The notes beneath the pieces are model-generated. The model had not been told where the DNA came from. It was given only the letters and a program-made list of their open reading frames with translations, and made no database searches. Of a stretch of 64,000 nt of DNA, positions 1 through 64,000 are shown one piece after another; the stretch's first letter is position 1, and the number at the start of each line of letters is the position of its first letter. The DNA comes from Liolophura sinensis (taxonomy: Eukaryota > Mollusca > Polyplacophora > Chitonida > Chitonidae). Position numbers and translations under genes: made by a program. The stretch covers positions 19,962,001 through 20,026,000 of the forward strand of contig NC_088307.1 in the NCBI RefSeq assembly GCF_032854445.1, given 5' to 3'.

Positions 1-349
1 CCCGAGCGGACATGGCCACTAAGGTGAGATGCCTTATATGGCATGATGTAGATAACGCTGGTCTGTAGTGGGATGTGGGTGGGGGCTGATGAAGAAAATT
101 CTAGACCAAATAAATTCCCGTTAGTCAGTTACGTTTTATCCTATCGTAATCGGGAATTTGAAACCATTTTATCAGTAGTGAGGTGATGACTGGAATTACG
201 GTATGACAAGTTCGTCACCTGCTATAAAACAGTCTCCCCTGGGGCTTTCTCCAGCGTCTCCTACATTACCTGAAAGAATGGCATTTAATATACGCATGCC
301 ATTATTTCAAGGTAAAAGGAGACTAGTATCTCACATTATTATTTTGAAT
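1..349. other. No recognised feature
   Basis: This is AT-rich intergenic sequence. I see no splice-supported coding exon or repeat family member. Confidence 0.5.
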
Positions 350-472
350 GATTTGATTGGTGTTTTACGCCGTACTCGAGTATATTTCACTCATACAACG
401 GCGACCAGCATTATGGCGGGAGAAACCCACGACCATCCGCAGGTTGTTGACAGACCTTCCCACGTACGGCCT
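350..472 (-). mobile_element. SINE family A fragment, 3' part
   Basis: Family A is a tRNA-headed SINE of about 265 bp ending in AAACACCAATCAAATAAATA. This minus-strand copy holds the tail and the core up to the GGGAAGGTCTG element; the tRNA head is missing. Confidence 0.75.
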
Positions 473-850
473 TTCACACTATTAACCTAATAATCAACAA
501 TAATTGCCTCTTTTACTTTCTTTCGCTAACTGAAATTCAGGCATATTCAGATGTGAATTGGTATATATAAGTTTAAGAAGAGAGCAGCACTAAACACCCA
601 ACATGGCCTGCTCAGAGTTTTTTGTGGTCCTGAATGACACACTTTCTTGACCAAAGCATTGCTTGCCAATTTCAGACGGAAGAGACAGATTTACCACCGC
701 CCGTGTCTGTTGACGACGAGGCAAAAATGTTAGGTAAATGTATGAGTCTATATATTAAAAAAATATGCCGGGAATGTCGAAGTGGACATGTCTATATGAC
801 AGTCTGTGACTTTCATATCGATCTCGTCCATATAAACGTCACTTGAGTAG

Positions 851-1044
851 GATTTATTTATTTGATTGGTGTTTTACGTCGTATACTCAAGAATATTTTC
901 CTTAGACGACACTGGCCAGCATTATTTGGCGGGAAACCGGGCAGAGACCCGGGGAAAACTACGACCATCCGCTGGTTGCTGGAAGACCATCCCGCGTACG
1001 GCCGGAGAGGGAGCCAGCGTGAGCTGGACTTGAACTCACAACGA
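851..1044 (-). mobile_element. SINE family A, partial
   Basis: A minus-strand copy with AAATAAATC tail, core and the lower part of the head, including the B-box-like GTGAGTTCAAGTCC (slightly mutated). Confidence 0.78.
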
Positions 1045-1490
1045 CATTTTCTCCCATGTTTTCTAGATTTACATAACACTAGTTATTATTTACACCTAAT
1101 GGAATGTCAAGAACTTGTTAAAAATCCCATATATTTTGTTTTTGAAAAACGAAACTGAAAGTTAATTAGCGAACATTTTGTCTGATATTTTTTAAATGTA
1201 CATTAACCTAGATTTTATTCATACCCAGTGAAATGTCATGAACTTGGTACAAATGGTACAAATCTCCTCACCAGTTGTTCATATATAGAATATAAATGTG
1301 TGGCTTATCTGGGTGATATATATCATAGGAGATTTTTAAAATCTGAGGGTCTGTTATCAGTTCCACCCCATACACTCAAAAAATTAATTTAAATAGAAAG
1401 TTAATTTGAACAGAATGTCTGTTTTGTGAGTGATGCTAGAATGGATTCTGTTATTATAACAATATTCTCTCACATCAAATTCGCACCCTC
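1045..1490. other. No recognised feature
   Basis: AT-rich intergenic DNA with no gene or clear repeat. Confidence 0.5.
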
Positions 1491-1494
1491 CCCC

Positions 1495-1690
1495 CCCACC
1501 CCTATATACCCAGCTGCTGTGTATACAGCTTCAAAGTTTTTTTTATATACCCAGCGACTGGAATTTTTTGCTTATATACATATACCTGTGCCCAGCTGCT
1601 GTGAAAATTGTTTGCATATATCCAGTGGCTGTGGTTATAGATTCAAAAATATTTTTATATATCCAGCGCCTGTGGCTGGGGATATCGTGA
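1495..1690. repeat. Degenerate tandem repeat (about 58 bp unit)
   Basis: About four diverged units share TATATACCCAGC, a following CTG/GTG-rich tract and a T-rich stretch. It looks old. Confidence 0.5.
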
Positions 1691-1721
1691 AGTTTAAACT
1701 TACATACGCAAAGACACGTAG

Positions 1722-1835
1722 TAGGCCGTAGTATAGGGGTTAGAGAAGCTTGTCTTTCAGCTGCTACGACACAGGGTGCAGGTTCAAACCCAGGCTAGGA
1801 ATAGGAACTTGCATATTCTCCTGCAGGTGTGACCA
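1722..1835 (+). mobile_element. tRNA-like SINE head
   Basis: The sequence GCAGGTTCAAACCCAGGC at about 1780-1797 is a good pol III B box, with an A-box-like GGGGTTAGAG about 40 bp upstream. No full cloverleaf or CCA end is visible, so it is a SINE head rather than a tRNA gene. Confidence 0.45.
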
Positions 1836-3655
1836 TTTAAGTTATCTTAAATTTGTTGTGCATATCTGTACGTCACATATAGGAAAGTTCAAACCTATTA
1901 GTATCACCAGCCATGCCCATTTTAAGACCACTGTGAGAGGACATTAATGGACTTAATTACAAAACACAGTTCGAGATTAATAAAACACAAAAAATTAACC
2001 TAACGTCACTCAAGCCACTTTCGTCCAATGCGCAGATAATTTCCCATGCTGTCTGAATTGTAATTGCAATGAAATATGTATCAGTTAAGTCTTGAGTCTC
2101 GTTCACAAAATGATGACATCAGTACACACAGCATTATAGATCTTTGACGCCAAGCAGCATTTGCTTTTCCTGACCTCTGTTGTAGTGATAAGATGTGAAG
2201 GTAAATGTTAACATTATAATGTTCATCTGCTTTAACGTAAACTATCTAAACAATAAAAAATAATAAAACAAAAGACAACGATGAAAAAGTTACACGGAGT
2301 CAATTTTTTAACCCTCTCATGCTGTATCTCGTATTTTATTATTTTCTAGGCTGAACTGTAAATAACCTTTTTCGCACCACTCTTTACATTAAGTGTGAAA
2401 GGACGACCAGGGGCTAAACGTCTGGCTAAACATCAATTTTCGCGCCATAATAAATTTAACAGTTCAAGAGTTCGAATTTTTGTGGCAATTTTTTTTTCTT
2501 TGGAAACATATTTACCATAAGTTATGGCAGATAATATTTGGCTACTATAGCGACATCATATGTGAATCTTGGACCAGAGCACATGTGGTCCGCTAGTTAT
2601 CATTAACATGGACATCTTATGCGTTGAGAAAGTATAAAGCTGAAAATTACCTTTGTAATAATTTACTTAACTGATTGGTGCATAACTGCGTGCTTAAGAA
2701 TTTTTCAGAAAGTTACATTTGTAGTGCAGTGATTTTCATAACTCTACAGTGTCTAATGCCAAAAAAGAATATTTCATTGTGAATGGAGCCGGCTACAATT
2801 TTTCGGCTTTATGGCCTATACATCGTTTTAGTGCATTTTAGGAGCTTTATAAGCCGTATGCTTAACATATAACAGGAAAAGACGAGCAAAACAGAACTGA
2901 AAAAAGAAGTAATCTTACGAGTGTGTCAGCAGCTGTCACTCACAGCTGTAGTCAGTTTCGCTAGTCGAGGTCCACATTTTCTTGCACTGGGGCCGATTCC
3001 TCCGCCTTACCATACCGGGTCCTTTGCCCATTGACTGCTTAAGCGTTGACGTGAATTAACCTGGAACTGATCGTTACATCCACAACGGCTGGGTAAATAG
3101 CCCCTCCGACAAAAACAATACCACAGATTACGCAATGTGACCTGGTTTACGCTTGGGAATCCAGCCCTAGAGATTTATATTCTGAAACTATCTAATTATA
3201 CCTCCACAGTTTAACAAAGAAGTTATCTACCAAGTAGAAAATGAAATAGATACCGCCACAAAAAGAATTAATATCAAAGAATAAGCTCACAGTTTCTTCT
3301 GCCTACATTTATAATTGCAACTGTTTGCACAGACAGTTTTAATGATGCTATCCGCATAGCTTCCTTGATCTGGGATTTGTTTTCATTCTTCCCAACTCAA
3401 CTTTCAGAAATACAAAAAAAAAATTTTTCCTATTATCATGCAGTCATTTTGACTTCATATCACCTAGTTATTTTTCAATAATAGAGTCCACAAATGTACC
3501 TGGTTCATCGACAGAAAGCCAAACTTCGCTATAACTGCCACTTTCGATTCAAGTCGGCTGCACTCGGCATCGTCCGGAAAAGGATAGACTAGAGTTCGGC
3601 AGCGTCGGTTACATTTGTGTTAACTGCAACCTTATGTTATTTAGGGTCTTACAAC
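1836..3655. other. No recognised feature
   Basis: About 1.8 kb of intergenic DNA. No exon passes a phase and splice check, and no clear repeat family was seen. Confidence 0.5.
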
Positions 3656-3656
3656 A

Positions 3657-3790
3657 GCCTGCGGATGGTCGTGGGTTTTCGCCGGGCTCTGCCCGGTTTC
3701 CTCGCACCAAAATGCTGGATGCCGTCGTATAAGTGAAATATTCTTGAGTTCAGCGTAAAACACCAATCAAATAAATAAACAAATAAATGT
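3657..3790 (+). mobile_element. SINE family A, 3' half
   Basis: It starts at the CTGCGGATGGTCGTGGGTTT core and ends in AAATAAATAAACAAATAAAT. The head is absent. Confidence 0.78.
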
Positions 3791-4384
3791 TCTTTAGTAT
3801 TGCCACATAATAACGAGGTGACATAAATTCAGCATCACAGAAAATGTTCATCGCGCACAGCTTTTGACACCTGAGGACAGCGCAGGTGACATGATTGAGT
3901 TCCAGTTTAGTGAATGTTACGATTCATGCTAATGTGGAAACTGAGCTGAAAACAGGGCCAAACGATCTCGGAGTTTACGAGCTAATGACAACAAGCCTTA
4001 CAGAACTTTATCCAAGATTATTAGAACATTATTAGAACAAAGCTAACGTGCCCCCTGCATGAAGCAATCGATCGCCATATACACTAACATCGTTCAGGCA
4101 ACATTGCATCTAAGCATTCTGTCACAGGCCCACTCCTGTATAGCCTCTAACCCAGATATGCATATCCCTGTGCCCTGAAGGCGGTGTGACCAAAGGTTCA
4201 CAAATTTTTAACTTGTTTGGTATTAGTCGTTTCCACGACTGACTACGATGTAGCGTTAAGGGAGTAGAATGTGGTCTCTACCCGGGCACAGACGCCTGCC
4301 CTTGTTATGTGACGTCTTCCCTATATAGTAGCAGTGCTGTGGTAACATGATATATGTTACAATAAATGTATGACTTCTTGGACT
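3791..4384. other. No recognised feature
   Basis: Intergenic sequence without a supported gene. Confidence 0.5.
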
Positions 4385-4745
4385 TTAACGTCGTACTTTT
4401 TTAACGATTTTTCAGTCATATAACGAGGAGGAGTGATTATGTGTGTGTACAGTTGTACATATAATGTGTCTTTTCCTGGCAGGACGAGTCCATGCCGGCA
4501 AAGCAATGCCGCCCCTGAAGTATCATGCCCAGGACACCAGACTTGATACCCCAGCCAGTCATATCATACCGACACCGGACCAACAAGTCCCGTTTCCTTG
4601 TTCTAACCTCTTAGTGCTGAGCGCCACAGGAGACAGCAACAAGTACCATTTATAAAGTCTTTGGTATGACCCGACCTACGTTTGACCCGGGTCTCCTGAC
4701 TTCGAGGATGACGCTGTAACATTAGGCCACCGAAGCGGTCCGGTA
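4385..4745 (-). mobile_element. SINE family C, near full length
   Basis: On the minus strand it runs from a tRNA-like head (GGTGGCCTAATG... CGGGTCATACC) through a body containing GCGCTCAGCACTAAGAGG to a tail AAAGTACGACGTTAAAGTCC. Matching pieces occur at 9590, 23345 and 48707, which defines the family. Confidence 0.65.
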
Positions 4746-5531
4746 CATGTTACAAGGGCAGACGCGTGTGATCCGGGTTTTAATCATGGTGTGTAGGCAA
4801 CGTTGCTCTCTTCTGTACTTTTTGTCATACAGTTGTGTTTCAAACACTTTTTCGTTCCACAGCATTTGGTCTATAGGGACTGAAAGGCTGAACAAACAGT
4901 ACAAGCCGTCATACGTGCTAAAATCACCAACACTCCCCCCACTCCCCATTCTCGAACCCTACACTTTACAGGTGAAAGTGCTATTATGTGGTGCTTTACA
5001 TGCTATTATGAAAGTGCTTTACAGGTGAAAGTGCTATTATATTCATTGTCTGCCCGGCATCATTGAAAACTGATGACCGCTTCTCTCTTGTGTGTTACCG
5101 GCTTTATTTCGTATTTGTAAAATTTCTTACATACCTTTGTCTTTGGGAGTTAATGTTAAACGTTGTTTTGGAAATGGAAATGGAAATGGATTATCGACTT
5201 GGAACGCCCTTTACGGACTACGAATGGTATAGGAATGTCGGATTTGACGCTTATATTACATGACTTGTACTTACATTATGTGTACTTGCATTACGTGTAC
5301 TTATATTACGCTATTACATTACGTGTACTTACATTACGCTCTTATATTACGTGTCACTTCACACTGTAACGGTAATCTCCCTCCCAGCTAAAGATGAGGT
5401 GAAATGGCACGAGGCTAAGCCCATTAGCTGCCCCCACGAAAATGCAGCCCAGCTTTAGGCACTTTGTCAACCCCGGAAAAGATGACTGAACCCATTCCAC
5501 AAACTAACAGTGACACTTATTACAAAATGAC
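4746..5531. repeat. Intergenic, with a small TTACATTACGTGTACT repeat at 5265-5355
   Basis: A short repeat of about 15 bp (ACTTACATTACGTGT and variants) occupies the middle. No gene is supported. Confidence 0.45.
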
Positions 5532-5755
5532 CTTTGGTCGAGGGGTTACCACGCAAGCGCGGCGCAATGACCCTGAAAACCCCACCAATCCGGTGGCTAT
5601 GAGTTTATGCTGGCTTTTTCTTCGGCCAGCAACCTGCGGATGCATGTTCGTGGGTTTCCCCGGGACTCTGTCTGGTTTCCTCCCACCTTAATGCTGGCCG
5701 CCGGCGTAAAAGTAAAATATTCTTGAGTACGGCGTAAAACACCAATCAAATCCAT
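5532..5755 (+). mobile_element. SINE family A, degenerate full-length
   Basis: A diverged head (GGGGTTACCACGCAAGCG, CGCAATGACCC) is followed by the CAGCAACCTGCGGATG core and the GTAAAACACCAATCAAAT tail. Confidence 0.7.
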
Positions 5756-5950
5756 CAAAGAAACACAAACTGACTTCTGCTACATGTCAGGTTGCCAAGG
5801 TAGTTCGGCAGCGAACACTTGTCAAAAATGGAGTACAGAGCCTTGTGCTTAGGCAACATAGGCTGGGCGGCGTTTTCGATCCCGGAAAGGATGCGGAATG
5901 AACGACTAACCGAGAGAGATCCACATGTCACAGGAGATCTGTGTCTGTGA

Positions 5951-6187
5951 CAGAGAGTTCTGGCTACATCGGGTCTCACCCCAAAACCACCATCGGGAAG
6001 CCAACACTCAAAACGGCCCCCGATAAAAGACGCAAGGAACGCCCATTATTCCAACGACATCCGCAGCAACAACAGAACTGTAGACGATCAGAGGGAGTTG
6101 ATACGCGACTGCCAGCTGAAGGAACCACCGAAAGGCGACTCCTGGAGAGCGGTGTCTTCGGACGATATCCAATCCTACAGAGAGTAA
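5951..6187 (+). other. Possible coding island, no start codon (unrecognised)
   Basis: This stretch is GC-richer than its surroundings and stays open for 78 codons in one frame, ending TAA at 6185-6187. The peptide is hydrophilic, for example DDQRELIRDCQLKEPPKGD. A CAG precedes it, so it could be a terminal exon of a gene further left. The overlapping +1 frame is also open (140 codons from 5941), which weakens either call. I do not recognise either product. Confidence 0.18.
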
Positions 6188-6319
6188 CTCAGCGGGGATT
6201 GTGCAATTACATCCCCAATTCTAAAACGGACACAACCGGAACGAAAATTACAAGCATAACATGGCGATATCCCGATCATAAAAAGTGTCCTGAGATATAC
6301 ATCACACTCACTTGGTGGC

Positions 6320-8030
6320 TACATTCGCTGACTGGGCTGAGTAAAATTAGGTATCGTGTGTGATACCTCCTTACTCCCATGGAACGCTCGTGGCAGGTCT
6401 TCCATCTGAGATAGGGTGGTGCACCCTTTAGCAGGCAGGATGTGAAGCAGGTCCACCATCTGACACTATCCAACAGCAATGAAACCCTCTCGCGGAGCAT
6501 CAGCAAAGCTGGTAACCTAAAGCTAGACTTCTGGGTGGCGGTGGGTGCCAGCATATACCAATTCCACACAAGTTGCGAAGTGGTGGTAAACCTCAAACCT
6601 CGATTAGTGGTTAAAACTCCGCCAGGTACCCTGCGGATTAGAAGGCACCAGGCAACGGGAACAGGCTGTGGGCCAGATGGTAGCCCACTCTACTCTCATC
6701 ACTTCGCACGAACAGGTGATCAAGTTGCCCCTTAGGGGGTTAGAGCCTTCGCCATTTTCTGAGAAGAAAATACGCCTCTTCCACAAGGTCCTGTACATTA
6801 ATGATACAACACAAAATAAACTGTATAAATGGTTAAACAAGATGGAGAAACAAAACCAGAGCAGCAACGACAGTTTGATAGTTGGTAAATGATCACACAT
6901 AACTGGTGAAATCGAAATTCTCAGCTTCAAGGTTTTATTCTAACTGGTTGTGTAAATGCTTATGTAGGATTAGCAACGAATCCATCTCATTTTACAACTA
7001 TATTCTTACGCTGTACATTTTACACTGACAGTGGTCGAAGTACACCCTAGACCTTACTGACGGGCAGCTCGACGTAACTGGCAGTTCAACTCAACACTGG
7101 CTGTCTGCATCCGCTGACTCGGATGAGTGAAATTAGCTACAGCGTATGGTATCTCCTAGATCCACTCGCTTGCGGTTGAACCTCAGTTTGAGCAAGGTTG
7201 ATGCAACCATTAGCAGCCAGGATATGAAGGAGGTCGAGGGATGCGTACACCATTCGTACACTATCAAGCAGAAAAACAGCCCTCTCAAACCCTCGTGTCA
7301 AGGTTTTGGGACATCAGCAAGTTGCTAACGCGAAGTCGCTCGTCTGGGTGGCGGTGTAGAATAGCCTTTAGCATCCACCAATGGCAAGTAAGGCCACACC
7401 AGTTCCCAAGTCGCGGCAAACCCGAATCCTCAATTAGTTGGTGAAACTCCGCTCGCTTGGCGGCGTAGACGGGTTCAGACGAAAGATATAGACCCCTAGA
7501 CGAGATGGTAGCAAAGGAAGGCACCCTGCTCCTCTCTCAACATTTCCAAGGCACAGATCATCGAGTTGCTCTTTTATCTCATTCCTCAGAGGCCTTGTTT
7601 CGGACGAAACAGGGCTCACCAGAGAGGGCCATTCTTCCGTGAATGCCAACAAACCGTCGATGACCTAGCAGGATCAACAGGTGAGGCTAAGGCTAAAAAA
7701 ACTACAACTTTGTACTTGACGATACAGGTATGTGTACTAACACTGATTAAAGGCCAACGACCTCTGGGACCCTTTCTCTATATTCTGGGACGAGATAGGC
7801 CTCGTCCATCAGGTTCTTGATATCTATAAAACAAACCGATTATATGTATATAAGTAAGAGAACAGCATCCAGGAAGAGTAATCCCAGAGCAGTGGCCTAA
7901 AAGTGATAGTTGGGAAATGGTTAAAACATAACTGGTGAAATCGAAATCCTCGGCTTACCTCATTTAAGGTTTTGTTGTAACTTGTCATGCAAATGCATAT
8001 ATAGTACCAACTACTCCCTCTCCTATCCAA
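6320..8030. repeat. Diverged tandem duplication, two units of roughly 650 and 900 bp
   Basis: Unit 1 (about 6320-6960) and unit 2 (about 7090-8010) share colinear landmarks. Examples are GCTGACT-GGATGAGT-AAATTAG near each start, TCTGGGTGGCGGTG in the middle and ATAACTGGTGAAATCGAAAT near each end. No confident protein is read from either strand, so this may be a decayed transposon or pseudogene pair. Confidence 0.6.
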
Positions 8031-9585
8031 ACCTACATATATGCTTATCCTTTCCACTTAACTCTGTTGTTTGTCAAGGTACATCGGGGGTCTTGCTGAC
8101 CGTCGACTCCACATCACTGTGAGAGGTGAAACAGGGTCTCCAGATCCAGGCCACCTCGCCCTGCAATCCGCGGCCATGGAACGGTATCGCCCCATGGAAG
8201 ATTTTGTTCAAATCTCGAACAAAAGGCGCACCGTCAGAATGGTATCCGGGATAACTTGGCATCTGTATGGTTGTATCTAGTCGACAGACGAAATCCTGCA
8301 AAATCTGTCATTGCCACCATTTTCACTCATTCGGTGAACCGATTTGCCACTTATATTCTAGCATGGTACACGATTTGAATACATCTTAGACGTCGGTTTA
8401 GGAATTAGTCTTACGATTAATGAGCTGCATGGAGCGTCCATGTTGGTTGACAGTTCGTATACGAAAGTCTGTTTAACGTATAAATTTAATAAATAACGTA
8501 TAATTTTTTTTTATTATTAAAAATGAATAAAAATTCTCATTTTTAGTAGAGTTAACGGGAAGTGGGATTTCGCCTTACATGTACCCTATCATCAACAAGG
8601 CATTCGGGGAACACGTGTTTCTCGTCGGATTAAGCAGTTCGTAAAACCGTATAATGTTCAAGTCAGGTGATACATTCAAATGCTGGCCTCAGACGTCAGA
8701 TAGTATTCAAAGATATTCACATATTCACAGATATTATATGTTTGAAATATATAACTTTCAGTCCAACCCATGATGACAAAGAAATGTCTTCAGCCCATTT
8801 ATATAGATGTATGCATGAAAAGCATTACTATGATATGTACCCGAATGGAGGTAGCTATGAAAATGGAAACAATAATGTCATTATCGTTAAGAATGAAGAT
8901 GTTTAGATGAGATAAAAGATATGTACAAAGTTGTAGGAAAATCGGTACGATACTTTAGTTGCACGGAAAAATCTGTGCGCCAGTGCATGAAAATTCAATA
9001 TTACACTAAGTACGTGCACTGGAGTAATTTTAAAATAATGACCCGACTGTAATTCAACTTAAGCATGCACAACATTACATGATAGACAACATGTATGGCA
9101 AGATTTATCAAATCAACGCAGTTCTACAGACAGACGGACAGACAGGGTGATTCCAGTATACCACCCCCTCTCTCTAACTTCGTTGATATACAATAACATA
9201 GTTTCTATTGCTGTAAAGAAAGCTTAACCTTCAGTTTATTTATGAGTGCCCGTTATACAGAAATTAAAATAAAGCTTAAACATCCCTCCAAGTATGTACA
9301 TTTACACACCATTCTTTAGATCATATAGGGAGGTAAAAATGCCTAACCTTCAATCCATGAAAATGAGAGCACAATATACAGGAGTCAAAATAAAATGGTT
9401 ATTACCTTCCATCCGAGTATGTACATTTACACTCTATACCTTTGATTAAAGAGCTAAAACAAAGCTTGAACTCCATACTAGCAGTCGGGATGTGGTGTCG
9501 TTCTTGGAATCTTGGCGTACCTTATACATCTCAAACCCATAGATAGGCCCCTTTTTCACATGGTGCTGACACATATAGCCCGGGG
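8031..9585. other. Intergenic, with a two-copy repeat at about 9230-9460
   Basis: Two adjacent diverged copies of about 130 bp share AGTATGTACATTTACAC. Nothing else is recognised; the open frames here are short and lack coding character. Confidence 0.5.
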
Positions 9586-9589
9586 TCGT

Positions 9590-9835
9590 TTCAGTACGTA
9601 GCCTAATTTATTAGAGCGTTCACCTCGAAGTCGGGGGACAAGGAATTAAACCCGCGGCGGGTCATACCAAACACTGTGACGCTCAACATTGCATGGTTAG
9701 CGTGTCGTGCCTGGTGTCTTCCGCATTATGCTTCCGTGAACGCAGCGCTTTAGCGGCATGGACTAACCGTGCCACAAGAGGGAGCGGCATCTGTACACTC
9801 ACCTACTGATTCCTGGTCATCGCAAATAAAGGGCT
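9590..9835 (+). mobile_element. SINE family C, partial
   Basis: The tRNA-like head (TTAGAGCGTTCACCTCGAAG, GCGGGTCATACC) is followed by the GTGCCTGGTGTCTTC and GGCATGGACTAACC body. The tail is missing. Confidence 0.6.
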
Positions 9836-10072
9836 CATTCCCTTGAAAGCCTCCTTTTTAAGTTTGTTTGATGAACCAAAAATATGTTACTACAATACTA
9901 CAATGACATTTTTCATGCAGTTTTATTGTTTGAATATGGCTGGATGAGTGGAATTGTGAAAACCGTGCATATGCACTGTCAGTCATGTAGATGTTGGGAT
10001 TGGAATAAACAGATATTTTGTAGAATAACAAATCATCTGGCGTTCTTTCTCGTTTTTGCATCGAGTTATTTA

Positions 10073-10160
10073 TTTATTATTTCTTTCTTTATTTATTTTA
10101 TTGATATTTAACGCCATACTCAAGTTTTACGACGGCAGTCAGTTTTATGGGTGGCGGTAT
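10073..10160 (-). mobile_element. SINE family A, tail fragment
   Basis: A short minus-strand 3' end with the poly(AAAT) tail and a diverged CTTGAGTATGGCGTT. Confidence 0.5.
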
Positions 10161-10599
10161 AGAACTTACCTATAACGAGCTATATGTCTCACACGATTGG
10201 GGCTATTGCACACAAATTATTAATTGTGTCATTCGTTACCAGTTCAACAGAAAATTGCTCAGTTATATTGTATTAACATTAATTATTGTCCATATTATAT
10301 ATTACTCGCGTATTGACCGTTTAGAAGACTGTTGTTTTACTATATAATGTATTTGTTCCAGCGCTATAGAATGCATGTACGTCTGGGCGGTATCCAGAAG
10401 CGTTTATATAGGCGTGTGGTCTTGCATGAAGGACAAACTTCATGTCGTTGTAACCTACTTTTACGAAAATGTTTGGTAAGGTAGTTAGGCCTACATGTGA
10501 TAGTTAAATTCGGCAAATTATAATCCAGTAGACATATATGTTATCACTGACTACCTTCTAAACTTCCGTATTTTGTGCTGACAACTTTACGTAGCCTGA

Positions 10600-10813
10600 C
10601 AGGAAATTGACGTCAAACGGTGTATTAAACCAACGTGAGAACAAAGTTCCATTCACAGAATTGCGTGAACGATTTGACCAATGAAATCACCACCTTCATT
10701 GACGGGAGAAAAATCTTAGCGCGTGCGCACTTTTCAGAATCTTGTCACATCGCAAGAGACGAACATTTCCACGTGCGCCTGGAAGAAGCAGACATCGGAG
10801 TCGCTAGAACAAA
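10600..10813 (+). promoter_or_regulatory. Probable promoter and 5' UTR of the receptor gene
   Basis: This is the stretch just upstream of the predicted start codon. It holds a palindromic GCGCGTGCGC at 10719-10728, which resembles the NRF-1 site, and a CCAAT element near 10679. No convincing TATA box is seen at the usual spacing. The start context is AAAATGA, with a purine at -3. The transcription start itself cannot be placed, so the limits are approximate. Confidence 0.4.
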
Positions 10814-10892
10814 ATGACCGCAGATTTGATGGAAAATATTGCCAGATTTCTTCTTGCGGCCGCCTTTGTAGTGTTGCTTTCAGTAACATGTC
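10814..10892 (+). CDS. Exon 1: start codon and signal peptide
   Basis: It encodes about 26 residues starting [12 protein letters not shown], followed by the hydrophobic stretch [14 protein letters not shown], a typical signal peptide core. Cleavage is probably shortly after the junction with exon 2 (residues RGSA). The exon ends in phase 1 at GTGAGT, matching the phase needed by exon 2. A second in-frame Met lies at residue 6, but the first has an acceptable context and is preferred. Confidence 0.82.
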
Positions 10893-13800
10893 GTGAGTAT
10901 AATGTGCAGTAGATATGAACTTTTGAGAGAAGCCAAAAAGAAACTTCGGCTAAAATTAGAAACCTACGTCAGACAATCATTTTAAGCCGTAGCCTATTAT
11001 ACCGCTTAACGTTGAACTACAGCATACAATAGTTAGGCAGATCCGAATATCTGCTGTAAGTTAATCAAACAGTTTGGTCTCTGGAAGTACATGTTAAACA
11101 TAAAATGTCCATGTGATAAATTGTTGCAGACACGTATGGCGAGATACGCAGACAGCGAACATTGTCCGTACTTTGAAGGCGGTGTGTGTGTTGGGGCGGG
11201 GTGTTATTTGTTTACTTGACATACTGAGTGTGGAAACAAGAGCTAAAGAAGAAAGCCATAATTGTTTTGATGTTATAATTACAGTTTATGCTACCATTGT
11301 CCATGTAAACTGAAAGTATTAAGTACAGCACACTTGCTTTTAATTTGTATTTTAACTTAAAGTTTACTTTCAATTACGCAGGCATACTTGTAACTTGTAC
11401 AGCCACAAGAGTAACAACGTGAGAATGTCGTACTCATAGTCCCTGCTCAGAAGGATAAGTTCGTGAGCAATTTGTGTTAAAAAAAAAAAAAAAAGGCCTC
11501 CTGCATTCTTAACAGAGGGTGGTAGCTATATATGCATTACATTGTATGGGATTAATTTAATAGTGCTGAGAAAATCCCACCGAAAAGCTCAGTTTTTTGC
11601 TTTAATAATCTCCCCATTTTCTGTTGGCATGCTCTGTTTTTGAAATCCTGAATACTCGTCTACAGGCCTACTGCTATACATGTAGTATTGCTTCGTACAT
11701 GCATGTGTTGAGTACGTTGCATAGTGTTCCGCAGACATGGAAAACCATTTGTCCCCCACCTCCCCACCCACTGCCCCAGGCCAGGGACCCAACAGTCTGC
11801 TTTACCCCTGGAAACCCAAGGAGTCGTGGCACATAGTGATTCACTCTTTTATATAAAAATTGTTCAACTGGATGATGTATTTTTTTTTAATCTATGTGTA
11901 CATGAATTTTTTTTTTTCTAAATTGTACATCTGTTACATGTATTAAAATTGTATATATACACTGGAACTAGGGAGTTGAGCAGAACTAAGCTTGTTTATT
12001 AAGTCCGGATTTCAAACACTTACTTTATGTGAATACTTGAGTGCTAAGTTTAAACAATAATGGAAAAACAAAACCAAAAAGAAAAAAAAAACAAAAAAAA
12101 ACCCCAAAAATAACACGCACATACACAATATAAATGAAAACACTTTCATGTAAGTGAATAGCATGTGTGTCATCATATCTTGTTAATTGTGCTAAAATAT
12201 TCAGACTTACGTCAAGGGCCTCCGTGCCCTATGACCCTGGAGTCTGTCACCAATGCGGTTGCTGTGAGTTCAAGTCCAGCTCATGCTAGTTTCCTTTCTA
12301 GCTGTTTGTGAGAAGGTACGTGCTAAAATGATGAATCCTACATCCATCTGAATCCATATTAATTTACTGGTATGAAGAATGAAAACTTGTCAAGTAAGTA
12401 AGAACTATGGATGTGTCTTGGATGTGAACTTTGGGTACGTTTCACAAAGTACATGTGGTAAGATTGCAATAAACAAAGGGTTATAGAGACCGACACAGTA
12501 GCTTAGCAACCAGTGATGATGAGTTATGAGCTGCTGAACCAAAAGTAAATCAAACTAAACACGTACTGATGTGCCCAGTCTAACTTTGGTGTTTGACAGA
12601 TGTTTTTGCAGACTTTATAGATCATGTTCCATGCCTTTTGGGAACTGTTGAGCTGTAAAGCACAGAAGCCATGTATCTACATGTCCCATTGGACTTTCTG
12701 GACTGGGATGACAACAGAGCAGGACAAACATTCACGTTTACATGTGCCACTTTTAATTGGTGCAATAACGGCCCTCAAGATTTGAAAAATCTTCATTGGT
12801 TAAGTTGGATTATTTTTGCATAATCTATGGGTTATGTAAACAGGTTTCCAAGACTCGAAAGGGTGGCCTGCGAATCGTGAAAAGCAGGTCAACTTTCAAC
12901 CGGCCCCCCTCCCTCCCAAATCGTAGACCAAGCATGAGATGTCAATGAGTTCGCAACTATAAGTTATACTTTCTGATTTATGGTAATGAGATGAAGTTAC
13001 GGCAAATTTATTATTTGCCAACAAACTGCAGGTAAGCCCCATTCGCGGCCCTTGTAAACCACATAGAGATGTTGCAGCAGAGAACTGTGCTGAATGATAC
13101 TTGACAACAAAGTTATCTCCCTTTACTTATGTAAGCATGTGTGCTCATGTCAAGGCATGCGCTTCTATTTTTGCGTCAACTAAGCGAAACTAATGTCATT
13201 ATTTCAAAAGCATGTCTCAAAATACTGTCAAATTGTCCAGAGGTTTTGGTTGCCCCCCAGGTGTCATTTTTGAATTTGTGTAACCACTAGGCGAATGGAA
13301 CGATTGTTTACACCAACTTTTGAGGGCTTAGTAATTGTGTATATATATTAGCAATAAAATATCTTTTAACTAAAATCTTTTTCAGGTGTAAATTATATTG
13401 TCAGAGATTGGCCTGATGTTAGGTTTGGAAAAATTTTGTTCTGCCCAGAATGACCCCAAAGCAATGTCAGCACCCTCCTGGCATTAAAAAACCTCTTGCA
13501 GTTGCCTTGGCATTTTGAGACAAATTACCCATCAAAGATGTCACCACGGCTTGAAGTTTCCACAAGCTTATGTTCCTTACCTTTTCTTCTGTCGATTTAT
13601 TACAAGCACAATGTCAATCAACTATTCCCTAGGTTACGTTGGTCCGAGATTCCTTGGTAATGCTCAGAGTAAAATACAGTACTGACAACCTCAGCATATT
13701 GATAAGGGCAGGTAACTGCGTCAGGCTTTTAAATGGAGCGAATTCGGATGTTTTACATGTCATGATCTGGACCGCTTTATTGATTCTGTTACAGGTGGGA

Positions 13801-16800
13801 GTGCTAATAGCGGATCTTGCTCATCTGATGAGCGCGCTTGTTCGAATGGAGATTGTCTATACATGAAATGGTGGTGTGACGGAGAAGAAGACTGCCTTGG
13901 GGGAGAAGATGAGGTGGACTGTCGTAAGTTTGTCCTTAGTAATTTATCTCTGTTTGACAGCGCAAAAAAACACTAGAATGTTGTATTCGAATGGAGAACT
14001 TGTTTGATTATTTCCAAATTTGGACCATTTGATATGTTGGAAAAATGCTCAAGTGACATTAGACATTGTCAAAGATAAATCCAGGTTTTTTTATTGACTC
14101 CTTTTTGGGAGACACCTGTTTTGTGATTTTAAGGCAGACACCTGATTGTTCCATTTTGGGGGTGGGACACCTCTTTGGTCATTGGGTCGGTGGGGGGGGG
14201 GGGTGTTTACCTGTTTGGTCAGTTTTTGGGGACACACATGTTTTGATGTTTTGTCAGTTTTGAGGAAAACCCGTGTTTGGTCCTTTTAAGGGAGACACCT
14301 GTTTGTTCAGTTTTGGGGGAGACACCTGTTTGGTCATTTGGGTGGAGTGGGAGTGGGGGGGCACATGTTTGGTCAGTTTTGGGGGAGACCTGTATTGTCA
14401 ATTTTGAGGGAGACACCTGACACCTGTTTGGTCATTTGGGCGGGGGGGGGGGCACACCTGTTTGGTCAGTTTTGGGGGACACCTGTTTGGTCAGTTTTGG
14501 GGGACACCTGTGCAGTCAGTTTTGGGGGAGACACCTGTTTGGTCAATTTTGAGGGAGACACCTGTTTGGTCAAATTTGGGGGAGACGCCTGTTTGATAGG
14601 TTTTGGGGGGAGGCACCTGTTTGGTCAGTTTTGGGGACACCTGCTTGGTCATTCGTCAGTGGGGGACACTTGCTTGGTCAGTTTGAGAGGGGAAGACACC
14701 TGTTTAGTCAGTTTTGGAGGGAGACACCTGTTTGGTCAATATTTGGTGGGGGACGCCTGTTTGGTGATTTTGGAACTGACACCTATTTGGTCATTTGGGG
14801 GCTGATGCATGTTAAGTCATTTTGGGGCCGACACATGTTTGGTCATTTTGGAGGAACACTGGTTTGATCATTTTGGAGAGATACCTGTTTGGTCATTTGT
14901 GCGGACTCTATTGGGCCAAAATGACACCACCTGTTTTGTTTCTTTTTATACCAGCAAGTGTTGTATCTTAAAATGTTCCTTGTCTGAACCACCAGGTGCT
15001 CTGGTCTTCAAACCTTTGGTGAACTAGCTGACATGAGGTCTCTGGACATAGATATTGAATAACTGTAGTTGTACTTGTCTATTGTGAAGCATAGAAAATA
15101 TCAGAAGTAGCAAAGAAATTTGAATTATTTTCACAAAGAAAGCTGTCTTGCATGTACAGTGTAACAGGTGAAGCCCAGAGTGAGTGTTGGAAAGGTAGCT
15201 GTAGTTTGTTCTGTTGCAAGCTTTGCTGGTTTCCGTCACCTTTGATTTTGCTAGGCTGACAATATGACTTGTCCGTCAGAAAATGGAATTAGATCAAGGC
15301 CCATTTCAAAAAAAGTGATTTGTGGTTTAATTTTGAGCTTTTTGTGAGTAAGTGATTGCTTGGGGTTTAACGTGATACTCAATAATTTTTTAGTCATATG
15401 ACGAAGGAATCCTTAACGTGTATGTGATGTGCCTCATTGTTGCAGGGCGGATTTCCACTGCTCTTTTATCGAGTGCTGCTTCACTGAAATGACTTACCGA
15501 AGGGATGTAAGCCACCCAACCCGAGCCATTATACTGATACGGGTCAACCAGTGAGCTTTTTGTGAAGAAGATTAAAGTTTTGAACTTAATTACCCCAAAA
15601 TGACCTTCTGAAACATGCAGGCCGCAGATAGCAATGCTATATTGTGCACCGACCCGAGTTGCACAGTTGGTAAAGCGTCTGCTTAGGGAGCAGTAGATCC
15701 AGGATCATTAAACGACATTAAACCCCAAGTGCTCAATCACTCACTCACGTCTGGCGCAGGTTAAAACCAGGCTCTTGACCGGAAATTTGTCAATGCCCCC
15801 ACTCTCACTGCTTGTGGGGCTCTTACAGAAGCTCCTGTGGCAATTTGCAAAGTCTAATATTCGTTGAAGACCACTTTTTTTCCACCAGTATGGTGTGGAA
15901 AAACTTTGTCAGTAACTTGCCAAAGGTCAGTGGTTTACGCCAGTCAATCTGGTTTCCTCTACTCATGGGACTGACTGTCCTATACATGTAAGCAAAAAAG
16001 TCTTTAGTACAGTGTGCAAAAAGTTTGTCAGTAACTTGCCAAAGGTCAGTGGTTTACAGTGGGACAGACTTCCATCATATTCAGCAAAAAATTCTTGAGT
16101 GTGCGATTAAACACTGCATAAATGAATAATATTCGTAGGTGTGCATGTGGCTGCAGTCATTATCCTGACATGATGAGTTTGGCTTGTTTCAGCTGACAAA
16201 GGTTGCTCGGTGTTGGAGTTCCAGTGTGATAATGGGCATTGTATACAGGATATTTTTAAGTGTAATGGAGAGGATGAATGTGGTGATTTGTCAGATGAGC
16301 AGGACTGTGGTGAGTGATATGTTACTTAAATCTTAAAGGCAAAGACTAATGAAGTAAATATCTGATAAATGACTGTTAAAAACTGTTTCTGACCACAGTC
16401 AGACCAGTGATGTTACATAAGTTTTTGCTACTTAACACACAGTAGTCTGCTACATTTCATCATTCAAAGTACATATACATCCTTGAAACAAATTATTTGA
16501 GGAAAAAAGTATAGATGTGACACAATTGATACCTTGTGGGTCACAACAGACCACCTTAGAATCTGATCTTGAACACAATTTCACTTTTAGAAAAATTAAA
16601 AAAAAAAAAAAGTAAATAAATAAATCGAACTATTTTCCTGGATTGTCTTTTCATTGTCTTTCATCTTGACTTCTTTTTTAGTGTTATCATCTGATACATA
16701 CTTCATTTTAAGTGTTATCATCTGATACATTCTTCATTTTTAGTGCTATCATCAGATACATACTTCATTTTTGGTGCTATCATCAGATACATACTTCATT

Positions 16801-19800
16801 TTTAGTGTTATCATCAGATAAATACTTCATTTTTAGTGTTATCATCTAATGCATACTTCATTTTTAGTGTTATCATCTGATACATCATTTTTAGTGTTAT
16901 CATCTGATATATACTTCATTTTTAGTGTTATCATCAGATACATACATCATTTTTAGTGTTATCATCTGATACTTCATTTTTAGTGTTATCAGATACATAC
17001 TTCATTTTTAGTGTTATCATCTGATACATTCTTCATTTTTAGTGTCATCATCTGATACATACATCATTTTTAGTGTTATCATCTGATACATACTTCACTT
17101 TTAGTGTTATCATCTGATAGTGTTATCATCTGATACATACTTCATTTTTAGTGTTATCATCTGATACGTACTTCATTTTTAGTGTTATCATCTGATACAT
17201 ACTTCATTTTTAGTGTTATTATCTGATACATACTTCATTTTTAGTGTTATCATCTGATACATTCTTCATTTTTAGTGTTATCATCTGATGCATACTTCAT
17301 TTTTTGCGTTATCATCTGATGCATACTTCATTTTTAGTGTTATCATCTGATGCATACTTCATTTTTAGTGTTATCAGATACATCATTTCTAGTGTTATCT
17401 GATACATACTTCATTTTTAGTGTTATCATCAGATACATCATTTTTAGTGTTATCTGATACATTCTTCATTTTTAGTGTTATCATCTGATACATACGTCAT
17501 TTTTAGTGTTATCATCTGATACATACTTCATTTTTAGTGTTATCATCTGATACATTCTTCATTTTTAGTGTTATCATCTGATACATACATCATTTTTAGT
17601 GTTATCATCTGATACATACTTCATTTTTAGTGTTATCATCTGATACATACTTCATTTTTAGTGTTATCATCTGATACATACATCATTTTTAGTGTTATCA
17701 TCTGATACATACATCATTTTTAGTGTTATCATCTGATACATTCTTCATTTTTAGTGTTATCATCTGATACATACATCATTTTTAGTGTTATCATCTGATA
17801 CATTCTTCATTTTTAGTGTTACTGATACATACTTCATTTTTAGTGTCATCATCTGATACATACTTCATTTTTAGTGTTATCTGATACATACTTCATTTTT
17901 AGTGTTATCATCTGATACATACATCATTTTTAGTGTTATCATCTGATACATTCTTCATTTTTAGTGTTATCATCTGATACATACATCATTTTTAGTGTTA
18001 TCTGATACATTCTTCATTTTTAGTGTTATCATCTGATACATACATCATTTTTAGTGTTATCATCTGATACATTCTTCATTTTTAGTGTTATCATCTGATA
18101 CATACTTCATTTTTAGTGTTATCATCTGATACATACTTCATTTTTAGTGTTATCATATGATACATACTTCATTTTTAGTGTTATCATCTGATACATACAT
18201 CATTTTTAGTGTTATCATCTGATACATACATCATTTTTAGTGTTATCATCTGATACATTCTTCATTTTGGTGTTATCATCTGATACATACTTCATTTTTA
18301 GTGTCATCATCTGATACATACATGTACTTCATTTTTAGTGCTGTCTTAGCCTTTAACAGTCTTTGATCCAAGACTGACAGTTGTCAGAGTGAATACCAGT
18401 AATGATTTTGTTCAATATCACATGTATATTTGTTTTGTACTCATAACATATTTCACATAAAGTTTAGTGTGTAAAAATGCACTTTCTAAGCCTGTAAAGG
18501 CATTACAATTCCTTTTTATGCCAACACTTGAGTTTTCCTGGTAAGAAGCCTGCAGATGACCCCGGCAAGCTGACGATGACTTGATGCGAACTCGCACATC
18601 TTACCTTTCAATCTTAATATTCAAGCATTCTTTAAAGATCAGCAGAACTCTCAGCACTCCGGGGGGTAAAAATTAGCAAGTTTTAGTCATGGATGAATTT
18701 TAAATTACCTGGGTATTCATTATCTGTGTTTGATTAGTTGACCAATCGCCGATGAATCAGTGTGAAAACGCACATAAAACTGTCATACATGTACATCAGA
18801 ATGGCTTTCCAGAATCGGTAAGAAAAAAAATGTGTTGATATATGTACATGTATATACCTATATATACCTCCACTTATGTCCCCACAAAAAAATAATTACC
18901 CTAACTGACCTGAAATTTAGGCAATTTAGTTTGAAGCGTGAAAGCATCTTTCTAAAATCAATAGAAGTTTCAAATTATCCAGTTATGGGCGAAATTTCAG
19001 TTCATTCACTTGCCCCGATAGCACAGTTGGTAGATCGTCCGCTTCGGGAGCGGTAGATCCAGGACCAACCCTGGGACGAGTCACACCTAAAACTTTAAAA
19101 AAGTTATAACTTCCTCGCTTGGCGTTCAGCATGAAGTGCATAGTGCAACTACTGGTTGACACATATCAGTATAATGGCTCGGGCCGGGCGGCGTACTTGC
19201 CTTCGGTAAGTCATCTCTGTGAAGCAGCACTAGATAAAAGAGCGGTGGAAATTCAGTCCTGCAACAAGGAGGTACATTACATGCACTCCAAGGATTCCTT
19301 CGTCATATGACTGAAAAATTGTTAAGTATGACGTTAAACCCCAAGCACTCACTCACTCACTCACTGAAACTGACTGTCATACATGTATATCAGAATGGTT
19401 TTCAAGAATCAGTAAGAAAAAAAATCTGTCTGTGTGCATGTATATACATATATATACCTCCACATAACTGTCCCCACAAAAACTAATTACCCTAAATGAC
19501 CCAAAATGTACATGTGTACGCACATGTACATAGGATTCACACATTTGTTCCCGGAGGAAAGTTGTTAAGTATTCGTTACTTTTGTTTGACCAGTTGACCT
19601 GTCCCTTGTGGATGAATGTGACGAGGGTCAGTTCATGTGTGAGGACCGTAAGAGGTGTATCAGGGACTCTTGGGTGTGCGACCTCAAATCTGACTGCCTG
19701 GATCATTCTGATGAATCGCAAACTCGCTGTGGTGAGTCACTTGGAAGGAAATATGTGAAGAAAAAATGCAAGGCCAAAATTGTTTTGGGGGGTGGGGTAA

Positions 19801-22800
19801 CATGCTCAGTTTGTGAGGCCAGAATAGAAGACTTTGTTTGCTAGGCTAACATTGTCAGCATGTGAGGCCAAACTTGAGAAGTTGTTCGTCTCAATTTTGG
19901 TTGGGGTCATTGACAAACTCAGTGTGTTGGGACTAGATTTGAAGATTTTGACACTAAAATTTTCTTACTAACAGTTTCTGAGGCAAAAATTGAAAAGCTG
20001 TATGGAGTAACATGCTGGATCAGTTGGTGAGGTCAAAATAGCAAGTTAAATGTTGAGGTAATGAGGCCAAAATTGAAATGTTGTTGGTTTGGCATATTCA
20101 ACATGCTGAGTTTGTGAGACCAAAATTGAAAAGCTGTATGGAGTAACATGCTGGATCAGTTGGTGAGGTCAAAATAGCAGGTTAAATGTTGAGGTAATGA
20201 GGCCAAAAATTGAAATGTTGTTGGTTTGGCGTATTCAACATACTCAGTGTCTGAGGCAAAAATTGAATAGCTGTATGGAGTAACATGCTGGATCAGTTGG
20301 TGAGGTCAAAATAGCAGGTTAAATGTTGAGGTAATGAGGCCAAAATTGAAATGTTGTTGGTTTGGCATCTTCAACATGCTGAGTTTGTGAGACCAAAATT
20401 GAAAAGTTGTTTGTTTGGGGGGAACATAGTTACTCAGTTTGTGAGGATTTTGGTTGGATTGGCCAGTTTCAGAGCTTCACAAAGAGTATAATTTTACCTG
20501 TCTATACAGAATAATGACTTCAGAATAAGCTTGAATACACACCTGGCAAATGTGCAAAACGGTTGAAGAATTACAGAAGTGAAAGTATGTGTAAGTCTTG
20601 GCTACAGTGTTTGAAAAAGATTCAATGAAATAAATAATTGATATTTCAATGAAATAAATAGTTTCATCACTATGTATTTCAGGCCCGATACACTGTACGG
20701 ACACGCAGTTTGCCTGCCGTTCTGGTCGCCAGTGCATTGTGGGTAGATGGGCATGTGACGGACGAGTGGATTGTGATGATGGGTCAGATGAAGAATGTGG
20801 TAATATTGTGTATAGTGTTTATAATAAATATCATCAGATATATTTGGGCAGCCTGCATGGCGGAGGTGATCAGCGTGGCAGTGAGGAGCGATGACCCAGG
20901 AGACTTTGATTATTGTGGTACCCGTGAGTTCAGGTGCAGCTCATGCTAGCTTCGTCTGGTGTACGTGGGGAAGTCTGGCAGCAACCAATGGAAGGTTGTG
21001 GGTTTCCTCAAGCTATAATGCTGGCCCAGACGTCCTGTAACTGAAATAGGCTTGAGTACAGTGTAAAACACCAATCAGATAGAGAAAATCAGACTGGGCA
21101 AACAAGCAATTTATTAGATGTCTCCTGGGAATGAGATGTGTTGATCTGTTGGTTACCGATTTGAATGGTCTCTGCCTAGATGTGCAGGCCTGTTTGCTAT
21201 ATGTTATGATGAATGAACAAAGTCAAATAGACCTAAATATGCAGCAGAGGTTGTATAACAAAGAGTTAGATTTGGAAGTGAAGTGCCAAATGCGCAGCTC
21301 TCTTGTTGTAACTTCAGTAAATCCACCTTTTCAACCTCTAATGCACTTTAAGTGGAATTTATACATATATTTGTTGTGAAAATGATGCCAAAATGATTTG
21401 TTTGTGTCACTCAAGATGCAAGCGTCTATATACTTTGCAAATTGTTTCTCTGCACCCCATGGTTCTGAAAGAACGTTTCAAAATTTTGGTCGCAGTGGTG
21501 ATTGAAAAGTTTGTGTGTCGGCTTTATAGGAACATCACTTTCTTTGAATTAAAATGAACTTTTAAAGCCTTTTATTTTATTATGTTATTAAAATTCATCC
21601 CCACAAAATAGCAGAAAAGAAATGTTATGAACTATTATTTTTGGTGCTGAGATTTGCTCGAAGATCAGTTGTACTTATTTCTGATGCTTCTGTTGACCGT
21701 TAAATGTTTGGGGTTTGTTATCGCTAGTCATATTGGAAACGAAAGTTTTAGTATCAGGAAAAAATATTTTAATGACCTTAATTCTGCCTTAATTTTTGTT
21801 GTTTAACATTGAGATCTAATGGAGTATTAGAACACTGGCCTCACCACAGTAATTAAAACACTTAAAGGAGAAGAAACTTTAAAAAATGGCACTATACGCT
21901 GCAAAGAGCACATTTTTTTCTATCTGGTGGTGCCTGCTGCATAATTTTGGGATTTTTCCTCGCCATATAAGTAAAGCCTGAAAACGGCTAATCTGGCATA
22001 AATCGCAGATTCCATTGCGGCCTACATCTTTAACACCCTGTAATTTATGCTGGGGGTGTGTTGCCTCTCAGCCAGTGAGTGTCGTTAAAACTGCCGGCTT
22101 GTTCATGTATACTCGGAGCCCATGAAGAATCCAACTTCCTGATCGTCAAATGGAAATCACCAAAGCAATGCAAAGTACCGGCGCTTGGCAGGTTACGTAC
22201 ATTTTCTACCGGAAATGCATTGCACTTGAGCGGTTTCCGACAGGAATTCCCCTTCTAACACAGAAGACTTTAGGACCACAGTGGATTTTGTCGCTGAATT
22301 TATAATTTATCAACTTGAGGTTCATATTAGAACTTCTTTTTTATGGCATGCGCATGCGAGGAAATGCATCTTTTCAGTGGTATTTGTTTGATATTTAAAT
22401 TTTCTTCTCCTTTAAATCAAATAAATCGTGACATTTTCAGATAAGCTGAACGTGTGTGATGAGGACCATGGCTGGTTCCTGTGTGGTGACCAAACCTGTA
22501 TCAGCATAGCTCGGCTGTGTGACGGCAACAAGGACTGTCCGAGGGGGAGGATGAGGGAAATCATTGTGGTAAGATGTGTTATCATTATGAACATGTACTT
22601 GTAGGCCACCCTGAATAAGTTCCTCCATACGTGGGAAGGTCTGTCAGCATCCTGCAGATGGTTGTGGGTTTCCCCCCAAGGCTCTATCCGGTTTCCTCCC
22701 ACCATAATAATGGCCGCTGGCCATATTCTTGAGTAAGGCATAAAACACCAATCAAAAAAAAAAAAAAAAAAAAAATTCCTTGTTACATCAACCCAACCCT

Positions 22801-25800
22801 ATTAAAACAAGTGTTGATTGGTAAGAAATTTATAATTTGTTTTTTTGGCTCATGAAAGCAATAAAGAGATTCTAAAGAAATTGTCATATGTATCAAAAAA
22901 AAAAAAAAAGATTCTCCATCAGGAGCCCAATTAAGGCATTGAAAAATTAGAGCACTGCAGAATTTTAACTGCAAATACGGTTAAGTGGTTGAGAAAGCGA
23001 AAAGACTTCTCATGCTTTTTGCAGAATAAAACTATATTCATCAATTGGGAAAGAGTGAAAAAGCTGATCTCAAAGCAATAAGTGCTCAAACTTCTTTTTT
23101 AAGGAATACTTGAATATGTAAAGTTCATCAGTTAGTGGAAACCTAAGGGTTTTACCGGAATTTCTGTCGCTGATGGCATCGACCAAGGTCATCAGATAAG
23201 TCAGTAGCACAGGACTGCTGAAGTGGCCTATTGGTTTGAACTTCAACCCCAGAGACGAGGGACCCAGGATCAAATCTGACTTGGGTCATGACAAAGAAAT
23301 TAAAAATGGTACTTGTTTCTGCCTTGCTTGTCACTCAGCGCTGAGAGGTTAGAGCAAGGAAACTGGACTAAATTGCTCAGGTGTCAGTACAACATTGCTT
23401 GGTGGGGTGTCATGTCTGGTGTCTGCAGCAGGATACATGTGCTTTAGTTGTGACAGCTCTTTGGTGGCATGGATTCGCCCTACCACAAGACAACACAGTA
23501 TATGTACACACACCTAATGACTCCTCGTCGTCATATGACTTGTTATTATACCCCACTCTAATGAGGCAATATCCAGCGATCTCATGCTAATATCCAGCAA
23601 TCACGTGGATTGATCCTGTGGTGGTTATCTCCCTTTGTTAGCTCTCTGCCGAATCTGCCGATTTAAACACAACCCGAGAAAGTACACAGTTTCGGTATAA
23701 TAAAACCTATGGTATCGACAAGTGATACTCAGTATGGACGATACTGCAACAATTGGTTGACACGTATCAGTATCATGGCTCGGGTGTGGCGGCTTACTTG
23801 CCTTCGGTAAGTCGTCACAGTGAAGCAGCACTAGATCGGTGGAAATCCGTCCTGCAACAAGGAAGCACATTACATACACTCTAAGGATTCCTTCGTCATC
23901 ATACGACTGAAAAATGTTTGAGTACGACGTTAAACCCCAAGCACTCAAGCACTCAACGAGGGCAAATATCGCTTCTCTCGATAACAATTCCTCATATCCC
24001 ATCAGTATGCACAAACTATATAATGTTTGACTTAGTGTTAAGTACAACAACACCTCCCCCTCCAAGGATACATGTACATACATGTATATACGTATGTACT
24101 TATTTTTTAGCACGGCATTGCGCAGATCCATTGCGATCGGTCAGTCTTTTAAGATCTGCGGTACACGTGGATGAAAATTACCTTGGATATAGTTAGTTTT
24201 TCAGGCTCTTATGTCTTCCTGAAGCTGTATGTGTCATGGACATGCAGAAGAAAGTGTATTTTCAGGAACAATGTGTCAAAATGACACCTGCCACCACATG
24301 TGCTTTGAAGCTCCGTCTGGTCCGTTATGCAAGTGCAACCTTGGCTACATGCTTAAGTCTGACGGGAAGACCTGTGTTGGTGAGTAGTTAAAATACACTC
24401 CATTGCTTCATGCTGATCCAAAGTTTTGAACATTTTGCATATTAACGTTTTCTGTTGATATTTATGAGCTATCAGGCTGTTTTTGTAGTACATCTGTTTC
24501 TTCAGTGTACAGCATGCCAGGAAAGGGTCATTCGAACACGATGAAAAACAAAAAGCGAGCAAGAAACTAAGAAAGGTTCCATTGAATCGGTTATCAGCCA
24601 ATCAAATTTCTTGCTGTGACACTTTGGTGACAAACATGGCGGCATTCAGCAAAAACGTTACCAACAAGAATACATGGGTGTCTGTATGTCCCTTCCCCTG
24701 CTTCCAGAAATCATGCGTGTACATGGTGGAGCTAATCCCTTTACTGCCATGACTGTGTTTCTATCTTTTAGGATGTAATTCTACTTAAATAATTACTGTG
24801 AAACAACAGACTGATACCCGTGCTAATTGTCCAGGTGTTGTTGTCACGTTAGCACGAGGGCTACCTTCAGAAAAAAAAAAATTAACTTTTTAAAGTAACT
24901 TTCTGCTGTTCATGTCACTTGATAATGCTATAACTTAGACTTTGTCTAGAGAAGAGAAAAAGTGAAAGTTATAAAATATGAACGTGAAAATTAATTTTTT
25001 TTAAGTGCTATGAAGGACCTATATCCAAAGTCACGAATTTCACTCTAATCCCTCAACCCTATTTGCATATGAAAGAGCAACTTTGGGTAAGATTTATGCA
25101 CCGGTTTCAGTTGCTATCGGACACAAAACTACATTGGCTAGGTTAACCTACTGCAGGACTTTTCAACAGCCTGTGCAGAATAATGCACTCAGGATAATGC
25201 TTGAATAAACACCTTGGCAACTTTGCGAAAAGGTTGAATTACAGATGAAACTAGAATAATAAATTTACCTGATAAAATATGCAGACTTTTCCCTTCATTT
25301 TGCAAAGAGCTGTGGACAAGAAAAATAGGGCTGCATGAGGAACATTGAATTTCACTGACATTTAGATATATTTTTTTCCCTTGAACATGTTAGTAAATTA
25401 AAGGCAAAAAACACACAAGCATGAAGTACATATCAGATGAAAGACCATTACATAATGTCCGCAAAAATAGTTTATTTTTGTAGAATACTTTTTGACGTCG
25501 TAAAATGCATTTAAAATTTTGGGTTTTACTGTGACCTTTTCTGACTAAATTGAGACGGGGATGTCAGTTCAGATTTTTACTACTTGACACACGTAGATTG
25601 CTATATTTCATCATTCAAAATACTTCTTCATTTAGAGCTATAAATGAATAGAATTTTATGTTTTAAATGCATTTTGTTGGGTTAGAAACATTCTGAAAAA
25701 AAAAAATAAATCGAACTATTTTCCAGGACATTGTTGAATAGTCTTTCATCTGATAAATACTTCATTATTTTGGCATTTTATTTGCCTTTAACTGATTTGT

Positions 25801-28800
25801 ATGGTGAATGGTACAGGTAGTTGTCATTTATTCAGGTCCTGCTTGTCATCAGCTGAAGCGTGAGACAACTTGTTGATATTCTGTTAGTATATACGCTCTG
25901 TGTCGTGTCCATATAAGGTGTCGATCTTCACTAAGTACTAAATTACAGAGGCCTCCGTGGCCTAGTAGTTAGTGTGCTAGAGCAGGACAGTGACCCTGGA
26001 ACTTCTCATCAGTGCGGTTGAGAGTTCAAGCCCAGCTCATCCTGGAGGTCATGGTTGTACATGAAAAAGTCTTGCAGCAACCTGTGGGTGGTCATGAGTT
26101 CCCCCGGCCTGGTTTCCTCCCTCTATAATGCCAGCTGGCTGTCATTGTACAAGTGAAATATTCTTGTACAGCTTAAAACACAAAACCAATAAATAAATTT
26201 TTGCTAAATTTGATGTCATTGCTGAAATATTTGCACTTTATATTTGGTTGGGGCCTCCGTGGCTCAGTTGGTTAGCGCGCTAGCGCAGCGTAATGACCCG
26301 TTAGTCTCTCATCAATGCGGTCGCTGTGAGTTCAAGTCCAGCTCATGCTGGCTTCCTCTCCAGCCATACGGGGGAAGGTCTGTCAGTAGCCTGCGGATGG
26401 TCGTGGGTTTCCCCCAGGCTCTGTCGGGTTTCCACCCACCGTAATGCTGGTCGCCTTCACATAAGTGAAATATTCTTGAGTACGGCATAAAACACCAGTC
26501 AAACAAATAAATTATATCTGGTTACATGCTTGAATGCGTTTTGTGGGAACGCGGTGATTAGAAGTATTTTGTTCTGTTACTATGGCTACATGACTTTGTT
26601 AAGGATGTTGGAGTCTTGAAAATTAAAAATTTTCAGAAATTGTCATTTTCTGCATGATGCATGATTAATTGAAATTTCAGATATCGATGAATGCGATTGG
26701 TTGTCTGGTAGGGTGTGCAGTCAGATGTGTACAAACTTAGCCGGGTCTTACCTGTGCTCCTGTTGGGAGGGTTACAGACTGGAACCAGACGGACACACAT
26801 GTAAAGTGAAGGGTATGCTCTGAAGTGTAATCTCTATTGTCTTGGACATCGATATACTGATAAATGAGCGATTAACAGAGGTGATACTCAGAAGTATTCT
26901 GAATTGGCTTAGTTATTTGGACTTATGATGAAACGCATTGGTACGAAAGCCGTGTTTTTTTTTGTTTTTTTTAAATTTCAGAGGCTAACCCAGTTTTGTT
27001 TTACTCCGAGGCACATCAGGTGCATTCCATTAACCTACATACCTCAGAAGTCAAGCAGCTTGTCAGTGGGAGGAAAAACATCACTGATATTGGTAAGTCA
27101 ACGTTTCAGACAGGGCTTTGAAAACTTGGAAAAACCCGGAATTTGAAAGAAAATGCAACTTTTCCAGGCCTTGAAAATCCTGGATAATGGTTTCATTATG
27201 GCTGGGCAAAGAAAACTTTGTAATTGAATAAGGAGAAACTTTCATTATGAGAAACTTTAGTGCAGTGGCTGAATTAATGTTGAAAAACATTGTAAAACTG
27301 AAAACTTGCAAGTTGAATAACTTTCCAAGGATATTGAATTTATCCCACAGCATATGACCAGGTTGGCACCCTGGGGACGTTGTTCTGGGCAGACCAGGAG
27401 GAGTCTGCTGTATTCAAAGCCCATCTGGATTACCCTTTGAGGAACCATGTCCTTCCTGTGGTGAATGTTGGTGAGTTGGCTCTGGTTTGGTTCAAGGATG
27501 TGGGTAGTTGATTTGAGGATAGGGGTTGAGGCTATTCCAGGAGGAGTCTGCTGTTTTCAAAGCCCACCTGGATTACCCTTTGAGGAACCACGCCCTTCTT
27601 GTTGTGAATGGTGGCTGTGGGTTTCTTCAGGGATGTGGGTTGTTGATCAGGGGTGTGGGTGTGGCCGATTCTATGATGATTCTGTGTTATCTAAACAAGT
27701 ACATATCGCTGTAACCAGCTGTTCAGTTTTTCTCCACCGATGAACTTCACTTGACCTCTGACATATTTGTGAAAAATACTTTCCCTGGGTTACAGTTTGA
27801 TTAAATACCTAAATGCAAGAAACTGAAAGAAAGGTGAAACTGTTTTACAGGATTATCAAGTCCACATGCGATAGCAGTTGATTGGTTGTCTGCCATACTG
27901 TACATCATGGATTCGGGATGCAAGGAGATCATTGGCTGTAGAATGGGAGGAGATTCCTGCACTATTCTGGTGAAACTTGATGAGAGTGATCTCCCCTTGT
28001 CCATAGTAGTGGATCCTAAGAATGGGTGAGATTAATAGAACATGTTAAAGGGATATACTGAAATTCAGAACTTGTGCATTGGGTCCGTTAAGTACAAAAA
28101 TGAGTTGCATTTTATTCCTTACTAAACCTCCTGGGCCTATATTTTCAAAAAAATGTTGGTTAAGAGAATTGGATTGGGAAATCTGTCACCGGTTTGAAGC
28201 GTCAGAAGCTATCTGTAAACAATACGATAGATTGAAAGTGAATTATAAGTCTAGTAAACCAAATACAATTTTGATTTCTATCGAAAATGTTTTATATAGT
28301 ATTCGGGGGCCTCTGTGGCTCATTTGGTTAGTGCGCTAGCACAGCGTAATGACCCAGGAGCCTTTCACCAATGCGGTGGCTGTGAGTTCAAGTCCAGCTC
28401 ATGCTGGCTTCCTCTTCGTCTGTATGTGGGAAGGTCTGCAGCAACCCGCAGATGGTCGTGGGTTTCCCCCCGGACTCTGCTCGATTCCCACCCACCATAA
28501 TGCTGGGCACCATTGTATAAGTGAAATATTCTTGAGTACGGCGTAAAACACCAATCAAATAAATAAATAAATAATAAAGCATTCGTAATTCCCATTGATA
28601 TGTATGGTAGAACTCAAATTCCGTTACTTCATAATTACAACACAATACTGTGTCTAACATTTGAAGTTTGCTGAACATGTCCGGTTGTCCAGATAACAAG
28701 GGGATGTAACTGGTTCAAAATGATCGGGGTTTCTAAATACAGCGACTTGAGTGAGTTGATGGTTGAAGGGAAACCGCAGAACATTCAATTGTTTGCTGAG

Positions 28801-31800
28801 TCAGATATGTGTCAGTAGACATTTGGCAGATTCAACTTTGTGAAGAGTATGTCTAAAATAACAGCACAATTTTTACAACGTTGGTTGTATGTCCCGTTAA
28901 AGGATTCATAAAATTTTGATTTCTTAATGTTAACTTTAGTAGGTATCCTAACATGAATAAGATTTTTAGCCTTGTTTTTTGCGTGGTAGAAATGGCATTA
29001 AAGTTGCTAAGGCCATAACTTTTACCTGTAATCCATATTTGTGACGTCTGTGATGAGGGGTAGTCTTCTTATGTTGGTTCTTGTTAAATACATTTCACAG
29101 GCTGACACATTAGATTGTAGTGTGGGGGATTCTCCGTATATTCTCCACATCAAAATTTCCCAGGCTGGTGATACAGGACTAGTGTGGAAGATTTTTTACA
29201 TTAGTTCAGTTCAGATATGTTTTACAGGCTGATGTATTGGATTATAGTTTGAGATTTTCCATACATTACTTCATGTCAGATAGGTTTTACAGGCTGATGT
29301 TTTGTATTATGGTTTGGGAGGTTCCCCATACATTATTTCCTGTCAGATATGTTTTATAGGCTGATGTATTGGATTATAGTTTGAGATTTTCCATACATTA
29401 CTTCATGTCAGATAGGTTTTACAGGATGATGTTACGGACTATGGTTTGGGAGGTTCCCCATACATTATTTCATGCCAGATATGTTTTACAGGATGATGTT
29501 ATGGACTATGGTTTGGGAAGTTTCCCATACATTACTTCATGTCAGATATGTTTTACAGGCTGATGTATTAGATTATATTTTGGGAGGTTCCCCATACATT
29601 ATTTTATGTCAAATAGGTTTTACAGGCTGATGTATTGGACTATGGTTTGAGATTTTCCATACATTAGTTCATGTCAGATATGTTTTACAGGTTGATGTTT
29701 TGGACTATGGTTTGTGAGGTTCCCCATACATTATTTCATGTCAGATATGTTTTACAGGCTGATGTTTTGGACTGTGGTTTGGGAGGTGTGTCAGATATAT
29801 ATACATTCTACAGGGGGGCCTGCGTGACCGAGGGGGTTAGCACGCCAACATGGCGCTGTGGCCATACATTACTTCAAGTCAGATATGTTTTATAGGTTGA
29901 TGTTTGGAACTATGGTTTGGGAGGTTCCCCATACATTATTTCATGCCAGATATGTTTTACAGGATGATGTTATGGACTATGGTTTGGGAAGTTCCCCATA
30001 CATTACTTCATGTCAGATATGTTTTACAGGCTGATGTTTTGGACTATGGTTTGGGAGGTTCCCCATACATTACTTCATGTCAGATATGTTTTACAGGCTG
30101 ATGTTTTGGACTGTGGTTAGGGAGGTGTGTCAGATATATATACATTCTACAGGGGGGCCTCCGTGACCGAGGGGGTTAGCACGCCAGCATGGCGCAATGA
30201 CCCAGGAGCCTCCCACCAATGTGGTTGCTGTGGGTTCAAGTCCAGCTCATGCTTCCTCTCTGGCCATACGTGGGAAGGTCTGCCAGCAACCTGAAGATGG
30301 TCGTGGATTTTCCTCCCACCAAAATGCTGGCCGTCGTCGTATAAGTTAAATATTCTGAAGTACGTCATAAAGCACCAATGAAACAAATAAATAAATAAAT
30401 ATTGGACTATAGTTTGAGAGTTTTACCATATATTTTGCCACATCATAATTTTATAGGGTGATGTATTGGACTAGTGCTGGTGATACTCCCTACATTGCTA
30501 AAGGCTCCATGGATGGGTCAGACTGGGATAAGCTGATCACTGAAGATCTGATCTACCCCTCTGGCCTCTTTCTGGATCAGACTACGGAACGCTTGTACTG
30601 GGCCGACCCCAAGAAGGGCAGGATTGCCAGTTCAAATTGTGATGGGACAGACATCCAGGTACAGTGCGCTTACAGTCTTTTGACCCCGTTGGTGCAGATG
30701 TTACATCTCGGTGATGGTTTTGTCTGCACATGCACATCACAAGCTAGGTCCCTAGGATTGAGTAAAACTGCTATATCTGCAACATTATCCTGGCTGAAAA
30801 TGAGTTGTAAGTTCTTCTGGAGATAATTTAAGTTGACAGAAGCGAAAATTAAAATGGCAAGGAGTTCGTTTCAAAGACAAAATCAGAAGTCTTGCTCTAG
30901 GACACATACATGTACATACATATAGATAGGGCCATTTCTTTGAGCCATTTTAGTTCCACAAGACATTTAGGCTCCCAGACTGTTGGGCGGAACATTACAG
31001 GCATGATCAGTTATAGTTTCATTTTATAAAATTCCTTTATGTACAGTCAAAATGTTGCCTTTAAAGTTTGGGATCAGAGCCTGTAACACTTTTCTAGACC
31101 CTGATCAGAAAATGTATATATTTTTTTTTGGCTTGTAATTCAGGGGGCATCACTCATGTTCATGTTCAATCACACTTTATATTGTATATATATAAGTCCA
31201 GCCTTCAGTGCACACATATTTTTATTTGTTTAAAATTACTGAATTCAGCATGAAGGGGATAGTGCAACAACTGGTTGACCCGTATCAGTATAATGGCTTG
31301 GGCGGGGCAGCTTACTTGCCTTCAGTAAGGTGTCTCAGTGAAGCAGCACTAGATAAAAGGATGGTGGAAATCTGTCCTGCAACAAGGAAGCACATTACAT
31401 GCACTCTAAGGATTCCTTCGTCGTCATATGACTGAAAAATTTTTAAGTGAGATGTCAAACCCCAAGCGCTCACTCACTCACTCCAATTACTAAACTTTGG
31501 AATTTCCCTCCAAAATGTATTTTACATCTGTTCTTGGTTCAAAGTTTTATTGGGAGGGAAATATGCAGTGACCTTGCTCTGAGGTCGAATTACTGAGCTG
31601 TAATGGGAATGTTATAAGTGCCCTATTTGAGCAATCAGTTCCATGGACATGGATCCTGAGAATAGTTAACCGGATTCTGGGAATAGTTAGCCGGATTCTG
31701 AGAATAGTTAGCCGGATTCTGAGAATAGTTGTCCGGATTCTGAGAACAGTTGGCTGGATTCTGAGAACAGTTGGCTGGATTCCCAGCCTTGTTCTACATA

Positions 31801-34800
31801 AACTATTCTCCAGTTTCACACTGAGGCATTTATATTGAAAATTTTGGTATAGAATGGAACCTTTCCAAACCTTAATGAAAAAAAATGGGAAAATTAGGAT
31901 TTTTTTTTTTTTTCTTTGTGGGTCTGGAAAACCCTTGAAGTTGAGAGCCAGCGTGTACTGTGTGTTGATCTGTACACGGACAAACCTGACAGACAACTAA
32001 CCTGAGCTTACACTGTAATATGCTTACACTATAATATCCATACACCGTAATATCCATACACTGTAATATCCACACACTGTAATATGCAGACTTTCTCCAG
32101 AAGAAATTTGTTTTCCAGAGTCTTTGAAATTATTTGATGCACTGATGTGTTTATTAGAATCTTGAAGTGCTACTTCAGGCCCAAAAGAAACTAGGTGAAA
32201 ATAGGAAAATGATGTAGGGGATACCCAATGGAATGGTAACGGTTCACCACGGTTCTAAAATATTTACAGTGAATAATACTATTTAACCCCAATAAGTGAA
32301 TGAGTCCTCAAAGACAAAATCTTTGGCAGTTTCCGTAAAATTCTTCTGATGTGATGTAATGTGATAATATTCCTTTTGTGGCGATGAATCAGGAAGATGA
32401 GATGTTGAGTAAGGCATTTGTGCAGGAATGATGTCATACGTGTTCGAAAGTACGACGTCATTTGTCATCACATGTGTATGTCAACGATGGGTGACGCCAA
32501 GTGTTCTTGCATGATGTCACGCCCAGCAAAATTGGAAATGACAAAACTTTTGTTTCTGTATTATCCTCCTAAACTAACAGCGGTTTTAATACAATGCATT
32601 TTTTTTTTTTTTACAGTTTGTGAAAACAATTTGCATTATCTTAACCCTTATTTACACTGCCATTAAAATAAACAAGTCTTAACTCTGAAGTAGTTCTTTA
32701 ACATCATTTTACATTGCTTAGCATAAAGAAAGATTGTTTATTCCCAGTTGCTGGAAAAAGTAAGTTTTGGGTCTGGAAAGGCCGTTAAAAATACTGGAAA
32801 TTTGACATTAATGTAGATGGTCCCTGTGTCTGATTTGTTTATTTAGTTTACTGGCCTGGAACAGCGAAGCTGTATTTGATTTTTTTGTTTAAATCTGAAT
32901 TAACTGATTGATGATGTGTGCAATTTCAGGATGTTCCTTGTGAAGTGGGTGCCGCCCAAAACTTGGTGGTTTTCGAAGACAAACTGATTTGGACGGAACT
33001 TAACACCAGCAGTGTCCTGATGGTCAATAAATTCACTGGGAAGGGACTAAAAACCCTTGTGAAGATGATGAAGCAGCCACGGGGGCTCTATATTGCTCAC
33101 CCTGTCCTGTATAAACCAGGTAAGAGAATGAGACAATCATTGGGGCTCGGTGTTGCTCACCCTGTCCTAAATAAACCAGCTGAGAGTATAGAAAACACAA
33201 TATTGCTCACCCTATGCTCAGTAAGCATGGTAAATGCATGAGACAGCCACGGGGGTTCTACATGTATATTGCTCGTCCTGTCCTGTATAAACCAGGTAAG
33301 AGAATAAGACAACCACAGGGACTCCGTTTCCCACCCTGTCCTCTACAAGCCAGGTGAGAATATACAAAGCACAATATTGCTCACCCTATGCTCAGTAAGC
33401 ATGGTAAATGCATGAAAGAGCCAGGGGGCCTCTGTATTGTAAGAGAACCAACCACTGGGGCTCTGTTTCCCACCCTGTCCTCGACAAACCAGATGAGAAT
33501 ATAGAAAGCTCGTCTGCCAGCAACCTGCGGATGGTCGTGGGTTTCCCCCCGGGCTGTGCCCGGTTTCCACCCACCATAATGCTGGCCGCCGTATAAGTGA
33601 AATATTCTTGAGTACGGCGTAAAACACCAATCAAATAAATAGCTCAGTGTTCATCCTGAGCTCTATAAACATAGTAAGAGCATGAGACAACCACTGGGGC
33701 TGTTTCCCACCCTGCCTTGCACAAACCAGGTGAGAATATAGAAAGCTCATTGTTGTTCAACCTGTGCTCTATGAACATAAAATTAGAGCATGAGACAACC
33801 ATGGGGATTCTATACTGGTAACCGTCTGCTGTCGTCGTCATATGATTGAAAAATTAAGTAAGGTGTTAAACCCTAAGTATTCATTCATTAATTCATTTAT
33901 TCCTGTACTCTGTAATCAGGGTAAGAGCAGGAGACAGCTGTGGGGCTCTATATTGGTCGCCCTCTGCAGTCGTCATATGACTGAAAAATTGTTAAGTACA
34001 ATGTTAAACCCCAAGCCTTTAGCCATTCATCAATTCATTCATTCATTCATCATTTCATTCATCCATTCATTCATCCATTCATTCATTCCTGCACTGTGTA
34101 AACATCGTAAGAGCATGAGACAATCACGGTCTTCCATAAACTAGGTTATGGAGATCATGGATGACTATATTGCTCACCGTGTCAAACACAAAGTATCGTT
34201 GGCTCTGCCATGGTTCTGTTGTTCAACCAGCCTTCCACGGATGACTGCCCGCTCTGTCCTCCATAAACCAGATGAGATCCTGGCTAACTCTATTATATTC
34301 CTCTAGCTCTGTAAACTAGAGATCATAGAAGACTGTGGCCCACCCTGTCCTCTATAAACTAGAGATCTTAGAAGACTGGCCCACCCTGTCCTCTATAAAC
34401 TAGAGATCATAGAAGACTGTTGCCCACTCTGTCCTCTATAAACTAGAGATCACAGAGGACTGTTGCCCACCCTGTCCTCTATAAACTAGAGATCACAGAG
34501 GACTGTTGCCCACCCTGTCCTCTATAAACTAGAGATCACAGAGGACTGTTGCCCACCCTGTCCTCTATAAACTAGAGATCACAGAGGACTGTTGCCCACT
34601 CTGTCCTCTGTAAACTAGAGATCATAGAAGACAGTGGCCCACCCTGTCCTCTATAAACTAGAGATCATAGAAGACTGTGGCCCACCCTGTCCTCTATAAA
34701 ACTAGAGATCATGGAAGACTGTGGCCCACCCTGTCCTCTATAAACTAGAGATCATAGAAGACTGTGGCCCACCCTGTCCTCTATTAACTAGAGATCAAAG

Positions 34801-37800
34801 AAGACTGTTACACACCCTGTCCTCTATAAACTAGAGATCATAGAAGATTGTGTCCCACCCTGTCCTCTTTTAACTAGAGATCATAGAAGACTGTTGCCCA
34901 CCCTGTCCTCTATTAACGAGAGATCATAGAAGACTGTTACCCACCCTGTCCTCTATAAACTAGAGATCCTAGAAGACTGTGGCCCACCCTGTCCTATTCC
35001 AACCATACATTTGAGTATGGTGTTAAGCCCCATTGAAGTAAATGAATTGAATATTCAACTCTCCTATTAAATCTGTTTGTGTTTCAGAGGAGAGACCATG
35101 TCGTTCTGACAATCCTGTGTGTAGTGACCTGTGTCTACTCTCACAGACCACCCCAGGGACAGAGCCCAGCTATAGGTGTGCCTGTCCTGTGGGTAAAAAC
35201 TTGGCTATCAACCAGACCGTCTGTGAAGGTAAAGAGCTTGAATTGAAAATGTGGTGGATACTGGGTCACAGAATGAAAGTTATGCAAAATCGTTGGAGTA
35301 GAATGAAGTTGTGCAAATTGTTGCCTTAAATGAAGTGGTGTTATGCAAATCCTGGCAACCGAATGACGTGCAAATCATTTCAGTAAAAGGGAGTCGTGCA
35401 AATCGTTCCAGTATTTCAGTGAACTGTTAGTCATGCAGATTATTGCAGTGGAATAGAGGTGTTGTGCAAATGGTTGCAATGTGAAGGATGAATGAAAGGG
35501 GTTATCAGGCCATCGTGCAGCAGTCCTATCCTTTGTTACAAACCAGGTTGATACTGGGTAATGAGTGCATGCCTATACTTAAGTGGTGTGCATTTTAGGA
35601 GAGTTATTTGTGACCCATATTAGCATAACAATTATTAAACCAATCAGAGGGAAATTTTGGAAATGTTTACAATAAAATTAATACTGGTCTTAACCACACC
35701 ATACACAACCAGACATTTGTAATAATCGTTGTCTTAATGTTTACTCTATAGATTTTTGTCTGCAAAGTTTGAATATCAAAAATATTGTTGGAGAGTGACA
35801 AACATTATCCATACTGCTCATGCGAATATAAGTTATTTTTCTATCCAATATGCTTTTTTTTTAAATATGAACATTTTTGTTAGAATATAAAATTTAGTGT
35901 ATATTACATGGCATTGCACCTGCTCTTCTGAAAGAAGTATTAATGGAAGTCTTCTTATAAAATGGGTCAAATATTTATCATTTTGATCCGTGAAAGAAAT
36001 ATTGACATGTACATGCTCTGATAATCGTCTTTGTTTTTCCCCCCCCCTTTTATTTGCAGATAGTCATAATAGCCCGTTTCTAATGGTAGGCCACATTGAC
36101 GAAATTATTAAAGTTGACCTGAACTACATCGGTAAAATTCCTTACAAGACTTTCGCTGTGCCGTCTGCAAAGAAAATAGTGGCCTTGGACTTTGACCCTG
36201 TGAGAGATGCTGCCGTGTACAGTGACATGACCCGGGGTGTCATCGGGGCCAGGAAGCTCTTCACACGGAGCGTACCCAGAGAGTAAGACCATCGTCATTG
36301 TGCTCTTTCTGTTCACCAAGTAGTGAGTGAGTGAGTGAGTGCTTGGGGTTTAACGTTGTACTTAACAATTTTTCAGTCATATGACGACAAAGGAATCCTT
36401 AGGCTCACCAAGGAAGTTCCAGTTCTTCTTACTGTGTGTGATCTAGCTTGAGTTGTGGCAGGTTCAAATCCAGCTTCTGCTCTTATTTACTCTGCAAGTA
36501 ATTTTGATAGTGGCATGACCCCAGCATAGGCTCCAAACCAGCTGGTGTCTCCACGGCCGGGTAGTTACAATGCCAGTGCAGCACGATGAGTTAGGAGGCT
36601 GTCAACAATGATGTGACTTTCAGTCCAGCTCGTGTGAGCTCTGTCTTTGATTGCTGGTTTGAAGGTCAGCTTTAAGTCAGAAGATTTCCTTCCCAGGCAC
36701 CATGGCAAAGTTTGGATTTCTGTATGCCCTTGCTAGTCACATATGTACCTCAGAAGAATTCTTCAAATAGTGAGATTTCCCTGGCACCATGGCAAAGTTT
36801 GGATTTCTCTATGCACTCTGCCTTGCTAGTCACATACGTACCTCAGAAGAATTCTTCAAATAGTGAGAATTCCTGAACACCATGGCAAAGTTTGGATTTC
36901 TCTATGCACTCTGCCTTGCTAGTCACATATGTACCTCAGAAGAATTCTTCAAGTAGTGAGATTTCCCTGGCACCATGGCAAAGTTTGGATTTCTCTATGC
37001 ACTCTGCCTTGCTAGTCACATACGTACCTCAGAAGAATTCTTCAAATAGTGAGATTTCCCAGGCACCATGGTAAAGTTTGGATTTCTCTATGCACTCTGC
37101 CTTGCTAGTCACATATGTACCTCAGAAGAATTCTTCAAATAGTGAGATTTCCCTGGCACCATGGCAAAGTTTGGATTTCTCTATGCACTCTGCCTTGCTA
37201 GTCACATATGTACCTCAGAAGTATTCTTCAAATAGTGAGATTTCCCAGGCACCATGGCAAAGTTTGGATTTCTCTATGCACTCTGCCTTGCTAGTCACAT
37301 ATGTACCTCAGAAGAATTCTTCAAATAGTGAGATTTCCCAGGCACCATGGAAAAGTTTGGTGTATGACTTTATGCACTCTGCCTTGCTAGTCACATACAT
37401 ACCTCAGAAGAATTCTTCAAATAGTGAGATTTCCCAGGCACCATGGAAAAGTTAGATGGATTACCCTATGCACTGCGCCTTGCTAGTCACACATACATAT
37501 ATACCAAGGAGAAATAAATAAAATAGAGGCTGCATGCACCAGCTCTTGTAGGACCTTATACGTTGCAGATTCAGTGGCAAACAATGTGACAGCCTTTTGT
37601 TGCCCAAAGTTAGAAACCTCAAATTGATAACCTTTCATGTTCGATCAGTATCTTTGGCAGCCCCATGTTTTTTGGCATGTATATTTGGCTACATCTGTAA
37701 CTGTTTCTCTGCAGGGAAGTGATTGTAGACCATATTGCTGGAGATGTTGAATCGGTGGTGGTTGATTGGGTAGCCGGAAATCTGATGTGGACGGACTCCA

Positions 37801-40800
37801 CAAAGGTAAGGAGGATTGGCTATATGGAACTTAGCGAGCAGGGAAGATGTCGCAATAAAATGATACATCTTAATGGCATGTTCTATAAATTGATGGGATA
37901 ATTTTACATTCATTTGACATCATTATCTTCATTTTGCATTATTATTACCAGTGTCACCTCATTGGACACACCTTTTTTCTGTATGGGACAGTGTCTCCTC
38001 CATGGGACATTAGCAGGTGCAAGACGGAAAAATGTGTTAGCAACTATGGCTAGAAAGTCTTAACTGTTTTGTCTCAGAAAAACAAAGTAACCAGTTTCCT
38101 GTATGTTTATAAAGTTTTAATTGAAATAAAATAGACATTCCTGGAATGTGGGGCTTTAAATGCAGCCAAGCATTCCATTAATAATATTTTGTCCAACTGA
38201 AGAAAATGTTTTTATTCACATGAAACATAATTAATATCTGAAATAATGGTCATGAAAAGCAGTTTTCATTGTTTTGCCACCATGCTTACTACAAGATTGT
38301 GAATGGCTGTAATTACAGGCCTCCAACAAAGCGAAAGTAATTCCATTATCACGGATCTAATTTTTGTCTCATGATTTGGCAAATACATTTCTGATAACAA
38401 GTGCACTTTTGTTGTATTCATGAGCAAGCTAAAGTTCAAGGAAGTAAAGTATCCCTTGTTTCTGGTTTCTTAATGACACTTAAGTAAATTTACCGTGTAG
38501 TCTATAAAAAGTGTAGTAAAAGTTTGATAGCTGACTAATACTCTGCCAGTGTAATGGCTGACTAATACTCTGCCAGTGTGATGGCTGACTAATACTCTGC
38601 CAGTGTGATGGCTGACTAATACTCCGCCAGTGTGATGGCTGACTAATACTCTGCCAGTGTGATGGCTGACTGATGCTCTGCCAGTGTGGTGGCTGACTGA
38701 TGCTCTGCCAGTGTGGTGGCTGACTGATGCTCTGCCAGTGTGATGGCTGACTGATGCTCTACCAGTGTGATGGCTGACTGATGCTGTGCCAGTGTGATGG
38801 CTGACTGATGCTGTGCCAGTGTGATGGCAGGCTGATGCTGTGCCAGTGTGATGGCAGGCTGACTGATGCTCTGCCAGTGTGGTGGCTGACTGATGCTCTG
38901 CCAGTGTGGTGGTTGACTGATGCTCTGCCAGTGTGGTGGCTGACTGATACTCTGCCACCGCAAACGATCAACTGCTCTTAACACATTTGCTTGTTTATAT
39001 ATTAGTTTGCATGAATCAACCAATCACAGAACTTATTCATCAAAGCTATGAGACTCTGTGGGGACACCTGGGCCTGTGTGGGGACACCTGGGACTGTGTG
39101 GGGACACCTGGGCCTCTGTGGGGACACCTGGGCCTCTGTGGGGACACCGGGGCCTCTGTGGGGACACCGGGGCCTGGAAGGGGGGGGGGAGGGGGTGCAT
39201 CAGGTCTCTGGTTTACGAGTTTCTGAATCGAAGTCCAAAATGTAATTTTATACTAGTGCTTAATTGTAAGTTTGAATCACTGCCAGAGGATAGGTATTGA
39301 CCTACCCTTAGTCATACATGTTAGCTTTAGTGGAAGGTTTGCCATAGTCAGCTGGAAGCAGATCGAGATTAATCCTGCCAGAGGATAGGTATTGACCTAC
39401 CCTTAGTCATACATGTTAGCTTTAGTGGAAAGTTTGCCATAGTCAGCTGGAAGCAGATAGAGATTAATCCTGCCAGAGGATAGGTATTGACCTACCCTTA
39501 GTCATACATGTTAGCTTTAGTGGAAAGTTTGCCATAGTCAGCTGGAAGCAGATTGAGATTAATCCTGCCAGAGGATAGGTATTGACCTACCCTTAGTCAT
39601 ACATGTTAGTTTTAGTGGAAAGTTGCCATAGTCAGCTGGAAGCAGATTGAGATTAATCCTGCCAGAGGATAGGTATTGACCTACCCTTAGTCATACATGT
39701 TAGCTTTAGTGGAAAGTTTGCCATAGTCAGCTGGAAGCAGATTGAGATTAATCCTGCCAGAGGATAGGTATTGACCTACCCTTAGTCATACATGTTAGCT
39801 TTAGTGGAAAGTTTGCCATAGTCAGCTGGAAGCAGATTGAGATTAATCCTGCCAGAGGATAGGTATTGACCTACCCTTAGTCATACATGTTAGCTTTAGT
39901 GGAAAGTTGCCATAGTCAGCTGGAGGCAGATTGAGATTAATCCTGCCAGAGGATAGGTATTGACCTACCCTTAGTCATACATGTTAGCTTTAGTGGAAAG
40001 TTTGCCATAGTCAGCTGGAAGCAGATTGAGATTAATCCTGCCAGAGGATAGGTATTGACCTACCCTTAGTCATACATGTTAGCTTTAGTGGAAAGTTGCC
40101 ATAGTCAGCTGGAAGCAGATTGAGATTAATCCTGCCAGAGGATAGGTATTGACCTACTCTTAGTCATACATGTTAGCTTTAGTGGAAAGTTGCCATAGTC
40201 AGCTGGAAGCAGATTGAGATTAATCCTGCCAGAGGATAGGTATTGACCTACCCTTAGTCATACATGTTAGCTTTAGTGGAAAGTTGCCATAGTCAGCTGG
40301 AGGCAGATTGAGATTAATCCTGCCAGAGGATAGGTATTGACCTACCCTTAGTCATACATGTTAGCTTTAGTGGAAAGTTTGCCATAGTCAGCTGGAAGCA
40401 GATTGAGATTAATCCTGCCAGAGGATAGGTATTGACCTACCCTTAGTCATACATGTTAGCTTTAGTGGAAAGTTGCCATAGTCAGCTGGAAGCAGATTGA
40501 GATTAATCCTGCCAGAGGATAGGTATTGACCTACCCTTAGTCATACATGTTAGCTTTAGTGGAAAGTTGGCATAGTCAGGTGGAAGCAGATTGAGAATAA
40601 TCCCAATGCCCTGTAATCAGTAGGTAGTGGTTGTTGTATGATTTATTTGTCTGTTTCAGGGTTCCATAGAAGTGGCAAGGCTAAACGGTTCGTTTCATGT
40701 TGCTTTGTCAGAGAGTCTGGATGGAACTCCCACTGCTTTAGCGATTTATCCCAAGAACGGGTGAGTATATCTTTACAAGTCATAGAATGTAAATTTGGTG

Positions 40801-43800
40801 AAATGTAATAGTCTTAGATTTTGTTCAGCCAAGGTTGCTTTACCTGAGATGTGGCTGTTTACAGATGCAGTAAAATTGATTAGCATAGTGCAAAAGCATA
40901 GAATCTGTGATTCTTCAACCTTTGGCATATTTGCAGGGTGTTTATTCAAGCATATTCTGAAGACTTTATTCTCTGTAGACTGATAAAATTATACTTATTG
41001 TGAAGCCCTGGAATTGGCCAATCCAACCAATGTAGTTTTGTCTGCATAATCTGATTAAAAATGTGCATAAATTGCACTGAAAGTTGCTCTTTCATAGTCA
41101 AAAAGTTGGAGAAAATATTTGATTCATATTTGACATTTTCAGTATATCAACAGAATTTCGTCGTCTTCAGGAAACGTGTCTTAAGAACACAAATAAAATT
41201 TTATCGAAGTAATAAAATGTCAAATGTGCAACTTCTGATTTTTTTTTCCTTTTTCAGAGTTGTCTGTTCTTTTGCACTATGCTAGCTTATTGCTGAATCT
41301 GTAAGTAATAATTCAGCATATTCAGAGGTGAACATGTTTCCAGTGCTCCTCCGCATTTTAGACCGCCCCCGATAGCACAGTCGGTAGAGTGTCTGCTTCG
41401 GTGGGTGGTAGATCCAGACTCAATACTGGGTCGAGTCACACCTAAGACCTTAAAAAGAGGATGTTGTAACTTTCTCCCTTGGCGTTCAGCATAAAGGGGA
41501 TAGTGCAACTAATTTTTGATCTGTATCAGTATAGTAGCTTACTTGCCTTCGGTAAGTTGTCTGAGTGAAGCAGCACTAGATAAAAGAGCGGTGGAAATCT
41601 GTCTTGCAACAAGGAGGCACATTAATGCACCTTAAGGATTCCTTTGTTGTCATATGACTGAAAAATTGTTAAGTAGGACGTTAAACCCCAATCACTCACT
41701 CACTCACTCACTTGGGTTTTAATAATCATCGGCTCCACGTACAAGTCCCAATTGCACACAAACACAACATCTAGAACTAGATTGGCCCATATAGTGCCAA
41801 GCCCAAGTAGGCTGTGTGTGTGTGTGTCTCCCCTATTCAACTTGTCATACAAACTCACAGCCTCATATTGTAAATGACCAAAATTTTGTTCCGTGACTCA
41901 AATTGCCTGAGAGTTCTTTTGATCTTTTGAAAGGTTTTTTGAGGTTTGATTAGAATGTAGAATGGTGTTTTATGGACATATGGCATCAATAGCAATATTT
42001 TGTAGCATTTAATTCCTCCTAAAATAAACTTTATGGACAAAATTTTAGGTTTTTATGGCAACTTTACATCTTGGACCAAAGTTGATGTGGGTTCATTGCA
42101 GTTGAGGTACGCATGTATCTTAAGGGATAGTACACTTAAGACAAACATTTTTTTTATTTCCAGGATGTTGTTTTATTCGACCATAGGAGATAATGCCGGA
42201 ATTTCACAGTGTGACATGTCTTTGTCTGGGTGTTTGCCAATCATCAGTGTAGTGAAGGACTGTCGTGGAATTGCCGTGGATGCAGACAGACTCTACTGGA
42301 CAGACCAGGAACTGAAGCACATCGGAACAGCAAACCTGGACGGCAGCGACCCTAAAATTTTAATTACGTGAGCAGATCTCTTCAGTTTTTAGCTTTTTTT
42401 TTTTAGCTTCTCTTTTTGTCTGAGCATCATCGTCGGCGTCTAATAATAGAGAAAGCGATGTTAAACAGAATGTTATTTATTTATTTATTTATTTGATTGG
42501 TGTTTTACGCCGTACTCAAGAATATTTCAGTTATACGACGGCAACCAACATTATAGTGGGAGGAAACCGGGCAAAGCCCGGGGGAAACCCACAACCATCT
42601 GCAGCTCGCTGGCAGACCTTCCCACCTACGGCCTTAGAGGAAGCCAGCTTGAGCTGGTTTGAACTCACAGCGACCACATTGGTGAGAGGCTCCTGGGTCA
42701 TTACGCTGCGCTAGCGCGCTAACAAACTGAGCCACAGAGGCCCCAAACAAAATGTTAGAGGTGATATCTCAAAGTGCTCCAGGTATACTGAACTCCGGGT
42801 TTGCACACAAGTAGAGCACAATAGAACTAGGGGGATATTCAATCGTTGATTGGGTGTGTGCATATTAAGTACCGTGAATTTCTGAATTCCTGACTTAGCA
42901 TATTGTGTATTAGAATCAATGTTAGACAAAGTGTTAGGGTTGGTATCTTGATAAAATATTGTATGTGTTGATCTGAAGGTTTACTTGGACATAAAGCACA
43001 ATGATGATCGCTTTGTGAGCACATTAAATACTGTTATTACCAAATTCACGATTTCAGTTGTTTATGCATTGAGCTGAAATTTTGCATTCATGTGTCTCAT
43101 ACAGGCGAGCTCTTTGGTAGCCTGTCTACCAATACTAAGTTGGTTTTACAATTCTATTGTATATGGATCAAATGTAGGGATTTGATTTGTGTTAAATGCA
43201 CTGCTCAAAAATTTCAGAAGTATGACAGCTGTAAGTTTGATGTGTACAGGAAATCGGCGTGCTTCACATGGCATCACTGCCAGAAACAGTCAGAATAGAA
43301 AGTTACGGCCGATCCGTCCAAAGCTGGATTTGAGCTAGCGACCTCAGTCACCACAGGGACCATCACATAGGCAATTGTGGCTGAGATTTTTGGCAAAACC
43401 TTAATATTCATTCATCAAATCAAATTTTCTGTATTTACCAAGAAAAGCTCAATTATTGCCTTGCAGCAAATATCAAACTCCTGTGTACTATTTACTGTGT
43501 TAAAATGATTCTAAAGTATCAAAATGTTATGTGACCTGCTTATACAGTTTAGAAACTACATTTCAGAATTTGAACGATAACAAATGTGCACACGACTTAT
43601 TTTGTGAAAGGTTACTTGTGCTGTTCTAAAATCAAACACCAATCAAATAAAATAAATAAATCAAATTTAAACAGATGAGCCTTTGAGATACATGTGTACA
43701 TGCCATTGAACAACTGTGCTGTTTTATTGTGAACGCACATATATTGGAGGAAGACATCTATGTCTGTTTACTTTTCAGTGGACTGGAAAGTCCAACATCG

Positions 43801-46800
43801 CTAGCTGTTCACGGAGACGTCTTATTCTGGCTGGACTCTGCAACAGACATTCTGCACAAGTACTCTCTGTCCGAGGGCAAGGCCCTGTGGAATGCCCTAA
43901 CTGGGTGGGACTCCATGACAGGGCTCTCGCTGGTAGACTGGCAGAAATACACCACAGGTACTGTATAGTAGTGCCCCTCATTCACCTGGCAAAGAGAGGA
44001 GATTCCTACAAGGACCATTAGCTTATGAAAACTGTTCGCTACGAAAACATGTTTGCTTTAGTCCGTACAGTAATTCTGAATTATCAACTAGTTAAGCGTG
44101 AATAATAAAATTTAGCACAAGCTTACCTAGCGCATCGACAGCAGACTTTAAACCTTGCTAGCCGCCATTTTTGATATGAGCCCAAAGACAGTTAAATTGT
44201 GGAACATTAGGATTATACCTAGGAAGATTACACCATTAAGGGGTGAGTGACAACTTGTTCGATTGTCTTAACATTGTTAATTTTCATTTTATTAATGCAC
44301 CGGCCCAGATAGCACAGTTGGTAGAGCGTCCGCTTCAGGAGTTGTAGATCCAGTGTCAATCCTGGGTCGAGTCACACCTAAGACTTAATAAGAGGAAGTT
44401 GTAACTTCCTCGCTTGGCGTTCAGCATGATGGGAATAGTGGAACGACTGGTTGGCCCGTATCAGTATAATGGCTCGGGCGGGTCAGCTTACATGCCTTCG
44501 TTAAGTGGTCTCAGTGAAGCAGCACTGGATAAAAGAGCGGTGGAAATCCGTGCTGTGGCAAGGAGGCACATTACATACACCCTAAGGATTCCTTCGTCGT
44601 CATATGACTGAAAAATTGTTAAGTACGACGTTAAACCCCAAACACTCATTCACTCACTCACTCACTCACTCATTTTATTAATGAACATAAGCAACTTTTG
44701 TGGGAAAAGATGGTAGAGCAGCTGAGCCAACACAGTCTGTGGCATAAATAAAGTTCCCAAAATTTATAAAAGTGGGTTACATTACAACTTTTTCAAACAT
44801 TAAAATCATGTTTACACTAACAGGTACAAATCTTATTATTTACCATATTTCCTATAATTTTAGGACAGATAATAGTAGTGCTGAAGGCAAAGATTTACCT
44901 TTCTCTCCCCTTTTTTTTGTTTTTCTTAAAAAGTATTCCTGCTACAATTAGCTCTACATGTATAATGGCTAGTATAACAGACCAGGTGTCCCAAAAACTA
45001 GAAGAATTAGGGTACTGAAAAGTAGTAATTTGAGCTATTTTTTTGTGTATCTAGAAAAGTTGAATTCATTAGCTGATGTGAATTTCTGTTAGCTGTTATC
45101 GTCATTTAGCTGTATTTACTGTTCTAAATACAATGTGTTGACAATATCTGTTTTCAGTTCAGAATGGATGCAGTGTGAAGAACGGGGGCTGTAGCCACCT
45201 GTGCTTGGCCCGTGGGGCACATGGCCGGGCATGCAAATGTCCAGAAGGGTTGTCGCTGAATGAAGATGAGGCTACTTGTCAAGGTATCATAACTGTCCCT
45301 GGGAAGAAGGCTGGATGTAAATGTAGAGTGTCGCTGGGTTACTGCTTCTTTCCCGATGTTGGACGCAGCTAAAACATCAACTGTAAATTTTCCTATGGAA
45401 TTTCTTGCTAACAAGCATCATTGAGCGTCAAAGATCATTGGTGGTACTGCGTAGACTGGTTTGATCTGGATATGGGGTTGTGTGTATAATTTGCTGATCT
45501 TGGCAGTCTGCTTTATGAACTGTCGCTGGAACATTCAGCTGTAAAGTTTGAGCCCTTTGCCGTTTTTTTGGGTGCCGTCACGCAACTTTCAAGGGGTAAC
45601 TTTGACTTGTAGGTGTCTTTATTGTTCGAAGATGCATGCACTCGCCCAAGTATGTACCAACCATTGTCAAAGTGTGGGTTCAATCCCAGCCTTGGGTAAG
45701 GACTTCGTATTTTGATTCCCCAACAGTCCTTATTGGTAGGGTCATGCGGACAGTAATGGGCCAACAGTTTGCATAGTCCTTTGTGTGTGGGTCACGTGGG
45801 ATTAAACATTTGTGGCATTTTTCAAAGATTATTGATTAACCAAGGCATGTTTCATGAGGCATACTTAGGGTTAAGTGCACTTTGTCACTACAACACACAT
45901 TGGATGGTTGTTAAGGGCGCTTCATGAAAACAGCCCGTGTGTGCTCGGATTTTCACCTCCCATGAAAGAGGTCACCATTATTTATAAAGTTGAAAATTCT
46001 AAGAGGATACATTGGAAGGTAATAGAAAAGTGAGAGTATAGCTTCAAGGAACTTGAAGAAAGATATGCCATAAAAATGTTCGTTGTTTTTAGGCATTTTT
46101 GGTAGCTCCCCAGTATTATGCAGGTTTTCCGTCAGTGGTCGGAAATGTGTGGAAATGTTATCATTGAACATACTGGGAATGTGTGACCAAGTTAGCACCT
46201 CCAATTTGGACTCTGTTCCCAAGCAGAGTTAGCTGTTCCCAAGCAGAGTTAGCTGTTCCCAAGCAGAGTTAGCTGTTCCCAAGCAGAGTTAGCTGTTCCC
46301 AAGCACAGTTAGCTGTTCCCAAGCACAGTTAGCTGTTCTCAAGCACAGTTAGTTGTTCCCAAGCACAGTTAGTTGTTCCCAAGCACAGTTAGCTGTCACC
46401 ATTGATGCCACCACAGAGGGCAATTTAATTTTCGGGCTGACCTCTGGGTCCTCGTGAAAACTGTAGTTCGTCATGTTTTCTCTCCAAGAAGATCTGAAAT
46501 CCGATAAGCTTTTTCGTATTTTATATAGTAGACCACATAATATACTATATACTAAGATGTAAAAATCAAGCATTTCATGTATCCTTGCAGCATATTGCAT
46601 TAAATGCAGCTGTCAAATAAATGAATGTCTATTCAGAAAAACATTGTGAGTTTGCCTGTACGAAGTAAAGAGGGGTATTGTGAGAGGTGGATCAGCTGTT
46701 GGCGGTGGAGGTGACGGTGTCCAGTTTAGTGAAAGTTTCTGGCCAATCATAGGATTGCATTGGCTGCCCATAGTACACATATAGCCAGTTGCCAATATTG

Positions 46801-49800
46801 ATTTGCATATCAAAGACCAAGAAAGTTTTTTTTCAACTCATAGCTCAATATTTACGTTGTCACCCATAGTACATGTATAATGCCAAATGCATTTCTCGAT
46901 TTGTATATCAAAGACCTCTGTCGTCGTCATATGACTGAAAAATTGTTGAGTACGACGTTAAACCCCAAGCATCTCACTCACTCAAAGACCTCTGTGATAA
47001 ATTTGTGCACGAAATCCCCAGTGTCTTTTTACCCCTGTAGTGATCTACAACTCCATGACAAATGAAGTAAATGCTCTGCAACCCTGATGCATCAACAAAC
47101 AGTGATAGTTGAATAATAATGTTGGCCTTTGTAGTTGATTTAATGGCAAAATCTTAGCACTGTCTAATTAGAGCATAATATCTTTGTATGACAGTGTCCG
47201 TCATTCTACTTTATTTTGGTTTAAAGGTCATTATTTGAACATATTACAGGACTTGAACATTACACAGTTTTTACGAACTACTCAGTCAGGGGAGCTACTG
47301 GTATTCTCTGAATGCCTTGTTCATGTGGGTATCCTTCTAAACAGATACTACAGAAGAAACCTTGGAATGTTCTGTGGAGGAGATGCTCTGTGATAAAGTA
47401 CGCTGTGTTGAGCTGAGTAAACTGTGCGACGACAGACTGGACTGTGAGGATGGCATGGACGAAAAGAACTGTGAGCGGCCGCATACCTGCAGCAGTGAAG
47501 AGTTCGCGTGTACACACAATAACAGAGACATCTGCATCCCATTTTCTTGGGTATGTGACGGAGACAAAGACTGTGACAATGCCACTGAAGAAGCAAATTG
47601 TAAGTAACAGAAAATGTGAACCAAGTTTATTGAAAAAAAAAATTGTTAGAAAGCAGCTCAAAATTTTGAACCAGTTTGTTGAACGCAAGTGTAGAACAGC
47701 CAGCATAAGATATGAACCATTTTGTTAAAGCAAGTTCTATTGTAAGGCTGAATTTCAATAGATATATGGGGAGAGCACAAAATTTTCAACTAGGTGAAAG
47801 AAATTGTAAGGCCTGAAAAATTGTAAAGCATGAAATTGTGTGCCGGTTTGTGAAAGCAGAAAGGTCTGGTTATTCATGGAGTTATTTGAATAACTTCATA
47901 GCTTTTTGCTAAGCCGACATAGTTTGACAGCATTATGTGGCTGTCCTGTAAAGAGAATCTAGCAATTGGAGGCAAGGTTCCCCCCCATGATTTGCTTGGT
48001 TTCCACCCCCATGATTTGCTTGGTTTCCCCCATGATTTGCTTGGTTTCCTCTATGGTGTCAGGGCCTCAATGGTTAACACGCCAGCGCAGAGCAATGGGA
48101 AGGCCTGTCAGCAACCTGGTTGTGGGTTTTCAACCTGTCCAATTTCTCTCACCATAATGCTGGTTGCCTTCATATAAGTGAAATGTTCTTGTGCAACGTG
48201 AAACACCAATCAAATAAACAAACCTGTGGTGTCAATGCTATTATTATATAGTTTGTGGTATCCTTCATGGCTTGAATGATTTCCTACATGAATTGCTTTG
48301 TTTCCATGGTTTTGATTGCCTTCATGGTTTTGATTGCCTTCATGTTTTTCATTGCCTTCATGTTATATGGATTGTTGTCTTCACCAATTAGTTCTTTTGG
48401 GTACAGTTTACAACAGTCTTCTTTCAAACAATTTCAGGTGATAAAAGTTGCTCGACTGACGAGTTCACCTGTGTGAATAAGGACTGTGTGCCCAATGATG
48501 TGGTCTGTGATGAACTAATAGACTGTGGGGACGGCTCGGATGAGACCAATTGTGAGTCGGTGCTATTTGGATTTTATTGCCTGTTTTGTTACCATGAAGA
48601 ATCCCGTTGTTCTGTATAATATTTAACTTCAAGTCAAGTTTTCAGATTTTGTACTAAGCCAAAATATTACTATTAAACATGATGTTAAGTATGAACCAGG
48701 TCTGTAACTGGGTGGGGTGTCATGTGTGGTGTCTTCAGCATGACATTTTCGTGTCAGCAGCACTTAGTTGGCTGCATGGACTCACCCTGCCACGAAAAGA
48801 CACAGTATATCTACATACACCTACTGACTTGTCCTGACGGAAAAATGATAAAGTACGACATGTAAACTCAAGCATATGTACATTTAATGCCATATTCAAA
48901 CATTGTTCGCTTATACTACGGCGGTCAGTTTTATGGGTGGAAAAACATCCAACAGTTGACCAGTCCAGACATTCAACTTCGGTCTTTATTTATTTATTTG
49001 ATTGGTGTTCCACACTGTACTCAAGAATATTTCAATTACGCAACGGCGGCCAGCATTATGGTGGAAGGAAACTGGGCATAGCCTGGGGAAAACCCACGAC
49101 CATCCGCAGGTTGCTGACAGTCCTTCCCACTGGGTCAATACTCTATAACCTTCCCTGTGAAAATTTTATGCCACCATTGTGTACGTGGAAAATTTTTCAG
49201 TATAAAAGCACCAATTTAAATGAATTCTATATTTTACATTGTAAATATATCATTCACTATCATTTAAAACTTTCCTTTTTAAAACAGTCAATAACGTTCT
49301 AATACAACATGGAATGTGAAGCCGCTCAACAAGGCTGTCGCTATGAGCTTGTGCTGACTTATAGACTGGGAATAAAGTCTGCCAGTATTCAGCAGATGGT
49401 CGTGGTTTTCTCTTAGGGCTCTGCCCAGTTTCCTCCCACCAGAATGCTGGCTGCCGTCATATAACTTGAAATATATTTGAGTACAGGGTAAAACATTAAT
49501 CAGATAAATGAATTCTAAAACAAAAGGGCTTAGAAATGCACTACAAACATGTAGTTCTTTGTTATCAGCGCTTATGCCTGCCCTAAAAATTAGGTTTAAT
49601 ATTTACAGTAATGCCTAAATGTTTACCAGGTCCTACCATCCCAGATCTGATGCCGGAGGATCTGTGCAGCAAGTATGGCATGTTTCTGTGCGAGTCTGGA
49701 ACTTGTATTGAGTCCTCCAATCTGTGTGACAAAAAACCGGACTGCGAAGATGGTGATGATGAAGATTGGTTTCGCTGTGGTAAGACTTATCACACATGCA

Positions 49801-52800
49801 ACAGTTGGAATAAAGAATTTCCCTTTAGACCATTGGTAGAAACGTGGACTCGAAACCCAAAGATTGCTGATTCAAATCCCCACTTAGAAATCTTGAAAAA
49901 CTTGGATTTGGTGATTCACCTGCTTTCATTGCTTGTGAGGGCTTTGTGAAAATGAACAGTAGATGATGCTTGTGCAGGGGATTTATTCAAGGCTGCCTGC
50001 TTTGACCGATGCTCCAGTTTTACTTCTTTCAAGTCCAGCTCATGGTGGCTTCTTCTCAGGCCATCTGTGGTAAGGTCTGCCAGCAATCAGCGGATGGTGG
50101 TGGGTTTCCTCAGGTTCTGCCCAGTTCTCACCATACGAGTAAAACACCAATCAGATAAATAAATGAATATTACTTCATTTAATTCCATCGGGTAACTGAC
50201 TTTTGTTTCCCAGGGTATTCTTATGTTCAAAAAGATTTTTAAAGCCCAACTCTTGTGGCGGCACATATGTTGGATATTGGGGTAATCTAGAATTGATCTG
50301 TTTGAGTTTTAGGCTAGAAGATTGAGGAATTCTGTATGCATATCTGATGCTTTTGTGTTTGACAGGAGGACAGGTGTGTGGCGAAGACGACTTTCTCTGC
50401 TCTGATGGCTTCTGCATAGAGCAGCGCTACCGCTGTGATGGAGAGAGGGACTGCAACGACAACTCGGATGAGGATCCCGTCCTGTGCATCAATGTCACCA
50501 CAACAACACTGGCTCCTCCCCCTGGTAACAACTTCTCATGAATTTGTGTTTGCATGGAGCGTTAAGGGGCTGCATGTACCATCACAAAACTCAATAAATC
50601 AATTTTTAGCTCACCTGTACGAAGTAAGGAGAGGTACTGTGATAGGGGGACCAGAAACCATTGATGGCAGTGTCGGTGTCCAGCTTGTTGGCCAATCATA
50701 GTTACAGTGGCCATCCATCGTACACAGATAACCAATCATCGGTAGCAATTTGCATAGCAAAGACCAAGAAAGTTTTTTTTACCACATAGCTTAACATTTC
50801 CTCCGCTGTTCAGAGTTGCAATTGCCACCCATAGTACATGGATTGCCAAATGCAGTTTGTGATTTACAAATTAAAGATCTCTGCAGTGAATTTATGCTCA
50901 AGCTGCCCACAGTGTCTTTCACCACCACAATGATTTACAACCCCATAACATATGAAGTCACTGCCCTGCAATCCTTACGCATCCGATAAACGATCAGAGT
51001 TGTGACAGTTTAATAATTTTGGCCTTTCTTGTTGATTTAATGGCAAGATCTTAGCACTGTGTAATTAGAGAATACTCTCTGTATAGCAGTGTCAGTCTAC
51101 TGTTTGGTTTAGAGGTCAATATTTGAATGTATCACATGACTTGAACGTTATGCAGTTTTATGAACTGCTCAGTCAGGCGAGCTACAGGTAGTCTTGGATT
51201 GCTTTTATAAGAACTGGTACAGTGAGATATCATTGAGCTGTCTCTGGGTAATCTGGGGAAGTGTGTGCGGTAGCAAGTTCTGAATAGTAGACTTGAAAGA
51301 AAGAAGACCAACTCACTTGAAAATACCTTGCAGTTAAATACAGGATTGTTGACAAAGAAATAGGAAGTAAAAGATAGAAGGGAAATCTTCGCAGGCCGGT
51401 TTGTGTGCTGAACTGATGTTGAGGACGGCCTGCGTGCTGGGGATGTCTGACTAAACCTAGATGCATAAATACAGTGGCATATGCAAAAGCTGTTGTGACT
51501 GTGAGTCTTTACTGGTCAACTGTCCCAGAAGAAAGAGCTGTTTTAAACGCGTGTAGGAAAATCATGATGAAACCTAAACTACATATACAATGTTTCAACG
51601 GAGTAATAACTAATATAAGAACAATGAGACAATGCATACGGTTATACCTTAATCACTGATAAGGTGTGACCAGGTAAAGGATGATTGGAGTTGACAACTG
51701 ACTGACATATGCTTAGTTCTGTTAAAGAATTGTGACAACACTCACTCACTCACTTATGCCTAACCTAAGTGACACATCAGTTTACTGGGAATATGAGAAG
51801 GGTGAAAGCGAATGCAATAAGTTCATGTCTTATGTGGGCATGTGTAAACTACTGGGCACACATGGAAGTATTGGCGATATATGTAACTCTAGCATAGACC
51901 AAGGTAATAGATGTCATGAATGTAAAATACAGTGTGCATTCAACTATCAAAGTAGCAGCAAGAATGATTAAACCTATCATTATCTTAAGGCAGCTCGGCC
52001 AAATGGGATCAAAACTTTTCACAACTTGGGAGCGAAATTGTTTAGTTTAAACAAAACAAGGTAATAATCATTATCAAGATTATTAAATATTTATCCATGT
52101 TGCTACTGATTACCAATGAGGGAATTAAAATATAAGACATATGGATTATTGACATTCAGTTGGGGCTGCCATTTTGTCACATGATCGAAACAGAGTGGGG
52201 CTCTGACCCATCCCACGGTCCAGGATTTTATTAAATTTTTTTTTTTTTATTTAGCATCAAAAATACATACACCTCTACAAACAAACTTTGTCTAGTATTG
52301 AGACAAACACATTTACAAACAAACACGTATAACAACTAGACATAAACGAATCAAGACAAACAGGAATACACCCATACGAACATTAAACAAGATGATAGAA
52401 CGGAACATAGATTCGGACTGAACAAATAGGCCTGATCTTATCATACTTTTGTTTGTTAGACACCTGTGAAAAAGGTCTTCATTTCATTTCAAATTATCCC
52501 TTGACCCAGGCCACAGCTGAGGATTATCATACCTGTGACTGGCTGTATACAAAGGTCACTTTGTAACTAAATGGTTCAAGCGGACTCTACAAATATTACT
52601 TTAAAAGCTACAGCACATGCACCAAAGTATTAAAGGTGATAACATTACAATATCATGTAACGTGTTGAAGTTACCAGTGGAAATATTCGATTGATCATAG
52701 TCCAAAGATGGGAAGTAGTGAATTCAGAAAATTTCAATGTTTTGCTGATTAACATCTTAATAATACACTAGAACACTAAGGTAAACTTTTTGATGTCAAC

Positions 52801-52847
52801 TCCATGGTCAGTTACACAAAAGATGAGGAAGAAGGGGGAGAATATGT

Positions 52848-52905
<58 letters not shown>

Positions 52906-55900
52906 CCAATTGTTTGACACAAAAATTAAAATACATGTCCAATGGTCCCACATGACTCTATTTAATAAATAATTAAAATACATACTGTTCATGCTACCAT
53001 TCTGGGGGCCTCCAGGGCCATACTGTTACCTAGACGCTAAATACAGTGGCTTACACAAAAGTTCCTGTGACATATTCTTTACTGATGGGCTCTCCTAGGA
53101 GAAAGAGGGGGACTTCTGTCTCTAACCCCCCTAGGACACCAGATAGGTATTAAATCTAAAATCTTGTTTGTTTTCAGTTTTCTGCACATTCCGACATTCC
53201 TTATGCACACACTGTCCCCATGTATTAAACTAGAACATTTGCCAAATATTCGTGTTTCTAAATTTTTTCTTCCAGTTCGTATGTTTTTATCCTTGTAGAG
53301 TTTTGCAGTTCTGACATGTTCCGCTGTGAGTCGGGTCACTGCATACCGTGGACATCCATGTGTGACGGAGCCGAGGACTGTCCGAACGGCTCTGATGAAG
53401 GAGGACTCTGTGGTGAGAAATATTGATACTGACATTCACAAAAAAACGTGATTTTTCATTGAATCAGTTCAGAGCACATAACACACATTGCAACAGATTT
53501 TTTGATTTATTATTTTATTTGATTGTTGTTTTATGCCGTACTCAAGAATATTTCACATATAGGACAGCAGTCAGCATTACGGTGGAAGGAAACGGCACTG
53601 AAACTTTGTAGGACTTAATTGGTTTGCTGTGCTTTGTAATATGTATGTACATGTGTAACCTTTATAGGTGATGAAACATTTCCAGATGGTGGCTTAATAA
53701 CTGCCAAAATATTGAGCACAAAATACATGAGCCTTATTTGAGTAGTTTACATGTGTTAGTCCCCAGCAGGTACCAGAGAGTACACGTATTCTCCTCCTCT
53801 GTCCTTTAGTCACAAGTCTTTCAACGAGGTTCATCATATGAAATGAAACTTGATACAAGTCTTAACCAGGAGGACTTAGACGTTGAGTTTCAGATCACTT
53901 CATCAATCTTACACGTTAGCTATTATTCTGACAGCTCAACCCAGCATGGAGAAAAGCAAGATGTACTATCACAGTGCTGTTAAATGTTTGTGTTCTTTTG
54001 GTGTGCTTCATTTTTCCTGATGTCATACATTGAGTAGTTTGTTTGGCACCCGCCTGTTTTTTGTGTCCCCAGAGTCTGCCTGTGTGGATTCGTCCTGTAA
54101 CCATGTCTGTATGCCTACCCCTACTGGTTCCCTGTGTAGGTGCCATGAAGGATTCACCATGTTGTCTGACAATGTCACCTGTATAGGTAAGCGCATTGAC
54201 CATGTTGTCTGACAGTGTCACCGGTATAGGTAAGCCCATTGATCGTGTTGTCTGACAGTGTCACCTGTATAGGTAAGCCCATTGACCATGTTGTCTGACA
54301 GTGTCACCTGTATAGGTAATCCCATTGACCATGTTGTCTGACAGTGTCACCTGCATAGGTAATCCCATTGACCATGTTGTCTGACAATGTCACCGGTATA
54401 GGTAAGCCCATTGACCATGCTGTCTGACAATGTCACCGGTATAGGTAAGCCCATTGACCATGTTGTCTGACAGTGTCACCTGTATAGGTAAGCCCATTGA
54501 CCATGTTGTCTGACAATGTCACCGGTATAGGTAAGCCCATTGACCATGCTGTCTGACAGTGTCACCTGTATAGGTAAGCCTATTGATCATGTCTGACAAT
54601 GTCACCTGTATAGGTAAGCCCATTGATCATGTTTTCTGACAGCGTCACCTGTATAGGTAAGCCCATTGACCATGCTGTATGACAATGTCACCTGTATAGG
54701 TAAGCCCATTGATCATGTCTGACAATGTCACCTGTCTAGGTAAGCCCATTGATCAAGATTCCACTTGAATACTTAATTTTTCACACATAATAATTGCAGG
54801 GTTTGTACATTTTAAACATTTCAAACTTCCAGGCCACGTGAAGAAATATATTTTATAGCATCAAGGCATTGCTGCAAAGAATTCTAATATTCAATGTTAT
54901 TTAAGGCCTGGAAGAGATATTTTGTGATTCCAGACTTCCCAGTGTTTTCAGAGCCCTGTACAAACCCTGTAATTGTGGTAATTCCATGCCGCAGTCCTAG
55001 AAGGAAGCACTCTTAAATGTTATCTATGCATGCATCATTGCAAAAAGTAGCTGAGCATTATGAAACTTTTTTATTTTAAGAATAAGGGGCCTCCGTGGCT
55101 CAGTTGGTTAGTGCGCTAGCACAGTGTAAAGACCCAGGAGCCTCTCACCAATGCGGTCACCGTGAGTTCAAGCCCAGCTTATGCTGGCTTCCTCTCCAGC
55201 CGTATGTGGGAAGGTTTGTCAGCAACCTGCGGATGATTGTGGGTTTCCCCCGAGGTGTTCCTGGTTTCCACCCACCATAATGCTGGCCGTTGTCGTATAA
55301 GTGAAATATTCTTGAGTACGGCGTAAAACACAAATGAAATAAATAAAGAAATATTTTAAGAATAAAGATACAAGAAAGCATTTTTATTGATTTAATTCTT
55401 TGAATTTTGCATTTACTTAATCCTTTAGGCCTTGCCAATTTAAATGTTTGTTTTATTGGCAGAATGAATTTTTTTCTTTTTTTTTTTTTTCAGTTTTGTC
55501 GGAAAGAAAACTAGAAAGTCATCTAATTTTAGGAAAATGTGCCAGACTTTCCAGACTGTTGTTCCTGTTATAAATGTACTTAAGTGATTTGGAAAAACTT
55601 AAACAATCATTAAGCATTAAGGTCCAACAAAACAAAAATGTGGATTTTTATGTTTGTTTTTATTCTATTTTTAGATTGTTTTAGTGTTGGCTCGTGCGTG
55701 AAAAAAAGAAAAACAAAACCAAATGAAATTGGTGTTGTGTTAATTTGTCTTGATGCAGAGTTAGATTTATATAGTCAAGAATTACAACTCTATCGATGCA
55801 CATTGTCAACTTTAAACATGAGGCAAAGATAGCACTTAAGGCAAAGTGAAGAAAGGATTCAAACTTCTAAAGAGCAAACTTTCAGTTTGTAGAAATAATC

Positions 55901-58900
55901 AAACAGTTGTTAGATATGCACATTAACAGCGTTACAAAGTGGTATGGACTAGTGCTAAGACTTTCCTCTCTCTTCACAGATCAAGATGAATGTGCTGTCA
56001 GTGTTCCACTTTGTAGTCAGATGTGTGTTAACACCGAAGGATCCTTCTCCTGTAGGTGTGCTGAAGGATACAGCCTGACCAGTGACAACAGAGGCTGTAA
56101 GGCCATGGGTAGGTCATGGTAGGTTATGTGGAGTCAGATGTGTGTTTACACCGAAGGATCCTTCTCCTGTAGGTGTGCTGAAGGATACAGCCTGACCAGT
56201 GACAACAGAGGCTGTAAGGCCATGGGTAGGTTATGTGGAGTCAGATGTGTGTTAACACCGAAGGATCCTTCTCGTGTAGGTGTGCTGAAGGATACAGCCT
56301 GACCAGTGACAACAGAGGCTGTAAGGCCATGGGTAGGTTATGTGTAGTCAGATGTGTGTCCACACCGAAGGATCCTTCTTGTGTAGGTGTGCTGAAGGAT
56401 ACAGCCTGACCAGTGACAACAGAGGCTGTAAGGCCATGGGTAGGTTATGTGTAGTCAGATGTGTGTCCACACCGAAGGATCCTTCTTGTGTAGGTGTGCT
56501 GAAGGATACAGCCTGACCAGTGACAACAGAGACTGTAAGGCCATGGGTAGGTTATGAGTAGTCAGATGTGTGTTTACACCGAAGGATCCTTCTTGTGTAG
56601 GTGTGCTGAAGGGTACAGCCTGACCAGTGACAACAGAGGCTGTAAGGTTATGGGTAGGTCATGGTAGGTTATGTGGAGTCAGATGTGTGTTTACACCGAA
56701 GGATCCTTCTTGTGTAGGTGTGCTGAAGGAAACAGCCTGACCAGTGACAACAGAGGCTGTAAGGTCATGGGTAGGTCATGGGTAGGCTATGTGTAGTCAG
56801 ATGTGTGTCCACACAGATGGATCCTTCTTTTGTAGGTGTGCTGAAGGAAACAGCCTGACCAGTGACAACAGAGGCTGTAAGGTCATGGGTAGGTCATGGT
56901 AGGCTATGTGTAGTCAGATGTGTGTCCACACAGATGGATCCTTCTCCTGTAGGTGTGCTGAAGGATACAGCCTGACCAGTGACAACAGAGGCTGTAAGGC
57001 CATGGGTAGGTTATGTGTAGTCAGATGTGTGTCCACACCGAAGGATCCTTCTTGTGTAGGTGTGCTGAAGGATACAGCCTGACCAGTGACAACAGAGACT
57101 GTAAGGCCATGGGTAGGTTATGAGTAGTCAGATGTGTGTTTACACCGAAGGATCCTTCTTGTGTAGGTGTGCTGAAGGATACAGCCTGACCAGTGACAAC
57201 AGAGGCTGAAAGGTCATGGGTAGGTTATGAGTAGTCAGATGTGTGTTTACACCGAAGGATCCTTCTCCTGTAGGTGTGCTGAAGGGTACAGCCTGACCAG
57301 TGACAACAGAGGCTGTAAGGTCTTGGGTAGGTCATGGTAGGTTATGTGGAGTCAGATGTGTGTTTACACCGAAGGATCCTTCTTGTGTAGGTGTGCTGAA
57401 GGAAACAGCCTGACCAGTGACAACAGAGGCTGTAAGGTCATGGGTAGGTCATGGGTAGGCTATGTGTAGTCAGATGTGTGTCCACACAGATGGATCCTTC
57501 TTTTGTAGGTGTGCTGAAGGAAACAGCCTGACCAGTGACAACAGAGGCTGTAAGGTCATGGGTAGGTCATGGTAGGCTATGTGTAGTCAGATGTGTGTCC
57601 ACACAGATGGATCCTTCTCCTGTAGGTGTGCTGAAGGAAAGGGGCTGACCAGTGACAACAGAGGCTGTAAGGCCATGGGTAGATCATGGTAGGCTATGTG
57701 TAGTCAGATGTGTGTCCACACAGATGGATCCTTCTTTTGTAGGTGTGCTGAAGGAAACAGCCTGACCAGTGACAACAGAGGCTGTAAGGTCATGGGTAGG
57801 TCATGGTAGGCTATGTGTAGTCAGATGTGTGTCCACACAGATGGATCCTTCTTTTTTTAGGTGTGCTGAAGGAAACCGCCTGACCAGTTACAACAGAGGC
57901 TGCAAGGCCATGGGTAGGTTATGTGGAGTCAGATGTGTCCACACAGATGGATTCTTCTTTTGTAGGTGTGCTGAAGGAAACCGCCTGACCAGTAACAACA
58001 GAGGCTGTAAGGCCATGGGTGGGTCATGGTGGTCTATGTGGAGTCAGATGTGTGTCCACACAGATGGATTCTTCTTTTGTAGGTGTGGTGAAGGAAACCG
58101 CCTGACCAGTAACAACAGAGGCTGTAAGGCCATGGGTAGGTCATGGGTAGGCTATGTGTAGTCAGATGTGTGTCCACACAGATGGATCCTTCTTTTGTAG
58201 GTGTGGTGAAGGAAAACGCCTGACCAGTAACAACAGAGGCTGTAAGGCCGTGGGTAGGCCTTTGTAGGTTATGCGCAGTCAGATTTATGTGTCAACAGGT
58301 GGAAAGCCTGAAGATCTTGGTGGCTTTTTTCCCACTGTAGTGCTGGCTGCAGTCCCATAAATTCAATATTAGCGTAAACACCAATCAAATATATATCAAT
58401 AAATTAACTACCTCCATAGCCAGACGTTTTAGGTAAGAACAAACATGTGTGATAGGATCCAAACGTTTAGAGCAAAATTAGAATCCCAAGCAACATAATG
58501 TGTATCCCAATATACAAGGTGCTTGCACGGGGAATTTTCCCTCTCTAAATATTTTTGGGGCCTTGGTGTCTACAAATGGTTGACAGTTGACGCTAGTGTG
58601 GCGGCGTCCACTCTCTGACCTGAGTATGTTGATGACCACTTTCTTCACCAAATTCATTTGTGGCATGGATGTCATACTTGCCAAAGGTTGGTGGCTTTAA
58701 TATTTGGGCTCGCTGTGAGTTCAAGCCCAGCTTATGCTGGCTTCCTCTCTGGCCGTAAGTGGGAAGGTCTGCCAGCAACCTGCGAATGGTCGTGGGTTTC
58801 CACCCACCATAATGCTGGCTGCCGTCGTATAATTGAAATATTCTTGAGTATGGCGTAAAACACCAATGAAATAAATAAATAATATTCAGACACTCCGCTT

Positions 58901-61900
58901 GAGATTCCCTCTGAAGCACAAATTTGTCCTTCCGTCGTGTATATGTGGTAAATTGGTGTTACATACATGTTTCATGCACATAGTGCACACAAGTTCATTT
59001 ACATGTCTTGAAAAATGCCGGCATGGAGCAACTCTCATTTGGGACAAACCTTGAAAGGGAGGAAAATTTAGAAATGTGTGTTTATCGTTGCTCTGACCAG
59101 GTATAAGATCTTTGATTTTCAGTTCAGGAATATGGCAAACCTATTTTATTTAGTAGAAACTTTATATAACATCACACAACATCCTACATGCAGTGTACAT
59201 ACACTGGAGGTTATCTACACAAACAGCAAAATCTCAAGATGCACTTGTGTGTGTATGCACATTGTATTTCTGTATATGAATACAAGCTAAATTTTTTTAT
59301 TGACATTTATTTTCAGAAAGCCGGCCAACTATCCTTCTTGGTCGTCTGCATGAAATTGTGAATCTGACGGAGAATGGACATAGTATGCAGGAGGTCATTA
59401 CCGACATCAAAGGGGAGGTAACCTCGCTGGACATTAATGTGCACACTGGGGATATATACTGGACAAACTCTCTGGTAAGCCATTTTGTTCTGTGGTAGTT
59501 GGTTTTTCTAAAATGGCTGCAACAATCTCTGTTTATACCAATATGGGGCGCGATCAGAATAGCAGTCTGGTTATGCTTTAGAAATTCATTTCATATTTCG
59601 TAAGCTGATTCGTATTGATTTTGTAAATGGTTATTATTTAAACTTGGTCTGTTTTCAGTTTGTACATAGAATTCTGAGTAGAAATGCAAAATTTCTGTGA
59701 ACAGGAATTTCAAGCTCCAGATTCCTACTTTAAACTGAGGCTTATTTACTCAAATATCTGGTTTCTCTGGTAACCGACTAGATTAATTGCAAGTTTGCAT
59801 GACGGATGTGAGATACATTCTCTGTAAACTAGACTGATGGAATAGAATTTCTGGTTTCTATGGCAAGGGCCTGAAAACCGCTTGTTTCACACGATGCTAC
59901 CAACTTTGGTAAACAAACCTTGCGGAGATAAAGTACATGCAGCAGTTTGAAGTTAATAAGATTTCCGGTTTCTAAAGCAACCAATTCATTAAAAATAACA
60001 GATTACAATTCCAGACTTTCATACTTTTAAGTGCTAATTCAGTCCCGAAAGAAACCAGACAAAAATATTGAAGTGATCTGAAAGGTACCCTATGGAAAAG
60101 AACTAACATGGTTGAAAAAAAATTTATGATGAATAGCTCTCTTTGACCCCTATAAGTGCAGAATCCTCAAAAACAAAATCTTCAGCAGTTTCCGTAAAAT
60201 TTGTCTGATGTGATGTAGTAATATTTCTTATTTGACCATGAATTGGGCAGGTAGGATGTTGAGAAAGACAGTTAGGCTGGAGTGACATCATGTGGTCTTG
60301 AAAGTACGTTATTTGTTGCTATACATCAGCAATAGGCGACGATGATTGTCCTTCAATGACATCAAATCAGGTAAAATTAGAAACAATGGGAAAGGGTATT
60401 ATCCTCCAAGACTAACAGCAGTTTTTAATACAATTCAATTTCTTTACTATTTAAGAAAGTAATTCAGACTATTTGGATCCTGGTCATCTATATTTAAGAC
60501 ATACAGGTCTTGACACGGTAGTAGCTCTTCAAGAAGGGATGATTGGATTGTCACACTTAGTTGATTATTTTTACCCTGGATATAGTGGAAGGCTCATAAT
60601 TGTATAGGATCTTGGCACTTTGATGCCAGACATTCCCATAACCGAGAACTGAGATGGGCAAGTCGTAAACCCCCTTCCTGCCTGCAGCAAAGCTGTCCCA
60701 AGCTCTGAACTCTTGTAACGCCTAGGTTAGGATGATTTGTACTGCTATGTTTTACAACTCGTCATAAAGTAAATAAAGTGACTGTGTACAAAAAAACAAA
60801 CAAAAACAACAACAGCTTTGCTCGCTTCCCTTACATCATAATGCTGACCAATGCCGTAGAAGTGAAATACATTGTATTCTTGAGTATGGCATAAAACACC
60901 AATTAAATAACAAAAGAAAAACACTAACAAACTCATTTGATGAACTTTAACTTACAGGTAAACTGTTTTTTTATCAAAAGTAAGCAAACTGTTTTTTATC
61001 AAAAATAAGCTCTTCAGAATATCACGAACTTGTTATTCTGAGGAAACATTTAAAGCCTGTATGATCCTATCCACAGGTTTGCTTTAAATCTTCAACCTTT
61101 TCAGCCCCTCAAGTACTTTTAAGAGTGGAATGTATGTATACAATTATTATGCAAATGATGCTGAGAATGATTTGTTTGTGTCATTAAAGATGCAAGCTTC
61201 ACAAACTGGGTGAATGATTTCTCTACACTCCATAGTTCTCTCAGAATGCTCCAAAATATTGGTTGCAAAGGCGGTTGAAAAGGTTGAAGAATAAGGTAGA
61301 TAAATAAATCAGACAGAAGAAAAAACTAACGCATTTCATGAATTTTAATGTACATATAAACTTCTTTTTGTATCACAAGTAAGCTCTTCAGAATATCACA
61401 GTTTTATTATTCTGAGGAAACCCTGTAAGATCTTATCCACGGGTTAGATACTGTGCATATTTCCAAGGATTTTCCATCCTTTTTAAGGAAATATACATAA
61501 AATAAAAAATGCTTCAGCACAAAATATGCACCGAACCAATTCGACAGTCAGATAATCATGATGATTGTATGTCCTTGTGTACTTACTCTCATGGGGAAAT
61601 AAGTCATGATTGTTCATCCTTTAAACTAGGCATAGACTTCAGGCTGCTGAGTTCCCAAAGCTGGAAATTTGTCAGGTGACAGTTTCTCCGACGCATTTGG
61701 CATGTTCTTTCGGAATGTTATTTAACCACGATCTTTCCAGACAGGCAATAAAAATAGCCTTTCTAGTCTTCATACGTGGTTTTGACATGGGTCATCCATA
61801 ACCTATGAGGGTAAAACTGTCTTTCTTTCAACGTGTTGGTATTTGTAAATCCGCAAACGTAATGGTGAAGTTGTTACTACCAAAAGCTCAGCAGGAAGAC

Positions 61901-62342
61901 AAACAGTGCTAGGCAGAAAAAACTGCTACTTCGTGCAGATTGATAGAGGTGATGGTAAAAAGTGGCCGTCATACAGTGCCTGTCAATCGTCCGTAACACG
62001 GTAAAGGAGAAATTTTAGGTTATTTAGGTTATGTGGCCTAGTGGTAAAGAATGCTTGCCTTTCAGTTTCTTGGTCAGTTAATTTGCGGGTTCTCCCTTTC
62101 TGTGGGGCGCTGATGACAATGAGAGGAGGTGGCTTATCTTTTAATCCCTTGAGGTGGTGCTTGTGTGTGAAACAGGACGTTGAGCAATTCTTGCGTCAAA
62201 AATGCATTGTAGCACAAGGTCTACAATGTTTACAGTTTATCCGTTTCTGTTGTAACATACAGGGTTCAAAAAGATGTGATCATAATGAGCTAGGAAAGGA
62301 ATGTTTGATGTTAGTAAAATTACTTCAAGGTCCTACTGCCAG
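10814..62342 (+). CDS. LDL-receptor-family gene, vitellogenin-receptor/Yolkless-like architecture (multi-exon, 3' end outside window)
   Basis: This entry spans the whole visible part of one gene; exons are listed separately. The product is predicted to be a type I membrane receptor that binds lipoprotein-like ligands through LDLa repeats and releases them in endosomes through YWTD propellers. Module order is signal peptide, 5 LDLa, EGF, EGF-Ca, propeller 1, EGF, propeller 2, EGF, 6 LDLa, EGF, EGF-Ca, start of propeller 3. LDLa and EGF exons all have phase 1 introns at both ends, as in the LDLR family; propeller exons use phases 1, 2, 0. The visible exons total 4,010 nt, about 1,337 codons. 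Arthropod vitellogenin receptors have the same plan, with 5 repeats in the first cluster and usually 7-8 in the second. The transmembrane segment and NPxY-type tail are not in the window, so membrane anchoring is inferred. Another LRP-type receptor remains possible. Exon 6 breaks the frame in this sequence. Confidence 0.88.
10893..13794 (+). other. Intron 1
   Basis: A 2.9 kb phase 1 intron, donor GTGAGT and acceptor TTACAG. It holds a SINE A head (12216-12315), poly(A) and poly(T) runs near 11480, 11880 and 12080, and no further exon that I can support. Confidence 0.7.
12216..12320 (+). mobile_element. SINE family A, head only
   Basis: It has GGGCCTCCGTG, the GTGAGTTCAAGTCCAGCTCA B-box region and a degraded core; no tail. 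Confidence 0.6.
13795..13923 (+). CDS. Exon 2: LDLa repeat 1
   Basis: The exon is 43 codons, phase 1 at both ends, with acceptor TTACAG and donor GTAAGT. It encodes one LDLa module with six cysteines and the calcium-site pattern [16 protein letters not shown]. The usual SDE is replaced by EDE, which still supplies acidic ligands. This is the first ligand-binding repeat after the signal peptide. Confidence 0.92.
14090..14900. repeat. Minisatellite, about 27-33 bp units
   Basis: Roughly 26 units of GACACCTGTTTGGTCAGTTT followed by a G-rich run. Unit length varies through the G run. It lies in intron 2. The long apparent ORFs here are produced by the repeat. Confidence 0.9.
15345..15552 (-). 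mobile_element. SINE family B, head-less
   Basis: Family B is a tRNA-headed SINE of about 360 bp ending in CACTCACTCACTC. This minus-strand copy has the tail (GCTTGGGGTTTAACGTGATA) and body to GATACGGGTCAACCAGT. Confidence 0.8.
15651..15752 (+). mobile_element. SINE family B, internally deleted
   Basis: The head (GCACAGTTGGTAAAGCGTCT) joins directly to the tail (GACATTAAACCCCAAG and CACTCACTCAC). The whole body is missing. Confidence 0.7.
15756..16136 (+). mobile_element. SINE family D, with internal direct repeat
   Basis: It has a head with GCGCAGGTTAAAACC and a body with CTCCTGTGGCAATTTGC. The segment ACTTGCCAAAGGTCAGTGGT occurs twice, about 125 bp apart, and the element ends in ATTCTTGAGTGTGCGATTAA. 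The duplicated body suggests local tandem duplication within the copy. Confidence 0.65.
16193..16309 (+). CDS. Exon 3: LDLa repeat 2
   Basis: The exon is 39 codons, phase 1-1, with acceptor TTTCAG and donor GTGAGT. The module starts at CSVLEFQC, continues with [10 protein letters not shown] and ends with the canonical calcium-binding pattern DLSDEQDC. All six cysteines are present. A very long 31-bp minisatellite begins about 360 bp downstream. Confidence 0.94.
16340..16675. repeat. Dispersed repeat, paralogous to 25540-25760
   Basis: Both copies share TTTCATCATTCAAA, a poly(A) run, AAATCGAACTATTTTCC and a stretch ending CTTTCATC. In this copy the next unit has expanded into the 31-bp array. 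Confidence 0.65.
16676..18345. repeat. 31-bp minisatellite, about 55 units
   Basis: The unit is TTTTTAGTGTTATCATCTGA followed by TACATACTTCA, with several units shortened by loss of ATC steps. It fills most of intron 3. The single-copy relative at 25745-25800 shows what the locus looked like before expansion. Confidence 0.95.
19012..19365 (+). mobile_element. SINE family B, full length
   Basis: It has the tRNA-like head (GATAGCACAGTTGGTAGATC, GACGAGTCACACC), the body (CAGTATAATGGCTCGGGC) and the tail (TAAACCCCAAGCACTCACTC). Confidence 0.85.
19594..19731 (+). CDS. Exon 4: LDLa repeat 3
   Basis: The exon is 46 codons, phase 1-1, with acceptor GACCAG and donor GTGAGT. It has a short N-terminal linker (VDLSLVDE), then [17 protein letters not shown] and [12 protein letters not shown], a complete LDLa with the DxSDE motif. 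A 136-bp tandem repeat starts almost directly after the donor. Confidence 0.94.
19768..20462. repeat. 136-bp tandem repeat
   Basis: About four to five diverged units start just after the exon 4 donor. Markers are AGCTGTATGGAGTAACATGC (seen near 19992, 20127 and 20265) and GAGGTAATGAGGCCAAAA. Confidence 0.85.
20470..20600 (-). repeat. Dispersed repeat family E
   Basis: Related copies are at 25155-25270 (-), 40920-41060 (+) and 63530-63735 (+), sharing CAAGCATATTCTGAAGA and GATAAAATTA. Its class is unknown. Confidence 0.55.
20683..20799 (+). CDS. Exon 5: LDLa repeat 4
   Basis: The exon is 39 codons, phase 1-1, with acceptor TTTCAG. It encodes a textbook LDLa module: CTDTQFAC, then [15 protein letters not shown] and DDGSDEEC. 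The tryptophan before the fourth cysteine is a common ligand-contact position in LDLa repeats. The donor is GTAATA, weaker than the other donors in this gene. Confidence 0.94.
20853..21081 (+). mobile_element. SINE family A, diverged full-length
   Basis: It starts just after the exon 5 donor, with GGAGCGATGACCCAGGAG, GTGAGTTCAGGTGCAGCTCA and a tail GTAAAACACCAATCAGATA. Confidence 0.75.
21295..21520. repeat. Dispersed repeat family F
   Basis: A diverged copy is at 61075-61290. Shared blocks are ATGATTTGTTTGTGTCA, AGATGCAAGC and a TTTCTCT-CCATGGTTCT region. Confidence 0.55.
21866..22411. mobile_element. MITE with TTAA target duplication
   Basis: The 546-bp element starts AGGAGAAGAAACTTTAAA and ends with its near-perfect inverse (17 of 18 match). 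TTAA flanks it on both sides (21862-21865 and 22412-22415), as for piggyBac-type insertions. It has no ORF of note, so it would depend on a transposase elsewhere. It ends only about 25 bp before exon 6. Confidence 0.75.
22441..22568 (+). CDS. Exon 6: LDLa repeat 5, with apparent one-base deletion
   Basis: The acceptor is TTTTCAG and the donor is GTAAGA. The module reads correctly as [25 protein letters not shown] and then CP, after which the frame is lost. Inserting one base near 22540 would restore GEDEGNHC, the expected acidic end of an LDLa. The exon is 128 nt; every other LDLa or EGF exon here is a multiple of three. Read as written, it shifts everything downstream. This could be an assembly error, a sequenced null allele or a real lesion; the intact downstream exons favour an error or a rare allele. 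Confidence 0.85.
22615..22778 (+). mobile_element. SINE family A, 3' half with long poly(A)
   Basis: The core (GTGGGAAGGTCTGTCAGCAT) and tail (TAAAACACCAATCAAAAAAA) are clear. The usual AAAT tail is replaced by a run of about 22 A. Confidence 0.75.
23345..23560 (+). mobile_element. SINE family C, partial
   Basis: It matches the 9590 and 48707 copies at GGGGTGTCATGTCTGGTGTC and at ATGTACACACACCTAATGAC, followed by GTCGTCATATGACT. Confidence 0.6.
23750..23960 (+). mobile_element. SINE family B, head-less
   Basis: It has body and tail only: TTGGTTGACACGTATCAGTA to TAAACCCCAAGCACTCAAGC. Confidence 0.8.
24266..24379 (+). CDS. Exon 7: EGF-like module 1
   Basis: The exon is 38 codons, phase 1-1, acceptor TTTTCAG and donor GTGAGT. 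The cysteine pattern [20 protein letters not shown] and KTC is that of the class-specific EGF that follows LDLa clusters in LRP proteins. It lacks the DxDE calcium signature. Confidence 0.93.
24380..25150 (+). other. Intron 7, first part: nothing recognised
   Basis: AT-rich intron sequence; no exon or repeat identified. Confidence 0.5.
25155..25270 (-). repeat. Dispersed repeat family E
   Basis: It shares the ATGCTTGAATAAACACC and GCGAAAAGGTTGAA blocks with the copies at 20470 and 63530. Confidence 0.55.
25540..25800. repeat. Dispersed repeat, unexpanded relative of the 31-bp array locus
   Basis: It is colinear with 16340-16675 and then with 18325-18360, but holds a single CATCTGATAAATACTTCATT between them. 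Confidence 0.65.
25948..26199 (+). mobile_element. SINE family A, full length, diverged
   Basis: It has GAGGCCTCCGTGGCCTAGTA, GAGAGTTCAAGCCCAGCTCA and the tail AAATAAATT, with moderate divergence throughout. Confidence 0.8.
26251..26512 (+). mobile_element. SINE family A, full length
   Basis: A well-conserved copy: GGGCCTCCGTGGCTCAGTTG, GCTGTGAGTTCAAGTCCAGC, GGATGGTCGTGGGTTTCCCC and tail CATAAAACACCAGTCAAACA. It is only about 50 bp after the previous copy. Confidence 0.9.
26681..26812 (+). CDS. Exon 8: calcium-binding EGF module 2
   Basis: The exon is 44 codons, phase 1-1. It begins DIDEC, the calcium-binding EGF signature, and continues with [20 protein letters not shown] and HTC. The EGF then EGF-Ca pair ahead of a YWTD propeller is the EGF-precursor arrangement of the LDLR family. 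The donor is GTATGC. Confidence 0.94.
26982..27092 (+). CDS. Exon 9: YWTD propeller 1, entry strand
   Basis: The exon is 37 codons, phase 1-1, acceptor TTTCAG and donor GTAAGT. It encodes [19 protein letters not shown], the segment that starts LDLR-family propellers (compare the L-x-F/Y and I-x-x-I-N/D-L spacing). Exons 9-13 total about 265 residues, the expected size for six blades. Confidence 0.88.
27351..27470 (+). CDS. Exon 10: YWTD propeller 1
   Basis: The exon is 40 codons, phase 1-1, acceptor CCCACAG and donor GTGAGT. The YWTD-equivalent motif is LFWADQ. A diverged copy of the second half of this exon lies in the next intron (27536-27625), listed separately. Confidence 0.88.
27400..27660 (+). 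repeat. Tandem duplication of exon 10 3' half and adjoining intron
   Basis: The segment from about 27400 to 27520 recurs at about 27533-27655. The second copy keeps CAGGAGGAGTCTGCTGT and the reading frame but has lost the donor (GTGAATGGTGGCTG instead of GTGAATGTTGGTGAG) and has no acceptor, so it is a relic exon. Confidence 0.85.
27536..27625 (+). pseudogene. Relic copy of exon 10
   Basis: About 90 nt are nearly identical to the end of exon 10, differing at roughly ten positions. It is not preceded by a usable acceptor and its donor is mutated, so it should not be spliced in. Confidence 0.75.
27851..28025 (+). CDS. Exon 11: YWTD propeller 1
   Basis: The exon is 175 nt, entering in phase 1 and leaving in phase 2 at GTGAGA. 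It carries [19 protein letters not shown], then a blade strand with two cysteines (GCRMGGDSC) and ILVKL, and ends VVDPKNG, which is completed by exon 12. The AVDW and LYIMD motifs are degenerate YWTD-repeat elements. Confidence 0.9.
28305..28577 (+). mobile_element. SINE family A, full length
   Basis: A well-conserved copy: CCTCTGTGGCTCATTTGGTT to AAACACCAATCAAATAAATA. It can serve as a reference copy for the family. Confidence 0.9.
28578..29085 (+). other. Intron 11, middle: nothing recognised
   Basis: No exon or repeat is identified between the SINE and the 67-bp array. Confidence 0.5.
29088..30150 (+). repeat. 67-bp tandem repeat derived from the exon 12 acceptor
   Basis: About 13 units of TATGTTTTACAGGCTGATGT plus TTTGGACTATGG and GAGGTTCCCCATACATTA. 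Each aligns with the true exon 12 junction (TTTTATAG then GGTGATGTATTGGACTAGTG and CTCCCTACATT). Each unit therefore carries a pyrimidine/AG acceptor-like site. The real exon is the 3'-most member. Confidence 0.88.
29813..29862 (+). mobile_element. SINE family A head fragment inside the 67-bp array
   Basis: It carries GGGGGCCTGCGTGACCGAGG and is cut off after about 50 bp. The same array context precedes the complete copy at 30153, so this fragment was probably made by duplication of the array. Confidence 0.7.
30153..30400 (+). mobile_element. SINE family A, full length
   Basis: It is inserted between the 67-bp array and exon 12, with GGGGGCCTCCGTGACCGAGG at the start and AAATAAATAAATAAAT at the end. 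Confidence 0.85.
30457..30658 (+). CDS. Exon 12: YWTD propeller 1
   Basis: The exon is 202 nt, phase 2 in and phase 0 out. It reads [38 protein letters not shown] and [14 protein letters not shown], with two clear YWTD motifs and two L/M-DG turns. The acceptor is TTTTATAG. The 5' end of this exon is related to the 67-bp repeat units that fill the upstream intron, so it appears to be the 3'-most unit of that family. Confidence 0.93.
30659..31240 (+). other. Intron 12, first part: nothing recognised
   Basis: The exon 12 frame stays open for a while past the donor, but the GTACAGTG donor and the phase of exon 13 fix the exon end. No other feature seen. Confidence 0.5.
31247..31487 (+). mobile_element. 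SINE family B, head-less
   Basis: It runs from GCATGAAGGGGATAGTGCAA to GCGCTCACTCACTCACTCC. Confidence 0.82.
31640..31790. repeat. 21-bp tandem repeat
   Basis: About seven units of GGATTCTGAGAATAGTTAGC plus C, with variants. A 16-bp repeat (ATATCCATACACTGTA) follows at about 32015-32085. Confidence 0.85.
32165..32650. repeat. Dispersed repeat, paralogous to 60030-60500
   Basis: The two copies are colinear over more than 400 bp, sharing AGTTTCCGTAAAATT, GATGTGATGTA, GAAAGTACG and CTAACAGC. No ORF or terminal repeat identifies its class. Confidence 0.7.
32930..33119 (+). CDS. Exon 13: YWTD propeller 1, last blade
   Basis: The exon is 190 nt, phase 0 in and phase 1 out, acceptor ATTTCAG and donor GTAAGA. 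It contains [13 protein letters not shown], then [17 protein letters not shown], which corresponds to the conserved P-x-x-L-x-x-x-H-P end of LDLR-family propellers. Its last 40 or so nucleotides and donor are the apparent source of repeats that continue to about 34,990. Confidence 0.92.
33120..33830 (+). repeat. Degenerate repeats of the exon 13 donor region
   Basis: Successive units repeat GCTCACCCTGTCCTGTATAA then ACCAG, GTAAGAGAATGAGACAACCA and a G-rich step. Several keep an intact CCAG|GTAAGA or CAG|GTGAGA donor. Two units are interrupted by SINE pieces. Confidence 0.85.
33513..33640 (+). mobile_element. SINE family A 3' half inserted in an exon 13-derived repeat
   Basis: The repeat unit breaks after GAAAGCTC, the SINE runs from GTCTGCCAGC to AAATAAAT, and the unit resumes with AGCTC, so AGCTC is a likely target duplication. 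Confidence 0.78.
33828..34095 (+). mobile_element. Two SINE family B tail fragments
   Basis: Both carry GTCGTCATATGA-TGAAAAATT and a TTAAACCC step, then drift into ATTC-rich runs instead of the usual CACT tail. They sit within the exon 13-derived repeats. Confidence 0.65.
34240..35000 (+). repeat. 43-bp minisatellite from the exon 13 end
   Basis: About 16 units of CACCCTGTCCTCTATAAACT followed by AGAGATCATAGAAGACTGT. The first 19 bases match the end of exon 13 (CACCCTGTCCTGTATAAAC), but the donor itself has become CTAGAG in these units. Confidence 0.9.
35088..35228 (+). CDS. Exon 14: EGF-like module 3
   Basis: The exon is 47 codons, phase 1-1, acceptor TTTCAG and donor GTAAAG. Six cysteines: [23 protein letters not shown] and VCE. 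This is the EGF that closes propeller 1 in LDLR-type receptors. It contains a possible N-glycosylation site, NQT. Confidence 0.93.
35240..35485. repeat. Degenerate repeat after the exon 14 donor
   Basis: Several diverged units share GAATGAAGTTGTGCAAAT. Period is irregular, about 30-45 bp. Confidence 0.55.
35486..36059 (+). other. Intron 14, remainder: nothing recognised
   Basis: AT-rich sequence ending in a C-rich/T-rich tract before exon 15. Confidence 0.5.
36060..36282 (+). CDS. Exon 15: YWTD propeller 2, first blade
   Basis: The exon is 223 nt, phase 1 in and phase 2 out, acceptor TTTGCAG after a C/T-rich tract and donor GTAAGA. It encodes [19 protein letters not shown], then [18 protein letters not shown] and IGARKLF. 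AVYSD is the YWTD equivalent. Exons 15-19 total about 266 residues, again six blades. Confidence 0.92.
36318..36408 (-). mobile_element. SINE family B, 3' end
   Basis: It starts at GAGTGAGTGAGTGCTTGGGG and stops after AAGGAATCCTTAGG, about 35 bp after the exon 15 donor. Confidence 0.8.
36690..37455. repeat. 93-bp minisatellite
   Basis: About 8.5 units containing CACCATGGCAAAGTTTGGAT and GTACCTCAGAAGAATTCTTC. As 93 is a multiple of three, one frame stays open through several units; I treat that as an artefact of the repeat. Confidence 0.93.
37715..37805 (+). CDS. Exon 16: YWTD propeller 2
   Basis: The exon is 91 nt, phase 2 in and phase 0 out, acceptor TCTGCAG and donor GTAAGG. It encodes [19 protein letters not shown], a typical L-A-V-D-W then YWTD blade segment with LMWTD as the motif. 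The reading frame continues into the intron for a short distance, so the donor is set by the phase match to exon 17. Confidence 0.92.
37806..38525 (+). other. Intron 16, first part: nothing recognised
   Basis: No exon or repeat is identified before the 27-bp array. Confidence 0.5.
38528..38956. repeat. 27-bp minisatellite
   Basis: About 15-16 units of TGATGGCTGACTGATGCTCT followed by GCCAGTG. All open frames across it, on both strands, are repeat products. Confidence 0.93.
39050..39185. repeat. 20-bp minisatellite
   Basis: Six units of GGGGACACCTGGGCCTCTGT, ending in a G run. Confidence 0.9.
39278..40612. repeat. 95-bp minisatellite, 14 units, highly homogeneous
   Basis: The unit contains TGCCAGAGGATAGGTATTGA, CATACATGTTAGCTTTAGTG and CATAGTCAGCTGGAAGCAGA. 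Units differ mostly by one T (AAGTTTGCC or AAGTTGCC) and a few substitutions. It ends about 48 bp before exon 17. Confidence 0.96.
40660..40760 (+). CDS. Exon 17: YWTD propeller 2
   Basis: The exon is 101 nt, phase 0 in and phase 2 out, acceptor TTTCAG and donor GTGAGT. It encodes [12 protein letters not shown], then [16 protein letters not shown], the I-x-x-x-x-L-x-G and P-x-A-L-A elements of a YWTD blade. It lies about 50 bp downstream of a very homogeneous 95-bp minisatellite. Confidence 0.92.
40761..41364 (+). other. Intron 17, first part, with family E repeat at 40920-41060
   Basis: The family E copy carries CAAGCATATTCTGAAGACTT. Nothing else is recognised. Confidence 0.5.
41365..41714 (+). 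mobile_element. SINE family B, full length
   Basis: It runs from CCCCGATAGCACAGTCGGTA through GGGTCGAGTCACACC to CACTCACTCACTCACT. Confidence 0.87.
42164..42367 (+). CDS. Exon 18: YWTD propeller 2
   Basis: The exon is 204 nt, phase 2 in and phase 2 out, acceptor TTTCCAG and donor GTGAGC. It encodes [33 protein letters not shown] and [17 protein letters not shown] is a perfect YWTD motif. Two extra cysteines (QCDM, GCLP) sit between the blades. Confidence 0.94.
42474..42744 (-). mobile_element. SINE family A, full length
   Basis: A well-conserved minus-strand copy in intron 18, from the (ATTT) tail at the left to CTGAGCCACAGAGGCCCC at the right. It is among the best-preserved copies in the window. 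Confidence 0.9.
42745..43778 (+). other. Intron 18, remainder: nothing recognised beyond a SINE A tail at 43630-43662
   Basis: Only the short CAAACACCAATCAAATAAAA fragment is recognised. Confidence 0.5.
43779..43957 (+). CDS. Exon 19: YWTD propeller 2, last blades
   Basis: The exon is 179 nt, phase 2 in and phase 1 out, acceptor TTTTCAG and donor GTACTG. It encodes [19 protein letters not shown], then [18 protein letters not shown] is the YWTD equivalent and the C-terminal strand closes the propeller ahead of the EGF in exon 20. Confidence 0.91.
44298..44676 (+). mobile_element. SINE family B, full length
   Basis: It runs from GCCCAGATAGCACAGTTGGT through TGGGTCGAGTCACACC to CACTCACTCACTCACTC. 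Of the copies here it has one of the best heads and tails. Confidence 0.9.
45158..45283 (+). CDS. Exon 20: EGF-like module 4
   Basis: The exon is 42 codons, phase 1-1, acceptor TTTTCAG and donor GTATCA. It encodes [24 protein letters not shown] and TCQ, the NGGCSxLC form that is highly characteristic of EGFs following YWTD propellers in LRP proteins. It separates propeller 2 from the second LDLa cluster. Confidence 0.94.
45284..46200 (+). other. Intron 20, first part: a possible tRNA-like fragment near 45665
   Basis: GTGGGTTCAATCCCAGCC at about 45676 resembles a B box, but no family could be assigned. No exon is seen. Confidence 0.4.
46205..46398. repeat. 20-bp minisatellite
   Basis: About nine units of TGTTCCCAAGCAGAGTTAGC (or CACAG). 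Confidence 0.92.
46640..47340. repeat. Duplicated intron segment, copy 1
   Basis: It is colinear with 50610-51215, sharing CCTGTACGAAGTAA, AAAGACCAAGAAAGTTTTTT, GATTTAATGGCAA, ATCTTAGCACTGT and CTCAGTCAGG. Copy 1 contains a SINE B insertion that copy 2 lacks. Confidence 0.87.
46921..46983 (+). mobile_element. SINE family B tail with target-site duplication
   Basis: A 63-bp 5'-truncated copy is flanked by AAAGACCTCTG at 46910-46920 and 46984-46994. The paralogous site at about 50867-50885 has a single AAAGATCTCTG and no SINE. Confidence 0.88.
47345..47599 (+). CDS. Exon 21: LDLa repeats 6 and 7
   Basis: One 85-codon exon carries two complete modules, unlike the one-module exons elsewhere. 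Repeat 6 is short: [22 protein letters not shown] and DGMDEKNC. Repeat 7 is [24 protein letters not shown] and ATEEAN, with its last cysteine codon split T|GT across the junction to exon 22. In repeat 7 the usual SDE is TEE. The acceptor is AAACAG with a poor pyrimidine tract. A lost intron between the two modules is the simplest explanation. Confidence 0.93.
47975..48055. repeat. 21-bp repeat, about three units
   Basis: CCCATGATTTGCTTGGTTTC repeated with small indels; related CTTCATGGTTTTGATTGC units occur at about 48295-48365. Confidence 0.75.
48061..48224 (+). mobile_element. SINE family A, diverged
   Basis: GGGCCTCAATGGTTAACACG, GAAGGCCTGTCAGCAACCTG and tail GAAACACCAATCAAATAAAC. Part of the head is deleted. 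Confidence 0.72.
48438..48551 (+). CDS. Exon 22: LDLa repeat 8
   Basis: The exon is 38 codons, phase 1-1. Its first two bases complete the last cysteine of repeat 7. The module is [24 protein letters not shown] and GDGSDETN, and its own last cysteine is completed by exon 23. The calcium site DGSDE is intact. Donor GTGAGT. Confidence 0.93.
48707..48960 (+). mobile_element. SINE family C fragment followed by a SINE A fragment
   Basis: Family C (48707-48875, +) has GGGGTGTCATGTGTGGTGTC and TACATACACCTACTGACTTG. It is followed by a degraded minus-strand family A piece at 48888-48960. Confidence 0.55.
48985..49131 (-). mobile_element. SINE family A, 3' half
   Basis: Minus-strand tail TTTATTTATTTGATTGGTGT and core to GGTTGCTGACAGTCCTTCCC. 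Confidence 0.8.
49340..49510 (+). mobile_element. SINE family A, partial
   Basis: CAGCAGATGGTCGTGGTTTT to AAACATTAATCAGATAAATG, diverged. Confidence 0.7.
49630..49779 (+). CDS. Exon 23: LDLa repeat 9
   Basis: The exon is 50 codons, phase 1-1, acceptor TTACCAG and donor GTAAGA. It starts with the final cysteine of repeat 8, has an 11-residue linker ([11 protein letters not shown]), then [24 protein letters not shown] and [10 protein letters not shown]. The acidic DDED replaces SDE. Confidence 0.92.
50035..50168 (+). mobile_element. SINE family A, partial
   Basis: TTCAAGTCCAGCTCATGGTG, AAGGTCTGCCAGCAATCAGC and a shortened tail GTAAAACACCAATCAGATAA. Confidence 0.75.
50366..50524 (+). CDS. Exon 24: LDLa repeat 10 plus Thr/Pro linker
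   Basis: The exon is 53 codons, phase 1-1, acceptor TGACAG and donor GTAACA. The module is [24 protein letters not shown] and [10 protein letters not shown]. It ends in [12 protein letters not shown], a short threonine/proline linker with an N-glycosylation sequon and likely O-glycosylation. The linker may let the cluster flex, as in the LDL receptor between repeats 4 and 5. Confidence 0.93.
50610..51215. repeat. Duplicated intron segment, copy 2
   Basis: It is the partner of 46640-47340, about 4 kb apart in direct orientation, one on each side of exons 21-24. Confidence 0.87.
51756..51971 (+). CDS. Small cysteine-containing ORF in intron 24 (unrecognised)
   Basis: A 71-codon ORF begins at ATG just after a short CACT repeat and ends at TAA. 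It is hydrophilic and has seven cysteines ([27 protein letters not shown]). It has no signal peptide and no LDLa or EGF spacing. It may be a fragment of an unrelated exon or retrocopy inserted in the receptor intron, or a chance ORF. Confidence 0.2.
   Translation: MPNLSDTSVYWEYEKGESECNKFMSYVGMCKLLGTHGSIGDICNSSIDQGNRCHECKIQCAFNYQSSSKND
52857..52902. repeat. (TA)n microsatellite
   Basis: About 22 TA dinucleotides in a row, preceded by an ACATACATGTATA step. Confidence 0.95.
53299..53412 (+). CDS. Exon 25: LDLa repeat 11
   Basis: The exon is 38 codons, phase 1-1, acceptor CTTGTAG and donor GTGAGA. The module is [24 protein letters not shown] and NGSDEGGLC, with an intact calcium site. It is the last repeat found in the second cluster. 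The preceding intron (about 2.8 kb) was scanned and shows no further LDLa exon. Confidence 0.94.
53504..53607 (-). mobile_element. SINE family A, 3' fragment
   Basis: Minus-strand TATTTGATTGTTGTTTTATG to GGTGGAAGGAAACGG. Confidence 0.68.
54073..54186 (+). CDS. Exon 26: EGF-like module 5
   Basis: The exon is 38 codons, phase 1-1, acceptor TCCCCAG and donor GTAAGC. It encodes [23 protein letters not shown] and NVTC, a non-calcium EGF with a possible N-glycosylation site. Its last 30 nt and its donor are tandemly copied just downstream. Confidence 0.93.
   Translation, partial: SLPVWIRPVTMSVCLPLLVPCVGAMKDSPCCLTMSPV
54187..54760 (+). repeat. 43-bp minisatellite from the exon 26 donor
   Basis: About 13 units: GTAAGCCCATTGACCATGTT plus GTCTGACAGTGTCACCTGTA and TAG. 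Each unit copies the last 30 nt of exon 26 and the first 13 nt of its intron, so each has a donor-like TATAG|GTAAGC or GTAATC. Confidence 0.95.
55087..55354 (+). mobile_element. SINE family A, full length
   Basis: GGGCCTCCGTGGCTCAGTTG to AAACACAAATGAAATAAATA, well conserved. Confidence 0.9.
55980..56108 (+). CDS. Exon 27: calcium-binding EGF module 6
   Basis: The exon is 43 codons, phase 1-1, acceptor CTTCACAG and donor GTAGGT. It begins DQDEC and continues [22 protein letters not shown] and GCKAM. It is the calcium-binding EGF expected before propeller 3. The second half of the exon and its donor recur 19 times downstream. Confidence 0.93.
56109..58262 (+). repeat. Tandem array of 19 partial copies of EGF exon 27 (about 113 bp units)
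   Basis: Each unit carries the exon from AGTCAGATGTGTGT to GGCTGTAAGGCCATG, plus its donor GTAGGT and about 20 nt of intron. The first two cysteines and the true acceptor of the exon are not in the unit, so units are half-EGFs. Most preserve the donor. Many have changed TCCTGTAGG to TTGTGTAGG or TTTTGTAGG. Units 56600-56990 and about 57275-57660 form a higher-order duplicate about 673 bp apart. Confidence 0.95.
58305..58405 (+). mobile_element. SINE family A, degraded tail
   Basis: GTAGTGCTGGCTGCAGTC and GTAAACACCAATCAAATAT. Confidence 0.6.
58707..58892 (+). mobile_element. SINE family A, head-truncated
   Basis: GCTGTGAGTTCAAGCCCAGC to AAACACCAATGAAATAAATA; the middle is shortened by loss of the CCCGGGCTCTGCC segment. 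Confidence 0.85.
59317..59474 (+). CDS. Exon 28: YWTD propeller 3, first blade
   Basis: The exon is 158 nt, phase 1 in and phase 0 out, acceptor TTTTCAG and donor GTAAGC. It encodes [13 protein letters not shown], then [24 protein letters not shown] is the YWTD motif. This opens a third propeller whose remaining blades should lie downstream. Confidence 0.92.
59475..62262 (+). other. Intron 28
   Basis: It contains the dispersed repeats at 60030-60500 (partner of 32165) and 61075-61290 (partner of 21295), a SINE A tail at 60832-60920, and a locally repeated AGCTCTTCAGAATATCAC at 61010 and 61381. No phase-compatible exon was found before 62263. Confidence 0.55.
62263..62342 (+). CDS. Exon 29 (tentative): YWTD propeller 3, second segment
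   Basis: An 80-nt candidate lies between acceptor CATACAG and a possible donor GTGTTT. It starts in phase 0, as exon 28 requires, and ends in phase 2 like exon 17. Its product, [20 protein letters not shown] plus LQGPTA, resembles the exon 11 segment GCKEIIGC...CTILVKL. It is shorter than exon 17 and the donor is weak, and a degenerate SINE tail follows directly, so a chance match is possible. Confidence 0.45.
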
Positions 62343-62349
62343 GTGTTTT

Positions 62350-62535
62350 ACAGGTGCCATTTAAGTGCTAGTTTTGCAGTTTGTACACTCTGATGTACGT
62401 TGAAGACCATTTGTCTTCTATTGCATGTCAGAATTTTCTTCTGTAAGCTTGTCAAAGGTTCGCACCTCTGAGCAGTCCTGTTTCCTGTACCCATAAAACT
62501 GACAACCAAAATACAAGTGAAAACTGTTAAGAGTA
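62350..62535 (+). mobile_element. SINE family D, degraded 3' part
   Basis: It shares TACGTTGAAGACCA, TTGTCAAAGGTTCGCACC and CCATAAAACTGAC with family D, but no clean tail. Confidence 0.5.
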
Positions 62536-62960
62536 TGAATGCCTACACATGTAACTTACTCACAGTGGTTTATAGGGATTGCTTTAGCTAAATGGCATAC
62601 ACGTTTTGTATCAGGTCCATACTTGTCACAAATTCAGATATGGCTACTGTTAAAATGTTTTGCTCTAGGAAGTTTAAAATTGGGAGACTGATGATTCTTT
62701 ACTGCAGTAGACTACAGTCTACCAATCATAATTCAAGAGACATTCTGAAGAGACAGTGAATTTAAGGAATGCATGAAAATGAAATCTAAAAAAAAAAAAC
62801 AAAATTCAAATTGGGTTTTAAAGGAAATGAAGAAAGTTATTGTGAATACAAAGTTTTATGTGAACTACGGTATTAAGTGTTAGTACACTGGTGGTTAAAA
62901 ACTATTTGGCCCCACCCTGCTTCTGGCATCTCATCCTATACTGTTGGGTGTTGCACTGGT
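62536..62960 (+). other. Nothing recognised
   Basis: AT-rich sequence after the tentative exon; no YWTD exon is seen. Confidence 0.5.
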
Positions 62961-62964
62961 ATCC

Positions 62965-63290
62965 TGAATCTCCATATCCTTCAAATCCACACTTTCCTTC
63001 AAATCTGCATTCTCCACATTCACATCCTCAGAATCCACACTCTCCACATTTCGCATCCTTCAAATCTGCATTCTCCACATTCGCATCCTTCAAATCTGCA
63101 TTCTCCACATTCGCATCCTTCAAATCCGTATTCTCCACATTTCGCGCCCTCAGTATCCAATCTCCACATTCGCGTCCTCAGTATGCACACTCTCCACAAA
63201 CTCATCCTCCGAAACCGCACTCTCTATATTCACATCCAAATCCGCACTCTCCAAATTCATGCCCTCCAAATCCACATCACTGGCATCCTC
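62965..63290. repeat. 30-bp minisatellite, degenerate
   Basis: About ten units of CATCCTTCAAATCTGCATTC followed by TCCACATTCG. It generates open frames on both strands (a pentapeptide-like pattern on the minus strand) that I treat as repeat artefacts. Confidence 0.85.
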
Positions 63291-63529
63291 ACCAGCCTGT
63301 GTGAAACGAATATAGTTTATTTTATGCGAGGGACAAACAGTGTAACAGTACACGTATCTGCCAGAGTAGATTAACATTAAGGCTTTGTGGTGATGTCCTT
63401 TGTGCTGTGAAGTTGCCCGAAGGCATCATGGTTTAGATCAGTACATTTTGACACGTATATTATTATTGTTTAAAGTACTGTGTAAAACACAAATATTTCC
63501 AGAAATATTTAATTTAGAGGATTACTGTA

Positions 63530-63735
63530 ATTCAACCTTTCTGCATTTGTTCGAGGTGTTTATTCAAGCATATTCTGAGGACATTATTCTGTGCAGACTG
63601 ATAAAATTACACTTTTTGTAAAGTCCTGAAATTGACCAACCCAATCAATGTGATTTTGTCTCAAAATCAGTTTAAAGTTTGTGTTAACCCCACTGCGCAT
63701 TCACTTGCGAAAAGGTTGAAGAAATTCAGAAATCT
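63530..63735 (+). repeat. Dispersed repeat family E
   Basis: It is closest to the 40920 copy (TCAAGCATATTCTGAGGACA, GATAAAATTACACTT) and extends to GCGAAAAGGTTGAAG, making it the longest copy here. Confidence 0.6.
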
Positions 63736-64000
63736 TCTGTGGATTATTTTGATGATACTAACAGGTACACCTATATACCTCTCCATATTAAGATGCATTC
63801 ATTTGCAGCACCGCATCACAAAGGGATGTCCCCCCTTGAAGTTGTAACGTTGAAACTTGCAACGTCCATATTAAATTTCAGAGCTGTTCAGATGGCTTCA
63901 ACTTCAGCTTGTAATATCAAGATATCAGAAATGCGCACCGTTTTGTATTTGATTATTTGAAACCTATCATTTCTCCACAAAAAAAAATCCTACTTTTATA
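63736..64000 (+). other. Nothing recognised at the right edge
   Basis: An acceptor-like AAATTTCAG occurs at about 63873-63881, but the following frame does not resemble a YWTD blade. The next true exon is presumably outside. Confidence 0.45.

Follow-up and report, generated by a model that had tools for sequence, protein, structure and literature searches.

Minisatellite arrays straddling exon-intron boundaries in an LRP2/megalin-like gene and in other genes of the chiton Liolophura japonica

Introduction

Do tandem repeats in introns overlap the ends of exons more often than random placement would allow? The question was raised by an LRP2/megalin-like gene in the window analyzed here (the whole stretch of 64,000 nucleotides, from the chiton Liolophura japonica), for which a sequence-only reading had claimed that intron arrays are made of exon-boundary pieces at five exons. 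Such structures are already known as "mirages" from the lancelet (amphioxus) genes Adh3, the globin genes BflGb6 and BflGb9, and TnC, with a similar case in PGBD5. The arrays are reported not to disturb splicing and are described as possibly general in cephalochordates (PMC3087553, PMC3902484). The sequence-only reading mentioned neither this name nor these precedents. New here is their occurrence in another phylum.

Methods

A total of 27 exons were modelled between window positions 13795 and 59474, all of them with AG before and GT after the exon. Exons 6-27, when joined, encode 1,100 residues in a single uninterrupted frame; exon 5 carries a 1-nt frameshift within a G run. The modelled exons E9, E11, E12, E25 and E26 are exons 10, 12, 13, 26 and 27 of the sequence-only reading. 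The sample outside the window comprised 267 kb of other sequence of the same genome with 153 exons, namely 13.5 kb further down the window gene, an LRP1-like gene, seven myosin stretches and 18 ABC-transporter loci. Its exon borders were obtained by homology and a splice-site matrix and were partly corrected by eye (MyC2, L023, C4 52388 and C4 47056, plus two in the last replicate).

Since arrays make up a quarter of the non-exonic sequence, covered bases would mislead, and seeds were counted instead, the expectation being the product of unit length and junction density. The expectation varies with the choice of the unit, and the ranges given cover the shortest, the best-scoring and the longest unit. 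Two MyC1 clusters were left out as whole duplicated exons, as was locus L029 with its many stops. C4_52389, read one base off, was omitted from the summed copy counts. Four arrays adjacent to exons (C4 9657, MyC4 839, L023 1672 and C10 stretch 249) were not scored as straddling. Some of the omissions and corrections followed inspection of the sequence. The array that opens the last replicate is a continuation of the one at the end of L010. L026 and L027 were entered on the wrong strand, and neither contains a straddling array.

Results

Exon ends in the arrays of the window gene. Five of the 27 modelled exons have one end which is a copy of the tandem repeat on the intron side, four at the donor and one at the acceptor, so that the earlier observation was confirmed for all five exons (Table 1). 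At E9, E12, E25 and E26 the first copy of the array is the exon end plus donor; at E11 the last copy is the acceptor plus exon start. Comparing the local tandem clusters with all 27 modelled exons revealed no overlap beyond these five. Of the 19 arrays in the window gene, 14 straddle no exon end, one of them being the array derived from E12. Tandem Repeats Finder reported 13.9, 14.1 and 20.1 copies for E11, E25 and E26, respectively, and for E12 1.9 copies of 174 bp, in addition to decayed copies and the derived 16-copy array. This 43-bp array, judged by the resemblance of its units, looks like a second round of amplification from the E12 end. In the E9 duplication the donor is deleted in copy 2 of the alignment. 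The E11 cluster as a whole (29059-30499) is decayed before 29197.

Table 1. Exons with a repeated end and the associated tandem copies, in window positions
Feature	Start	End	Strand	Basis
Exon E9 (YWTD propeller), 3' end and donor copied once downstream	27351	27470	+	exon model, alignment
E9 donor-side duplication, two copies, shift 143 bp, 77 exonic nt	27394	27694	+	clusters, alignment
E11 acceptor-side array, 67-bp units, TTTTACAG within unit	29059	30126	+	tandem clusters
E11 array, final decayed copy, reaching first 43 nt of E11	30399	30499	+	clusters, alignment
Exon E11 (YWTD)	30457	30658	+	exon model
Exon E12 (end of first propeller)	32930	33119	+	exon model
E12-end donor-side copies, decayed, 58 exonic nt followed by GTAAGA	33062	34127	+	clusters, alignment
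Secondary 43-bp array resembling E12-end copies, consensus without donor GT	34240	35025	+	clusters, alignment
Exon E25 (EGF module)	54073	54186	+	exon model
E25 donor-side array, 43-bp units, 35 exonic nt in cluster	54152	54760	+	clusters, alignment
Exon E26 (calcium-binding EGF module)	55980	56108	+	exon model
E26 donor-side array, 117-bp units, 97 exonic nt in cluster	56012	58303	+	clusters, alignment

When units were placed at random for 16 hand-listed arrays, 0.75-1.38 straddling cases resulted, with ranges spanning four overlap thresholds, versus the five seen (P 0.0001 to 0.007). The automatic count expected 0.73-0.91 cases per side, with 4 seen at donor ends (P 0.007-0.014) and 1 at acceptor ends (P 0.5-0.6). 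When the array stretches of E11 and E26, two of the five arrays, were searched in the genome, with only the best candidates scored and very common words skipped, they matched nothing but their own locus. A transposon or dispersed-repeat origin of the units was rejected on the basis of these two arrays.

The same structure at other exons of the genome. Straddling arrays were found at 17 of the 153 exons outside the window, 13 at donor and 4 at acceptor ends, and all 17 were inspected by eye; the structure proposed from one gene therefore recurs in others. Random unit placement predicted 3.2-4.3 cases per side. Donor ends were hence three- to four-fold enriched (P 3e-5 to 6e-4), while acceptor ends stayed at chance. 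In the non-LRP genes alone, 8 donor cases compared with 1.3-1.7 expected (P 6e-5 to 4e-4). With both sides pooled, the excess shrank to a factor of two to two and a half (17 versus 6.5-8.7, P 4e-4 to 8e-3). A stricter overlap of 20 exonic nt, applied before the last replicate was added, gave 8 donor cases versus 2.8 expected (P 0.008). The last replicate, which covered 35.6 kb with 25 exons and 20 arrays, contained 2 acceptor and 0 donor cases, with 0.93 expected of each. The donor excess is consequently not uniform, and the asymmetry between donor and acceptor rests on the earlier sample: the ratio was 13:2 before and 13:4 with this replicate (p = 0.049), and 17:5 including the window (p = 0.017). 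The suggestion of a systematic process rather than coincidence is accordingly supported for donor ends in the pooled sample and not supported for acceptor ends, and the last 35.6 kb added no donor case.

Array starts were most enriched in the last 55 nt of the exon before the donor (11 versus 3.5 expected), followed by positions -5 to +60 (9 versus 4.2) and +61 to +400 (26 versus 21.4) relative to the donor. Array ends between -5 and 60 nt upstream of acceptors numbered 8 versus 4.2 expected. The straddling clusters reach 6 to 115 nt into the exon. The units lack a fixed starting point, and a cut at the junction itself is thus not indicated. At E9 and L021, with two copies each, selection holds the exon copy unchanged, so that such cases are recognized more easily than old duplications within introns.

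State of the copies. In 16 donor arrays, GT was present in 140 of 154 aligned copies, and 113 of 154 matched or exceeded the score of the authentic donor; the alignment recovers well-kept copies more readily than decayed ones. GT was retained in 13/13 aligned copies at E25 and 19/19 at E26, and was found in 0/1 copies at E9, 0/3 at C4 28603 and 7/14 at MyC11. At MyC12 2758, 1 of 17 copies had full donor strength. Summed over 16 arrays, 76, 87 and 101 differences between copy and exon fell on codon positions 1, 2 and 3, and strong codon constraint was absent from the exonic parts of the copies. The E26 copies differed at 39/605, 29/595 and 53/598 sites, somewhat more at third positions.

Discussion

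The chiton arrays resemble the lancelet mirages in a unit that spans the exon-intron border on either side, in an intronic array with many copies carrying AG or GT and in overlapping unit lengths, given as 10-160 bp for the lancelet (PMC3087553, PMC3902484). Minisatellite-like tandem duplication was found at all five exons of the window gene, E9 with two copies only; both 5' and 3' borders are affected (17 donor and 5 acceptor cases including the window), and many but not all donor copies keep GT. Differences concern the host, a mollusc, and the way of counting, over 180 exons rather than gene by gene, with a donor-side excess measured against a chance model. The lancelet mirages are further described as leaving regular splicing undisturbed and as unstable in length, also somatically (PMC3087553, PMC3902484); the chiton arrays were read from one haploid assembly. 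Ordinary intronic minisatellites share the unit sizes and the head-to-tail growth, as the 14 non-straddling arrays of the window gene illustrate, whereas the straddling unit contains coding sequence and an authentic splice site.

We consider boundary-straddling minisatellites, or mirages, the probable explanation: tandem duplication across an exon-intron boundary, followed by minisatellite growth. Weighing against it are the last replicate, the modest pooled excess, the exon borders outside the window with their derivation from homology and a splice-site matrix, the easier recognition of the two-copy cases and the third-position surplus in the E26 copies. A DNA stretch of roughly 30-140 bp including the boundary would be duplicated in tandem, and the duplicate would expand inside the intron via ordinary minisatellite turnover, by unequal exchange or slippage. 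On the donor side the real exon would remain the first copy, so that the first donor could still be used for splicing, and the copies behind it would become inert intron and probably be tolerated for this reason; most aligned copies nonetheless keep a good donor. On the acceptor side the real site would have to stand at the end of a row of similar sites, a situation that should be harder to tolerate. Duplication may be more frequent near exons, with many acceptor-side cases presumably removed by selection.

The duplications could also stem from a donor-specific process that is tied to transcription or to splicing, through R-loops, pausing of the polymerase at the donor or nascent RNA bound by U1; this would fit the 13 donor versus 4 acceptor ends and the peak of array starts at the donor. 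We regard this as doubtful. Cluster borders lie at no fixed distance from the junction, and tolerance alone can produce the asymmetry. The moderate pile-up of array ends at acceptors points to exon neighbourhoods in general, and donor scores did not differ between donors that have arrays (median 6.5, n = 16) and donors that lack them (median 7.0, n = 117; p = 0.64). Equally tentative is the wider proposal that donor splice sites in this chiton genome, and perhaps in molluscs generally, are hotspots where transcription or splicing seeds short tandem duplications, the introns lengthening at their 5' ends as the exon end is copied repeatedly.

Somewhat less likely is pure chance, by which some seeds land on exon ends in a genome full of intron arrays and only the straddlers are noticed. 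Arrays indeed occupy 24.9% of the sampled non-exonic sequence, acceptor ends and the last replicate are in line with this reading, and the pooled excess is modest. It is the outside-window donor ends, in the non-LRP genes as well, that speak against it. Base composition as a cause of the excess was rejected, since G+C matching, on coarse bins and with the sample as it stood before the last replicate, added a factor of 1.04 only.

That the copies are kept for a function, whether as additional exons or as splice sites in reserve or acting as decoys, appears improbable. The widely preserved GT would agree with such a role, as would strong acceptor-like sites in non-straddling arrays (sense 14 versus antisense 7 of 89). 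However, at E25 and E26, the two exons examined for this, splicing at the second donor would add 43 nt and then reach a stop (E25) or add 117 nt that include an in-frame stop (E26); the exonic parts drift without strong codon bias, and the donor is lost or weakened in several arrays (E9, C4 28603, MyC11, MyC12 2758). Competition among decoy splice sites, suggested from the letters, is possible, but in lancelets such arrays reportedly leave splicing undisturbed (PMC3087553, PMC3902484). Donor scores of at least 8 in the 89 non-straddling arrays showed no clear sense-strand excess (8 sense, 6 antisense), which largely rules out unseen exons as the source of many other intron arrays; the higher score lay on the sense strand in 51 and on the antisense strand in 38 (p = 0.20).

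Birth scars of new introns, left where a piece of exon carrying a proto-splice site was duplicated (Rogers model), are most improbable. Introns can arise from tandem duplications that cross splice sites or lie close to them (PMC4974935, PMC2891723, PMC3629103), and among the cases from potato RdRp, Drosophila and fission yeast, the potato duplication also crosses a splice border (PMC4974935). There a new intron arises, whereas the chiton introns lengthen: the model predicts arrays touching both flanking exons, and 0 of 22 straddling arrays connect two modelled exons (at L021 one exon is modelled). Tandem arrays are well known to cause difficulties in assembly. The coverage was 14X (PMC11068029). 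An assembly artefact is nevertheless scarcely credible, as the copies differ from each other by point changes and the HiFi reads, with a mean length of 8,347 bp (PMC11068029), are longer than the counted arrays of up to ~3.4 kb.

The occurrence of mirages in several unrelated genes of a mollusc implies a process that is old or has arisen repeatedly. The chiton genome offers enough cases to measure where duplications begin and whether donors are hotspots, and its arrays provide a way to ask how the spliceosome selects the authentic donor when a dozen copies are just as good. Of the 40 kb downstream of the window, just the 13.5 kb with exons of the gene, chosen after first inspection, entered the sample, and one further array therefore stands outside the count, with 32 copies on an exon at C13:20059671-20062651.

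Arrays at Exon Ends of the LRP2/Megalin-Like Gene

The genome assembly contains 609,464,459 bases in 632 contigs. The window corresponds to positions 19962001-20026000 of contig C13. On its + strand, an LDL-receptor-related protein gene was found, whose exons, starting at 13.8 kb, encode LDLa, EGF, and YWTD modules. The best PDB match of a 394-residue translated stretch was to LRP2 (megalin) chains (E 4e-282), and the Pfam matches were to LDL-receptor and EGF families. Each of the 27 modelled exons (E1–E27) is preceded by AG and followed by GT, and E6–E27 joined yield a single open frame of 1,100 residues. Exon E5 is one nucleotide below symmetric phase; its G run seems to be one base short, shifting the frame, which reflects either a sequencing error or a real lesion. 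Two overlapping open frames upstream of the modelled exons are possibly a mobile element remnant.

The sequence-only reading had noted that intron arrays repeat exon/intron boundary pieces of five exons, under numbers that seem to run one above those used here. Local self-alignment confirmed this, as tandem clusters overlapped E9, E11, E12, E25, and E26 and none other of the 27 exons. E25 ends with TGTATAG/GTAAGCGC (junction marked by a slash), and exon end plus donor are repeated through the array. The E26 unit consists of the final 97 exonic nt and approximately 20 intronic nt. For E12, decayed exon-end copies are followed by a 43-bp array resembling such a copy with the donor lost. E9 shows two copies, the second without donor. 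The E11 array lies upstream of its exon; the unit contains TTTTACAG/ and the final decayed copy extends into the exon. A SINE-like element, presumably tRNA-derived, is located between this array and the exon. The head of such an element was also found within the array, hence part of the array expanded after SINE insertion.

Features of the window and of further loci (local coordinates for the latter)
Locus	Position	Feature	Details
Window	13795-59474	Gene model	27 exons
Window	22441-22568	E5 (LDLa)	128 nt
Window	5902-6689	Open frames	153 codons (+), 137 codons (-)
Window	29790-29862, 30127-30398	SINE-like element	
Window	16669-18321	Long intron array, no exon end straddled	31 bp
Window	39275-40603	Long intron array, no exon end straddled	95 bp
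Window	36690-37491	Long intron array, no exon end straddled	93 bp
Myosin stretch MyC3	13948-14941	Straddling array	124-bp unit; cluster contains 115 exonic nt
Myosin stretch MyC2	1182-3005	Straddling array, acceptor side	32-bp unit with 9 exon nt; occupies 1.8 kb before exon
L004	3671-6651 (C13:20059671-20062651)	Array starting in 3' end of an exon-like frame	92-94 bp, ~32 copies
Myosin stretch MyC1 (C1, L034-L035)	5692-6886	Three adjacent, closely similar exons	LEDQI.QANPVLEAYGNAKT

By random placement of the units of the 16 arrays listed for the window, 0.75–1.38 straddling cases were expected over the range of overlap thresholds, compared to five observed (P = 0.0001 to 0.007), in agreement with the suspected departure from chance. 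As the window had been picked on account of this finding, other sequence was examined.

Independent Sample

Sequence was taken from the 40 kb that follow the window on its chromosome, 84 kb of an LRP1-like gene on contig C4, 19 ABC-transporter loci, and myosin genes (seven stretches, 101 kb and 11.6 kb). Leaving out one ABC locus and the downstream 40 kb except 13.5 kb with recognisable gene exons, the final count covered 266.9 kb, 153 exons, and 110 arrays. Using at least 6 exonic and at least 8 intronic nt in a cluster as threshold, 17 of the 153 exons were straddled, and all 17 cases were inspected as sequence. An excess over chance was seen for donor ends (13 versus 3.2–4.3 expected) but not for acceptor ends, where 4 cases were at chance level (P 0.4–0.6). 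Chance expectation per side and donor P-value were 3.2 and 3.4e-5 with the shortest unit, 4.1 and 3.5e-4 with the best-scoring, and 4.3 and 5.9e-4 with the longest. In non-LRP genes only, 8 donor and 1 acceptor ends were found (1.3–1.7 expected of each). Together with the window, 17 donor and 5 acceptor ends were straddled in 22 of 180 exons.

The counting rule was set before the last replicate (24 kb LRP1-like and 11.6 kb myosin sequence; 25 exons, 20 arrays) was taken. The donor excess was absent from this replicate, with 0 donor and 2 acceptor cases (0.93 expected of each), both acceptor-case exon starts having been set by eye. It was counted in the totals; before it, 13 donor and 2 acceptor ends had been found in 128 exons.

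Position and Composition

One quarter of the sampled non-exonic sequence lies in arrays. Array starts were found 11 times at -60 to -6 of the donor, the last 55 exon nt counted (3.5 expected), 9 times at -5 to +60 (4.2 expected), and 26 times at +61 to +400 (21.4 expected). Array ends at acceptors numbered 3 inside the exon (3.5 expected), 8 at -5 to 60 nt upstream (4.2 expected), and 26 at 61 to 400 nt (21.4 expected). Based on these counts, exon neighbourhoods look somewhat hot on both sides, with the donor side additionally admitting arrays. Straddling clusters overlapped their exons by 6 to 115 nt, thus no fixed break point relative to the junction was seen among them. In the sample before the last replicate, G+C was 0.418 in non-straddling arrays, 0.377 in introns, and 0.48 in exons; with a matched boost of 1.04, it did not explain the straddling excess there.

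State of the Copies

Copies were aligned for 16 donor arrays, including the uncounted L004 array and omitting L021 and one misread row. GT was retained in 140 of 154 aligned copies, and in 113 of 154 the donor score equalled or exceeded that of the authentic site, in a copy search which favours well-kept copies and yielded only one for E12. Retention was complete for E25 (13/13) and E26 (19/19), with 7/14 in MyC11 (myosin) and 0/3 in the C4 array at 28603. Copies differed from the exon 76 times at first, 87 times at second, and 101 times at third codon positions (frame ambiguous in three arrays), indicating no strong coding constraint on the copies. Read-through to the second donor leads to a frameshift and stop for E25 and to an in-frame stop for E26. 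Because of these stops, we infer from the sequence that the authentic first donor is the one used.

Relation to Mirages and Possible Origin

Boundary-spanning tandem copies derived from exon ends are located in introns of several unrelated genes, with the donor side in excess. The same structure is described under the name mirages for amphioxus globin genes (PMC3087553) and PGBD5 (PMC3902484), and mirages are also reported for Adh and TnC. Splicing is described as undisturbed in both papers, and the origin is called unclear in the globin paper (PMC3087553). Judged from DNA sequence, the arrays in the window share the structural features of amphioxus mirages. A search of the open-licence PMC literature found no mollusc case among the papers listed, which is no proof of absence.

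In a genome search with two arrays, the units were unique to their own locus. The initial event was probably an ordinary DNA tandem duplication, commoner near exons. Donor-side duplications would persist, since the exon remains defined by its first donor, and acceptor-side duplications would often fail. A donor-specific, transcription-linked cause of the duplications is a possible alternative.

Two further observations were made along the sampled loci. The L004 array, outside the straddling count, retains the donor GTGAGT in 31 of 31 aligned copies. The three similar exons of MyC1 are perhaps mutually exclusive alternatives.
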